This document shows, in pieces, positions 1-64,000 of a stretch of DNA of 64,000 bases; position 1 is the first letter of the stretch; the number at the start of each line of letters is the position of its first letter. The stretch is from Psococerastis gibbosa (Eukaryota > Arthropoda > Insecta > Psocodea > Psocidae), in assembly GCA_963971405.1 (NCBI GenBank), contig OZ020489.1, positions 17,014,290 through 17,078,289 of the forward strand. Direction: 5' to 3'. The translations under genes were made by a program, and so were the position numbers. The notes beneath the pieces are model-generated. The model had not been told where the DNA came from, did no database searches, and saw only the letters and a list, made by a program, of their open reading frames with translations.

Positions 1-1
1 G

Positions 2-2455
2 GACAATGAATGTTTTATAATCGGAGCAGATATGAACGGGCATGTTGGGAAGGACAGCGATGGGTACGAGGGATGCCATGGCGGCCGCGCTTTCGGGGTA
101 AGAAATGAAGCAGGAAAGACCCGATTGGAGTGGGCGGTATCACAAGACTTGTGGCTGGCCAACACATGGTTCTTAAAACGAGATGAACATATTTAATTAG
201 ATACAAGAGTGGTAACGCGAAAACGCAGATCGACTTCATAATTATGAAAAAGACGCAAAGAAACTGCTGTTTGGACTGCAAAGTTATCCCGGGGGACCCA
301 ATCGCAGAACAACACAGGCTTCTTGTCGCAGATTTGCAGTTTAAAGGAAGAAGGAATAGACAAGTAGTACTGCAGCCGAAAATAAAGTGGTACTTGCTCC
401 AGAGCGACCAAGACAAGAGAGAGGTGTTTAAGCAGCGAATTGAAGAGCATTTACAAGGCCTAGATGCACAATGGCAAAACCTTACAGCAAATGATGTTTG
501 GGTCTCATTCCAAGGAAACGTAATATGTGAGGCCGAAGAAGTACTTGGCAAGTCGAAGGGGGGCAAGAAGATAGAGCGGGATGCCTGGTGGTGGAACGAA
601 GAGGTACAGAAAGCCCTGAAGGAAAAGAAATGCGCTTTTAGAGCATGGCAAGGTGATAGAGTGCCTGAGAAGCATGAAGAATATAAAAATTGCAAGAGAC
701 TGGCGAAGAGAACGATAAGGGCAGCAAGGGACCAGGCTACACAGAGGTGGTACGAAGAATTGAGCACGAGAGAGGGGGAGCAGAAGATCTACAAAATAGC
801 TAAAAATAAAGCAAAGCTGCAGCAGGACATGGGAGCTATAAAATGTATCAAGGATGAGGCAGGACGAGTACTAACAAAAAGCGATGATATTACGAAAAGG
901 TGGAGAGACTATTTTGACACGATTATGAACACTGGGGGAACAAGAGAGCAGTGGCAGGAAGACGTGTGCGAGGGACCCGTGCAGGAGTTTGACGAAGAAG
1001 AAGTCAAGAAGGCACTCGACAAAATGAAAAGAGGAAAAGCAGTGGGACCAGACAATATACCAATTGATGTCTTCAAGGCACTGGGGAGCAGTGGGGTGAA
1101 CTTCATGACAAAATTGGTTAATAAAGTTTTAAATGGGGGAGAAATCCCAGAGCAGTGGAGGGCAAGTACAACCGTGCCCATCTACAAACAGAAAGGAGAT
1201 GCCCAATCGTGCAATAACTATAGACCTATCAAACTAATGTGCCATTGCATGAAGTGGTACGAGAGGGTAATTGACACCAGATTGAGAAGCCAGATAGAGT
1301 GCAACATTTCAGAAAACCAGCTTGGATTCATGAAAGGCAGAGGCACTACAGAGTACAGACGGTATATATGTTGTGCGAACAATGCTGGAACGGCATAGAG
1401 ATCATCAAAGACAACTGCATTACGTTTTTATCGACTTAGAGAAAGCCTACGACAGGATCCCGCGGGACCTAATATAGGACTGCCTGAAGAAGCACGGAGT
1501 GCTGGCGGAGTATATAAGGGTAATCCAGGATATGTACCGGGGGTGCACCACGAAAGTAAGAAGCGCAGCAGGATTGAGCGAAAGCTTCTCTTTCAATTTT
1601 GGGCTACACCAGGGCTCTGCACTAAGCCCTTTCCTCTTCTTGATAGTAATGGATGCGGTGACGGAACAAATCCAGGGCGAAGCTCCGAAGGGTATCCTAT
1701 TTGCAGATGATGTCGTCCTCACAGCAGACAGTCGCCAAGATGCTGAAGCTAACCTGAATACATGGGTAAAAACGCTGGAGAAGGAGGGACTGAAAGTGAA
1801 CAAAGATAAGACGGAGTACATGGAGTGCGTTAGACAGGAGCCGGGATCCATCAGCATAGGCACTCACACAATAAACAAGACTAACAAATTTAAGTACCTG
1901 GGCAGTACTATTGAACAGAATGGCGGATGTGAAGATGATGTCAAATGTCGAATTAAGGCCGGGTGGATGAAATACAGGGATATGGCACCTATATTGACGG
2001 ACCGCAAGATGCCGATGAAACTCAAAGGCCGAGTGTATAAACAAATGGTACGTCCGAGCATGCTATACGGGTCGGAATGCTGGCCACTCAAAAGGGACGA
2101 GGAGAATATGCTACATGTAGCCGAAATGCGTATGTTAAGAAGAGCATGTGGCTTTTCTCTGATTGACAGAGTGAGAAACAATGACATAAGATGCCAAATG
2201 AGAACAAGAGACATCCACGAAAAGCTGCGAGAAAGACGACTAAGCTGGTGGGGGCACGTCGAGAGGAGGGGGGACAACGAGTTGATAAAAAGAGTGCGAT
2301 CAACACCCGTACCAGGAACCAGAGCACGTGGACGACCAAAAATCTCACTGGCGAGTAAAACACGGAAGGACCTACTAATTGCCAATCTCTCGAAGGAACA
2401 GGCCCAAGACCGGGTGACCTGGAAGCGTTGCTGTCGTGCCGCCGACCCCCCGTGA
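2..2455 (+). pseudogene. RTE-type non-LTR retrotransposon (LINE), endonuclease C-terminus plus reverse transcriptase, inactivated
   Basis: The element encodes an AP-like endonuclease followed by a reverse transcriptase that would copy its own RNA at a nicked target. The endonuclease end is seen in frame 2 (GADMNGHVG near 29-55, a GDxN-type motif) and after a frameshift near 190-200 in frame 1 (QIDFII, then HRLLV with the catalytic-type histidine). The RT domain follows: LGFMKGRGTTE near 1320, then after a second frameshift (about 1350-1390) YVFIDLEKAYDR, an in-frame TAG at 1475-1477 where a Trp is usual, GLHQGSALSPFLF, and the catalytic FADDVVL near 1700. The tail has WGHVERR and GRPK followed by a stop at 2453. 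The 5' part is cut by the window edge. The WWNEEVQKA and RPK regions resemble the RTE lineage that gave vertebrate CFDP2. Two frameshifts and one nonsense codon make it dead. It lies antisense in a Pumilio intron. Confidence 0.9.
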
Positions 2456-2513
2456 AGGGAAATGGCGCTGAAAAAGTAAAAGTAAGTAAGCCCAAACCGA
2501 CGAATAAGGCATG

Positions 2514-2643
2514 AGACGACTCATACTTAAAATTTAAGTGATGCTTATTATTAATATTATTATTGAATTGACTGACATGAGCTGTGTCAGCCAATAATAA
2601 TTATAAGATAATCGTCACTTAATTTTAAGTGTCAGTCGTCAAT
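2514..2643. repeat. Foldback (inverted repeat) of about 130 bp
   Basis: The left arm (GACGACTCATACTTAAAATT onward) is matched in reverse complement by the right arm ending in AATTTTAAGTGTCAGTCGTC, with a short loop around 2565-2590. It begins about 60 bp after the LINE stop codon, so it may mark the LINE 3' boundary or be an independent MITE. Confidence 0.6.
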
Positions 2644-3511
2644 CGTGGGTGACCAGAGGGTAATAGATTTATGTCATTCTAACCTTCCGTCGCGGTAAGT
2701 GACGAACCGTGTTTTGCCAAAGGCCAAAACTAAAAACAAAACATTTAAAATAGTTGGGTAAGTACTGTACACTGACTGACACATAATGGTTAAATTCGGT
2801 ACCGTACCTTCACCTAATTTAAATAAAAATATTGATAAATGTCAGTCAAGTGAGGAAAAAAAAGGGGGAATTATTTGAAAATGGACGCAGACCACGTAGG
2901 CACCTCGCTTACATCACCGGACATGTGATACGGTGATAGCCTATACAAATTCAGTGCCACATTATTCCCAACATATTCTCATACATTTTCGTTAAAAAGT
3001 GCTTACATCTGGAATATTCTACCGATCTCAAGAGAGGACAGTAAGGCGTGGATTGAAAAGTCATCGGGCACAGACAGATAGATATTAAACGTAAGATGCG
3101 AGTGAGGACTATAGAGAGGAGATTGGCAGAGGTAGGGGGATATGCAACAGTTCAGAAGTCTCCAAAAGCACCTCAATTATTTACGTGAACAACCTATATC
3201 GTCTCGTTTCACTCGTCTCTGACTAAGATAGTTTTAACACCTCAACTCATTGTAAAATATCTTAGCTCCATTAGATATACGAGGAGTTGGAAGTCAATGA
3301 CTGCTAACCCGGAACGGTTGCATGGAGGCATACTCTGCTAACAATTTTTCATTGGCTAATAAGACTAAACGAAGCGAATGGCCCATTCGCTTCCCCCATT
3401 ATGGGGGAAAAAATGAATTTTCAAGATTTTCACTCTTTATTTGCATTAAAAATTGTTCCGGGAACTGTTAAAAAACTACATACCCTATCTAAAGGTAAAT
3501 CTAGCATGTAC

Positions 3512-3885
3512 CGTTGTTGTTGTTATTTCCAACGCCTGCTTTCAGCATTTCTGCTTTAAGCAATCCTGTCAGCCTGGCGGGGGGAGTGAGTCTGTTTGTT
3601 AACCTGAGGCACCCTAAGGGCAGACTCTTTCACCTCGGGGGAAAGGGGAGTTGGCTGACAAGGTGGACCTCCTGATTATAGTGGATTCCGAACCACTTGG
3701 GGAACATGATAAAGTCACACGACTAAATCGGAGGTGACCAGGACTCGACACGTACCTACACTTAAATAAGCGCGTTATCATGTCCCACCATGTTCCCCTG
3801 CCAACGCTGTGCACACTACCAGGTTTGCCGCAGTTTGAAACATGCTCTGTTCTAATGGAATCAACATGGTAAGGCCGTTGGCGAA
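3512..3885 (-). repeat. Family C SINE-like repeat, copy 1
   Basis: On the minus strand it runs from CTTACCATGTTGATTCCATT through GTGGTTCGGAATCCACTATA and GCAGAAATGCTGAAAGCAGG to an (ACA)n tail, seen on the plus strand as GTTGTTGTTGTT. Three other copies lie at 9586, 33045 and 35625. A short dispersed unit with a simple A-rich tail in both orientations fits a SINE, but I could not place clear pol III A and B boxes, so the SINE label is an inference. Confidence 0.65.
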
Positions 3886-3960
3886 CCGCATGTACCGACG
3901 AGTTTATACTGTAGATAGGCTGCCCACTGCATGATCCTAAATGCTATGCTTAAGAGCAAA

Positions 3961-4160
3961 TCGGTGTAGCCCCACTGCATGTTTTTTGTACAGTTAATTT
4001 TCACAGGAAATATCGTCGTAGAGCCGTCAAAAATATTTGTTAAATTAGCGCAAATGCTCCTCTACATATCGATATGTCGCCTTCACTAACACCAATTGGC
4101 CACAGTTCTCGAACTCATTCCCAGGGACTACCACACCATTAGTTTTTGGTACAAATCAAA
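3961..4160 (+). repeat. Family D repeat, copy 1
   Basis: It shares AATCGG.GTA.CCCCACT, CAGGAAATATCG, AAATGCTCCTCTACAT and CACTAACACCAATTGGCCAC with copies at 55450-55650, 23296-23400 (short) and, reversed, 33960-34085 and 28470-28630. No coding potential is evident. The class is unknown. Confidence 0.6.
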
Positions 4161-4183
4161 TTCAATTATTATGGACAGTCAGT

Positions 4184-4355
4184 GCAAGGCCGTAGCCAAG
4201 GGGGGTTCATGAGGGTTTAACCCCCCCCCCCCCCAAATGAAATGGCTTGATACTAGATAAAATCGGATTTTGAGAGGAAAAATAAAAACCACTATGTAAT
4301 ATCCAATTAAATTTCTGCCCCCCCCCCCGAAAAAATCCTGGCTGCGGTCTTGTGT
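4184..4355. repeat. Short foldback MITE with GGCCGTAGCC ends
   Basis: The left end (CAAGGCCGTAGCCAAGGGGG) and right end (CCTGGCTGCGGTCTTG) are inverted copies. Runs of C sit next to both ends inside the element. Elements with GGCGTAGCC-type tips and adjacent homopolymer runs are common in invertebrate genomes. The class is not assigned. Confidence 0.55.
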
Positions 4356-5379
4356 CTGTGTTCGAAAGAGGGATCCATAATATGATCTTCTGTTTATTTG
4401 TCACAGTTCTACGATTGATATTTCAGATATTTCATGAGGTATTTGATTTCTACACTTAAAAGGTTTTTACCCTAACTATTGTCTTTCAAAATAAAATCTA
4501 GTTTTTAAAGAGTCAGCGTTCTGAAAACTTGTTAATTCCCTAAAGAAAACCTTTGATATTCCGTCTAATGATGTCAACTCTGGACGAGAGACGAAAAATC
4601 CAATTACGGAAAAGCCCATGCGTTTCAAGTACCGTCCGCGAAAATATATCCCCAATAAAACCAGAAATGAATATGAATGACATAATAACGGCAAGTTGTA
4701 ATGGCTTTAGAGTAAAAATTTAAAATACAAGAGAAGAAAAATTTCCATCTCGAAGGCGCGCCATTACCGAAAGCATCAACTTGGAGCCTAGTGAAAGTAA
4801 AATTGCAAATGAACCTATCGGGGAAGCACGAGTGTTGCTCAGTAGTCAAGGGGATAAAATTATACTGGGATAAAGGGGGAGCGGTGGTGGATAAGTTTCG
4901 CCCTTTCTCTTCTTCACCCGGAATTTACGGCAATAGCAAGGACTTGGGAAACTTGAACTGAGTTGACTAACAACTTTTATGTTCCAAGTCGGCGCTCCAT
5001 TGTTTCCACAGCTTCAATGAATCGAATTAACCCAATATTTAAATGTTCTCTCATTCTAGCTAAACGTTAGCTGAGGCGTTTTTACACACCACAGTAGTTA
5101 ACTGCAAGCGTAGTTCGAACACAAAAGGGGTTAGTGCCAAATAAACCTAACTAATCAAGAAAAATTTGATAGTAGTAGTAGCAAGACATTTTGTGAGAGA
5201 CGAGACTAACGTCGTAATGCGTATATTTATAAAGCTACAATTAACAAAACTAGCGGGGTGCATCACAAGAGGGGTGCGCCTGACCTTCAATCGGCCAATT
5301 AGCGGCCGCCACGAATTCAATTGCACACCTCTGCGTCACTGTACCCTGTACCTATTGGCCATTGTATGTTGTTGAAGGC

Positions 5380-5620
5380 TAAGGGGCCATGATGCGTATG
5401 GTCAGGGATAGGTTCGAGACAGAACATAGGTTTCATTCGGGAGATCGGTAGTTCGAATCCTAAAGGGGATCGGATTTACTCAATAATTTAGAGAAGAATA
5501 AAAGAGTCAATCGTCATTATCAGGACTAAGCCTGATGATGGGAGTGGCACCAATTACCGAAACGTCGCCCCTTCCCCCTGATAACGCCCTAATTGTTCGA
5601 TGACTGTGAGGCCCCTGCCT
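5380..5620 (+). repeat. Possible tRNA-derived SINE, diverged
   Basis: A B-box-like stretch GGTAGTTCGAATCCT lies at about 5446-5460 and is followed by CCTGATGATG and CCGAAACGTCG, a layout often seen in insect SINE bodies. No convincing A box and no second full copy are in this window, so this is only a suggestion. Confidence 0.3.
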
Positions 5621-5853
5621 GTAATGGCTACTATAATGCAACAGATAATAACAAACACTTTGTTAAATAGAAATTCTTCTGATTCAACCGGACAATTTTA
5701 AAAATATAACAATAATATGGCTATAAAATGCAAGATGGAAAGAAAGCATAAGCCGACGAATGAAATATTTGATCCTAAGCTTACGTTGTTATGAATCTGC
5801 ATTCTCATCAACAGAATGTTTATTTGATATTGTTTTTGTGATGATAAACATAC

Positions 5854-6047
5854 CAAAACAAGGTTCCTCATTCTTGCTTCTAGGTGATCCTTGCTGGTGG
5901 GGCTGGTCCCGAGGACGTATTCAACCATTTTGACGCCAAGTCCTCCTGTATCGGTGGACCGTGGGGAGAGCATGTTCGCAGCATCACTGCCGGGGAAGCT
6001 ACCCGACCGTCGTGGGCCCATCGACATCGGCTGAGAAACTGAATGTT
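5854..6047 (-). CDS. pum: Pumilio, coding exon with the conserved HSVSQP...GGLGVKMVEYVL block (exon 5 here)
   Basis: Pumilio is a PUF-family RNA-binding repressor that acts on mRNA 3' UTRs in the cytoplasm. This exon encodes part of its conserved N-terminal region, not the RNA-binding repeats. Seen directly: minus-strand acceptor GTCACGTTGCAG at 6048, donor TTG/GTATGT at 5854/5853, 194 bp, entry phase 1 and exit phase 0. The 64 complete codons include HSVSQPMSMGPRRSGSF, LSPRSTD, GGLGVKMVEYVLGTSPTSKD and HLEARMRNLVL. Vertebrate Pumilio has the same order: HSVSQP, RRPG.SF, VLSPRS, GGLGVSMVEYVL. The 1-nt overhang from the exon at 12555 supplies the first base of a Glu codon just before HSVSQ. 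The exon is much GC-richer than the flanking introns. The remaining exons are beyond the left edge. Confidence 0.92.
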
Positions 6048-6999
6048 CTGCAACGTGACAAGCAAAAATATTAATTGCGAAAGAAAACACGTGTTTAGTT
6101 GTGATACCGGGACTTTTCACGCCCTAATGATTCACCTTCAACAAGACACATAATACGGGAACCCTTAATTATTATTAACAATGACACATGACACAATGTA
6201 ACAGTACGAGTCTACGGGAAACCCTTAAAACGTATGTTAATCCACTAGCCCCCCCCCCCTTCTTTAACGAGTAGGTTGGCTGGGTCATTAGAAAAAAAGA
6301 CGAATTCTTAATGGGAGCTATGGTGAACAGACTGAGTACCCTTTGACTTCTCCTAAGTTCTAGATACCCTTATGAAAAGTTACAGTTACAGGGAAGAAAC
6401 ACTTGAAAACCGAGAGGGAAGACAATATTTCATTCAAATACATATTAATGACCAAAAGCCTAGTTTATAAACACTCAATATTACGGGGCGTGGGTCAGAT
6501 TTTAAAAAAAATGGCAGATCGATGCGCACTGACGCTGACTCATCGATTTTTATAAATCAGGTTTGAGGCCTAACACCTAAAAATATAGAAACAAGAAAAT
6601 TATTAGGTACGAAATTATCATGACTTGCGAAAAAAAAAATTCTCATCGCCGGAGCTTTTTATAGTCCTTGCAATACCAAATACTGACATACTAACATTAA
6701 AAATGAGTATGGAAGGAAAGATTAAAAATAAAAATTATGCATTAAAATTGAGAACTAAACCTTCTGTAGGCATAGCGTTAGGTACCAGAATAGCACTTTG
6801 CATTCTAAAAATATTTTGTATACATTATTATTCCAGGTAATGGTACCTCGTGCTAAGGCTTCTGGCATTTGAAATCACTCATATCACATAAGGTGCAAAT
6901 ATGTATCTGATTCATCGTCCAGAAATGCATTTAAAAAAAACTTCCCATATTCCTGGGACTTTATGATTATGCAACCGTGTTATCGGCAAAGGAGCACCA

Positions 7000-7080
7000 A
7001 GAAAAGGGATGCCTGGAGAGTCGTGGTGCTAGAAGCCAAAGTTCACCCCGAGCTGTAGCGCCGAAGAAGAAGAAGTAAAG
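7000..7080 (+). pseudogene. LINE 3'-terminal coding remnant (RTE-like tail)
   Basis: The plus-strand reading DAWRVVVLEAKVHPEL, a stop, then a run of Arg/Lys codons (GAAGAAGAAGAAG) resembles the common 3' end of RTE-type LINE ORFs, which end in a W..L.LEA.VH-type stretch and an arginine-rich tail. Only about 80 bp is recognisable. Confidence 0.35.
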
Positions 7081-7206
7081 TGATCATCACATGTTTGGTA
7101 CCTACGAATTGTGATATAAAAAATTTCTGAAGTTAGATCAAAATAATGTACAATTTCAACAGATATATCGTTTCATGCTATAATATTTTCTTAAACAGTA
7201 CATTTA

Positions 7207-7330
7207 TGTACATTGTAAAATAAATAAATAAGGACTTTTTTGTTCTATTACTACGCCAACCTAGCGGAGTTAGGGCTATAAGCCCTCTCTTACACATAAC
7301 TAAGAAAGCCCGGGACCGCCTGCTGTATTG
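7207..7330 (-). repeat. tRNA-derived SINE (family T), 5'-truncated copy
   Basis: It has the tail and body only: an AATAAATAAATAAGGAC tail, CCAACCTAGCGGAGTTAGGG, CCCTCTCTTACAC and CCCGGGACCGCCTGC, then the match stops. The tRNA-like head seen in the full copy at 36572-36795 is missing, as expected from incomplete target-primed reverse transcription. Confidence 0.75.
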
Positions 7331-8164
7331 TACATTTACCGTATATTTTTCAGAAATATTTGGGAAGCTAAATTAATTTCATTACAAAAATAGAAGTCTT
7401 ATTTCATCAATTCAATGGCATTCCCCAATTTCATTTTTTCGTGTTTTAAAGCAGAATGCAGGGAAGGCTGCAATAGTTGAGTGCCAAATAACACAAATCC
7501 TGATACTCGCATAAAATAATAAAACATACACTGTACTGAACCACAAATCCGCAGGACCATTGAGTGTGATCAGGATTTCAATTTAAAAAACCGCGGGAAC
7601 CAATAGCTAAACAACCCGGAAGCACAGAGTGCGGGCAAGGCCGCACGCTTGCATAACAGACGCGCGCTTGATTCAAGTTCAGACGGTCTGCTCCAACTTG
7701 CAGCTCTGGTAATCATGATAACGCATGAGTGGAGATAAATGACAACTAACAAGCATGCAACACAATCCGCATCACTTGTCACTTCAGTGAAATTATCATT
7801 GTAACCGGCATATAATATGGCAATATAATGGAAACAATGAGTTATGGCGTCATACGTCTACTTTGGCACTACACACATACATTAACACCATAAAACTTGC
7901 TTCACCACAGGCATAGTTCCCTACCTATAATTACTAGCATACGGATAAAGAATTAAAATTCCGTGTTTTATTAATACAAGGGTTAGGTACGGTAGACGCA
8001 AGTTAAAGAAAGTTTCACTTTGAAATGGGACTGGGGTTTTCACTGCTGTATAGAAGGCTATATATACTGTATGTAGTATTGAAAAACCTAGTTCAAATTC
8101 AGACTGAAAATTTCTTTTAACTTCTGTCAGCAGTAATACCTTTATATCATTTCTTTATCCTTAA

Positions 8165-8245
8165 TTAATTGTAAGAGTGGGCCGAAAGGCCCAAAATTCG
8201 CCCATATGGAATATAAAGACAATTTTCTTTCTTCTTTCTTATCCT
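8165..8245 (-). repeat. Repeat E, retroposon 3' end with a GAAA-capped hairpin
   Basis: The plus-strand text is TTGTAAGAGT, GGGCCGAAAGGCCC, AAAATTCGCCCATATGGA, then ACAATTTTCTTTCTTCTTTC. The GGGCC/GGCCC stem closed by GAAA is exact here. The other copies (14625, 20601, 54085) read on the opposite strand. The TTTC-rich tail suggests this is the 3' end of a retroposon transcribed in the plus direction at this copy. Confidence 0.55.
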
Positions 8246-8719
8246 AAAGTAATACCTCTCATGGTAACGAAAATGGAGGGGTCCTCTTTAAAAAAAAAAT
8301 CACATAAGTTTAACAAATCAAACTGTCTCAGATAAACTTGTAACTAAAGAACCAGCAGGAATTTAGACAACGCCCGTTTATACATACATTGTACCTTCTA
8401 TAGAGAACATACAATTGGGGGTTTCACTATCCGCTGAATTTGTTAAATCGAGAACGTGATGAAAAAAAAGACAGTTGATTTAGCACATCACTTCAATTTC
8501 CATCACAATAGTCGAGGAAACGCAAAACAGCCCAAGGGCCTACGCCTATCGATTTTACTCTGTAATTTGATTTGTTGATCAGTGGATATTACAGTGTCAG
8601 CGGTTACTATTTGATTATTATTGGACGAAAAATCACTTGTAGCCACTAGTTTTACGGTGCAAATACACATTCACACCAAATAAGGTCCGATACAAGGAAG
8701 TTCAGCTTGTTTGCCAATA

Positions 8720-8953
8720 TAAAAAATGGTCTCGAGGTATAATTTTTATGAACCTACATGCCAAATTTCATCAAAATCGACCGAGTAGTTTGCCCGGAAA
8801 TCGACGCACAGACAGAGCGACAGACAGACATTTCGGAAAAACCACTTTTATTGGTTCCTGAGACCTCAAAACGTGTAAATCCGTTGAAATCTCGGAATCG
8901 AAAATTTCGACCATCACAAAGCTTTCCTTGTACTACGTATAAATTGGAAAGCA
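8720..8953 (+). repeat. Family A repeat, short (3' part only) copy
   Basis: It begins at an A-run before ATGGTCTCGAGGTAT, passes through CCAAATTTCATCAAAATCGA, a GACAGA-rich microsatellite and AAACGTGTAAATCCGTTGAA, and ends with the terminal hairpin GCTTTCC...ATTGGAAAGC. The short copies near 11320, 19892 and 23471 break at about the same A-run. Confidence 0.8.
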
Positions 8954-9585
8954 AAAACCCAATTAGAAGGTTATTTCCCATTGCATAAAGCCCATTCTGT
9001 TGGGGTTGTGTACGGAGTTTTAATAAAATCCACCTCCTGACAGCTACAGCTTACATTCTCCTCTTCCAATGAACCCCAATGGTCACGTCATCGTTCAAGA
9101 AGGAGCGAAAAAGAGAAAGGTAGGTGTCACGAACCACATTGTACTCTTGTTTTGTGAAATTGGTTCATTGTTGCCCTATACTGCAATCAACCAATCACAT
9201 CTTCAGTGAGAACCCCCACCAAGCTGGCATTTACATTTTATTACTGAGCGTCGCCACTCAGACCCACTGCCGGAGTTTAATCCGAGGCTGTCACGTTTTA
9301 CCTCATCCCAAAGCAAGGATGTAATATAAAAATATCTGTATTGACTCAATAGGTATCCAAATAACATGCAACTATAACATAAACATACATCGTACACAAC
9401 ACGACAAATTTAAATATCAATGCCATCCGCATTGGGAAACATAAGAAAATCAGATATCACCGAAGGTTGCCTAGTTCCACATCATGTCCTCCACATATAA
9501 ACATTTCTCAAGGAGATGTTGCTTGACAGTGTGAAAGATTGTCACTTAGGGTGGCTGGCAATATCCACTCTATACTGCCAACGGC

Positions 9586-9936
9586 CTTACCATGTTGATT
9601 CCATTAGAGCAGAGCATGTTTCAAACTGCGGCAACTTGGTAGTGTGCAAAGCGTTGGCAGGGGAACCTGGTGGGACATGATAACGCGCTTAGGCAGTGCA
9701 AGTCGAGTCCTGGTCACCTCCGATCTAATCGTGTGACTTTACCATGTTCCCCAAGTGGTTCGGAATCCACTATAATCAGGAGGTCCACCCTGTTAGTCAA
9801 CTCCCCTTTCCCCGAGGTGATAGAGTCTGCCCTTTGGGTGCCTCAAGTTAACAAACAGACTCACTCCCCCCGCCAGGCTGACAGGGTTGCTTAAAAGCAG
9901 AAATGCTGAAAGCAGGCGTTAGAAACAAACAAACTC
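9586..9936 (+). repeat. Family C SINE-like repeat, copy 2 (best preserved)
   Basis: It runs from TTACCATGTTGATTCCATTA through GTGTGCAAAGCGTTGGCAGG, GTGGTTCGGAATCCACTATA and CAGACTCACTCCCCCCGCCA to an ACAAACAAAC tail. It has the same order of blocks as the minus-strand copy at 3512-3885. Confidence 0.7.
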
Positions 9937-10006
9937 TATACGTTTGCCAACAATAGTAAGGATGATGGCCTTGAGGTGTGGTTAAATTATTTATTGCTTA
10001 TTTATT

Positions 10007-10815
10007 GCTTTCCAATTTATACGTAGTATAAGGAACGCTTTGTGATGGTCGAAATTTTCGATTCCGAGATTTCAACGGATTTACACGTTTTGAGGTCCCA
10101 GGAACCCAAAAAATTGTTTTTTACGAAATGTCTGTCTGTTCATCGATTTCCGGGCAAACTATTCGGTGGATTTGGGTGGAATTTGGCATGTAGGTTCACT
10201 AAAATCATACCTCGGGACCATTTTTTTTTATTTCGGGCTAACTCAAGTTGGGGGGGTTTTATTCTCAAAAAAACTCCAAAAAAACGTCTAAAAAAATTAT
10301 TTCTCGAGAACGGCTGCAACGATTTCTTTTAAATTCTCATATATTCTAGTCGTTATTAATGTTGACAAAATGCGGGAGGTCGCTTGCCCCTTGATAGTCT
10401 TCTTCTGGGGGTAAAAAAATAAAAATAAGTACATTTTAATGAAAAATGACTAAAAAATAATTTTTCTGCGAAACCTTTCTATCGATGATTTCTACCTTCA
10501 GGCATGTTTTAGGTATTAAATTGAGTAACGAAACCGGATAGGTTGCTTTCCCAAAAAAATATTTGGTTTTGCACAAAAAATTATTTTTTGAAAAAATGAT
10601 AGAGAATTCGCGCTCAAATGATGCATTGCATGCCCTGCCATTATTGCTGTGTGGTAATTAATGTGTTTGTCTGACCTTATCTAGAATTTACCTCACTTCC
10701 AGTGACGTCAGGTGGACAACCCCCCCCCCTTCCCCCAAGATATCGGAAATTTAACCACTGGAAAATTATTTACCATGAAATTACTCATATTCTCTATGTC
10801 ATCTCATCAGTTATT
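10007..10815 (-). repeat. Family A repeat, near full-length copy
   Basis: Read on the minus strand it ends in the GCTTTCC/GGAAAGC hairpin at 10007. It contains the block CCCCCAGAAG...GCAAGCGACC, the GGGAAAGCAACCTATCCGG block and a perfect CRE (TGACGTCA) at 10703-10710. The first 30-40 bp seen in other copies (GAACCGGTCC...) are not matched at its far end. Confidence 0.8.
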
Positions 10816-11319
10816 ATTGATGCACAAATGACGGAATATTGACAAGTGGAATAGCCGCCTTATGAATGTTGTCCTAATTTAGCACTCACACTCAGCATGC
10901 TCAATGCCCATGAATTCTGGAATAAAAATCTCCCAAAGCTAGACGACTTAATTGATGATAATGGATAAGTTCCTCTTTCAGAAACCATGCTTTGATTGCG
11001 AAGGAATGTTGAAAAGAATTCGTATCTAAATTCAAACGTTTTCAACGGTATCGTACGTACTCGTGGTCCGCCTAGCAAGATTGCTCATCGTCAACGTCTC
11101 TATTAGAAATTAATAAGTCCCGAGAATTGATTAACAGGGCCAAATACGTTCGTTATTACTTTCAAACTAAATGAACCAACATCACGGAGGAATGTTGCAA
11201 ATTATAGGCACCAACCCAAAATTAGAAAAACATAAACAATGTCAATATGGGAATATTTTCGAATCTTTAACACGAATATTCCAAACATGGCTGTGAATAT
11301 TAGGCTCCACCCCCTCTGG

Positions 11320-11464
11320 TAACAAAAATGGTCACGAGATATAAGATTTTTGTGAACCTTTTTTGTACCAGGTATCTCAAAACGTGTAAATCTACATAAA
11401 TCTCCAAATCGAAAATTTCGACCACCACAAAGGTTTCCTAATAGTACCGTATAAATAGGAAAGC
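11320..11464 (+). repeat. Family A repeat, diverged short copy
   Basis: It matches AAAATGGTCACGAGATAT, a deletion of the microsatellite part, CTCAAAACGTGTAAATC, CGAAAATTTCGACCACCACA and the final AAATAGGAAAGC. It is more diverged than the other copies, so it is probably older. Confidence 0.65.
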
Positions 11465-11932
11465 AATACAAAAGAAAAATTGTCTGTTTTTGTAGATTTC
11501 AACGGTCCGCTTCCTGTTATGTCATGTCGACGACTTAACGTAAAGCAAATGAGCGGCGGTATGAACTCAACAATAAATATCTCGGGTAGGAGACGAATCC
11601 TACGTGGAGCTGCTGCAGAGGCGTGTACAGACAGGTAGCCTTACCAACAACGAGGCCATTGAACTAATAATTGCTATTTACGACGTCATTAAAGCTTCAT
11701 TACAACCGGCCCCTTTTTTCACCATAAAATCTTTACGCCAAATAACAAATTCTTGGCTGCTGCAACGCGTAGCTAAAAACACAAGTAGCTGAACCCGCCT
11801 GGTTCTAATTATCGCGTGCAGAATATAGGTTTATTACCCAATAGCAATGTAGATAAAACTGAGAGAGGGCAAAAGGTTTTTACTTACAAACCACACACCT
11901 CTGAACATTCTGAGAGCAGGTATTAAGAGGAT

Positions 11933-12350
11933 ATGCTACGTAGGAACTTGGCACACCAAAATTTGATACTTTTTATTTTTTATTTCATTAACTCAGCAAG
12001 TTATTAAAAATTTGGCTCATTTAAGTCGTACAAGACTACTTCGTGCATCATATAACCAGGTATTTTTACTTCTCGGTTTTGTAGTTCTTCGAAAAATCCC
12101 AGAATACACGAAATATTTGTCCTGTCCTGTCTGTTCTGGTATTTATGAAAGAACTAAGATACCAAAAATTTAATATTTCCTATTATACGAAGCATATTCT
12201 ACATATACTTATACTAAGATAAGTAGTATTCTACAACTTCCATGAGCCAAATCTTTAATGACTTGCTGTGTTAATTAAATAAAAAAATAAAAAATCAATG
12301 AAAACAACAAATATTGGGGTGCTCATTTTCTACGTAGCATGTCCTCTTAA
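11933..12350. repeat. TTAA-flanked palindromic MITE, copy 1
   Basis: Inverted ends TTAAGAGGATATGCTACGTA and TACGTAGCATGTCCTCTTAA enclose two arms that are imperfect reverse complements over most of their length (AAATTTGGCTCATTTAAG against ATGAGCCAAATCTTTAAT). A TTAA lies at each tip, the target duplication used by piggyBac-type transposases. Related copies are at 37772-38150 and 62023-62371. It sits 205 bp downstream of the donor of the exon at 12555. Confidence 0.75.
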
Positions 12351-12554
12351 GGATATTGGGAAGCGAAAGAAATTGCTATACGCTGATTTTTATTTTTAAT
12401 GTTTTATTACTGTAGGACCTCTTCACCGTGTTTATTGTTATGCACTATAGCGGCACCTCCATGGTCCAATGCATAGCGGTCCGCTATTAATACTTTCGAA
12501 AAAAATTCTAAGCGTGGTGGGAGCGGCCCTAAACAAATTGGATACTGGACTTAC

Positions 12555-12666
12555 CATTAGCTGCTGTGCTCCATGTGGAATCTCTCCAGGGCTGGTGCTC
12601 ATTTAAATGCAACAATTTGTCATCACGTTGATCTTCTCCCCACAATTTCTTTGTTGCAGGAGCAAT
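12555..12666 (-). CDS. pum: Pumilio, coding exon with KKLW...WRDSTW (exon 4 here)
   Basis: This exon encodes the second conserved piece of the Pumilio N-terminal region. Seen directly: minus-strand acceptor TTGTTTTTAG at 12667, donor AATG/GTAAGT at 12555/12554, 112 bp, entry phase 0 and exit phase 1. The 37 complete codons include KKLWGEDQ, DKLLHLNEHQPWRDSTW and STAAN. Vertebrate Pumilio has KKFWETDE...[21 protein letters not shown] at the same place, and the split codon rebuilds the Glu before HSVSQ in the exon at 5854. The match in order, spacing and phase makes the assignment strong. An intermediate exon in the 32-kb intron upstream cannot be excluded, because both flanking phases are 0. 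Confidence 0.9.
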
Positions 12667-12767
12667 CTAAAAACAACAAATAAAAATCAGCCATCATTTA
12701 CGAAAAACCCACCTCTACCATTTATTTTTAAATAATTTAAATAATTTTGAATAGTGTTATAGTCATC

Positions 12768-13191
12768 ATCATTGGCGTAATTAGGGGGTCTTGGGGGGGG
12801 GGGGGGGGGCTTAGCCAAGTCTCTCCACAGGATTTTCTAGGAAATAAAACAAATTGATTGAATATACTTAATAAATAAACACGAATAATTAAAAATACGA
12901 TTTTTTTTTGTTGCAGAGAATAATATTTAAAAAAAAAACTTTTGCAAAAATTCGACTATTTTAATGTATTATGTTGGAAATTTCGGAGTTTCGGACTGTT
13001 CTTCTGTCAATTTTTATGTTTGAACCTCCACTGCCAGCATGGATATTAATATCTTAAAGTTTTTGAGGTTCTAAACCTCCACCCACCTCCCGCCCCCCTT
13101 GGATTTTGACAACAAATGACAACTAGGGGACACGGAACACATGGGGTCCTAAGACCCTCCCAGGTAATCTGTCAATTTACGCCAATGATCA
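12768..13191. repeat. Foldback DNA element with TCATTGGCGTAA ends
   Basis: The left tip ATCATCATTGGCGTAATTAG is matched in reverse by the right tip AATTTACGCCAATGATCATC, about 420 bp apart. Secondary matches lie just inside (GGGGGTCTTGGG and CCTAAGACCCTCCC). A long G-run sits next to the left tip. It has no coding capacity. Confidence 0.55.
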
Positions 13192-14150
13192 TCAGCAATA
13201 GTTTCATAAAATAAAACATACTGTATGCAATCTAATCTTCATGAGGCAGCCAACCTACCAGAAGACAATGCAGGAACCTAAACCTGGTAAGTCTGAGGAG
13301 TAGGCGAGCAGGCAATGTTGCCAGATGGCACTAAAAAGGGGAAGTCATGGACCCGCATGACTCGTCATTGAAAGTGAACGATCTTCTCAAGGTCTGGGTC
13401 GGCCAGCCGAGTTGCGTCATTCGCACTTGGCCGCCCATGGAACCTGCCCTTGCCGGTGCTGCCAGGCCTCATCATCTATTAATAATAATAAACCCACAAG
13501 ATAGATATAATCAATTCCTCAAGCGTATTCAAAAGACTTTACAGCTAGTTCTATATAAGGGTCTTCACAATGTCGATGTTATCGAGTTATCCCTAGTTAA
13601 ATGTTTTATATCAAGTTAACACTCGTGGAACCCGATAACCAAGCTAACTGGAGAGTTATCGAAAAACACTTCTCACATGGTTAAAACCGTGCTATTTAGG
13701 AAGCGGCGCGATTGATAGTTATTTGACCGCCGCCATATTTGTTTTTATCGGTTGATTCGGAACCAGAGTTTAGTGTTTTGTAATATTTAAATTTATTTGA
13801 ATAATATATTATGTCGGAAGCAATTACCGGAAATATTTAAATTTACTCTACATGCCCATCACTAACTCACCATGGCAACTAAGTCCAACTCAATTAAGGT
13901 GTTGGTGAGTTGAATTGTCGATTAAAAAAAAGACAGTTGAAGTTCTGTGGATGGACGGATAGAGGTCAAGTCAAGGAATCGATAACAGGTGTCCAAGGGC
14001 AAAGCTGCGGAGGCAAGAAAATATTTTGCTTGACACTTTTTTTCAATAATTTTTTGTGACATAAAATAGGTAACTACAGTATGCAATACGATAAGTGTAC
14101 TAATATTGTCACATCGCAACAAATGAAGTAAAGAAGAGTAAAAAAGAGAT

Positions 14151-15093
14151 GCTTTCCAATTTATAAATTAGTAGATAGACATAATGTGTAATTTCATAGT
14201 AAATAATTTCCCTATGGTTAAATATCGGATCCCTTGGGGGGGGGGGGGGGAGGAGGAGGTCCACCTCAATACATTAAAATCCCTTTAAAACGCAATTGCA
14301 TATTCAGGAACGAACAGACCAATGCTTTGTAACAGTAGTGACACTGCCAGGCCACGCAATAGCGTGAATTTTCCATTATTTCTTCAAAAAATAATTTTTT
14401 GCACAGAACCGAATATTTTTTTGGGAAAGCAACCTCTTCGGTGTTTTTACTCTATTGAACACCTAAAACATGCCTGAAGGTAGAAATCATCGATAGAAAA
14501 AGTATTTTTTAGTCATTTTTCATTAAAATTGACTTATTTTTATTTATTTTTACCCCCAGAAGCAAACTATCAAGGGGCAAGCGACCTCCCGCATTTTCTT
14601 AACATTTATAACGACTACAATATTAAGAAAGAAGAAAGAAAATTGTCTTTATTTTCCATATGGGCGAATTTTGGGCCTTTCGGCCCACTCTTACAATTAA
14701 CCCACAATGTTAACTTAAATACCCACTATTTATAATAAAACTTAAAATAAAAACTGAACTAAAAATATGCCAATTAATAAGAAACCGTTGGAGCCGTCCT
14801 GGAGAAATAATTTTTCATTTTTTTTTTTTTGGTTTTTTGAGAATAAAACCCCCCAAAATAAAACAAATTGTCCCGAGGTATGATTTTTTTGAACTTACAT
14901 GCCAAATTTCATCAAAATCGACCGAGTAGTTTGCCCGGAAATCGATGAACATACAGAACTACAGACAGACATTTCGTAAAAACCACTTTTTTTGGTTCCT
15001 GGTACCTCAAAACGTGTAAATCCGTTGAAATGTCGGCGTCGAAAATTTTGACCGTCACAAAGCTTTCCTTATACTACGTATAAATTGGAAAGC
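14151..15093 (+). repeat. Family A repeat, full-length copy with a nested insertion
   Basis: It starts GCTTTCCAATTTATAAATTA and ends with the terminal hairpin ...ATAAATTGGAAAGC, so the two extreme ends are inverted copies of each other. It is interrupted at about 14622-14785 by a repeat E unit. The CRE present in other long copies is lost here (CCACCTCAAT instead of CCACCTGACGTC). Confidence 0.8.
14622..14785 (+). repeat. Repeat E inserted in family A
   Basis: Uninterrupted family A copies read CGACTACAATATATGTGAAT then AAAAGAAATCGTTGGAGCC. Here that junction is split by AAGAAAGAAGAAAGAAAATT, CCATATGGGCGAATTTTGGG, CCTTTCGGCCCACTC and about 70 bp of AT-rich sequence. This dates repeat E activity after family A. 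Confidence 0.65.
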
Positions 15094-15879
15094 AATAAAT
15101 AAAATCCCTAAACATACTGTACACTATTTAATTGTAAAAATATAATAGTCACTACAAAAGAGAAGTTGAGCCACCTCCACCACAGTCACCTCCATAAAAA
15201 AATTTACGATTGTTCTATTTCAAGTGCAGCGTCTCGAGACGCTATAACTTCTCCACCATGAAATTTTAAAACAAGCAATGAAAGCTTCTCAGTTCAAAAT
15301 TATTTATGGTTCAAATCATTGATGAATGGAAAAAGAAATGCCAAAGGGATGATAGAAACATAGAACACCTTTTAGAGAAGCCACTGCGCAAATTTTAAGA
15401 GGAACATGGATCTTTTTCAGTAAAATGGTAGACTTCTACAAACCTACAATAGTCTTACTTTATTACAAACATACTGTATTTGTTATTTCATTGCAAATGG
15501 GTGGCTCTAAAGAGGTTAGCTTTGATCTGTCAGCCGTCCAATGCTCCTTACCGATACTTTTCAAGAGATCGTGGGACCGAGCGTGAGCCAGAAATGTTAC
15601 AGTTAAATTTGGAGGTTAGAAGTCTACAATAGTCTTACTACATTTATACAAGCACACTGTAATTTTTTTTTTTTTTTTTTTTTCATTGGAAATGGGGGTC
15701 ATGAAAACAAAATTTAAAGAAGCTAGCTTTCTTCAGTCTAAGAGTCCAATATTATATTTCCCCATTTACCAGTAATCTTTTACTGTCTACCATTTTTGAT
15801 CAACTCAAAAATTAGTAGACACACGTCATGTAAAAGCTCGGTCTAGCAAACACAGGTCCTTCACCCTGTATTATGGAGC

Positions 15880-16130
15880 TCCAGATTTGAGATGAGAAAA
15901 GGTCATAGTCGGGTAGTTGAACTCAGGTTCTCCGAGGCAAACTGCACCAGGGGGGAGGTGAAGAGGGGGGGGGGGTTGGGGGGGGGAGAGACGGTGAGTG
16001 ACCTAGGGAGAGGGTTCCCGCCAAAACGCGGTCGATACGTACTGCGTGTTTCCCCGCAGCGTGGGCCCCGCCACATTTTGAAGAGAATGCCGAATCGAAG
16101 TCGACTGAAAACATTGGTTTTTCGTTGAGA
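15880..16130. other. GC-rich island in the Pumilio intron with an E2F-type site
   Basis: This stretch stands out in an AT-rich intron. It has long G-runs at 15951-15987, several CpGs from 16019 to 16110 and, on the minus strand, TTTTGGCGGGAA (16015-16026), which matches the classical E2F site TTTGGCGGGAA. It could be an internal promoter or an unrecognised repeat. I found no reliable exon in it, although a good donor (ACG/GTGAGT) lies at about 15993 on the plus strand. Confidence 0.4.
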
Positions 16131-18227
16131 TTCCCACTTATGAGCATAGTAGTATACTAGTCTACACTGGAATACTCTACGAATTCTCTAGTTTAGTAAC
16201 ATCTCAAGATGTTCTCTCAATCTCAGCATCTCTAACATCTCAAGAACAAAATATGCCTACATAATGTATAAGCGGTTGCCCAATTGTTCAAGCAATAATG
16301 GAAAGTTGGGTACTAAGTATTGTTTTGTCACTAGCTATGTTTCAATCAAACCTTCCGATTCTTTAGAATTATAAAAAAAAAAACTAAGAAATAAATCATT
16401 AAAAAAATTATTTATCCTGAAGGCGGTTCGGACGGTTCAAACTATCCTTAATGCAATGAAAACCCCAATGACAATCTTTGACGTCTGGTGAACTGTGATG
16501 GGTAAATAATTATCCCACAGACAATTAGATTCGTCCAGGTACCGACGATGTTGGAGCCGCCTAAAGAATAAGTTTTGAAGCTGGGTAGCTTGCTAACCTC
16601 CTTTTATTTCATTTCTAAGGGCTCGTTGGAATAACGTCGGATAAACAATTCACCAGGTTAATTTCTTGTTGCGGCCATGGTTATGGATGTCACAACTTAG
16701 AAATTGCCAGTAAGCCTCGTTGACATCATCTAATGGAACTCGAATTTCTGCAGTTTCTCCCTGGTTAGGATGGTACATAATTAGATCTTTGCAATAAGAC
16801 TTATGTAGGCAATAATGCTATTAATACAACCTCATTAACAACATACAAAGTCCCACAATCACGATTATGTAAAATTACAGTGCCTCTTGTTATTACAAGT
16901 TTAACAACACTACCATATCTTCAAGGCTAATGAAACTGTTACGTTCACATTGGACCAAAGTTGTAAGATACAGTCGTAAGAAGTAGAAAATCAATATAAC
17001 ATTTCAGTCAAAAGCACTCAAGAGAGAACGCAAATTTTAGAAAATTTTAGAAAAAATCAGTTCGGTGGCGAGAAACATGATATTTTCTCCATCACATGGT
17101 AAAATGGGCGCGGAAAATAACTGTTATATCTTCTGCACCAACGACAACGTTTCTTTTATGCAAGTGACCATACAAGACACAAGCGAATGTATTTGGCTTA
17201 ACGACTAGGCACAAAACAAGACATCGCCTGGTGAAAACAGGTCAAAGTAATACTTTTCAGTATGCCTTAGTCTGCTGATAGTGATTTCTCTACTGTGACC
17301 CATAGCTTAGCTCAGGATCTTTAGGACAGATACAAAGAGAAATCATTTTTCCATAGGATTTCATCTCAGGCAAATTTTATACGGTTGCCCTTGGGATTAA
17401 CCTTTGCTACTAAATTAAAACCTAATCCAAGGCGGTGCAAAACCGTTAGCTTCCTACGAGAAGTTCCAAGTTCGTGGCATCATCGTCAGTTACATCTGGG
17501 TCAAGGCAGTTAAACAGCAGCCTATCTCTATACAGATTGTCTGGGTCCAAAGATGTCACATCGGGCCCTCTGACGAAACAACAACATAAACTTGTCTAAA
17601 TAAATGGGCAAGGAGCTAACCTTGGCCAAATAGCCACAAAATGTAAACCGCCGGCCGGAGACTGAAGTTTAAATATCACGCGATAAGTTACTTAATTTAA
17701 TGTAGACTCTACCACTATGGCAGTTGAGCAATGATTTGTGTTGTGGATTTAAGTGTTTATGCAAAACTCAAAACTGACGTATCCTACCTACAGTACGTAA
17801 TATAAGATATCGGTATATACGTCAAATTTGACGATGAGACTATGAAAAGGTTCCCAAGCCCCAAAATTTTCTGAAAACCCAAATTACCGCAATGAATTAC
17901 TGTACTGTATCAGTATATCTAACGTTTATTATCATTTATTATATCATAAGTACATTAAAATTGGATCTACAATATTTGAATTGGATATCATGAAGGTCAG
18001 TTGAGTTTTGAATTGGGATTTCCATTGAACAATTCCTCAAATTTAAACCGTATCTGGCAATCTTGCAGTGGAAAACTTCCGAATAGGACTCCGTAGACAA
18101 ATGACGTCAAAACCCAATGTTTTGTTTCGTTGGGCGGAAGCATTTTCCAATATAATATAATACGAAAGTGGTTAAATTAAATTAGAATTTTGAAAGCGTG
18201 CTCGAGTTGTTTTCCATAACAAACAAA

Positions 18228-19052
18228 AGAACCGGTCCGAGTTCACTCGAACATGCTTTCCAATTTATCAAAATTATTAGATAGAAAAAATTAGTAATTT
18301 TATGGCAAATATTTTTCCTATGGTTAAATTTCCGATATCTCGGGGGGGGGGGGGGGCGGTTGTCCACCTGACGTCACTGGAAGTGAGGTAAATTCTCGAT
18401 AGGTCAAACAAACACATTAATTACCACACAGCAATAATGGCAGGGCATGCAATGCATTTGAGCGCGAATTTTCTATAATTTTTTTCAAAAAATATTTTTT
18501 TGGGAAAGCAACCTATCCGGTTTCGTTACTCAATTTAACACCTAAAACATGCTTGAAGGTAGAAATCATCGATAGAAAGGTTTCGCATTTTTTAGTCATT
18601 TTTTCATTAAAATTTAGTTATTTTTATTTTTTTACCCCCAGAAGCAAACTATCAAGGGGCAAGCGACCCCCCGCATTTTGTCAACATTAATAACGACTAC
18701 AATCTACGAGAATTTAAAAGAAATCGTTGGAGCCGTTTTTGAGAAATAATTTTTTTAGACGTTTTTTTTTTTAGTTTTTTGAAAATAAAACCCCCCCAAA
18801 TTGAGTTAGCCTAAAAAAAAAAAAAATGGTCCCGAGGTATGATTTTTGTGAACCTACATGCCAAATTTCACTCAAATCCACTGAGTAGTTTGCCGGGAAA
18901 TCGACGAACAGACAGACCGACCGACAGACATTTTGTAAAAACCACTTTTTTGGGTTCCTGGGACCTCAAAACGTGTAAATCCGTTGAAATCTCGGAATCG
19001 AAAATTTCGACCATCACAAAGCTTTCCTTATACTACGTATAAATTGGAAAGC
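18228..19052 (+). repeat. Family A repeat, full-length reference copy
   Basis: The 825-bp copy begins AGAACCGGTCCGAGTTCACT then ACATGCTTTCCAATTTATC. Its internal landmarks are a G-run after GATATCTC, CCACCTGACGTCACTGG (CRE at 18369-18376), GGGAAAGCAACCTATCCGG, TACCCCCAGAAG and CAAGGGGCAAGCGACC, an A-run, GAACCTACATGCCAAATTTC and a GACAGACCGACC tract. It ends in the hairpin GCTTTCC TTATAC TAC GTATAA ATT GGAAAGC. One frame through the 3' part stays open in several copies, but I see no protein motif in it. Confidence 0.85.
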
Positions 19053-19281
19053 AATTAAATACCATCAGAAACTTGCATGGAAAATAAGTGCGAGATTTGC
19101 GTGGGAGGTAGGACACATCGATTTATTAGCGACGCAAAGAATCCCCTTCCTGTCAGCCTCAAAGTGCTCCGACTCCATCTATTTATTTTTAGATTTAAAT
19201 CACAGATGCTTCCAAATGGCTCTAATCTAGTACAGATGCAACCCTTTTAATACTTCACCACTATTTTCCGATACTTTTACC

Positions 19282-19439
19282 AGCAGCCTGATCGAGGCGA
19301 TTATAATACCGGGGTTAAATAAATACCCTAGGATTATAACTGTAAACAAATTTTGAATAGCACATTCCATTATAAAATTATCTTGTTTACCAGGGGATTA
19401 AATAAATACCGGTATTATAATCGCCTCGATCAGGCTGCA
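19282..19439. repeat. Foldback with ACCGGGGTTAA arms, copy 1
   Basis: The arms CAGCCTGATCGAGGCGATTA and TAATCGCCTCGATCAGGCTG are almost perfect inverted copies of about 45 bp. The centre (TAACTGTAAACAAATTTTGA, ATTCCATTATAAAATTATCT) recurs in reverse at 55203-55365 and, diverged, at 22065-22140. Confidence 0.75.
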
Positions 19440-19891
19440 GGCTGCTCAGATCAGCAGTTGTTCTAGACATTGTTTTCTGTATTTGACCTATGGCCATTTG
19501 AAGATAGATTTTACTGACAGGGTTAGGCTTATTTGTAAGCAATGGCGCAGTAAATCCTTTTTCAATTGTGTGAAAAATATAAAATAAAAATGTAATAATA
19601 AATTTTATAGTTTTGATGTAGAAAGTGAGCAGAGGTGTAACAGAACGGTCGCTTTGTTTATTTTATGTTACAACAACCCGGTACCCACCAACGATTCGGC
19701 ACGCGCCCATTGTTGTAAATGATGGGTAGCTGGAAAACTAGAGTTACTTCAGAAGATATCTGATTCTGGCGTGAAGCGGACCGCATAGCGGCATACGGCA
19801 ATGCCCGCGGCACACTCGTAAACGTTAATCCTTGGAAGTGCTTTCAGAATTTACCAATTTTTGCAATCAACCTATCAACCCATTTTTTTTT

Positions 19892-20140
19892 GCTTTCCAA
19901 TTTATACGTAGTATAAGGAAAGCTTTGTGATGGTCGAAATTTTCGATTCCGAGATTTCAACGGATTTACACGTTTTGAGGTCCCAGGAACCCAAAAAAGT
20001 GGTTTTTACAAAATGTCTGTCTGTCGGTCGGTCTGTCGGTCGGTCTGTCTGTTGGTCGATTTCCGGGCAAACTACTCGGTGGATTTGAGTGAAATTTGGC
20101 ATGTAGGTTCACAAAAATCATACCTCGGGACCATTTTTTT
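19892..20140 (-). repeat. Family A repeat, short copy
   Basis: On the minus strand the copy ends in the standard hairpin at 19892 and breaks at its 5' side directly at the A-run before ATGGTCCCGAGG (about 20140). The GGTCTGTCGGTCGGTCTGTC microsatellite is expanded here. Confidence 0.8.
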
Positions 20141-20600
20141 AAATTTGTTCCCACAAGAAATCGTCGGTGACTCGCGCGGGCCAAATCGTCAGTACAGGGC
20201 CTAAGAAAGCAATCAACAACAAAATATCCATTCTTCCAGCACACAAACACAGTTGGGCTGGTTAATTCCTCGTAAAAATTTAATTTAATTTAGCTTATTT
20301 AAATTTAATATTATACTTCAGTCATTAGTGGTACAATTTAGCCTAACAATTTATATATACTTGTATTGTTGCAAAATTGGAATAAATATGTATTTGATTT
20401 GAATACTATACATAGGGGAAAATATAACGTTCCTTTCTCACTTATCCCACACATATTTTTCCGCTAAGACCCGTGGACGGTTTTGTACCGAAAATATGGT
20501 CGTACATGCACCAAATGCACATATGGGGTATCTACACTTTCCCAAAAACCCCAGGAATACGTCAAACATACTCATGTTCAATTTAAATGCGTCAACAATA

Positions 20601-20680
20601 AAGAAAAAAATTGTCTTCATTTTCCATATGGGCGAATTTTGGGCCTTTCGGCATACTCTTACAATTAACCCATAAATTAA
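20601..20680 (+). repeat. Repeat E, copy 3
   Basis: It reads AAAGAAAAAAATTGTCTTCA, CCATATGGGCGAATTTTGGG, CCTTTCGGCATACTCTTACA. The hairpin stem is damaged (GGCATA instead of GGCCCA). A truncated SINE-T follows 70 bp later. Confidence 0.6.
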
Positions 20681-20749
20681 CCAATAAAATACTGCAACTA
20701 CCAGCCACTAGTTTGCCTTATTTTAAAAATTCGGTTACTACTATATCGT

Positions 20750-20868
20750 AAATAAATAAATAAAATAAATAAATAAAGACTTTTTATTGTTTCTATTACT
20801 AAGCCAACCTAGCGGAGTTATGGCTATAAAGCCCTCTCTTACACTCAACTAGGAAGGCCCGTATCGTA
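20750..20868 (-). repeat. tRNA-derived SINE (family T), 5'-truncated copy
   Basis: An AAATAAATAAATAAAGAC tail is followed by CCAACCTAGCGGAGTTATGG, AAGCCCTCTCTTACACTCAA and CTAGGAAGGCCCG, and then the match stops before the tRNA-like head. Confidence 0.75.
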
Positions 20869-21721
20869 TTGTATTACTTGGTACTGTCTATAATCAAAAA
20901 CAGAACATGGCAGCAACAGACAAGCCGTGTAAATTAGGCAACATCGGCATTGCATGTACTTACCCTGTACTGTCATACAGGATGATTCATTTCATACTTC
21001 TTTGGGGGGGGGGGGGGGGGGGCAGCCCCATGAGTCAACGGCTGCTCGAGTCACAGGGGGATAATAGTGCGGCAACAAACCAGCTCGATGATGGGATTGG
21101 CCGATCGATGACCGCCCAAGTTCACGGGCTCCCTAGGTCCTTGACGCAACAAGTGTTTCTAGTGCGGTAGAGCATGTATAGACTTAAACAGCACTTGCGA
21201 TTTTACTGAACAGTAAATAGAATTGCTGAATGGCCATGGAAAGTAAAGCCGTCGTGAGCAATATCTTACTGATTTTAGCGTTACATAAGATTGCGCCAAA
21301 TTATAATAACTCTACCAGTTTCCCCTTCTTTTATATCGGCCCAGTAACTACGAGCAAACATTACCAGCCAAGCGAAATGATACAACAAGCTTTTTCGCAT
21401 TCATCCTGCTACACAACTAAGGAAAATTAATTGCGGAGGGTGAGTTTTTTCCTATTCCTCCACGTGTACGGGCCATGTGACTTTTAGTACATCAATAAAA
21501 TTAATACACGTTAAATCTCACTTAGATTATACAGTTAGGCATTGAACAAGCGTCACAGATTTAAAGAATTTGGGGCTGAATCGCTCCTGCCTACAATGGA
21601 AAAGTCAATATATCATGCCAATTTAAGGTGAATCTTTCCAAATTTTTGGAAAACAACATGGCGTGAGAGCTCTCGTTTTACTGTAGCTATGTTGGCAAAA
21701 TCGCTCTTTAAACACCTCTTA

Positions 21722-21873
21722 TACTATGTCATTTGGTAATAACTTAACCTGGGATAAAAAAAAGAAAATTTTAAAATCGAAAGTGGTACTCTAAAATTAT
21801 TTTAGATTAGCATTTTTAACCCATGTAAGTATTCTGTCACCTATGGTTAAGTAATTACCAAACGGCATAGTAG
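21722..21873. repeat. Foldback of about 150 bp
   Basis: The left arm ACTATGTCATTTGGTAATAA...CTTAACC is complementary to the right arm GGTTAAGTAATTACCAAACG...GCATAGTAGG. The middle contains TTTTTAACCC and GGGATAAAAA pieces reminiscent of the ACCGGGGTTAA family. Confidence 0.6.
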
Positions 21874-22064
21874 GCCACTAGAATGACGAGAATGCATAAA
21901 CTTAGATAATACACAATACATATTCTGTTTATATGAGTGGTAGTTAATTTGTAATATAAGATAATCCAAAAGGAATGATTTTATAGATTAACGATAGTTC
22001 ACAAGAGAAAATCTATAGTGTATTATCACAGTTTATACATTTTATGCAGTTTGAGATTAACTTA

Positions 22065-22140
22065 ATCTGGGGGTTAAAAATATAAACAAAACCATTTTGA
22101 ACAGTACTTTCCATTCTAACATCTTGTTTCTCATTGTTCT
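22065..22140. repeat. Centre fragment of the ACCGGGGTTAA foldback family
   Basis: TCTGGGGGTTAAAAATATAA, ACAAAACCATTTTGAACAGT, ACTTTCCATTC and ATCTTGTTT align with the centre of the foldbacks at 19282 and 55203. The arms cannot be recognised. Confidence 0.4.
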
Positions 22141-23295
22141 CAGGTTCAGGTAATACTAAGTGAAAAGATTCCCCATGTGGAAAGGTTCACATCGTTTTCC
22201 AACCTCATAATGTTCGTATCGTAAGGTATTGCTGCCATAAATTACATTTGTATTATATTGTAAGGTATTTAAGTAGTCCCAGTAAAGCGCATGGTGAAGT
22301 CAAAAGGAAAAGATCGGTCGAACAGTCAAACGTGGATAATACGGGTAAAGAAAACACGTACAATAGTGTGCGGCCGCTTGCCAACAGCAAGGTTTTTGGC
22401 TCCTTGTAAAAGAAGGGCCAGAAAGTAAAAAATATGGCCAACAAGAAAAGAAAACGTTGTTGCCCTATATATGGTGCGAGAACATGTGATAAAGTAGCAA
22501 AATAAGTCTAGACTCTGAATACGCAACGGAAACGTATGTAGATAACCTTCCAGGCGAGCCCACGATAGCTGAGGAGGTGAATCATCGGTAGGCTCTGCTT
22601 GTGCAGCGCGGGGGTGTCTCGGTATATTTTTATTGTCAGCATACACCCTTGGTAAGCATTTCTCAAAATTTACAGTACCTCCGGCAGCTGCTTCATTTCA
22701 CAGCCAGGAGGTTCTGAGGCCACCAGGGGCAGGCAGGTGCGCAGCAAATAATTATTATCACTCAGGTGTTTCCGTCGAGTACAGGTATTCACGTAGTATA
22801 AGTATTTCAACCGTTTCTAAAATCTATTCTATACGCCTAATCTACACTTGATACCTGGATACTCGGTAGTGAACATCGACAAGCTTGCCCTCACAACAGC
22901 GACCAAACAAATTCGTCAGCTGCCGCGTTTTAATACCCAAATACCCTATTACACAGCTTGGACAATCCATAGGAAATTATTATGCACAACGATATCGTAT
23001 TCTGGGACCCAACCCAGAAGGCATCTGTTATAGGCATTAAAGCAAGAGCTTACCTTCTGGCCTTCATTCAATTACTAACTCACTTGAATCTACCTTTACC
23101 CCGAGGAGGAGGGGGATCAAATTTCAGTAACCTCTCCCACCTATCCGAAATTATCTCCCAAAATTACTAGCCTCATGAAAATTAGCAATCTAGAGAACCC
23201 TGTTCCCCCATTAACTGCTGAGGTCAAACTATTCGTTGGCAACTCTCATTTTTTTCGGCCCCCTGTTCAAGGACATGAATTGCTAAAAGCCAATC

Positions 23296-23400
23296 GGAGT
23301 ACCCTCCCCCCCCCCCCTACGCGTATTTTGAACGAAGTTGAGGCTTTCACTAACACCAACTTCTTCCTCGGGACTACCACACCAATCGTTTTTTGACTCG
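23296..23400 (+). repeat. Family D repeat, internally deleted copy
   Basis: It starts AATCGGAGTACC with a C-run and ends CACTAACACCAACTTC, TTCCTCGGGACTACCACACC, AATCGTTTTTT. The middle of the unit is missing compared with 55450-55650. Confidence 0.55.
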
Positions 23401-23470
23401 ACTTATTGGGTTTTGTTTACATTAATAAATTTATTTATGAAAAAAAGAAGAAATAGCTCAAAATAATAAT

Positions 23471-23682
23471 AAAAAAATCCCGAGATATGATTTTTGGGAA
23501 CCTACATGCCAAATTTAATCAAAATTCACGGAGTAATTTGCCAACATATCACCGGACAGACAGAAATTTAGTAAAAACTAGTTTTATTGGTTCCTGGGAC
23601 CTTTGAAATCCGTTGAAATCTCGATATCGAAAATCTCGACCATCACAAAGCTTTTCTTATACTGAAGTACAAATAGGAAAGC
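23471..23682 (+). repeat. Family A repeat, diverged short copy
   Basis: From an A-run through CCCGAGATATGATTTTTGGG, CCTACATGCCAAATTTAATC and CCGTTGAAATCTCGATATCG to AAATAGGAAAGC. It lost one half of the terminal hairpin stem (CTTTTCTTATACTGAAGTAC). Confidence 0.7.
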
Positions 23683-24898
23683 AAAAATTTCTGAGAGAGA
23701 AAGGGTAGGCTGGAACAGAGTAACGTAGAAGGTAACGATATAAAAAGCACTAAAGAAGTGGCAAGTTCTATTTACATTGCTAAAAAGTATTCATGAATTT
23801 CACAATAACAATACCACTATATTGCCAGACGCCCAGTCATGCCTATTTTGAAACCCTCGGAAAATCGCAAAAATCAGTACATACTTACAGTTTAGAAAAT
23901 AGAGAGATATGTAGAATATAACTGTACGTTTATGGTATAATTCACGTCAGCTAAGTACGTAACTTGTAATATATTGCAGTTCTCCTTCAGCAAGACCTTA
24001 AAAAAGTCATCATAAAGACAGAATAACGGCATCTAGTATGTGTGTTGACGGAAATCACCCCAGGACACAGGATTTGCGGCGCCTTGCCAAGAATACCACC
24101 CTCTAAATAATAATTTACACAAGTCTCACATAAATGATAACCATGAGATGAGACTGAACAGCTCAATAAGATATTCTACTGCATGACGTTATAAAATGAA
24201 ATAAGTATTTCTCTCAGCCTGTAGAAAAGAATCTACGAGATATGTCGGCTAAAAGATATAAAATAGGCTAATTCCTATGGGAAAAGTTTCCTTACGTAAG
24301 ATATCAGAAATTCAAGAAAATTGGCTTCCGTCCGTTATTTGTCCAGGTAATTAGGAAGATGTCTATTCTATGAGCAAACTCCGTTCAATTTCTATCCTCA
24401 GTGATTGTAATCACTTACCACCTCCAACTGTGCTTGAGAAACATGGCCTCAAAGAAAGTAACATCGATCAACAATAATTTCCTTGTTGGAAAGAAACAAA
24501 CATTAGTCACCCTCACCACAGTCGATGGAGCTTCTCCACTAAGCTATATGATAACAATTCATAAATCCGAATCATTAGAATAACAATTTTAGGAGCATTT
24601 TCAATATTTATAGTACTGTACATTTAACTTCGGTGGGAAGCCGTCCTATTTAAAGCTAGTGGGCAGAGAAGTAAAGGAAGCAAAAAACATTTATTTAAAC
24701 AGTAAAAAAATAGACCGAATCCCCCTAATTATCTGAGACAGGGGAGTCGCTTGCAGACACATGAAAAAGGGGGTCCGCCTCCTGCATAGAGGCTAAAACA
24801 GTCCTCCCTATCTACATGTGCTCGATACAGTTCCCACTTCATATTAAAATTAAAAGCACTCCTCGCTTTGAAAACAACCACCACAATGATAATTATAA

Positions 24899-25521
24899 AA
24901 GAACCGGTCCGAGTTCACTCGAATTTATCAATCACTAGATAGAGATAATGAGTTACTTCACAGTAAATAATTTTTCTAAAACTCCATTCTATCTAGTGTA
25001 CGGCACGCAATGTATTGGAGCGTTAATTTTCTATAATTTCTTTAAAAAATAATTTTTTACACAAAACCAAATACTTTTTTGGGAAAGCAACCTGTTCGGT
25101 TTGGTTACTCAATTTAACACCTAAAACATACCTGAAGGTAGAAGTCATCGATAGATAGGTTCCGCAGAAAAATTATTTTTTAGTCTTTTTTTCATTAAAA
25201 TTGAGTTGTTTTTATTTTTTTACCCCCAGAAGCAAACTATCGATGGGCAAGCGACCCCCCGCATTTTATTAACATTAATAACGACTACAGTATATGTTAA
25301 TTTAAATAAACCTACATGCCAAATTTCAGCAAAATCCATTGAGTAGTTTGCCGGGAAATCGATGAACAGACAGACAGAGCGACAGACAGACAGACATTTT
25401 GTAAAAACCACCTTTTAGGGTTCCTACGGGACCTCAAAACGTGTAAATCCGTTGAAATCTCTTAAGTCGAAAATTTTGACCATCACAAAGCTTTCCTTAT
25501 ACTACGTATAAATTGGAAAGC
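24899..25521 (+). repeat. Family A repeat, internally deleted copy
   Basis: It has the 5' tip GAACCGGTCCGAGTTCACTC, lacks the G-run and CRE block, keeps GGGAAAGCAACCTGTTCGG and TACCCCCAGAAGCAAACTAT, skips most of the central A-rich part, and ends with the hairpin at 25492-25521. Confidence 0.8.
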
Positions 25522-26399
25522 AAAAATGAATAGGTAAGCACACATCATTTGCCCGTGCCTCAAATTGTTGGTGGAACTAGCAGTAAAACTTTTAGTCTGA
25601 TGAATGCATCTGAAATATATCTGTCAACCACGTCAAATGAAAACATGTTGTCATAAGGTTACCATAGGCTCAAGTTGAAGACATTCTAATGAAGGAAGTG
25701 CCCTAGGCACCCCAGTATAGCCTAGTTCAATGCAATACGTTCCTCCAGTAGAAGCACAGAACGTCATTATACAATAGAAGTGAATTCACGAACACCCTCA
25801 TCAGGACGCACCGCACGCCAGGCGCGGATACAGGGCTGCTATCAAATGCGTTAACCCCCACTATTTGGGCCTGTTAATCAAATTTTTTCCACGGTTTCCC
25901 CCCACCCCCGTTTGAAGGGTGCAACAACCAGATACTTAAGTAGGGAGCCACTGAAGGTCCCACATCCCAATTCTAAACTGTTCATGAGGTCAGCGTTATT
26001 CATTGGTGTAAAACATTTTAATGCCCTTCCATTGATTCTGGAAGTCCATGTATCATAAAAAAGGAAATATCCAATTATGTTAAAGTAGTTAAAGAGCGTG
26101 ATGTTTTTGACATTTCATACTTTGTAAAGTCGATTTATAACAATATACAGTTGTATACAGTGCTACTATACGTGCGAAAAACAAAATTAAACATGACCTA
26201 TTTTATTGTAGCCTATAGCTAGCAAACTTTTACTGATATATAGTATTTCGTTGTGTTAACGGATGTAGGCCACACTCGGGCATTTGCCCAGTGGCGTGAT
26301 TTTCATAAATTGCTGTTGTATTGTATATTGTCGCATTGTATTGTATTAAAATATATATATAAATATAACATGTGTATTACTATTAGTTACTAATACTTG

Positions 26400-26640
26400 G
26401 AAGTTGCGTGACGAAGCAGTAGAATCCGGGATGATAGGCCGTGGTCGTTCGGAAAGCGTACTTTCAAATGTTTCGTCAACATCTGCGGTCGACATCTTCA
26501 ATGGAAGATCTTAGGAGCCTCCGAGATACAACCTTAGAAGTCTACGTGGTCCCACTGAAGATGTCGACCGTAGATGTTGACGAAACTTCTGGAAGTACGC
26601 TTTCAGAATCCGGATCCTACTGCTTCGTCACGTAACTCCG
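26400..26640. repeat. Long foldback (about 240 bp), GC-richer than its surroundings
   Basis: The left arm GTGACGAAGCAGTAGAATCC...GAAAGCGTACTTTC...TTTCGTCAACATCTGCGGTC is matched by the right arm GACCGTAGATGTTGACGAAA...GTACGCTTTC...CTACTGCTTCGTCACGTAAC. The two arms cover almost the whole unit, with a centre near 26515-26560. No second copy is present in the window. Confidence 0.7.
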
Positions 26641-27985
26641 GCCGTGAAAACCTTTGTAATTATACTTTGAAGTTGAATACATATAGGCTATAATTTGACT
26701 ACAATAGTGTCATGGAATGAAACCCCCTCTCAAATTTCCTGGGTACGGCCTTAGGTAGGTTCGCCTAAATTGGACAATGCACTTGTTCCATTGACCAATC
26801 TAATGATTTAGGATAGGGGAAATAGTCGGAGCCTAAATATGCCCCTAGGACAATTTATTCGCCATGGATGGTAATTAAATAGCCACTCCTCATGCACTAT
26901 ACTGATATGATAGCATGTATACGTTATTTTATAGTGACAGTAAGTAATAATTATAAGAGAGGGATTCCAAGCAAGATTCTCAACATTTTCTTCTCTTCTA
27001 ACCCCTGAGAAAAATTTCTAAACCCACGCAACATAAAACTGTAAACAACCACAGTGTTATGAAGTCATGGTTAAAAGACAGTAACAATGGTATTAAAGCC
27101 GCCCATGCCCCTGCAATGTTTTCAGGTGCAGACTTCGTCTAGACATTATTAAGCTTGCCTGGTATCAAAGTCAGGGCTACCAGAGGCCGAGACAAAGCCA
27201 TCGTCGGTGAAGATAGGAATGCCCTTAAATAATGCTGGACAGTCAAGGGCAGTTTATGTACTGGAACCATTCTCACTTTCTTTGGCGGCAGTGTCAGGGC
27301 TATGAATGGCCCACCAATTACAAATATGGTAATTTGTTATTAAACACTGGTTGGCCATGCGAAAGTTGTCAGACTATCATGGTTAACTCAATATAATGGA
27401 CATCTCGCAAATGGTAGTCTGCTACGCTTAGGCTGCATTCGAATAAAATCCATACAGATTGGGTTAATATTGTTACGCAGGTACGTTGGGAATAAATATA
27501 TACTTGGTTTCCCAAGTTGGGCGCACAAGGAGCCAGCAATAGGCTACTTGACAGTTACAATAATAAAATTTAAAATATGCTAGACAAATGAATGAATGAC
27601 TTATATTTCCATCTTTACAAAAAAATAATATACAATATTAAAAAAAAAAAAAAAAAAAAAAACAGTTTTGCCCTATGTCCGAAACACATTGGACAAGGGA
27701 CCAATGGGCCACAATAAGTTGCCCCAGGTTCATGAAAAGTCCTTCAGGACATATTATCATATAGTAATTTTCCTCATACTCCACCAAGCAATAGGCTCCT
27801 CGATTAAATATTGGTACAATCTCGTAAGGACAGGTTTGAGACAAAATTGAATTTATAATAGAAATTTAATGAATTAATCTCACACTTTGATTATTGAAAC
27901 ACGATAAGGTACTGTAAATATATACTAAATTTTAATTGTAAAACCATTGGTAAGTGCTAAAAGAAATGGATTGGCATTTGATACG

Positions 27986-28330
27986 TCAAGTCATAATCCA
28001 CATTTTATTGTAGCAACAACGCAATAAGAGATCAATTACGAGTAGGTGTTGCGGTTTTTCTATGATATCGGCTGAAAGAACACAATGTTTACTATAATCA
28101 AATGTCATGCCAACAGAAATTCCACCGGTCACACCGAAAATAACCCAAACCGAGGATGAGTCGACATAAAAATTTGCAAGTAAGGCGCCAAAAACTAAAC
28201 CACGCTGCCAAATGAGCAATGAAGGTTCCCCGAAAGAAAAAGCTGATTTCCGGTGTGAAAGCCTTGAAGCCAACTCAATAAATTTCCGCTTGGCACTCAT
28301 AGACTTGGACCCATATGTGCTGACTTTCAA
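27986..28330 (-). CDS. Unassigned single-exon open reading frame, possibly a small two-helix membrane protein
   Basis: The open frame is 114 codons; a more natural start is the ATG opening SMSAKRKF, about 10 codons in. The N-terminal part is basic (SAKRKFIELASRLSHRKS). Two hydrophobic stretches follow: LLIWQRGLVFGALLANFYV and SVWVIFGVTGGISVGMTF. The second is glycine-rich and is followed by DYSKH. Two short glycine-rich helices ending in G-M-x(6)-H recall the MICOS subunit Mic10, but the match is weak and Mic10's usual N-terminal motif is absent. It lies on the same strand inside Pumilio intron 3. I see no convincing splice sites that would join it to Pumilio, and its upstream 300 bp is a family D repeat. 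It could be an intronic gene, a retrocopy or a chance frame. Confidence 0.35.
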   Translation of the reverse strand: MKVSTYGSKSMSAKRKFIELASRLSHRKSAFSFGEPSLLIWQRGLVFGALLANFYVDSSSVWVIFGVTGGISVGMTFDYSKHCVLSADIIEKPQHLLVIDLLLRCCYNKMWIMT

Positions 28331-28469
28331 AGGCGGATGATAACAGTGAATGTATGCTCAAAGCATTTTGATTTATTAACAGGCAATCGGAAGGGTAGTC
28401 TTACAACTGTACAAAATCAAATAGGTCATGAAATACCAAAATATCAAAAACATCCGTTAACAGAAATGC

Positions 28470-28630
28470 TCCTCCCCATTTTGACAGGTGATACGGCCAT
28501 AATTATCGAACTAGAGTTGGGCAAAAACTTATTGATGAGAAGGTGGAGGAGAGTTTCCAAAATTGTGGCCAATCGGTATCAGTGTGGGCCACATATCATG
28601 TATCAAAATGTTGACGAGTATTTCTTCTAA
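28470..28630 (-). repeat. Family D repeat, diverged copy with inverted ends
   Basis: AGAAATGCTCCTCCCC at 28463-28478 and, reversed, GTGGCCAATCGGTATCAGTG, GGCCACATATCATGTATC and GACGAGTATTTCTTC near 28563-28627 match two parts of family D in opposite orientation, so the copy is partly folded back. Confidence 0.45.
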
Positions 28631-28793
28631 GGGATGCGATATTTTTTTTTACCCCTACTTTGAATATTTCCAATTAAATTCGACTTTGTTCTAAAAACGA
28701 GTGGTCCGCTTTGCTCTTAGCAGACCCAAAAAATTCCAACCAAGGCCACAACTATTACTTGTACTGTATTTACAGTAGATTTGACAACTTTTT

Positions 28794-29630
28794 GCTTTCC
28801 AATTTATACGTAGTATAAGGAAAGCTTTGTGATGGTCGAAATTTTCGATTCCGAGATTTCAACGGATTTACACGTTTTGAGGTCCCAGGAACCCAAAAAA
28901 GTGGTTTTCACGAAATGTCTGTCTGTCGCTCTGTCTGTCTGTTCATCTATTTCCGGGCTAACTACTCGGCCTATTTTGATGAAATTTTGCTTGTAGGTTC
29001 ACAAAAATCATGCCTCGAGACTATTTTTTTATTTTGGGCCAACTCAATTTGGGGGGGGGGGTTTATTCTAAAACAACTCCAAAAAAACATCTAAAAAAAT
29101 TATATCTCAAAAACTGCTCCAACGATTTCTTTTAAATTTTTAAATTCACATATGTTGTAGTCGTTATTAATGTTGACAAAATGGGGGGGGGGGGGGGTCG
29201 CTTGCTCCTTGATAGTTTGCTTCTGGGGGTAAAAAAATTAAAATAACTAAAAAATAATTTTTCTGCGAAACTTTTTTATCGATGATTTCTACTTTCAGGC
29301 ATGTTTCAGATGTTAAATTGAGTAACGAAACCGGACAGGTTGCTTTCCCAAAAAACTATTTGGTTTTGTGCAAAAAATTGTTTTTTGAAAAATGGCAGAA
29401 AATTCGCGCTCAAATGCATTGCGTGTCCTGCCATTACTGCTGTGTGGTAATGTGTTGGTCTGACCTATCTAGAATTTATCTCACCTACAGTGACGTCAGG
29501 TGGACAAGCCGCCCCCCGAGATATCCAAAATTTAACCATAGGAAAATTATTTACCATGGAATTACTCATTTCCTCCATCTACTAATTTATAAATTGGAAA
29601 GCATGTTCAAGTAAGCTCGGACCGGTTCTT
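28794..29630 (-). repeat. Family A repeat, full-length copy on the minus strand
   Basis: It has both termini: the hairpin end at 28794 (GCTTTCCAATTTATACGTAG) and the other tip at 29630 (AAGCTCGGACCGGTTCTT). G-runs, the CAGAAG/CTTCTGGGGG block and a perfect CRE (29491-29498) are present. Confidence 0.85.
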
Positions 29631-31027
29631 CATTATTGTCGCCGAATTTCGGATGTCGGAAAGGTGGGACATGCTGGCTGATTATGACTAAAAACGCACA
29701 AACATAATGTCTAATACTGTAGATATCAAATAATCTACTTTTCTTTCGGGTACCTGAATTGAGTATTATTTCCGGCCCCGCCTATTGTTCGTAGTGCCGA
29801 AAATTGAACTGAAGGACTAGTTAGTTGTTTTAAACATTGTGAAGGCCACCTCATCAAATAATATAGTCATATACTGTAGATAACTTTATCTAAAGCTTTC
29901 AAAGCATCAAACCATATTGCACAATAGCAAAGCAGTTCTTTTGGATAATGAACATTCTGGCAGAAGAAACTAAATACATTGCAGTTTGGACAATAATTTA
30001 TTTACAACGGATGGTCATAACTCGTAACTTCACGCATGTAAAATAATATTAAATATCATTTATATGGAAGAGAAGAGAATTATTATTACTTCATTAATTA
30101 AAATTATAGTTTACAGTGACCCTGCTCAAAGATCGCTTGATGAGCAGAAGCTTGTGCGTTATAATTAAAATCGATGTATTTTTTTTTCCTTAATATATTG
30201 CACCTTGTCCTGGGTTACTCGTGGAAAAAAGAGAAGTGACTGTATACATGTAGGCCTCGTACAAGTTTTGGCATGGACAAAGGAATTCCCGAGGCGAGTG
30301 TTAAAAAATAAAAACGAAAGCAATCCCAAATTGATTTAACAGAAATAAGAAACCTTAGATTAGGCAGAACAAATTTCCCACGATAATACAACCATCCTCC
30401 CTCTCGTTTGAGTTCCCTAACCCCTGCTTAACAACAAAATCCTACAATCACTGGAGTAGCTATCAATTAGACAGGTTGATTATCCAGCCAAACTAATGTC
30501 CGATGCTCACCATATCAGGACCCATTGCAATACGGGGACTCCTTTGTTGGGTTACTCCAAAACACGTCTCAAACACATTGCACTCACTATGTACACAACC
30601 GACAAAATCACAACAAAAAGAACCAGGAAAGGATACGACAGGGCAAAGAACTGCCTACGACTACGGTCCCCAGCCGGAGAGTGCTATGGCTATGCAGAAC
30701 ATAATACAGCTTGAACTCCCAAGGCCAAGTTGGAAGCATAGAGATGCGCGGCTTCAAGGTGCGCGTTCAGCCATGTCACCTTTCTTGCAAAACTGTCTTA
30801 TTACTATTGCAACGAAGAACGCATGGGCAACAACTGTCATGCTGCCTTATTTTTCATAAATGTAATTTTATGTAGAAACTCACCCAGGCAAAGAGAAAAC
30901 AGTTCGGGGCTAACGTATCAACTTCGCAATAACATTAAGATGTCATATAATTCGAACGAAATCTTCTGACGGCAACAGACAATTTGGCGTCAGAATAACT
31001 CTCAGCAAGGGCACGTCTATAGGGGAG

Positions 31028-31150
31028 ATGGCAGAAATTTCTGGTCTGCCACGTCCTTTCAATGGCTAGTCATAGGAGAGGTGGCAAGTGAAATTAAAAA
31101 ATATATATATTTTTGTGTGGGGTGCGAATGTCCCGCTTGCATCCCTGTGT
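31028..31150. repeat. Family H MITE, diverged
   Basis: GATGGCAGAAATTTCTGG, CTAGTCATAGGAGAGGTGGC and GGGTGCGAATGTCCC line up loosely with the family H element at 34966-35140 (GGTCATAGGAAACGTGGCAC, GGCGCGCTCCAATGTCCCAT). No E2F-like site remains. Confidence 0.3.
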
Positions 31151-31746
31151 AAGATTTACCAAATAAACAAAGTTGTGCCAGAGAATGTCTGGATGTCAGC
31201 ACATATTTTCAATAAGGGTCAATTTCGGTCGTCAGGGACGAATCCACGACTCATGGGCTCTGCATTGAGTTTCAGAAATGGGCATCCTATCTTCGGCCCA
31301 ACTAAGCTATTTCGCATCTACAAGCACTGAATTTTAAAACAGCCAACATTAAAATCATTTTCATATTTAGCACATTTTCTCAACGAGCCGCCCTGCAACG
31401 AAAACGGTGCATTTTCGATATACCAATGCATTTGTGGCTTATTTTTATTCCAATTTCAACAGGGTAGCTTTATTTTTCCCCTCATACTCACTTCTCAAGG
31501 AGATTGAGATTTAAAAAGTTAAAATAATGCTGGTGGGTTTCATTAACATTGGTGTTTTTTATTCTTCGATAAAAGAAACATTTTAAACATGGTTTTCAGT
31601 TCATCGAGTTCTTAAAAGACGCCTAGTTCGGGTTGTTTTATTATGACAGTAGATTTACGGCAATTTTTACGATTAACCAGTTTACACATCCAATTGAAAG
31701 TTCCTATATACGGTACACCATATACACAGTTCAACAAATAGGTATT

Positions 31747-32425
31747 AAGAACCGGTCCGAGTTTACTCGAACATGCTTTCCAATTTATCAAAATTAGTAG
31801 ATAGAGAAAATGTGTAATTTCATGGTAAATAATTTTTTTACAAAACCAAATGCTTTTCTGGGAAAGCAACCTGTCCGGTTTCGTTACTGAATTTAACACC
31901 TAAAACATGCCTGAAGGTAGAAATCATCGATAGAAAGGTTTCGCAGAAAAATTATTTTTTAGTCATTTTTCATTAAAATTTAGTTATTTTTATTTTTTTA
32001 CCCCCAGAAGCAACCTATCAAGGGGCAAGCGACCCCCCGCATTTCGTTAACATTAATAACGACTACAATATATGTGAATTTAAAAGACATCGTTGAAGCC
32101 GTTTTCAAGAAATAAATTTTTTAAAGACTTTTTGGAGTTTTTTGAGAATAAAACCCCCCCAAATTAAGTTAGCCCCAAATAAAAAATAAAATGATCCGAG
32201 GTATGATTTTTGTAAACCTACATGCAAAATTTCATCAAAATCGACCGAGTTGTTTGCCCGGAAATCAACGCACAGACAGACAGACAGAGCGACAGACAAG
32301 ACATTTCGTAAAAACCACTTTTTTGGGTTCCTGGGACCTCAAAACGTGTAAATCCGTTGAAATCTCGGAATCGAAAATTTCGACCATCACAAAGCTTTCC
32401 TTATACTACTTAAAAATTGGAAAGC
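31747..32425 (+). repeat. Family A repeat, internally deleted copy
   Basis: The 5' tip AAGAACCGGTCCGAGTTTAC is intact. About 150 bp, including the G-run and CRE block, is missing after GTAAATAATTTTTTTAC. The rest runs to the 3' hairpin, where one arm has mutated (CTACTTAAAAATTGGAAAGC). Confidence 0.8.
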
Positions 32426-33044
32426 AATTATGTATTGACTATCTCCCAATTTTCTATCACACTAATCAATGAAAGTAAATAACTAGAATTTAAAAAAAAA
32501 AAATGAAAGTAAATTACGCAATCACATTCAAGGCCATTATCATCATCACATTTGCCAAGGATTGGCTTTAAGCCAGAGCCAGCAAAAGAATATGACAACA
32601 GGCCAAAAATCAGTAGGCAACATAATACAGACAAGTAAAGACAACGTACGCACTATCCACTCACTAAAAGAGTCTACCTCGTCGACAATAGGCGGTTACT
32701 TTTTAATTTTCATTCCCGCAAAATTCTAGTGTCAAGTAACAAAGGACAGAAATAGTAATCAACACTTGCAAAAAAAAATATTATTACGTTCTACCAGAAG
32801 GCGAAAGGATGTGATGAGAATCAGAAAAGCCAGAGTCATTGTACAAATTTAAGTCTGCCTAGTGCCAGACAATAATTCTTATTCAAGCATGGGGATTTGT
32901 TGAATGAAAGAAAAGTGAATAAGTAATGAGAGCGTTTGCATTTTACAGCGACGCGTGCTTTTTCTTAAGTGACTTATGTCACGTCTTTTAAGAAATGCCA
33001 TACCAATTACAATCCACCACAACAGAGCCTGTTCCCAAAGGCAG

Positions 33045-33345
33045 CAAACTTGGTAGTGTGCACAGCGTTGGCAGAGGAACAGGGTGGGACATGATAACGC
33101 GCTGAGACTACCAATCAGTTTAAGTGCGTGTCGAGTCCTGGTCACCTTTGACTTTACTATGCTCCCCAAGTGGTTCGGAATCCACTAAAACCAGGAGGTC
33201 CATCCTGTCGGTCACTCCCTTTCTCCCCGAGGTGAAGGTGCCTTAGGGTTCCTCAAGGTAAACAGACTCACTCCCCCCGCCAGGCTGACAGGGTTGCTTC
33301 AAGCAGAAATTCTGAAAGCAGGCGTTGGAAAACAAACAAACGTCT
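33045..33345 (+). repeat. Family C SINE-like repeat, copy 3
   Basis: GCAAACTTGGTAGTGTGCAC, AGCGTTGGCAGAGGAACAGG, GTGGTTCGGAATCCACTAAA, CAGACTCACTCCCCCCGCCA and the ACAAACAAAC tail match copy 2 at 9586. The first about 40 bp are missing. Confidence 0.7.
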
Positions 33346-33959
33346 TCTTAACTCCAAGAATAAAGCTCCCAGAGGAGCAGTTACCGATATGATTTTAACG
33401 GCTTGAAACGGGAAGTCCTAACAACAAACATGATAAGAGAACTGATAAATGACGAGAGGTATACAAGCTACAACATTCGGATATCACGCAGGATAACCTA
33501 CTATTGTAAACTACACTAAGTTCAACCATACGTCCATACGTCGCAGCAGAAAAATCCCCTTAAATTGACTGAGGCATCTAGTGTTACGCGAAACAGAGCT
33601 TTCGTTTATATAATTTGTAAGATGATAATTTTTGCACAGTATGCCTAAGTCAACTTACCAACCGTCATTTTTCTGTTGTGACGCATGGTTCAAACTTTTA
33701 GTTTACCAATACTTGTATGTAGGTCCTCTATGAATAGCAAAACCAAAAAGCAGTTGGTTTAACTTAATTTTATCGTAATGAAGGGCAAATGGAGTCCTCC
33801 ATTTCCATTTTCTAAATTTCTCATTAAATATCGATCGTACAGCCACAAATGGGGTGTCATAAACTAGAAACAATATACCTCCATATACTTCGATACACTT
33901 CGAATACTTCGATGTACATTGTGTTGCAGCCACTAACTATAAATCGGCCACAGTTATGG

Positions 33960-34085
33960 AACTTGATTTGTAAAACATAACGGTCACGGAGGTCAATTCG
34001 GAGGAGTTACTACCCTGCGGCCAATTAGTGTCAGTCACGGCCACATACTACGCATCGAAATGAAGAGGAACATTTCTTCTACTTT
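33960..34085 (-). repeat. Family D repeat, minus-strand copy
   Basis: GGAGGAGTTACTACCCTGCG, GCCAATTAGTGTCAGTCACG and GCATCGAAATGAAGAGGAAC are the reverse complement of the CTCCTCTACATTTCGAT...ACCAATTGGCC order found at 55450-55650. Confidence 0.5.
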
Positions 34086-34639
34086 ATACGACACCTCACT
34101 TATGACAGACACTAAGATTAAAAATTTTATGAGCAGCGGGGCTTTATGCCAAAAACGGAAAATGTGGGGGACCACTTGCTCCTAACAAATCACGTGATAC
34201 GTATCTCATATACCCCGTCCCCCTTGGCCCATTACCCCCAACACCAATTTCTCTCTGTGCAGTGGCAGAAAATAAATATAGATACGGGATCTGTCTGAAG
34301 GAGCGAAAAGCCAATTTGTCTCTTCAGAGCAATATCAGCAAAATTCTTCAAGCAAGCTGCACGCTCAAATCAATCTTGGCGATCTTATGATTCATGGAAT
34401 TTAATATTTTCCAAAAAAAATCCAAAAGCTATCTCATGAGTTATCTGCCAACACAACGCGAATCAGCGAATATAATATAAATGCGTCTAACGTAAAATAA
34501 TTTCATGATGCACACAAAGAGAATTTACTTCTGAGAGAGGCCACAGATTTAATTTAAAAGAATATTAATATGAATGGGCGTAGCGTCATATAGACACTAT
34601 CTGTTTATTATAGGAAGACAGACTTCTCACCCATGCTAC

Positions 34640-34745
34640 ATTTTCTGGCCATGCTTCAGAGGGCATGCAAAGCGAGCGGTCTGGGTCTACCTTCTTGAGT
34701 ATAAGAGAAGACTCCGTTAAGTTGGCTCAGTAATTGAACTAAATT
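34640..34745 (+). repeat. tRNA-derived SINE (family T), body fragment
   Basis: It reads CTACATTTTCTGGCCATGCT, TCAGAGGGCATGCAAAGC and GAGCGGTCTGGGTCTACC, then diverged AAGAGAAGACTCCGTTAAGT. This is the body of the SINE on the plus strand, without its head and tail. Confidence 0.6.
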
Positions 34746-34965
34746 TATTAATTAATTAATTTATAGATATCAGCAGGAAGCGCAGCTGATCTTGCACCAA
34801 TGAAAGAACAAAATAAATAGACCAATTAGTTACGATATACCTAACGTTTAGCTTATAATTCGCAAGATATACAACCCATAAAAAACCATGTTGATGTCAA
34901 GGAGCAAAAACACGGAAAAAGTACCCCTAGGGGAATTATTGGATCATATAGTTCTACACACAGGA

Positions 34966-35140
34966 AAGATGGGACATTTCAGCCAGTCAAAAAAAAAAAA
35001 AAAAAAAATTAATCATGGAGGGGCCACCTGGTACGTGTTTTGAATAGCAGGTCATAGGAAACGTGGCACCAGATGGTGCTTGGATTCACAAAATATTTTT
35101 GGCGCGCTCCAATGTCCCATATTTCCTATATACTCTGGTA
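34966..35140. repeat. Family H MITE with a consensus E2F site
   Basis: The tips AGGAAAGATGGGACATTT and CCAATGTCCCATATTTCCTA are inverted copies. An A-run of about 22 lies near the left end and TTTTTGGCGCGC near the right tip; TTTGGCGC at 35098-35105 fits the E2F consensus TTTSSCGC. A related element is at 52612-52800. Confidence 0.6.
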
Positions 35141-35624
35141 TAGATAACGATTTAACATCGTGACGGCGAGGCTACGCCCTATATTTATATTTTACACTAC
35201 ACATATTGATCAGCGTCAAATTTACAACCCCCTTCCCGCCCCTAAATGTAAACAGCAAAATAACGTCAAATACGACGCAGATGTAAAATAAAATCCACTG
35301 TCGCCAACAACAAAAAAATGTTATCCTCAGAGAATGCTCGTAAAACAAGCACAACAAAAGAATATAAAGTCTCACGATCATCTAGTAAAAGGGGGGAAAT
35401 AGATCACATCCAGCACATAACACGAAAGTCCAAGAGGAAAAAGGAAAGAAAAAAAAAACATTAACCAAGAGATTGTTCTTGCTGTAAGTACTGGTAAAAC
35501 AATTAAACCAATGCTTTCTCCTACTGTAATGGCGAATTAATAGTCCAGTCGGTAGAAACGGAAGGTTCAGGTTCGAGACGAAAAAATTTCCACGCCACCC
35601 AACCCTAGTAGTAGTATGGTTAGA

Positions 35625-35852
35625 CACAGTCCCAGGCCACGGTGTGGGCCCATAGGACAGGGGACCTCCTGATTATAGTGGATTCCGAACCACTTGGGAA
35701 ACACAGTGAAGTCACACGATTAGTTCGGAGGTGACCAGGACAAGTCCTACCTTGTTTCCCTACCGGCACTGTACACACTACCAAGTTATCTGCATCTTTG
35801 AACCTGCTCTGGTCCGCTGGATTCAACTTGGTAAGGCGGCCGGCTGCCACCC
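35625..35852 (-). repeat. Family C SINE-like repeat, 3'-deleted copy
   Basis: On the minus strand it starts CTTACCAAGTTGAATCCAGC, then ACTTGGTAGTGTGTACAGTG, and goes through GTGGTTCGGAATCCACTATA to AGGTCCCCTGTCC. The CAGGCTGACAGG block and tail are missing. Confidence 0.6.
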
Positions 35853-36571
35853 AACCCTAATAATGGGAACCATTACTTAACCGGTAAGGGAAAATCATTG
35901 GTTGCTGACCGTAACATCCCAAATGGAGTAGTGGTTATGAAAGAGGAACAGTCCACAGGTCCAGATCCCCATTGGGTTGCTAATCCACGGGGTTTTCCCC
36001 TTACCACGGTACTGCAATTACAATTATTCTCATTCAAATATAAGATAAACAGAGAGGGAAATAGCGCAAGAGCACATGACAATGGTCAACAGCCAATTAG
36101 AAACCGTATCTCCCCAACAGCTTCAATTATTTCCTCAACAAATCCTCCGCGGCAGGTCTGGTTGTCATGACGGCCTATTACTCTCACACTCTATTTGCCG
36201 GACATTTGATATACAACTCAACGATCCCCAGATAAGTAAATAATGCAATAGGCTACTTGACAGTGGTAATAATAAAATATGCTACATACGGTAGCTTATA
36301 TGGGTTATCAATAATAATACAATACGTTTTTTGTATGAAAAAATTGTCAATATTGAAAATAAATATATAAACATGTTGGCTTTTGTAATCTACAGCTAAA
36401 ACTCCAACAGACATGGGCAACATGAAAATGACTTCGAATTCCGGATACTACATAGTTTTCCCCTATTAAGGATAAAAACTCTGGGGTATAATCTGACACA
36501 GCAGTTCTTGCAGTTACTGGGGATTAAAAATTCTCCAAGTAATGTTCATGGAAAAACTACCACATAACAAT

Positions 36572-36795
36572 TATAAATAAATAAATAAATAAGGAGTTTT
36601 TACTGTTTCTATTACTAAGACAACCTAGCGGAGTTAGGGCTATAAAGCCCTCTCTTACACTCAACTAGGAAGGCCCGGGACCGCCTGCTTTACATGCCCT
36701 CCGAAGCATGGCCAGAAAATGTAGCCAGTGTGGGACTCGAACCAACAACCTTTCGGGTGAGGGTCAGAGTCCGTACCACTACGCTACATGTCTTG
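36572..36795 (-). repeat. tRNA-derived SINE (family T), full-length copy
   Basis: Minus-strand order: a tRNA-like head with an A box TAGCGTAGTGGT (36775-36786) and a B box GGTTCGAGTCC (36732-36742), 32 bp apart as in tRNA genes; a body CTACATTTTCTGGCCATGCT, AGGGCATGTAAAGCAGGCGG and GAGTGTAAGAGAGGGC; and a TTTATTTATTTATTTATT tail. The internal pol III promoter and the simple-repeat tail define it as a SINE. It would be copied by a partner LINE. Confidence 0.88.
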
Positions 36796-36814
36796 ATTAA
36801 AAACATGAAGTGTG

Positions 36815-36940
36815 AAACAGTCTTCTACTACATGAATATATTAAATTTTTAATAAATTGCTTAGTAAATTAAATAAATAAAAATGCATTAAGTATCGCAT
36901 TTTGAAGGTGCCAATTTTCATATCCTCTTAATGGTTTAAA
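36815..36940. repeat. Half copy of the TTAA-flanked palindromic MITE
   Basis: GTCTTCTACTACATGAATAT, TTTAATAAATTGCTTAGTAA and CATATCCTCTTAA match only the right half of the element at 11933-12350, including its TTAA tip. Confidence 0.45.
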
Positions 36941-37139
36941 CAGGATACCTATTATAACCAGATAGCTGAAAAACTTTAATACCGGATTATAGAAATACTA
37001 TAAGATACTGCACTCGAAATTCTCACTATTGTGATTTCGAGGGAGAAATTATTAAAAGCGCCTAAAGAGTTTGTTCGCAAATACACTTCCACAGTGTGTC
37101 TAAATTTCTGTTTTCTATTACATTGCTTTAAGGAACCAA

Positions 37140-37350
37140 ATCTCATGCATAAGGACTTTTTGTTCTATTACAAAGCCAACCTAGCGGAGTTAAGGCTATA
37201 AAGCCCTCTCTTACACTCAACTAGGTAGGCCCGGGACCGCCTGCTTTACATGCCCTCCGAAGCATGGCCAGAAAATGCAGGAAGTGTAAGACTCGAACCA
37301 ACAACCTTTCGGGTGAAAGCCAGAGTCCCACTACTCTACATGTCTTGATC
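37140..37350 (-). repeat. tRNA-derived SINE (family T), near full-length copy
   Basis: It has the same order as 36572-36795. The B box region (RC of AAGACTCGAACC) is intact and the A box region is reduced (CCCACTACTCTACATG). The two full copies, about 350 bp apart in the same orientation, each end in ACATGTCTTGAT at the head side. Confidence 0.82.
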
Positions 37351-37771
37351 TCAGGGAATTGGGTAGTATTAGTTCCTCATGTTGCCTCACAAACTATACA
37401 TTACTAGCATTGAGCTATTCTTCCATGTCGTTCGATCCATCCAATGGATGATAACCATGTAAATCTCGACGTAATTTAAGGTCCTAGTAATGCACAACGG
37501 AGTCGCCCTAATCAAGTTATCTACATTTAGTATTAGACATCTAGTGAAATCCCTATATAGTTTTTAAGCTGGAGCGCCGTGTATCTCAAGTCTGGAGGCG
37601 GTTGGAAAGTGTGGAACATGTGGGCGCTGAGACTTCACTCCGGAGCGTTCTCGGGCCAGAGTGTATTCTGCCCTGAACTTTTTGTGGCCCATCTCTAAGC
37701 CAACAAATCACAGCACATGGCAACCTTGAGCACATCCACTTTCTTCCTTTGTCTCCATTTCAACAAACGTC

Positions 37772-38150
37772 TTATAAGGATATGCTACGTAGAAAATTGG
37801 CGCCCCCAAATTAAATACTTTTCCTTTTTTATTTCATAAAATCAGCAAGTTATTAAAAATTTGGCTCATTTAAGTTGCAGAAGACTCCGTCGTGCAACAT
37901 ATAATCGGGTATTATTACTTTTCAGTTTTGTAGTTTTTCAAAAAATGCTATTTTACGCGATATTTTAGTCCCCACTGGTATTTAAGAAAGAACTAATTAT
38001 ATAGCTATTATATATGATGAATAAAGTAGTCTTCTACTACTTCCATGAGCCAAATCTTTAATAACTTGTTTTGTTAATTCAATAAAAATAAAATGTCAAT
38101 AAAAACATAAAATTTTGGGGTGCTCATCTTCTACGTACATTTCATCTTAA
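37772..38150. repeat. TTAA-flanked palindromic MITE, copy 2
   Basis: ATAAGGATATGCTACGTAGA on the left and TCTACGTACATTTCATCTTAA on the right enclose AAATTTGGCTCATTTAAG...ATGAGCCAAATCTTTAAT. The left TTAA has mutated to TTATAA. The loop sequence differs in length from copy 1. Confidence 0.7.
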
Positions 38151-38269
38151 GTTAGTCATTGGAAGGTTGGCAACTAAAACGTTTTCTATTAATGAATCCT
38201 AGGCCTATCTCTAAATAATTTTTTAAGTACTTTGCTTCAGTGGCTCATGGAGCCCCCTTTGGTGCCCAT

Positions 38270-38645
38270 TCCATTGACCGGCTAGGGCTATTTCCAACAA
38301 CGGTAACGTGGTAGCAGACATTCAAGGCTTAGGTGGCGTCTCCACCGACCTCGCATTGCAGAATTGACGGAAATGTTTATTTTCCTCTATGCCATAGTTA
38401 AAATTGATCAATGATCATACAGTAAAATCACAAACAAACAAACTAAAATTAAAAAATGGCTTCATGGGATATGTTAATTCAAAATATTTTAATAGATTTC
38501 TATAAAAAGAAAAACAAACATTTCCGTCAATGTCATTTGCAATCTGCAATGCGAGGTCGGTGGAAACGTTACCTAAGTCTTGAATGTCTGCTACCACGTC
38601 CCCGTTGTTGGAAATAGCCCTAGCCGGTCAATGGAATGGGCGCCT
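38270..38645. repeat. Nested foldback: outer arms around an inner foldback
   Basis: The outer arms GGTGCCCATTCCATTGACCG...CCAACAACGG and CCGTTGTTGG...CGGTCAATGGAATGGGCGCC are near-perfect inverted copies, closing on GTGGTAGCAGACATTCAAG and CTTGAATGTCTGCTACCAC. Inside lies a second foldback with CTTAGGTGGCGTCTCCACCG and CGGTGGAAACGTTACCTAAG ends. The same two-layer structure is at 60470-60834. Confidence 0.75.
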
Positions 38646-38886
38646 TTGGAGAATTACTACTACTAAACTACATCTGTTCCTGACGGTTTATCTCTCTAAT
38701 GGAGAACTAAACGACATCGTAGGCACTTTTTGGGTCACACCTTTAAGTTCAGGCTAGCTGAACTAATAACTCCGATTTTGGCTTCACAGGCATAGCCGCT
38801 AAACCGCCTCACACAATTGCCAACTCTCTTCAGGCAAGCTAGTGTTTGCGTTCTGACAAGTTTTGAACAAACTCTCCCACGCACGT

Positions 38887-39072
38887 GGTATAGTCCACGC
38901 AAAATGCGAAAAGTATGGCCATGGAATGTTTTGATCCTGTGCACAATTTTTGTTATGCCTTGCATCCAATGCAACAAGGTAACACAAAATGGTGCAAGGA
39001 ATATTTTTACAGTGATGCACAGGATCAAAACATTCCATGTTCACACTTTTCTCATTTTGCGTGGACTATACA
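38887..39072. repeat. Foldback with GTCCACGCAAAATG tips
   Basis: Arms of about 55 bp (GTATAGTCCACGCAAAATGC...GTTTTGATCCTGTGCA and TGCACAGGATCAAAAC...GCATTTTGCGTGGACTATAC, allowing mismatches) flank a roughly 70-bp centre with its own short CCTTGCA/TGCAAGG inverted pair. It is unique in the window. Confidence 0.7.
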
Positions 39073-39947
39073 TGAGACCATTGGACAAAGCAGGATAGGA
39101 TGCTCGGACTGCAGGTTGCTGCTACAAGTCGATATTTCCACAAGCATCCTAGGACTAATCAACCTATAATAACGTACCAATTGTATTTAAGAACCAAATA
39201 GAAACTTCTATGCGTACCTTGCGCATTACAGACAGGTCTTAAAAACACTACATTTCGTCATACAGCAGCAATTAATCAATTAAACAGCAGCTTTCATTTC
39301 CATATTCCAAAGCATTGCAATGTTTGGTCAAAAGAAACACTATCGACGGATTTTCTACCATTAAGACAGTAATGAATCGTCGGAAAGGCATCGATAATCA
39401 TGAATGAATATACTAATAGGTGAATGCAATTTGCCTATAGTACTTGAAAGTTATAGCCTGGGATGGGATTAGAGCCGTGGCTAACATGTATGTAAATGAC
39501 CCGCCGAAGCCCTACAATCTCAGCCCTTCCACTGAATTACTTGGAAATGCATTGCTGGATTGGTTATTCAATTCCGAAGTCTATGAAACCGAATGCAGTG
39601 ACTGGAACATTCCATTACAACGTTATCGGCCATTATCAGATACTGCTGGACGTTAGAACCTGACAAACGCAGTAAAACACAAATATGGATTTTTAATCGT
39701 TTTTTTTTAGTATTACTTCATATATACGAGGGTCTTGAAATCTGGACTGTTAACCTTTTTGGAGGCGCAAACTGTGGGCAAACTACTCGATGGATTACGG
39801 TAGGCAGGTTCAAATTGATCACATATCAGAACTTTTCTGTCTTGTGCTACGTCAATTGGGGGGCGGGGGGCTACTCGGCTTTCATTAGAAGGTCTAATTT
39901 CACAGGAAATATAGATTATACAGCATTGATTCAGACATAAATAATTA

Positions 39948-40035
39948 TATAAATATTGACTTTTTTGTTCTATTACTAAGCCAACCTAGCGGAGTTAGGG
40001 CTATAAGCCCTCTCTTGCACTCAACAGCTAGGCAA
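39948..40035 (-). repeat. tRNA-derived SINE (family T), tail fragment
   Basis: TTTTTTGTTCTATTACTAAG, CCAACCTAGCGGAGTTAGGG and CTATAAGCCCTCTCTTGCAC, then the match breaks. Confidence 0.7.
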
Positions 40036-40689
40036 GCATAAAGTAAATACTGTAATCAAGTTAATTGTTTTGTTTGTAGCACAATTTTAAAAGAATTTGT
40101 TTTGAATTGCAGATTAAGTTTAGAATAAGTTTTAATATAAGTGTTATCTATTAGTTCGAGAGGCTCATCACGGGAATTCCCAAAGGTGCCCCTCTGAACC
40201 ACCAACAAAATGTATGCATAAAAAATGTAACATCGAATGTAAAATATAGTTTATTTATTTCCTTCAAAAATAAAAGATAGAAGAAGTGTCCCTCTACATT
40301 TTGATGCATAGCATCTGGCCGTCACTAGCACCATTTGTCCACTGTTTCAATACTACTTCCACCGGGCACTCCACGTTATCAATTTTTTATAAAACTTTTC
40401 AACAAATAATCAATTCTCATAACAATAACTACCTATCGAAATGTAGAGGAACACTTCTTTTCAAAATATTCTCAATGATGGTCTCCACAATTACGAATAC
40501 CACTATCGATAGTCCAAGAGAAATTTTAATTTTTATGCCCATAGGTTTTTTTCTTTCCTGCTGTCTCTTAACGACGTAATTCAAATTTCAAATTGGATAG
40601 CCTATCCAACATTAACCTCAAAATTTAAAAAAGAAAAACGTTAAAACGTTAAAAATTGCATTACCAGCTATCTCTACATGCTATAATAA

Positions 40690-41524
40690 AGAGCCGGTCC
40701 GAGTTTACTCGAACATGCTTTCCAATTTATCAATTAGTAGGAAGAGAAAATGAATAATTTCATGGTAAATTTTCCTATGGTTAAATTTCGGATATCTCGG
40801 GGGGGGGGGGTGTCCACCTGACGTCACTGGAGGTGAGGTAACCTCAATATATTTAAAACACATTACAACACAGTAATAATGGCTGGGCAGGCAATGCATT
40901 TCAGCGTGAAGTTTCTATCATTTTTTCAAAAAAAAATTTTTGCGCAAAACAAAATAGTTTTTTGGGAAAGCAACCTGTCCGGTTTCGTTACTCAACGTAA
41001 CACCTAAAACATGCCTGAAGGTAGAAATCATCGATAGAAAAGTTTCGCAGAAATATTATTTTTTAATCATTTTTCATTAAAATTAAGTTATTTTTATTTT
41101 TTTACCCCCAGAAGCAAACTATCAAGGGATAAGCGACCCCCCGCATTTTATCAACAATAAGAACGACTAGAATATATGTGAATTAAAAAGAAATCGTTGG
41201 AGCCGTTTTTTGAGAAATAATTTTTTTGACGTTTTTTTGGGAGTTTTTTGAGAATGATACCCGCCCAAATTGAGTTAGCCCCAAATAAAAAAAATGGTCT
41301 CGAGGTATGATTTTTGTGAGCCTACATGCCGAATTTCATCAAAATCGACCGAGTAGTTTGCCCGGAAATCGATGCACAGACAGACAGACAGACAGACAGA
41401 CATTTCGTAAAAACCACTCTTTTGGGTTTCTGGGACCTGAAAACGTGTAAATCCGTTGAAATCTCGGAATCGAAAATTTCGACCATCACAAAGCTTTCCT
41501 CATGCTACGTATAAATTGGAAAGC
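40690..41524 (+). repeat. Family A repeat, full-length copy
   Basis: It starts AGAGCCGGTCCGAGTTTACT, has the G-run and CCACCTGACGTCACTGG (CRE at 40819-40826), GGGAAAGCAACCTGTCCGG, a GACAGACAGACAGACAGACA tract, and ends with the hairpin at 41494-41524 (one stem base changed, CTCATGCTACGTATAA). Confidence 0.85.
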
Positions 41525-41879
41525 AACAACTACTAACACGAGCCAAGCCAAGCAGGTAACAATAAATTATTGGCATGCACCGGGTAAAATGAAAATCAAG
41601 GAGCTGTCGATGTTAGAAGCCAGAGAACTGGTCAGTCCATCGACCTTCGCGTAAGCTCAGCTACTGGGCGACCTTGACGCTCTGGCTAACTCATCTTATA
41701 CTGCATTCAACATAATAAAAACATTCGCGATTGACTAAGTTCATAGCGAATTCCCAACTGCTCAAACTCACAAGAGAAAAATGCAAACACGATTTTGTGA
41801 TTTCTGCCAAAATTTTCAGATCCTACGCCAACCCCCTCTAATACTTTTACGAAATATTATCAGTTAAGGGCTACGTCTG

Positions 41880-42240
41880 AGGCATACCAACGAATTCTTT
41901 CAGGTTAAGTGCGGGGCAGCTCACAGGACCGACGCCGCTGGAAAAACATGGGGGAAAACTAGTGCAGAAGAAAGACAGGCCGCCAAAGAACCTACCCAGA
42001 TACCAGTCAATTGCGGAATTTAGGTTAACTATGACTACCTTCAGAAACATCTCCATCGTATAGGTGTAGCAGCGGAGCCTTTCTGCCCATTATGCGACAC
42101 CCGGGAAGAGATGGACGGAGATCACCTTAAAACGTGCCAGGCTCTTGTCAGTAGCAGAGGTTCACCAGATAATGTGTTGTATTGGGCTACGAGAAAGCTG
42201 ATGGCGGAAGCCAAGTGCTATGGTGTAATTTTAAAAATTA
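41880..42240 (+). pseudogene. Jockey/R1-type LINE fragment, C-terminal zinc-knuckle region
   Basis: AEFRLT and, after a frameshift near 42040, DYLQKHLHRIGV, then CPLCDTREEMDGDHLKTC and WATRKLMAE. The pattern C-x2-C...H...C after an HL.RIG stretch is typical of the end of the second ORF of jockey- and R1-like non-LTR elements, downstream of RT and RNase H. Nothing upstream of about 41880 is recognisable, so this is a 5'-truncated, frameshifted relic. Confidence 0.6.
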
Positions 42241-42514
42241 AAAAAAAAAAAATTAAAAAAAAGGGGCTACGTCTGGTCAGATACATATATCATTTATTAT
42301 CTCAGACGATATTGATAAATTGACAAAGTCCATGTTAGCTTAAGGGGCATCACTAGACATAGCTTGCATTGCTGTAGCAACAACAATAATTTCATTTGTT
42401 GCCGACGACAGTTACGTCCGCTCCTCGCAACACATTTCACAAGTATTTCAGTAATATTTTCCAAATTCACTTCAAAATACTCCGCCATGGTAAAAAATGA
42501 AATAAAGCAACTTA

Positions 42515-42660
42515 TTCAGGTATTACTAAAAATATACATAAAAGTGGCCGGTTTCGACACTAGGCCATCTTTATGCTAGAGAGTGGTGTCTGTATGTCTG
42601 TAGCCTGACGATGACCTAATGCCGAAAGCGGTCGCTTTTATACATATATTTCGTAATACT
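42515..42660. repeat. Palindromic pair of CGAAACCGGT-type repeat units
   Basis: The left arm (reverse of GATGGCCTAGTGTCGAAACC, GGCCACTTTTATGTATATTT) faces the right arm (CTGACGATGACCTAATGCCG, AAAGCGGTCGCTTTTATACA). A single unit of the same kind is at 54165-54250. These units resemble a retroposon 3' end. Confidence 0.55.
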
Positions 42661-45261
42661 TGAAAAAGGAATTCATAAATCAACTGAAGGAGTACGCAGG
42701 AAATGTACCAAGAGCTGAAGAGGAAGGTGCATGACGGAGAGAGCTGGAGGAGAGAGTTGCTGCCAACCAATCGTTGAAATTGTGACTTCAGAAGAAGAAT
42801 ACGTCACTACGTTATTTTTTATTATTTATGTTTCTCAAGACTCTAGCCGTCAATGCCATTTTGCATACGACCAACATGTAAAAACCGGTTTTAGAGGTCA
42901 TGCCCTCTTGGAGTCGAAATAAAATCAATAAGCACTGCAGTACACTATAATTTTTATGAAACACAATAGAACTAATTTCTGGGACGGCACTGGTCCCTCC
43001 CCTACAGTTCAAATCAATTAAACAACAAAACAGTCCGAACTGAAACGTATAGAACAAAAAACTGCATTGCTGTATAATATCGTTAGTTTTTAGTCAAGTG
43101 CAATATTCCAATTCTAATCAATCGCCCATAGAGTTTGGTAAAATGCAATCAAAACGTAGTACCCTTTTTGCAAAATAACGGCAGTTAGTTGGGGCTTCCT
43201 ACCGGAGGGACGGGGCTTTTGTACCTGCGGCGCTACGACATATGCTAGTATGCCCCCAGATGACTACTGTATGCACAGCTGCTGATCTATTTGAAGCCAA
43301 CGACGAAGCCCGTTCGCTACCTACTGGACTACAGGATGTGGACACGCTAAGTAAAACGTACTACGGAAACTCATTGTGAAAAAATTATTACTTAGTACTT
43401 TGTACTACGGAAAGTTAAATTTTCCATGTAGAGCTTTATATGGATTATGGCCCATTGTATAAAGCCGTAGCCTACCATCGCCAACAAGAGTATGTATCCG
43501 TATAATTATACGGAAACATATCTGGCCCATATGGCGAGACTTACCGGTATTTGTTCCAGCTCTCCGCCAACTCTCATACATATGAAATGTAGGCAAGACT
43601 ATACTTCCTTTAATTTGGCACACTGCGACGAGACTTAAAAGTCATTAACGTAAAAATTGTAATACTTTCAGTTAGAATCCGCCACTAAATGTACTGTCCT
43701 CCGTATGTCAGACCGGCAATGAACATAGTTTTTATGTTATTACGGTCATGTTTATTTTATGCCTGTTTAAACATACAGTTTATTCCATTGAAATTCAACG
43801 GTTTAACCCAAATCATGTTAGTAGCATATCTAGCTATTTCTCGGAACGTTGCCATGTCATCCGACAGTTAACTACTGCGCGTGAAATAAAAATATGTTAA
43901 AATATGATGTACGAAATAGTTTTCTACAGCTTGGAAAGACTAAATCTGTAATAAATTGCTAAGTAGATTTAATAACAAATAAAAATGCAAAAAAAACATC
44001 AGAATTTTTCGGAGGTTTCCATTGAATTATTATTTTTATTTAATTTATAAAGCAAATGAACTAATATTTCCATTTCTCATGAATATATTAAAATGTAATA
44101 AGCTTTCTGTGGAATCAGGGAAGTCCGATAGGAGCCCTGAATACAAATAAAAGAAATGGAACCTCCTTTGGTCAGACAGACGAGACAAGGCACATAGAAT
44201 GAAATAAAGAATGAGCCAGACTGGAAAAAATACATAAAACCGCAATGGCAGGTGGGCGACAGACTGAGGCAGCTGGCTTGAATACCCCAGACGAACCCAA
44301 TCAAACCTGGACACCTACTTTTCACTTCTCAATCCCTCGCCTCTACATTGTTAATTCAAGAAATAATAACTTAATTGAAGAATCCACATTCGTAAAGCCG
44401 TGATTTTTTTTAGAATGTCGTAATGTTTCACGTTCGTAATGTACGAGGTAGGGACCCAAAAGAAACCGAAACATTGTTTTGATCTTGTTGGACGTATTGG
44501 CGTCAAACTGAAAATCTTAACGGTGCGTTCGAAATGATCGTTCAATACCATAGCTATGATTGGTGGGCACAACCAGGAAACTGTCAGCTAGCTTATTTGG
44601 CGTTTCAGCGGAATTTTTTTCGAACAGCAGCCTTAGCACGAGGTACCAAGTTCGGATAAACTTCTTTAGAATACCAAATGGTTTTGTTTACAATTTTGAC
44701 CCCAGTAATAAATTTAATTGATACTTCGTGCTACGGCTGCAGGGCATTATTACTTGCAGTATTCAAGGGACAGCGACTTCCTGAAACAATTTCCTCGCAT
44801 TAGAACGCGTGTTTAGTTCAAATATTCAATGACAACCTCTCAGAACTACGATGATTCACCAGCGCAACTATTCATTACACCCTTATATTTGTGCCACCCT
44901 CACACGCTCCGACTTAAGGAGGTACAGTTTTTGACTTATTGCTCTTGCAAACGATGTAAAAATACACGATATATTTATCTTATCTATCTTATACAATTAG
45001 CGCAGGCACAATAAGACAGTTCTTAGACTTACGGATTAATATTAAGTTTCTTATCACTTCATGACGACCCTAAGAATGAATACTACACTGGTCGAGCGAC
45101 AAAATTTCGTTGCCAGCGGGTTTTTGAACTCTAGATCATCTACATTAAGAGCCAACAATCAAGCATTTGGTTGGCATTCCCTAGCATGCCAGATACGATA
45201 ACTTGAGACGGAAGTAGACTAGAATGAGCCACCCTCACCGTAGCAATAAAAATAGACTTAC

Positions 45262-45393
45262 CGGGCGTGGTTGTATATGGGGTGGGAGAGGAAGGCCTGG
45301 GTGATGATGTTGAGCCATCATGGCCACGTCGCTATTCATATAAATCATCTGTTGCTGTTGCTGCTGTTGTTGCTGGTGCTCGGGATTTGGATG
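45262..45393 (-). CDS. pum: Pumilio, coding exon with polyglutamine tract (exon 3 here)
   Basis: It encodes a low-complexity part of the Pumilio N-terminal region. Seen directly: acceptor CATGTTGTTTCAG at 45394, donor CCCG/GTAAGT at 45262/45261, 132 bp, entry and exit both phase 0 (44 codons). The product reads HPNPEH, nine Gln in a row from mixed CAG/CAA codons, MIYMNSDVAMMAQHHHPGL and PLPPHIQPRP. Gln-rich stretches are usual in Pumilio N-termini, but this segment has no strongly conserved motif of its own. The assignment rests on strand, splice sites, phase and its place between two recognisable Pumilio exons. The plus-strand intron just upstream carries an RTE tail only 64 bp from the acceptor. 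Confidence 0.82.
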
Positions 45394-45456
45394 CTGAAAC
45401 AACATGAGAACTCAATAAGGGATCTAAGGGGGAAATTAAACCGATTTTGACAGGCA

Positions 45457-45702
45457 TTGATAAAGAGGCAATTTTGTGCAACCCATACGCTAAGGAGAGA
45501 AGATGGACCCCTGCTACAACGTGAGAGGGACTACACGGTGGCGGGCCCAAGACCTATAGGACGACCGAGGATTTCCCTTGAAACGAAAGTGAGGGAGGAC
45601 CTCAGGACCCTCGGTCTCTCGCCGGATGATACCCAAAACCGAAACACCTGGAAGATGAAGATCCGTGCCACCGACCCCGTAGGAGGGATAAGGCGCCGTT
45701 GA
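45457..45702 (+). pseudogene. RTE-type LINE, 3' coding tail fragment
   Basis: GRPRISLETKVREDLRTLGL, DDTQNRNTWKMKIRATDP and a stop parallel the end of the LINE at 2-2455 (GRPKISLASKTRKDLL, QDRVTWKRCCRAADPP). Both are followed by AAGTAAGTA. The sequence is clearly a different copy or subfamily, 5'-truncated. Confidence 0.65.
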
Positions 45703-46930
45703 AGTAAGTAGTTTGTGCAACCTCGGAAGAATGGAGACCACTTGAAGATTTGCACTGCCCTCACCCAACCAAACGAAGACATCACGAATCTCTCCTCGAT
45801 GAATAGACGAATGATTGAATAACCACTAACCGGCGTTGGATAAAGTAAAGTAAAATGTAGGAAAACATAAGCATTTTTAAAACGGAATTAGTCGAGGTGA
45901 TAATGTAGCCACGTTGCGTTCAGCAATATCGCAGCTTTGTTTATGTAAATTTATTATAGCAGAGACGATGTGGGTCAATTAGTGTGATATCTGCAACTCA
46001 GATTACCGATAGCTGCTGAGTGGGCGCGAATGAACCTCCGATAACAGCACAACCGTGCCCTAAGAATCGGTAATGCCGGCGGGCCTATTTTGCGAGGACT
46101 TAACCGGCTCTCCTTCGGAAGACGTATCTCAAGAATCGTAGGATAAACTTCAGTTCTTTAGAGGAGGTCCCATCTCTCCTATATAGAACTCAAGGACATT
46201 CCACGCTGACCACTAACGATCCCACGCGTACCTTACGCTTCCTATAACTATTTGCAATGGGCAACTAGGAATTCAAAATGGCGGGCCTCGCTCTGATTAG
46301 TGGGGCGCAATTGCTAAAGACTACCATACTTATCTTATGGGATAAGAAGTGCAGCTCACCACATTCTATTTTAATTATTTTCAAAAAGAATTAAAAGTTA
46401 ATATCGTTGTTTGTTATAATTCTAATATGGCAAACTAGTACTTTTTCGCTTAAAGTTCCGTTGGCACTGACCTCGACATTTCATTCCTTTTTATTCTTTT
46501 TACTGAATCTTTACATTGTTAAATAGATGTACGATATACTGCTTATAATTATAATATTACAATAGTTATGTATCACACTTGAAAAAATTATGATAAGCAT
46601 AGTTAAATAAGTTAAGTTAAGATTTGCATATTATTGGACATCGTCTGTTTGAATTGAATTGAAAACGACTTTATTGAATAAAAACAAATCAAAAGGCGAA
46701 CAACAAGACTATAAAGTCTTCTTTTCATGCTAACCTTAAAAACTAACATATTGTATATAAAATCAATCCTTCGAATAAAAACCAGCTAAAAATGGTATCC
46801 CGCACAAAGACAAATTAGATATATTTAAATAAATTCTCAACAATGGACTGAGTCTTGTTATGTTTGCAGATAAATGCGTATTTATTTATTTTATTTTAAC
46901 TCGATGTTCAGTGGATTGTGGGCCCCATAG

Positions 46931-48229
46931 TACGTGGCTGGTCCGACAAGTACTTAACCTCAACGTCCCATGGCGGCACTATCGCAAGAGACATTCAAAA
47001 TCGTATAGTACACTCCAGTGGACGTCTGTCAAAATTTCAGTTGAATCAGACTAGTAGTTTTGTCTTGCCCACTTGTAGAAGAGGGGCGTGTAGCGGATGT
47101 TAGGAAAATGGAAAAAGAACAATATCGATCGCTGATTAGATTCTTGTTTTCGGAAGAGAAATCGCGCAGCGAAATCAAAGACCGCTTGGTGGCTGTATAC
47201 GGTGGCTCTCCTCCATCGATGGCGACCGTCAAAAATTGGTGTAACTAGTTTCGACGTGGTCACACGTCGGTTTTTGATGAGCCACGCCCACGTGCCCCGA
47301 AAACTGCTTCTAGGGAGGATAATACGACAAAAATCCACGATCTCGTATTGGCAGGCTGCTGATTGAAGTTGTGTGAGATAGCTGAGACTGTAGGCCCCTC
47401 AAAAGACCAAGATAGTTATATCCTGCATGAAATTTCGGGCATGAGAAAGCTGTCGGCGCAATGTGTGCCGCGTTTGCTCACTCCGGACAACAAGCGCAAC
47501 CGTGGGACCACTTCAGAGCCGTGTTCGAGTTCGACGCTGTTTAAGCGAAATCCGAAGGCGTTTTGCGTCGTTTCGTGACCGTTGACGAAACATGGATCCA
47601 CTGGTACACACGAGCCCAAGGAACAGTCGAAAAACAGTGGACTTTACCCGGAGAACGTGCTCAGAAGGCGAAAACTGTTCTCGGTCGGCCGGAAAGGGGA
47701 CGGCTCCCGTTCTCTTGGACTCACAAGGTGTGATCTTCATCGACTACCAGGAGGAGGGTAAAACGATCAAAGGGCTATGCTATGCTGAATTATTGGGCCG
47801 ATTCGACTTCGAATTGGGGAAAGAACGGCCCCATTTGGTGAAGAAAAAAGTGCTCTTCCACCATGACAAGGCACTGGCTCACACGTCCGCCCTTGACACG
47901 GGCAAATTGGTCAAAATGGGCCACCATCCACTATATTCTCCAGATTTGGCCGGATGCGACTTCTTTTTGTTTCCAAACTTGAAAATTGGGCAGAAATTGA
48001 GAATTGAGAATTGGGCAGAAATTTGAGTCGAATGAGGAGGTCATCGCCGCCACGGAGGCCTATTTTGCTGACCTCGAGAAAAAAATTTTCAGGCGGGTTA
48101 AAGAAGTTGGAGAATCGCAGAGTCAAGCGTATCGAGTTAAAAAGAGACAATGTTGAAAAATAAATCGCCACTATTCCAAAATTTTCGTTCTTCTTTTGTA
48201 GGCTAAGTACTTGTCGGACCAGCCACGTA
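46931..48229 (+). mobile_element. mariner element with both terminal inverted repeats, 1.3 kb
   Basis: The left end TACGTGGCTGGTCCGACAAG...TACTTA and right end TAAGTACTTGTCGGACCAGC...CACGTA are inverted copies of about 28 bp, each bordered by a TA dinucleotide (46931-46932 and 48228-48229), the target duplication of Tc1/mariner elements. The length is standard for mariner. The near identity of the two ends suggests insertion was not ancient, although the transposase is broken. Confidence 0.9.
47060..48150 (+). pseudogene. mariner transposase, inactivated
   Basis: A DDE/D cut-and-paste transposase. The reading starts near 47108 with MEKEQYRSLIRFLF and a helix-turn-helix region (SEIKDRLVAVYGG, ATVKNWCN). 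A TAG at 47246-47248 and a TGA at 47360-47362 interrupt the same frame; both look like single-base changes. A frameshift near 47570 precedes VTVDETWIHWYT (first catalytic Asp). Another precedes GVIFIDYQEEGKTI, LFHHDKALAHTS (second Asp) and HPLYSPDLAGCDFFLFPNLK (third Asp). The second-to-third spacing is about 30 residues instead of 34, suggesting a small deletion. A short duplication (GAATTGAGAATTGGGCAG) follows at 47997-48020. Confidence 0.88.
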
Positions 48230-49086
48230 CATGTTTGTTAAATATTTTATTGCACGTTAGCCAAGGATGCTTCACTTCTTCCCATTAGGTAAGAGCTTGG
48301 TAAACTTGTAATTGCGTCAACCATTCAGAGCAAAATTATTCTCGCAAAATAGGTACCCTGGCAATATCAAATACAGGGAGTCGTGAAGGGGGGGGGGGGT
48401 AGTGGGGAGTTCTGCCCCATGTCCGCCCAAACAATGGCTTAAAGTTGCCAATTGACAGGGGACAAATTGGCGGCGGTAAAAATAAGGAATGCATGAATGT
48501 AAATAATTAAAGTTGATAGCCAGTTGGAGTAAAGAAGATGTTTTATTTTGTTTGGGGTGGTGCCGGGAGAGGTGAGAGAACTTGGCTTGACTTTGTACAA
48601 ACCAGCAGCCAGGCGTGTTGTGGAAATGTTATAATAAACAGGAAAGGCACAACATTACACAAATTAATTAGTCTATCACTGACTCTTTTTTTGTTTAAAT
48701 TATTAACTCTGGTAATACGATAACTTGGCACTTCGTCCTATGCCTGCTGTTTGCAGTTGCCAAATCACCCCCAAACCCCTATTTAACGGAGTAATCCGTA
48801 AGGATCCCTAATGGTCCTTTTGATCCATCAGGTTTAAATCCTTCCGTCACACTTGCCGCTTACCGTTGGCAAACCTCATATTCAATATATCTAGATAGGA
48901 ATTACATCGATGAATACTGTTCTGTTCTCCTCACAAACGAGAGTTGCCGACGAGTTCTGAGAAAACAGGTCTTTACTCAAGAATTATTGTCTGTTTATAA
49001 AAACCAACTCTATTTCATATAGGCCCTGTATTATAGGGCATCCCCGACCAGATTCTGCCTCAGGTACCATATTTAGTGGTGGTTAC

Positions 49087-49283
49087 CTGAATCATCTCTT
49101 CGGCTCCAAGGGTCCATCGCGCAGGCAACTTTCCAGGTACTGCGGGGATGGCACCCGGAGGGAACTCGTGGTGATCTGAACCGCGTTGAAGCACGTACCC
49201 AATCATCGTGTCGTCCTGACAGCGAAGGGGATTGTGAACCTGGGGAGTCACTAGGTTTGCCTCCTCCCCGGGCCACTTCATAT
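49087..49283 (-). CDS. pum: Pumilio, first coding exon (exon 2 here), start codon at 49281-49279
   Basis: It encodes the first 65 residues: MKWPGEEANLVTPQVHNPLR, CQDDTMIGYVLQRG, SDHHEFPPGAIPAVPGKLPA, RWTLGAEEMIQ. Vertebrate Pumilio has RSQDDAMVDYFFQRQ...KHRWPTGD in the matching place. Splice signals are strong: acceptor TTTTTCCTCTTTTCAG at 49284 and donor ATTCAG/GTAACC at 49087/49086. Start choice: the exon begins AT ATG AAG. If exon 1 ends at 51906 as proposed, the in-frame codons just before it are TAA TAA GAT, so this ATG would be the initiator, with G at -3. The exit phase is 0, matching the next exon. Confidence 0.87.
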
Positions 49284-49499
49284 CTGAAAAGAGGAAAAAT
49301 GCATTGGCATTTAATCGGGAATGCAGCCGTTGAAAAATCAAATGAGTATTTAAATTTATGGTTAAAGTTATAGTTCCTCGGGGTGAGCGTTGGCCTCTCA
49401 CACCACCTCTCCCAACCATTTTATTTTTTTTACACCTTAACCTAACTATCAGGGGGAACGCGAACTCGCGGATATTGTTACCACAATAACATATCAGAA

Positions 49500-49640
49500 T
49501 TTTTAAAAAATCATCAGAGCCGTTTTTGAGCAAAATACCCTTGGAAAATATTTGTGTGAACCTACATGCCGAATTACATCAAATTCTATCGAGTAGCATG
49601 GCCCCAAATTGTGTTAAGACATTTCGTTTAAAAAAAATAA
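49500..49640 (+). repeat. Family A repeat, old central fragment
   Basis: AATCATCAGAGCCGTTTTTG, GTGTGAACCTACATGCCGAA and AGACATTTCGTTTAAA match the central part of family A with many differences. The 3' hairpin is absent. Confidence 0.45.
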
Positions 49641-49935
49641 AAATAAAAAAATAAAATAAATAAAAACACTGATCTCAAAACGGAAGGAAATAGGAAGCAA
49701 ATATCAACATAACTATGACCAAGACGACGCGACGGTCACATACGAGTTAATCAAAATGGAGAGGAAATCATTTTTCTTTCTACTAACATCTTAGTGATAG
49801 CTCTGTGAAGTTTGAATTTTCGCACCCAACAGTTTTTCCCCACCAGTTGTTACAACTAGGCCTACTTGGATCACTTATTACTGACTACTGTATATACTAC
49901 TATGCTATACCATGACAGTGGTGTATATAATATAA

Positions 49936-50316
49936 AAACGAGCTATCCGTATTGTCACAAAAAGTTCGTATCTTGCTCACTGCAGACCCCTTTTTAAAGC
50001 CGCTAGAGTCCTCACTGTTCATGGCCAGTATGTCTTTAATTGTCTCTTGGCCGTAAAGATGAATCCTGGATTGCCAGCTCGGAGTACAGTGCACTCTTAT
50101 AATACGCGATCGGTGAAAGGGTTGGATATGCCTAGGTGTCGCCTGAACAAGTCGAGGGAATCTTATCCGATACTTGCACACCGGTTTTGCAATAAGCTAC
50201 CATTTTTAATAAGTCAGTTGGATCCATCTTGTTTCAGAACATACATTAAGAGCAGATTTATTGACGCCTCACTATATAATTTGGATGAGTACGACCCCAG
50301 GAGCTGGACTATTTAA
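49936..50316 (+). pseudogene. Jockey-like LINE, C-terminal coding fragment
   Basis: An open stretch of 126 codons reads KRAIRIVTKSSYLAHCRPLF, KAARVLTVHGQYVFNCLLAV, HSYNTRSVKG, ILAHRFCNKLPFLISQLDP and YNLDEYD. The order CRPLF, L.V...Y.FN, HSYNTR, YNKLP is characteristic of the end of the jockey/CR1 group RT polypeptide. No start or catalytic RT motif is present, so it is a 5'-truncated remnant antisense to Pumilio. Confidence 0.75.
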
Positions 50317-51905
50317 GTGCCTCCTCCTTTTTTCGTACAAAACCCTCTCGGGTGGCTATTTTTGTTTGACACGGTCGATCCGGCTCTGGTTGGTCAGGGA
50401 CTCTAATTTTTGTATTTATATGTATTTGTGTCAAGCCCCCCCCCCCCCCCCCCCGGCGAAATGGGAAAATGTAAGGCGAAATTAACTAATTTCAGTGGTT
50501 CTAATGCTTAATTTGCAAGATCTAATAGATGTTCGAGTCAACTGTGCCTGGTTTGGTTGGTAGAATTCAACGTGGTCTCGGACTCTCAGTCCTCCCTGTG
50601 CAAGAAGTTGATAGCTAGAGACGATCTGGTGATTACGGTCTCAGCCCCTACTGAGAATATTATTATTATTTTTATACATACGCCGCGCCATTATTAACTT
50701 ATTAAGTTACCAACACCAGAATATGGTATAATACATGTCTTCGGCTAGATTTATTCGTAACCAACTAATGAAAACTGAGTGAACTGACAAATGTTTGTGT
50801 AGTAGGCAGGCCTAGTCGTCTATCTATAAACAAACTAAACAAAGATGGGCCTATATGTCTGGCTTACCAGTTACCACTCATTTATGGGCCACACACGATC
50901 GCCCTGTCTACCCAATCCGAAATGGAACGCGAGTTTATCGGTTTATCAGTCACTATTCGAAAATAGCGATTTCATAATTTTAAATGTGAAATAGGCCTAT
51001 AGTTAACTTCACTAATTATTCTAAAATCATAAGATGCTTGGGGTCAGTTTTGGTTATGGATTTGCCACAGCTGTGTGCCGGAATTGACGGATAGTCCAGG
51101 CTGAATTCCGCTGAAATTTTATATTACAAGACAGAATAATGATTTAGGCTATTTTAATTTTTCACAAACTAGCTGTATTTTTACTTTATATTTTCAGGCG
51201 ATATAGCCTACTCTGGAGTTTTATATGGGAGAGATTGAATATTTCCTATGAATTTCTTGGTGGCACCTGCCATATCCCTTTCAACCACTAACTTGTAGAA
51301 GGCGCCACAAGGAATGGACAGCTGTTGAATAGGAAAATTCTTGCACCCAACCGATCAGATCATTCCAATCTTCAATTTCTCCATGAATTCGTATACGAAT
51401 GTTCTACGTACAAAAAATATTTTAGGCGGGAGCTATCAGCGCATGCCCTCCGCTCTCTACTATATTACCCCAACCTACTCCACAACTTAACGTCTCTGTA
51501 GGATTTAAAACGATGACAATACTATTTGTCGAACTATGGTATCAATCTAAGCTAGTGTAGTAGTATAGTTCAACACATGACTACAAATCATTTATAGCAA
51601 TTTTGATTGAAAACTGGAATGATTCAGTGAGGTTAGTTAATTATAAGAACAGCTGACTAATAGAACAATACTTTTCATTTGTATGCAATAGGTGGTCAAA
51701 ATAATATAACAATAATTAAAATTCGACATTCGAATGAAATTTCAGTCTATATTGCTTTGTTATGACAATCGGCTGTTTGGCAACACTGGTAACTCTTGTT
51801 ATTTGAAATTTCGTCGCCCGCTTGTCAGCCGCTTTATAACAAAGAAACAATGATAAATATCTATAAATAATACTTGAAACTGGATGTATTATCAAATTTA
51901 CGTAC

Positions 51906-52255
51906 CTTATTACAAATCCAATGGAAATAAAACTGTAGCACTTAGTAATATACTAGTATTTTATACACCGAAATACCCGAATACGAGACCGAAAGCACAA
52001 ACACAAGCAAAACAAACCCTGTTTACGAAGAGTTATACAAAGATTCCGATCACTTATCGATAAAATTTTACACCTTTATAGAAATTAGAGACGTTGAGAC
52101 ACTATTTACACATATTGACAGGACTACTGTACATAGAGCGAACATGGATTGCTCACGATATTAACACCGAAGAAACATCCTACCCGCACTAAGCATTTTT
52201 ATTCATTTGTTGTCCTAGCCTCAAAATGGCGGCTTCGCGCTTGCGCATTTCCGTC
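51906..52255 (-). other. pum: Proposed non-coding first exon of Pumilio
   Basis: Between a CpG-rich island at 52.2 kb and a good minus-strand donor (AATAAG/GTACGT at 51906/51905) lies 350 bp without a long reading frame. If it is joined to the exon at 49283, the junction reads TAA TAA GAT ATG AAG. That closes any upstream frame and leaves the exon 2 ATG as the start. The 5' end is a guess; no TATA box is evident. RNA evidence is not available here. Confidence 0.45.
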
Positions 52256-52290
52256 GGCTCAGCCGCTCAGCTGAAATCTGAATCTGTTCA
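52205..52290 (-). promoter_or_regulatory. CpG-rich promoter-like island with NRF1-like and YY1-like motifs
   Basis: The minus strand reads TGCGCAAGCGCG (one mismatch to the NRF1/Ewg palindrome YGCGCAYGCGCR) followed by AAGCCGCCATTTTGAGG, which contains the GCCGCCAT core of YY1-type sites. At least seven CpGs fall within about 50 bp in an otherwise CpG-poor neighbourhood. It is about 3 kb upstream of the first coding exon, a sensible place for the Pumilio promoter. Promoter activity is inferred. Confidence 0.5.
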
Positions 52291-52630
52291 TGACATTTTT
52301 TATTATTTTACATTTACCAGTTATATTATTATTTTATAAAAGCTTATCGTGAACGTTCCTTATACAAATAGTTTTTTTCAATATTATTCTGAATTAAATT
52401 TCCTCTTCAGAACAGTACGGTACCACCTTGTCCTTACCAGTACGTACTACACCGCACACCGGCCGTGTGTTCTAGATATGATTGCAGATTGTGATAATTC
52501 AAAATAGGCCTATTTAAATTTGGTAGATTATTATTGTCTAGAAGATATACTAAGAATTTGCCTTCGTTACTACTAGATACACATAAATACTTCCTGCAGT
52601 AAAGTTCTTATATGGGAGACAGGAAATTCG

Positions 52631-52642
52631 CTTCCCGCCAAA
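52631..52642 (-). promoter_or_regulatory. Candidate E2F-binding site 1
   Basis: The minus strand reads TTTGGCGGGAAG, an exact match to the core TTTGGCGGGAA recognised by E2F-DP heterodimers. It is about 380 bp upstream of the proposed Pumilio start region, within a MITE. Binding is inferred from the motif only. Confidence 0.45.
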
Positions 52643-52763
52643 AAATTTTTTTTAAATATCTGGGGCTACTCGCCACGCACTCAGTGAATAGTGGTCCATT
52701 TTTATATATATATAGATCAATGTAAAGTAAACGTATCAGAGGGCCCCCGGATTAAAAAATGTT

Positions 52764-52771
52764 TTTGGCGC
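52764..52771 (+). promoter_or_regulatory. Candidate E2F-binding site 2
   Basis: TTTGGCGC followed by GC fits the E2F consensus TTTSSCGC. It is conserved in position with TTTGGCGC at 35098-35105 in the other family H copy, so the site belongs to the transposon and not only to this locus. Confidence 0.4.
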
Positions 52772-52917
52772 GCTCAAATGTCCCTTCTGCCTGTTATAAA
52801 ACTTTACTTGTGCCTTCAGGTTATCATTGTTTAACGCTCTTAATCAATGAAAAATTGAAATGCCCTTCAATTTCATATTTCTCATTGACGATTGACGTAT
52901 GTCGAAGCCCCACCTAA

Positions 52918-53041
52918 GGCGTCTATTCCACCTACGTCAATAGTCAGTAGTAAATGTGGTATTGACATGGTAGCAGACATTTTTAGTATGTCTTTAATGT
53001 CTGCTACCACATTTACTATTGACGTAGGTAGAATATGCGCC
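52918..53041. repeat. AGGCG-tipped foldback (simple form), copy 1
   Basis: The arms GGCGTCTATTCCACCTACGT...CAATAGT and ACTATTG...ACGTAGGTAGAATATGCGCC are inverted copies, and so is the inner pair GTAGCAGACAT and ATGTCTGCTAC around TTTTTAGTATGTCTTTA. The loop and tips recur at 55664, 38270 and 60470. Confidence 0.75.
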
Positions 53042-53264
53042 TAAACTATCTATCTACTATGTGTATACGGTGCTTGAGACTTGCTGCTGTGAAATTAAAA
53101 TCCGCCCAATTAGCCAATGACTGTGAGAACAATAAAATGTCCGCCTTGTACCGGTACCTCATGGATGACGCTCATTTTTGGGCAGATGTAGGCCTATTTC
53201 AATTTAAATTATACCCATGTCTTCGTCTATTCTTCCTCTTTCAGGCCATGCTATATTTTTTTGT

Positions 53265-53400
53265 GATAGGGCAAAGGGTTCGACTTTGGGGGAGGAAATG
53301 TGAGGACGACGGGCCCCACGCTGGACGGCCATCAACCTCCACTACCAACGACAATGTGCAACATGTGCGTGACTTGTTGAACACTGATTGACGTGTAAGT
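53265..53400 (+). pseudogene. mariner transposase fragment, plus-strand half of an inverted rearrangement
   Basis: CEDDGPHAGRPSTSTTNDNV, QHVRDLLNTD, stop, RVSVLLISDK correspond to the linker between the DNA-binding and catalytic domains of a mariner transposase (GRPSTS...VRDLLNTDRR type). It faces the minus-strand fragment at 53435-53645. Confidence 0.65.
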
Positions 53401-53434
53401 GTCCTTTTGATTTCCGATAAATAACTCATTACTA

Positions 53435-53645
53435 CAGTGGAGGTTGATGGCCGTCCAGCGCGGGGCTCGTCGTTGGCGTCTTCCCGACCTTCTGCGAAGG
53501 CCTTGTGCAACCGGAAAGGCAATCGTCGTCGAAAGCCTTCTTCAACATTATAGTGGTTTCCGTAGCTCCTCCAGTTTCACTCAAAACTTAATCACCATCC
53601 GCTGCTCAAGCGAACGCTTTTTTCTTCTTGCACCGACTCACATCT
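53435..53645 (-). pseudogene. mariner transposase N-terminal fragment, minus-strand half
   Basis: The minus strand reads EQRMVIKF, stop, VKLEELRKP, then a frame with RRLSTTIAFP and another with PFRLHKAFAEGREDANDEPR, AGRPSTST. This is the N-terminal HTH region and the start of the linker of a mariner transposase. GRPSTST occurs in both halves, so part of the gene is duplicated in inverse orientation around 53400-53435. Confidence 0.65.
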
Positions 53646-54084
53646 CACATGGAACAACTGATGTGACCACTACAACGATCGGTAGCCAGCTAACTCTTGT
53701 TGGAACTTGTTGCCAGATCCCCCCCCCCCCCCCCAAAATCTGAGCCAGTAATACGCGCGCTTACGCTTACAGTCCCCATAAAAAAAATTCACTGACATTA
53801 CTTTCCGTACAAACCCTGTATTGCGGCACCTACACTAATATTTAGATAAATAGTAAAAACATGTACGGGTACCGATTCTTTTAGAAGGCATATCTATAAC
53901 ACTGGTCCACGTGTCTTAGATTTTAATAATTTTAGAATATTACACATGGGTGGTAAGGGAAATTTGCTGGACTCCTTATTGTTGATAGAAATAATAAAAA
54001 GTAATGAACTCTGGGAAAACGTTCTTAACCATGTATGCCAAACGTCCATGAAAAGACCACCACTGTGTTTTTACTTGTCCATTT

Positions 54085-54250
54085 AAGAAAGAAAATTGTC
54101 GTTCGGCCCACTCACATAATTAACCCTTAAAAATTAATACAAATTAAATTAAAGCCAATTTATGTAGTGTTGTATGTCTGTAGCCTGACGATGACCTACT
54201 GCCGAAACCGGTCACTTTCAATATATTTTAGCAATACTTGACAAAGTTAT
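54085..54250 (+). repeat. Repeat E end followed by a CCGAAACCGGT-type unit
   Basis: AAGAAAGAAAATTGTC and GTTCGGCCCACTCACATAAT are a deleted repeat E copy. About 40 bp later CTGTAGCCTGACGATGACCT, ACTGCCGAAACCGGTCACTT and TTTAGCAATACTTGACAAAG match the palindromic pair at 42515-42660. Confidence 0.5.
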
Positions 54251-55202
54251 TTTATTTTCCCCTACTCCTAATACGTCTCGTCCGGTAGACCTCAAATTTT
54301 CAGTTGGTGCTGAGTATCAAGCATATTGGCTGATTACCCGGCGTACTGGTATAGCCTACCTAGTTTCTTAACAGCCGCAAGCCTAACCTTTTTTTCAACA
54401 TAGCTTTCTGTAATTAGAAATGTAAATAATGTATGGCATACAAGTGACCGAAGCTTCACTAAATTTGAGTTAATTGAAACCTATCAACTTGTTGATTGAT
54501 ACAGTCAATTGCAGAGGTATTGTATTCTATTTAAAAAGTAAACACAATACACATACAAAATAAAAATAGTCGGTATCATAGTAATATGTTATAGACAAGT
54601 TTATGTACAAACTATGTATACATTAACCATAGTAGGCCTATGTATGTAACCTAAAGTCTGATGCAATATTGTGATCAGCATCTCAGCAACCAGACAAGCC
54701 TTTTGCATTTAGTTTAAGGCACAGCAAACGGATTTTAGCTTAGTGAAAGTCAGATATGTCTGGCTGTTTAAACCTACATAGCCTTCCCAAATTTAATATT
54801 ACAAGTCAATTCAAATAATTATATTGAATAGCAATTTTGTACCATGTATTCAACTTATTCCCGTTTCCACGTCAGAAAGTGGAAAGGAAATTCGTTCCTC
54901 CCACTACATTACTATTTTGTAACTATAATAAAAAACTTTTTACACCAACAAAAGCAGCCCGGAGGTGAAGACTAAGGGCAGACTTGATTCTGCTCCCTAT
55001 AACGTCACGGGTTACACTATGTCATGTGTCCTATTCATACCGATGATTCGCAATAGTGGCATTTTTATTTAATTTTTCACTATTTTGACAGAATTCCTAC
55101 TATATTCATCACTGAAAACGCTTTTTTAATTTTTGATGACATTAAATAGGTTTCATAAAGCAAACAATTACATCAAGTTTGAATGTTAGTTAGTTAGCGG
55201 CC

Positions 55203-55365
55203 CGATCATGGTGAGTTTAATACCGGGGTTAATATAATACCCTGGTATTAAAAATGTAAACAAGATAATTTTACAATGGAAAGTGCTATTCAAAATTTGC
55301 TTGTTAACAGTTTTAACCCCAGGAGTAAGTTAATGCCAATCGCCATAATCGGCGAAATTAAGGAA
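55203..55365. repeat. Foldback with ACCGGGGTTAA arms, copy 2
   Basis: GATCATGGTGAGTTTAATAC, CGGGGTTAATATAATACCCT, a centre TGTAAACAAGATAATTTTAC, AATGGAAAGTGCTATTC, and TTTTAACCCCAGGAGTAAG. The centre is the reverse complement of that at 19282-19439. The outer arms are different from those of copy 1. Confidence 0.6.
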
Positions 55366-55449
55366 GACGTTCCCGACAAGATTATAGTATAGTAACCTTT
55401 ACAGAACTTTACATGACAAATTGAAGAATCCGCATTAAAGAGTGAATCG

Positions 55450-55650
55450 GAGTACCCCCACTAGGCGTTTTTACATGCAGTCAACTTTACAGGAAATATC
55501 GATCGCAGAGCCGTGAAAAATATCCCTTAAATTAGCAGAAATGCTCCTCTACATTTCGATACATGACGTGGCCATCACTAACACCAATTGGCCACAGTTC
55601 TAGAACTCCTTCCTCGGGACTACCACACAAATCGTTTATTTTTTTTTTTA
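55450..55650 (+). repeat. Family D repeat, longest copy
   Basis: AATCGGAGTACCCCCACTAG, CAGGAAATATCGATCGCAGA, AAATGCTCCTCTACATTTCG, CATCACTAACACCAATTGGC and TTCCTCGGGACTACCACACA. The 55664 foldback begins about 14 bp after its end. Confidence 0.6.
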
Positions 55651-55663
55651 TCAAATTCAATAA

Positions 55664-55803
55664 GGCGGGGATTCCACCGACGTCAATAGTGATAGTAATG
55701 GTGATATTGACGTGGTAGCAGATATTTTTAGACTGTCTTTAATGTCTGCTCCCACGTCAATACCACCATTACTATCAATATTGACGTCGGTGGAATTGGC
55801 GCC
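55664..55803. repeat. AGGCG-tipped foldback (simple form), copy 2
   Basis: GGCGGGGATTCCACCGACGT...CAATAGTGATAGTAATGGTG and CACCATTACTATCAATATTG...ACGTCGGTGGAATTGGCGCC are inverted copies. The loop GTAGCAGATATTTTTAGACT is shared with 52918-53041. Confidence 0.78.
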
Positions 55804-58390
55804 TAATTGATATTTTATTTTTTGACTAAAGGCTCTCCCCCTTCCAATTGTCTCCTCAGCTTTCAGAATTAGCAAAAAGTCAGACAATTCGGTTAAATAC
55901 TTAAGTGTATTTTCAATATACTTTGTAACACAATAAGATATTTCGTAGGGCATTCGTACTAATGCCCATCATCAAGAACACTGTCCAATTTGTTTGGAAG
56001 TCTAGTAACATCACTGTTTTCACCACGAGAAATTTTACAGCCCTTAAATTTTACAATGTTCTCAAGTTGTGTCACCGTCACCACTCTAAATTTTGCAACC
56101 AAAATTTTTTGTTGTGAAATTGAAACGAAAATGTATTTATTTAACATACAAGTATAGAGATATAACAACTAAAATTAATTAATTTGAGTCTACAAGTACA
56201 TACGCAAATTTTGATCTGCTGCCTTTTGTTGTTCCCTTCATAGGAAAGATACCACAATTGTTTATGTCTCAGTTTTAAGGGTCCGTCCAAATGCCCCATT
56301 GGATCGAGACATAACTATGACATGTGGAAGAGTTGCTAGGGTCACACGAATCCTACCTTCTGAATAAGGGAAAGATGGACCCTTAATTATAGTTTTCCGG
56401 AAGGCTTTACAGAAACTTCGAAATAAACTTCTCAAGGTATGCATTATTTAGATTTAGTTCAGCAGCCAAAGCACAATGATTCTTTCTCTAGGTACATAAT
56501 TCTTTTCTGTATACGTACAAGCAGAGATTTCAAAACATTTGTTAACAATGGGTGGCCAGGTCATTTTGCCGAAATTAATTTATTCCTAGCTAACAGTAAA
56601 TGTTGTAAAGATATAAAACTGATTTTTAGAAAAAATCATATAAATGCAAGCTTTCTTCAAGCTTGTATCTTTTACGCATTTTTGATAATAACATGTTCAC
56701 ATCTTTGCGGCTGTGGAACAATTAATTGCTTTCCTCAAGTCTTGCTTACAAAATATTTATAATCTCTGCCCCAAAAGGGTTATATCAAAGGGAACCTAAA
56801 GAATACAGAATATATCGAAGTGCTTCAGAAAAATATAGGAAGCTAAAATTTATGCTTCAGTGCATTTATTCAAATTTGACCTGTGACTCTTTATACAAGA
56901 TACAAGAAACTGACTTAGTATTGTGATTAGAGAGAGGGGGAGTTTCAAACACCGGAAATTGCGATATACGGACTGTACAAGCATTTATACAGAATGGGCC
57001 AAATTCATCAACAATTTTCTTGGAGCTAACCAAATTTAGAAAAATTGGCTCATTGTTAAAATTGCTTCTAATCATCATGTGCGTTTTTCATCGAAGTTGC
57101 ACTCTTTTTTCCTTGAACCCACTACCCGCGGGCCAAGTGCATATTCTATTAATATTATATATAATATTAAATAATTATGACTTTTTACTTGTATGTATAT
57201 TGTATATCGTTCCTCAACTTGACAGTAAACTTACTTTTCTTTTTAATGAAATCCCAAATTTTGCATTTCTCTGTATTTCAGAAAGCATTTTCATCAAAGC
57301 TTATTTTGCAGATTTGATCTAAAAAATAACGCTTAACGCACAGCTACGATGTTTCAGAACTAAGGGACATTTTCCCCATAGAATAAATATTTACTTTCAA
57401 GGAAAATAAAGAACTTGGAAATTTTCATTAAAAAGCGGCAGGTTAGACCTTACCCGCAAACGTCCGGAATTTCATTTATTTTAATTCTTATGGCCAATCT
57501 CGGATGATTTTTCAGAAAAAAATATGACCAGTCGACCGAATATTCGACCCACGCTGCATAATAGTGGTCGCGATGTTTCCATGTTGACATTTTAAACGGT
57601 TTGTTTTGGTTACATTAATTATTTCGGCGACTAGAGGTTGATTTTTTTTACTTAGGTGAAAAACGTGGAGTTTAATGAAATAGTAATTCATAGAACTGCA
57701 GCACATAGCAGATAAGAAACTCAAGTGAGAAAAAATACAGGTGGTCAAAACATGAAATTTTAAATACGGTATCACAGAGCCAAAAAGGCAATTAATAATA
57801 AAACCTTTCCTTCTAGGATATTGTTCTATTATTTTGCATTTGCAGTTTCATGCTTCGCCGAGAAAAATTAATAATAACCGTGAAACTAGTCTGTATTTTG
57901 TTTCCACATAAGACACTGATTAAACATATTGCCATATTCAATGGTTTCATTCCCATTTTTAAAACCAACAAGTTAATCTAAGATGCATTTTTTACATTTA
58001 TCACTTTGTACTCAAAAATAGGGCAGATGGTGCCATTAAAGCAATGCCACGCACGTTTAAATAAACAGACTGGGACTTGTGCGGGTCTACAACTACTTGC
58101 CAAATTTAACAACTCAGGTAAGATGAGAAAGAAATATAATTTTTACGAGCGATTTGCTTGTAACAAGCACCTAAATATTATTTTACCAGCCATGTTAAAT
58201 CCGCGAGGTTCTGTTAGTCCCGTCCCTCCGTAGACACCAGTAAAAACAGAGTGGAAGAGAACACATTGGGTCATTTAATTCAAAGATCAAATGATGCTCT
58301 CAGATCCACTTTCCACGCCATAGTTCAGAAACTTTCCTCAAACTTCTTACGCTGTTACTTTCCCCTAATATTTTTAATATAAATTCAATA

Positions 58391-58813
58391 GGGGTGTTCA
58401 CTGTGTTGGGTTTACCCTACGGGGAAGTAGGAAATGAGGGAAAATGGAAAAATAGAACTCGTTTTTCGATTAGAAAAATGATGCCATAAGGAAACGTGTT
58501 TCCCAACATTCCCACTTTACTCAACTCCTAGGTTGGGTAAACTGCACATAGGGAATCGAAAACGTTCATATTTATTGTTGTTTTGCTTTTTCATTAATTT
58601 AAAAAGGAGCTCTGAGACAGAAATAAATATTTAAAAAAACATAAGGAAACATGTGGCAAGAGGTGGACTACGGCAGATGCTCATAAGTTAATAGCTGAAG
58701 GCAAAGAAACTTTGGAGGTATGTTACGTTAGGTTTTTCTATTTCTGAGATCCTCACACTGAGATTTCATTATTTTTCCCATTTTCCCTTTTCAACCAACA
58801 CAGTGAATACCCC
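58391..58813. repeat. MITE with GGGGTGTTCACTGTGTTGG ends
   Basis: The termini GGGGTGTTCACTGTGTTGG (58391-58409) and CCAACACAGTGAATACCCC (58795-58813) are 19-bp inverted repeats with one mismatch, 423 bp end to end. The interior has no reading frame of note. A GGGGTATTCACT tip also opens the element at 62926. The target duplication is unclear. Confidence 0.7.
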
Positions 58814-59403
58814 TACTATTGACACTGAAAATCTGGCATTGTGGAATCAGTTACTTGAATACACGAGTCTTTAATAGTAACCAAACCATACCACACCGAT
58901 GTTGAATTAAATGAAGTGTTGGGACGGCAATCTACACGAGCTATTTTTTTATTCCAGAAGCTAAGAGGGCTCCATCGCCAAACGAGATGCTTCAACCAAC
59001 TTAACGTGTAATGATGTCTCATCATAGCTTGAAACGCCTCGGTAAAGAATACCGCACTGCACCACCATGCATTGGTATTGCCTAGTGCAGTACTACTTAC
59101 CCAGAATTTTCAAGCGATGGTTGGTTTGGGGAATGTCGTTGAGCACCAGAGCTACAATCTTTAGCAAATAATCTGACAAGTGACAGCTCTTGCAAAAGCA
59201 CTACGATTTTACACTCATTATTCTTCGTACATTCGTCAAAAGCAATAACTAGACGGAACGTTCTTGTTGTAAAACTTAGGGTGGTTCCCACCAAGTAAGA
59301 GTAATCGTTCCTGCGGGTAAAGGCTACTAACAGGTACGTTTGGGTACTATATACCGACAGTCGAAAGTTACAGTAACTTCTCCTTCTGAATATGACCGGC
59401 GTT

Positions 59404-59800
59404 ATTTATTTTTTGTATCGAATTTATTGTACAATTAAAATTATTACACTATTAATATAGTGTTAAAATGAAAGTAAATTAATAATCAGTTTGGTTTCAG
59501 CGTAATATCAAGTTTGTGCCAAGAAGCTAACCAGAAAATTTGTTTACATCGGAAATACTGTTAGTGGACCATCATCCGCGTGTGGCATTTGCCCTCAGGA
59601 ACGACTACTCCTACTTGGAGGGAACTACCATAAGGAAGTTACGAGGAAAGAATCAGATATAAAGCAACATTTTGGCACGAAGCCCGAATGCAGACAGTGT
59701 TGCCATGATCCAGCAAACAAAAGGCTGAATACAAGTGGGCTAATACAGCCCACAGCCCACGGTTCTCATGGTTTCAGAGGGACTTGCCATGCTGTGTCGG
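59404..59800 (-). terminator. E2F-like gene 3' UTR and polyadenylation signals
   Basis: Downstream of the stop codon on the minus strand, AATAAA occurs at 59423-59428 and again at 59405-59410, giving a 3' UTR of roughly 400 bp. No canonical Pumilio response element (TGTANATA) is present in it. The nearest is TGTAAACA at 59541-59548, one base off. Confidence 0.55.
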
Positions 59801-59952
59801 CTACATAGCCGCACTCCTGTTGCCCGCCGACGTGGAGGGGTATTCGAGGCCCAAATCGAAGAGTTGTGGCAAGCCTTCGTCGGGTCCCAAACTATAAGGG
59901 TAGTCATCTTCACTCATGTCTGCTCTCAGGCACACGAAATCTAGATCCACGT
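59801..59952 (-). CDS. E2F1-3-like transcription factor, last coding exon
   Basis: E2F proteins bind DNA with a DP partner and activate cell-cycle genes; their C-terminus binds Rb. The exon opens at a TTTATTTTCAG acceptor (59953) in phase 1 and ends at TAG (59801-59803). Its 50 complete codons include VDLDFVCLRADMSEDDYPYS, LGPDEGLPQLFDLGLEYP and a short tail ending AAM. The string DDY..SLG.DEG...LFDL matches the Rb-binding core of activator E2Fs (human E2F3 [20 protein letters not shown], E2F1 DYHFGLEEGEGIRDLFD). The rest of the protein must be encoded at higher coordinates; none of its exons was found up to 64000. It is on the same strand as Pumilio, ending about 7 kb upstream of that gene's promoter. 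A different protein with a similar acidic tail is possible but less likely. Confidence 0.8.
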
Positions 59953-60469
59953 CTGAAAATAAATTAAGATTGATTTTAGATTCCATTGTACAAAGCTTCA
60001 TGGTCTCAGAAGCGAAATTTCATAATCTGTACCTCCTCGCGATGAAGATAGAAGCGCGTAATGGCGACTGAACAGATAGGGGGACTGAGTTTGAGTCGGA
60101 ATAAGGGAAAAATACAGTAATTTCAGTGCAGGTCACTCTTTCGTGGGTTAGGAAAATGGCCTCGAAGTCGGAGGAACTCAATCCCGAATACAAGGCAACG
60201 GGAAACCACTTTATTACAATTCCCTAGCAAATGAATACAATTGCCATGATGATCGCCAATTTTCGACAGAAGAGGCATTTAAAGAATAGAAGTACAATGG
60301 AGAACTCCAAACAATGCGGGAAAATGGATTGTACTTAATTTATGGAGAGATGAGCATGGTATCACTTTTTGTTCCACAAAGAAATACAAGTTTATTACAT
60401 TGTTTTTTGGCGGTCAAACTAACGTACAGCAAGAAAGATCTAGACGACGGAGTATGATGACTCACCTAA

Positions 60470-60834
60470 GGCGGGGATTCCACCGACCTGCAAGTGCAAA
60501 ATACAGACATTCAAGACTTAGGCGGGGTTTCCACCGACCTCTCATTGCAGAATGCAAATGACATTGACGGAAATTTGAATTTTTCTTTTTATAGTAATCT
60601 ATTAAAATGTTTGTACTTAACATATCCCATGAAGCGATTTTTTAATTTTCATTTGTTTGTTTGTGATTTTACTCTATGATCATTAACTATGGCATAGAGT
60701 AAAACAAAAATTTCCGTCATTGTCATTTGCATTCTGCAATGCGAGGTCGGTGGAAACCCCGCCTAAGTCTTGAATGTCTGCTACCACGTCACCGTATTTG
60801 TATTTTGCACTTGCAGGTCTGTGGTATCCCCGCC
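60470..60834. repeat. Nested foldback: AGGCG-tipped outer arms around an inner foldback
   Basis: Outer tips GGCGGGGATTCCACCGACCT...GCAAGTGCAAAATA and TATTTTGCACTTGC...AGGTCTGTGGTATCCCCGCC. CAGACATTCAAGACTTAGG and CCTAAGTCTTGAATGTCTG mark the outer-inner junctions. Inner arms TTAGGCGGGGTTTCCACCGA...TTGCAGAATGCAAATGACAT and ATGTCATTTGCATTCTGCAA...TCGGTGGAAACCCCGCCTAA. The left outer arm lacks about 20 bp (GTGACGTGGTAG region) present on the right. Confidence 0.8.
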
Positions 60835-61439
60835 TGAGTCAAGTTGATGGCTTTTGTTGTAATTTACTTGCAGAATATAATTTGTTATAATTCAAAGAAA
60901 CCATGAAATAAACTTATGTTTCTTTGTGAAATAAAATGAAGTGATACAATGCACCTCTCTCTCCATAAGTTAATTATTGATATTGACGCCATTATAAGGA
61001 TCCGTCTCGCCTATCAGAATGAAATGAGGCAGACGCCATCGATGCTGGGCTTTCTATAGAAAATGCCTCTATTCTGGAAAAAGTAGAGAAAGGAGGAAAG
61101 AAAGATGACTATTGTCATTCGGAAGGTATGGCGCTTTGGCACACGCTTATATTAATATCCCCTAACAATGACACTAGCTGCAGTTATCATATCTCTGGAA
61201 AAAATATAATTAAAATGATAGGTACACACTGGGTATTTTTCAAAATGATGCCAAAATGGTTAGGCTACACTAATTTACTAGATGTATCATAGTAATTATT
61301 CTTACATCAGTTCTCGGCAACTTCCCTACAATGTTTTTAACAATGAAGAATGTTATTATGGTCGGAAAAATAGAATCTTGATAAATATTTTGGACATTCC
61401 TCTGTTTACACATTTTCTTAAAGATTATAAAAAATAAAT

Positions 61440-61650
61440 CACTGCTTTTTCTTCTATTACTAAGCGCAACTAAGCGGTGTTACGGACTCTGACTTTCACC
61501 CGAAAGGTTCTGGGTTCGAGTCTCATTTTTGCTACATTTTATGTCCATGCTCCGTGGTCTCAGGCCTTCCTAGTTGAGTGTAAGAGATGGCTTTATAGCT
61601 CAAACTTCACAAGAATTGCTTAGTAATAGAACAACGGAATAATCTATTTA
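61440..61650 (+). repeat. tRNA-derived SINE (family T) flanked by its own inverted tail
   Basis: The plus-strand body reads CGGACTCTGACTTTCACCCG, AAAGGTTCTGGGTTCGAGTC (B box) and CTACATTTTATGTCCATGCT, then skips to GGCCTTCCTAGTTGAGTGTA and ends GCTTAGTAATAGAACAA. In front of the head lies TTCTATTACTAAGC, the reverse complement of its tail. The A box is altered (TAAGCGGTGTTACGG). Confidence 0.65.
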
Positions 61651-62022
61651 TGGGAACCGTCCTTAATTAAGTATCCTCCAGACAATTATTTACACATTTA
61701 TTTGATCTAATATTGGACTCAATTATTGGAGATCACCATAGTTTGAACAATTTTTCCAATAAAACACAGGGAAAATTATAACTAATATCACTTGATACGT
61801 CATTACGACGACCAATAGAATAATTATGTTTCCGAATGTGAGAGCGATAATAATCGTTTGGTAGGAAGAGAAACATCATAATTTTCACATTCAAAATTCG
61901 TCGGAATCCTTCTGTAACAATTCCCCTATTACACACCCAAATGAACAATATTCGATCCAATAAATAAGGGTCGAAGAAAGATCGGAAAGTGCAACAGGAA
62001 AATTACATTGTTCTTTTAGTTG

Positions 62023-62371
62023 TTAAGAGTGTACAGCCCGTAGGAAATTGGCAGCCCAAAATTTAGTACTTTTTATTTAATTAACTAAGCAAGTTATTAA
62101 AGATTTGGCCCATTTGAGTTGTTGAAGACTACTTCATGCATCAAATAATCAGGTATTTTTAATTTTCGAAATTGTAGTTTTTTCATGAACACGATTTTAC
62201 GCGAAAAGTTATTGTTTATAAATTATTATCGTGTTTATGAAAAAACAACACGAAGTAGTCTTTTGCAACATAAATGAGCCAAACCTTTAAAAACTTCCTC
62301 AGTTAATTAAATAAAAAATAATAAGTATTAAATTTTGGGCTGCCAATTTCCTACGGGCTGTACACTCTTAA
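62023..62371. repeat. TTAA-flanked palindromic MITE, copy 3 (best ends)
   Basis: TTAAGAGTGTACAGCCCGTA...GGAAATTGGCAGCCC and GGGCTGCCAATTTCC...TACGGGCTGTACACTCTTAA are almost perfect inverted ends, each with TTAA at the tip. The interior AAGATTTGGCCCATTTGAGT and ATGAGCCAAACCTTTAAAAA link it to the copies at 11933 and 37772, although the outermost 20 bp differ from those copies. Confidence 0.8.
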
Positions 62372-62925
62372 AGGCTATACATTTTACGTTGAGCTTTGGA
62401 CCATCACCACAAGCTAATATAGGCCTACTCTCCTTTAATTGCTTGAGATCACAGTTAAGAACAATGTATTGGATTGTATCGAAGGAGTGGAATGTCTGAA
62501 TATGGCCTTATCTTGCACCTACTGTGGCAATGAAGAAAAAAAGCGGATTGAGATGAACGTGGGAGTGGTGGTATACACAAAGCTGACTATATCAGATATT
62601 GCCACAGCATTGTAAATGATAATTATTAGTAGACTCACATCATCTGGCCAACCATTTTAACTCACTGTTTGACTTCTTACGACTCAATGGGGTATACAAG
62701 TGATTTTTTCTGGCTTACCCATTCTTCGAAACTTTTTTTATATTTTAAATATAAATGTTAGATTAATTAATATTTTAAATGTCTTTGCCACGATGTGCAT
62801 CTACTGATTAACAAATAATAAAGCATTACGGCGTCAAGCTTTCAGTTCCATGACTAAGCCCCGGTTATTTTGCAAGGCGATTGCCAAGCGACAGATTATT
62901 TTAATATGCATTTAGGGGTATTCAC

Positions 62926-63176
62926 TAAGTAATTCAGCACACGAAATGGTTAATTATTTCTTATAAAATTTAAATAAATAATTAAAAATTAACCATCTAA
63001 ATATCCGCTGACAAACAATTAAAAAATATAATAATATGTTTACACAAATTTATGTCTAAATTTACATTGACAATGGCGCTGCTAAATATGTTTCCAATTT
63101 ATGATAGAAAATGGGATTCCCGATTAAACATTTTTAACACGGTTAAAATTATAAATACCGGATAATGAATGTACCC
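62926..63176. repeat. MITE with GGGGTATTCACT tip and TTA target duplication
   Basis: GGGGTATTCACTAAGTAATT on the left and GGATAATGAATGTACCC on the right are imperfect inverted ends, each bordered by TTA (62923-62925 and 63177-63179). A 3-bp TTA/TAA duplication is typical of PIF/Harbinger-type elements. An inner hairpin ATGGTTAATTATTT...AATTAACCAT lies at about 62948-62997. Confidence 0.6.
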
Positions 63177-63198
63177 TTAATATTAAAAAATGTACCTA

Positions 63199-64000
63199 GT
63201 CCTGCCATAAGTTCTGTCCCTAAGGTTATGACATGGTGCAAGGAATCAAAAAGTTTAATATGGTTCGAGTATTTTTTTTTTATATTGTATTATTCATACT
63301 TAAGTAATAAAACATACTAGATTTCAAAATGTCCACCATCATTTTGAACACTAGCCTGAAGACTCATCTATTACGGCACGGACGGTTTCCACAGTTAGAT
63401 CTTGGGCTGCCATGATGAGGGAATGCTTCAGGCTATCCAAATTTGGGTGACGCTTTGAGCAGGCCTTGGCCTCCAAAACTGACCACAATGAATAGTCCAG
63501 GGGGTTCAAGTCTGGCCTACCAGAGGGCCAGTCTGCTGTAGCAATAAATCCGGAATTTTGGTTCTGAGCCACTCCGGAGTGGTTTCGGCTTCGTGCGCAG
63601 GCGCTGAATCTTGCTGGAAGCACCAATCGTGCCCGTTGAACAAAGTGGTATTGAGGGGCTTTACTCCTTCCAAAACGTCTTTCTGGTACACTTTAGCTCC
63701 AGTTTTTACGCCTTTTTCGCCAAATGCTGGGTTGTCACCCCTACTACACCATCACTGAAGACGGGTGATGACCTCGTTGCACCCTGGGAACAACTTCCCT
63801 GACCGAGATGAATGAGCATAGACCTAGTCATTTTGGCGGTTGTATACCTCTTCAACCCCAAAAATGTTTTCGTCGGCGAAAAGGATCCACTCATGACTTT
63901 GAGCTGCGTGCCACGTAAGTAACGCCTGCGCTCTGGTCCTCCGTATAGCACGTAGTGCTGGAGTGAGCAGGTTTCCTGTGGATCTCCGATAGGCCTTCAT
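63199..64000 (-). pseudogene. maT-like (DD37D) Tc1/mariner transposon, partial and inactivated
   Basis: Minus strand, entering from the right edge: KAYRRSTGNLLTPALRAIR, SHEWILFADENIFGVEEVYN (first catalytic Asp), a stop near 63820, GVKTGAKVYQKDVLEGVKPL, NGHDWCFQQDSAPAH (second Asp), and in a shifted frame GRPDLNPLDYSLWSVLEAKA (third Asp). Counting across the shift there are 37 residues between the second Asp and the Asp of NPLD, the DD37D pattern of maT elements. The 3' end shows a terminal sequence next to TA (TAGTCCTGCCATAAGTTCTG at 63197), resembling maT termini as I remember them. The N-terminal half is outside the window. Confidence 0.82.

Follow-up and report, generated by a model that had tools for sequence, protein, structure and literature searches.

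Four hairpin elements lie in the window, the 64,000-nucleotide stretch of DNA that was analysed. The four inverted repeats claimed in a preliminary description of this DNA are all present, and their ends and flanking triplets can be located (Table 1). The 38-kb element begins 9 bases before the start first given for it (38270). The copies at 38 kb and 60 kb are composites in which a short hairpin of older date carries in its loop a nested sister element of about 243 bp, termed D and absent from that description. Within the window the two arms of each element match each other loosely, and those of the 60-kb copy match incompletely, because its left arm has lost 20 bp relative to the subfamily consensus.

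Table 1. Hairpin elements of the window, with the nested D elements and their inner flanks
Feature	Position	Strand	Remarks
Composite hairpin MITE, subfamily B, 384 bp	38261..38644	.	Ends located; flanking triplets TTT/TTT
Left inner flank of the 38-kb copy, CAAGGCTTA	38323..38331	+	
D, 242 bp, nested within the loop of the 38-kb copy	38332..38573	.	
Right inner flank of the 38-kb copy, TAAGTCTTG	38574..38582	+	Left flank type at both ends of D (symmetric), by comparison with asymmetric copies
Short-loop hairpin MITE, A group, 124 bp	52918..53041	.	Flanking triplets TAA/TAA
Short-loop hairpin MITE, A-group variant, 140 bp	55664..55803	.	Flanking triplets TAA/TAA
Composite hairpin MITE, subfamily C, 365 bp	60470..60834	.	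Flanking triplets TAA/TGA
Left inner flank of the 60-kb copy, CAAGACTTA	60512..60520	+	
D, 243 bp, nested within the loop of the 60-kb copy	60521..60763	.	
Right inner flank of the 60-kb copy, TAAGTCTTG	60764..60772	+	Symmetric state

The four elements are non-autonomous PIF/Harbinger-like (Tourist-like) MITEs. They are short (124-384 bp) with inverted ends, and no open reading frame of at least 100 amino acids lies inside any of them, although the final 7 bases of the 52.9-kb element contain the start of one. The sharing of tips (GGCGNNNATTCCA in this family) and loop motif by all four is borne out, as the core motif GTGGTAGCAGACATT occurs in 13,090 + 13,247 = 26,337 exact copies across the 409-Mb genome, far beyond chance, against 1 + 2 occurrences of its reversed control. 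An exact 3-bp target duplication flanks 71 of 130 paired elements, a tally that retains all 130 although it includes some bad pairings (10 are flagged for low identity or short overlap, and some of these are true hybrids). The duplicated triplet is TTA or TAA in 56 of the 71, and 21 of the 30 best B copies likewise carry an exact 3-bp duplication. A 2-bp TA duplication of the Tc1/mariner type was rejected because exact 3-bp TTA or TAA repeats form the largest class, and the duplication in this family is 3 bp rather than the 7 bp of the Galileo type. The Harbinger-type transposase domain PF13359 is present in the genome, with 150 scored matches among 220 candidates and transposase groups of about 375, 382, 384 and 328 aa; around one such locus (L110), no convergent pair of MITE-like tips lies within 4.6 kb. 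Small size, non-coding sequence, inverted ends, a 3-bp duplication preferring TTA/TAA and a Harbinger-type nuclease in the same genome are features held in common with the Tourist-like MITEs, of which rice mPing, of the PIF/Harbinger superfamily, is described as a member (PMC4561436). Unlike mPing as described there, the hairpin spans the entire element, nested composites make up the major subfamilies, and the arms vary between subfamilies yet match within them.

Relatives were sought with the 52.9-kb, 38-kb and 60-kb elements as queries, the 55.7-kb element being left out; arms resembling those of the latter occur in L083 and L088. Each query returned 40 scored places, among 605, 3116 and 1252 first-look candidates, respectively, and the places found with the 38-kb query are 95-99% identical to it, besides the element itself. 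The arms are thus not specific to single copies, as had been proposed, and each type marks a high-copy subfamily. The arms at 38 kb and 60 kb, previously taken to be unrelated, are homologous on sequence comparison, since copies elsewhere form a graded series running from L029 through C to B. The arm types do fall into separate subfamilies, which is half of what had been named as contradicting the proposal, but their ancestry is shared. None of 25 short-loop elements has B, I or C arms and none of 101 long-loop elements is classed in the A group, which is expected if the arms diverged after the entry of D. In an oriented set of 99 elements, to which length filters were applied, subfamilies are assigned by motif; one tally leaves 6 of the 99 unclassed with B' = 19, another leaves 5 with B' = 20. 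A seeming inversion of the B loop against its arms was a strand artefact that disappeared once the minus-strand loci were reoriented.

The inner flanks of D provide direct evidence on how the arms come to match. The solo loop CATTCAAGACTTATTAATGATATCTG is seen in L029, and near-identical loops occur in L050 and L086. Insertion of D predicts asymmetric flanks, and six composites (L012, L056, L109, L115, L119 and L120) have the arrangement CAAGACTTA-[D]-TTATTAATGATATCTG or close to it. Of 101 long-loop elements sampled, 98 have the left flank type on either side, and the right type stands on both sides of D in three further composites (L114, L116, L118), so that the same flank exists in one asymmetric and two symmetric states. 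Both the before and the after state of a block replacement by the reverse complement of the other arm are therefore seen. L119 has C-type outer arms, the right of which equals the C consensus, and differs in the right flank patch. D-interior matches without the exact core motif nearby make up 8 of 120 in the sampled loci: four lie within composites (L013, L067 and two in L035), the L014 match is a fragment next to an element, and the remaining three, two of them in L086 and one in L105, are other, D-like sequence.

The outer arms change in step between subfamilies. From C through B' to B, the consensus is altered at 16 sites, 15 of them on both sides and 1 on a single side, with 11 mirrored and 0 one-arm changes in the step from C to B' and 4 mirrored and 1 one-arm changes in the step from B' to B. 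Among rare changes within single copies, in contrast, 6 are mirrored and 158 affect one arm, and B copies hold 0 mirrored and 51 one-arm changes; the Fisher test of this contrast (p = 3e-16) overstates the evidence, because consensus sites that change within the same step do not count as independent. Subfamily C runs counter to the pattern, with more mirrored rare changes (5) than chance gives (shuffle mean 1.0, maximum 5, in 300 shuffles). Three of these five are located in L063, which appears to belong to an older branch. As changes are mirrored between subfamilies and one-armed in single copies, the matching of arms seems to originate in source elements rather than in settled copies.

That the arms are rewritten through the hairpin, as had been suggested, is supported as far as arm-to-arm copying is concerned, because the inner flank occurs in asymmetric and both symmetric states and the subfamily arms change in step. 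Whole-arm snap-back is disfavoured and short tracts are indicated, because an 11-bp asymmetry within the nested arm was retained while outer-arm sites changed together. Short-tract copying in both directions, by template switching or conversion, fits best. Against it, the replacement of TAGAA by GTTTG near the loop agrees with the opposite arm (GTTTA) at four of five bases only, and GTTTG is already present in L013. Relatives elsewhere in the genome suggest, by their sequences, that part of one arm can be replaced with a copy made from the other, a step that would allow the two arms to change in concert. The account that we consider probable combines a nested-insertion composite, short-tract arm copying in source lineages and amplification of the matched-arm products. 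D would have entered a short hairpin at the TTA of its solo loop, and the composite would then have amplified as one unit. In source lineages, short stretches of either arm would be replaced with the reverse complement of its partner, with polymerase template switching or gene conversion inside the hairpin as the likeliest route, and presumably within one element rather than between elements. A one-arm change would thereby become a both-arm change, and matched-arm products, which may be favoured in transposition, would multiply to give subfamilies such as C, B' and B.

An exchange between copies, in which ectopic conversion or crossover swaps arms or inner segments, symmetric forms predominate owing to poor transposition of mismatched hybrids and no copying within the hairpin takes place, is rather unlikely as the explanation. 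Contrary to what had been stated, the arms do not match in every copy: two arm types are combined in three hybrids, namely the second element of L032, the L048 element whose loop is 63 bases long, and L109, and chimeric copies with exchange between copies are reported for Galileo (PMC3573991). These hybrids, flanked by intact TAA/TAA triplets, show that arms from different copies can also combine, which counts against the account given above. They are rare, however, with 2 clear cases among 130 paired elements plus L109, and the matching flanks of all three set them apart from the chimeras described for Galileo. Exchange alone does not account for the first symmetric inner flank, because an empty symmetric loop of either type gave 0 matches for four patterns in 361,785 bases of sampled loci. 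This absence also weighs against independent insertions of D into several short hairpins, some with palindromic loops and symmetric flanks from the outset, which we regard as very unlikely, as do the lack of B, I or C arms among the 25 short-loop elements and the outer arms that the asymmetric L119 has in common with the symmetric C. In its favour, TTA[D]TAA would be a flank pair differing solely at the central base, as found in 23 of 79 TWA/TWA elements, and a different insert lies between right-type flanks in L014, L111 and L112.

Independent point mutations in both arms, with selection for the hairpin or for transposase binding keeping them matched, are most unlikely to account for the data: one-arm variants do occur at middling frequency, e.g., at B column 47 (GG 29 / GA 18), but the inner flank is altered as a block of several bases and 15 of the 16 consensus changes are mirrored. 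The capture of foreign sequence followed by inversion, also put forward earlier, is scarcely credible. Nothing beyond the apparent dissimilarity of the extreme arm types speaks for it, and it is contradicted for the 38-kb and 60-kb arms, which share one homologous series.

Several known systems resemble this family in part. Drosophila Galileo, for which one terminal repeat is proposed to be copied over its partner (PMC3573991), likewise has long inverted ends and chimeric copies; as described there, it belongs to the P superfamily, with 7-bp duplications and chimeras with non-matching flanks, in contrast to the 3-bp duplication and the matching flanks of the three hybrids of this family. The coral CMITE families (PMC2872659) also have an interior common to families with different ends and a new element formed through nested MITE insertion, and are described as piggyBac-related, unlike the window elements; in-step arm change does not feature in the account consulted. 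Template switching is a described process that homogenises the arms of inverted repeats (PMC8604942), and the replacement of an arm block by the other arm's reverse complement, inside flanking inverted homology, resembles the events reported in PMC8604942 and PMC8794818. Those reports concern yeast genes and RNA genes, with 0 occurrences of 'transpos' in both main texts, and our literature search found no paper linking template switching to in-step arm change in MITEs.

The matching of transposon ends during sequence evolution is usually assumed rather than demonstrated. In this family the asymmetric state and both symmetric states of one nested insertion can be observed at high copy number in one genome, as can hybrids whose flanks are intact and a difference between subfamily founders and settled copies, so that copying within the hairpin, exchange between copies and selection could be separated by counting. 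The family also illustrates how a nested insertion, once symmetric, gives rise to a lengthened hairpin amplified as one unit. Arm-to-arm copying may possibly act as a gate for the birth of MITE subfamilies, a one-sided change or borrowed arm being copied across before multiplication, although we put this forward only tentatively. Each subfamily would then be a frozen record of one copying event, and the hybrids L109, L032 and L048 would be intermediates caught in the process.

The four hairpin MITEs of the window (see table) have in common the core GTGGTAGCAGACATT, which occurs 13,090 + 13,247 times in the 409-Mb genome of 68 contigs, against 1 + 2 matches for the reversed control. Three of them served as queries in similarity searches of the genome, each giving the best 40 scored places, drawn from 605 candidates (52.9-kb element), 3116 (38-kb element) and 1252 (60-kb element); the loci L083 and L088 carry arms resembling those of the 55.7-kb element. 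The 68 loci obtained by similarity, which are skewed toward the types present in the window, were joined to a positional sample of 40 exact-core loci lying within 2.2 Mb of the start of contig C1, and 130 of 132 core pairs had both tips and form the paired set.

Hairpin elements and other features of the window
Feature	Position	Flanks	Remarks
38-kb hairpin element	38261-38644	TTT/TTT	
52.9-kb hairpin element	52918-53041	TAA/TAA	
55.7-kb hairpin element	55664-55803	TAA/TAA	
60-kb hairpin element	60470-60834	TAA/TGA	
Mariner-like element	46930-48230		ORF 47592-48026 matches Transposase_1; 31-base inverted repeat at 46930-46960/48200-48230
Likely retroelement	244-2455		reverse transcriptase matches in two ORFs, that of the first under the curated cut-off
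Further repeat family	36601-38111 and 61446-62371		several copies, direct as well as inverted; inverted repeat of 56 bases at 62023-62078/62316-62371

The preliminary description took the arms of the 38-kb element (type B) and the 60-kb element (type C) to be unrelated, a view that has to be given up, as both are points on one graded arm series. As we read the arm sequences, by inspection rather than from a tree, the order would run from L029 (CTCTCATTGCAGAATGCAAATGACATTGACG) through L056 and the left arm of L115 (arm end ACATACGTTGACG), L120 (CTCTCAGTGCAGAATACACATACGG), L012 (CTCTAAGTGCAAAATACACATACGG) and L116 (CTGCAAGTGCAAAATACACATACGG) to C (CTGCAAGTGCAAAATACAAATACGG), and on through L106 (CTGTTAGTGCTAAATACAAATACGG), L013 and L101 (CGGCTAGGGCTAAAWACAAATACGG) and the subfamily B' (CGGCTAGGGCTATTTACAAAAACGG) to B (CGGCTAGGGCTATTTCCAACAACGG). 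Three hybrid elements unite different arms, namely B-type and C-like in the second element of L032, I-type and L056-type in the 63-base-loop element of L048, and L029-like and L056-like in L109. They may be intermediates or exchange products, and all three have TAA/TAA flanks.

The paired elements fall into two builds, with loops of 13-17 bases in 25 and of 200-330 bases in 101, and nearly all of the longer loops contain the sister element D, whose tips and outer arms are similar to those seen in L029 and other short-loop elements. Nineteen of the 25 short-loop elements have A-group arms left and right, three have D/L029 arms and none has B, I or C arms. Of the 101 long-loop elements, 69 have B/I arms and 25 have C arms left and right, and none falls in the A-group class. 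In the positional sample alone, B/I arms are found in 27/27 long-loop elements, and a B, I or C arm in 0/10 short-loop elements.

The solo loop CATTCAAGACTTATTAATGATATCTG is found in L029, with near forms in L050 and L086, and entry of D into it at TTA would give CAAGACTTA-D-TTATTAATGATATCTG. This predicted arrangement is present in L012 and L056 with minor changes and in L109 with a single change in the left flank; the sole exact genome match of CNCCTTATTAATGATATCTG is L109. With up to 3 mismatches, GCCTTATTAATGATATCTGCTACCACG has 2,024 + 2,019 genome places (control 0), and among the 100 matches listed 89 are GACTTATTAAT, i.e., the solo loop. Ten of the other 11 were newly inspected in sequence (L111-L120), of which six contain D (L114, L115, L116, L118, L119, L120), two are short-loop elements (L113, L117) and two hold another insert (L111, L112). 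The inner flanks bordering D occur in three states: asymmetric (L012, L056, L109, L115, L119, L120), right type (GATATCATTAATAA or a near form) on both sides (L114, L116, L118), and left type (TTCAAGACTTA) on both sides, as in 98 of the 101 sampled long-loop elements, the remaining three being the asymmetric L012 and L056 and L014, which has another insert with right-type flanks. The asymmetric and right-type composites were found via the flank search, so that their counts give no share of the family. The left-type flank GCCTAAGTCTTGAATGTCTG has 3,770 + 3,662 exact genome matches (control 0), in which a two-sided element may count twice. The cleanest before/after pair is L119 and C: the outer arms of L119 are of C type, the right one identical to the C consensus, and 373 of 380 aligned columns agree, the departures lying in the right flank patch, a 6-base left-arm gap and small indels in D. 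A second composite type, seen in L014 (312-base loop), L111 and L112, has a non-D insert in the loop of a short hairpin, with arms like GGCGGCTATTCCACCGACCTCGTTTTTCA and with right-type (CATTAATAAG) flanks around the insert.

Within single elements of B, B' and C the left and right arms have a mean identity of 0.956-0.964, compared with 0.75-0.76 for B arms versus C arms. From C to B' all 11 changed consensus sites changed in both arms, and from B' to B four changes are in both arms and one in one arm. Rare single-copy changes are mostly one-armed, with 51 one-arm and 0 mirrored in B (shuffle mean 0.08), 41 and 1 in B' (0.69) and 66 and 5 in C (1.0), where the mirrored count exceeds the shuffle mean and equals the shuffle maximum, three of the five being in L063. 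The Fisher test of mirrored to one-arm changes, 15:1 vs 6:158, gives 3e-16, although sites sharing one step are not independent. Mid-frequency variants are coupled, though imperfectly (B column 38: CC 28, AA 9, CA 5, AC 4), and one-armed cases also occur among them (B column 47: GG 29, GA 18). Rewriting of the whole arm is disfavoured because it would erase the 11-bp difference by which one D arm is shorter than the other in both the B' and B consensuses; with this difference retained, four sites of the outer arms nevertheless changed in step from B' to B. At the right D tip B' reads GGCGGGG and B reads GGTGGCG, which is what the left tip of B' has. Close to the loop, the left arm has TAGAA in B' and GTTTG in B, similar to the right-arm GTTTA; this second change is no more than consistent with copying, since GTTTG is already present in L013.

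Flanking triplets match in 71 of the 130 paired elements, tallied in L001-L108, and are TTA or TAA in 56 of those 71; 21 of the 30 best B copies have exact triplets. Because of this flanking identity and 150 scored genome matches to PF13359 (Harbinger nuclease), many within open frames of 375-384 aa, the elements are filed as Tourist-like MITEs of the PIF/Harbinger superfamily; at the one locus inspected, no autonomous element with MITE-like ends was identified. The transposase match list (e.g., C2:2854741-2855235) holds several PF13359 groups with many equal-score places and frames of 375, 382 or 384 aa, and these identical scores and open frames suggest recent activity. Of the 79 elements with TTA or TAA on both sides, 23 have flank pairs that differ at the central base alone, TTA being paired with TAA. 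Single mismatches of other kinds number 5, 7 and 8 at positions 2, 1 and 3 (binomial p = 1e-11 for the central-base pairs against 1/9). Such pairs could be donor overhangs retained upon insertion, for which by our own reasoning a share of about 25-33% would be expected, but the reported finding that 45 of 46 insertions of an mPing with TCA ends fell in TTA/TAA (PMC4561436) counts against this explanation.

Template switching has been described as making inverted-repeat arms alike in yeast genes (PMC8604942) and in RNA genes (PMC8794818). For Galileo, overwriting of one terminal repeat by the other is proposed, and the chimeric copies have non-matching flanks (PMC3573991). Coral CMITEs (PMC2872659) are of nested-insertion origin, with an interior better conserved than the ends and common to families. 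What the present elements seem to add is a nested insertion observed in three flank states, one asymmetric and two symmetric, together with the contrast between founder and resident changes. A longer D-like interior, possibly an older relative of D, is present in L105 (near 173-600), where it is bounded by L107-type arms, and in L086 (near 237-370). In L026, L086 and L105, elements directly adjoin another element's end with TTA/TAA in common.
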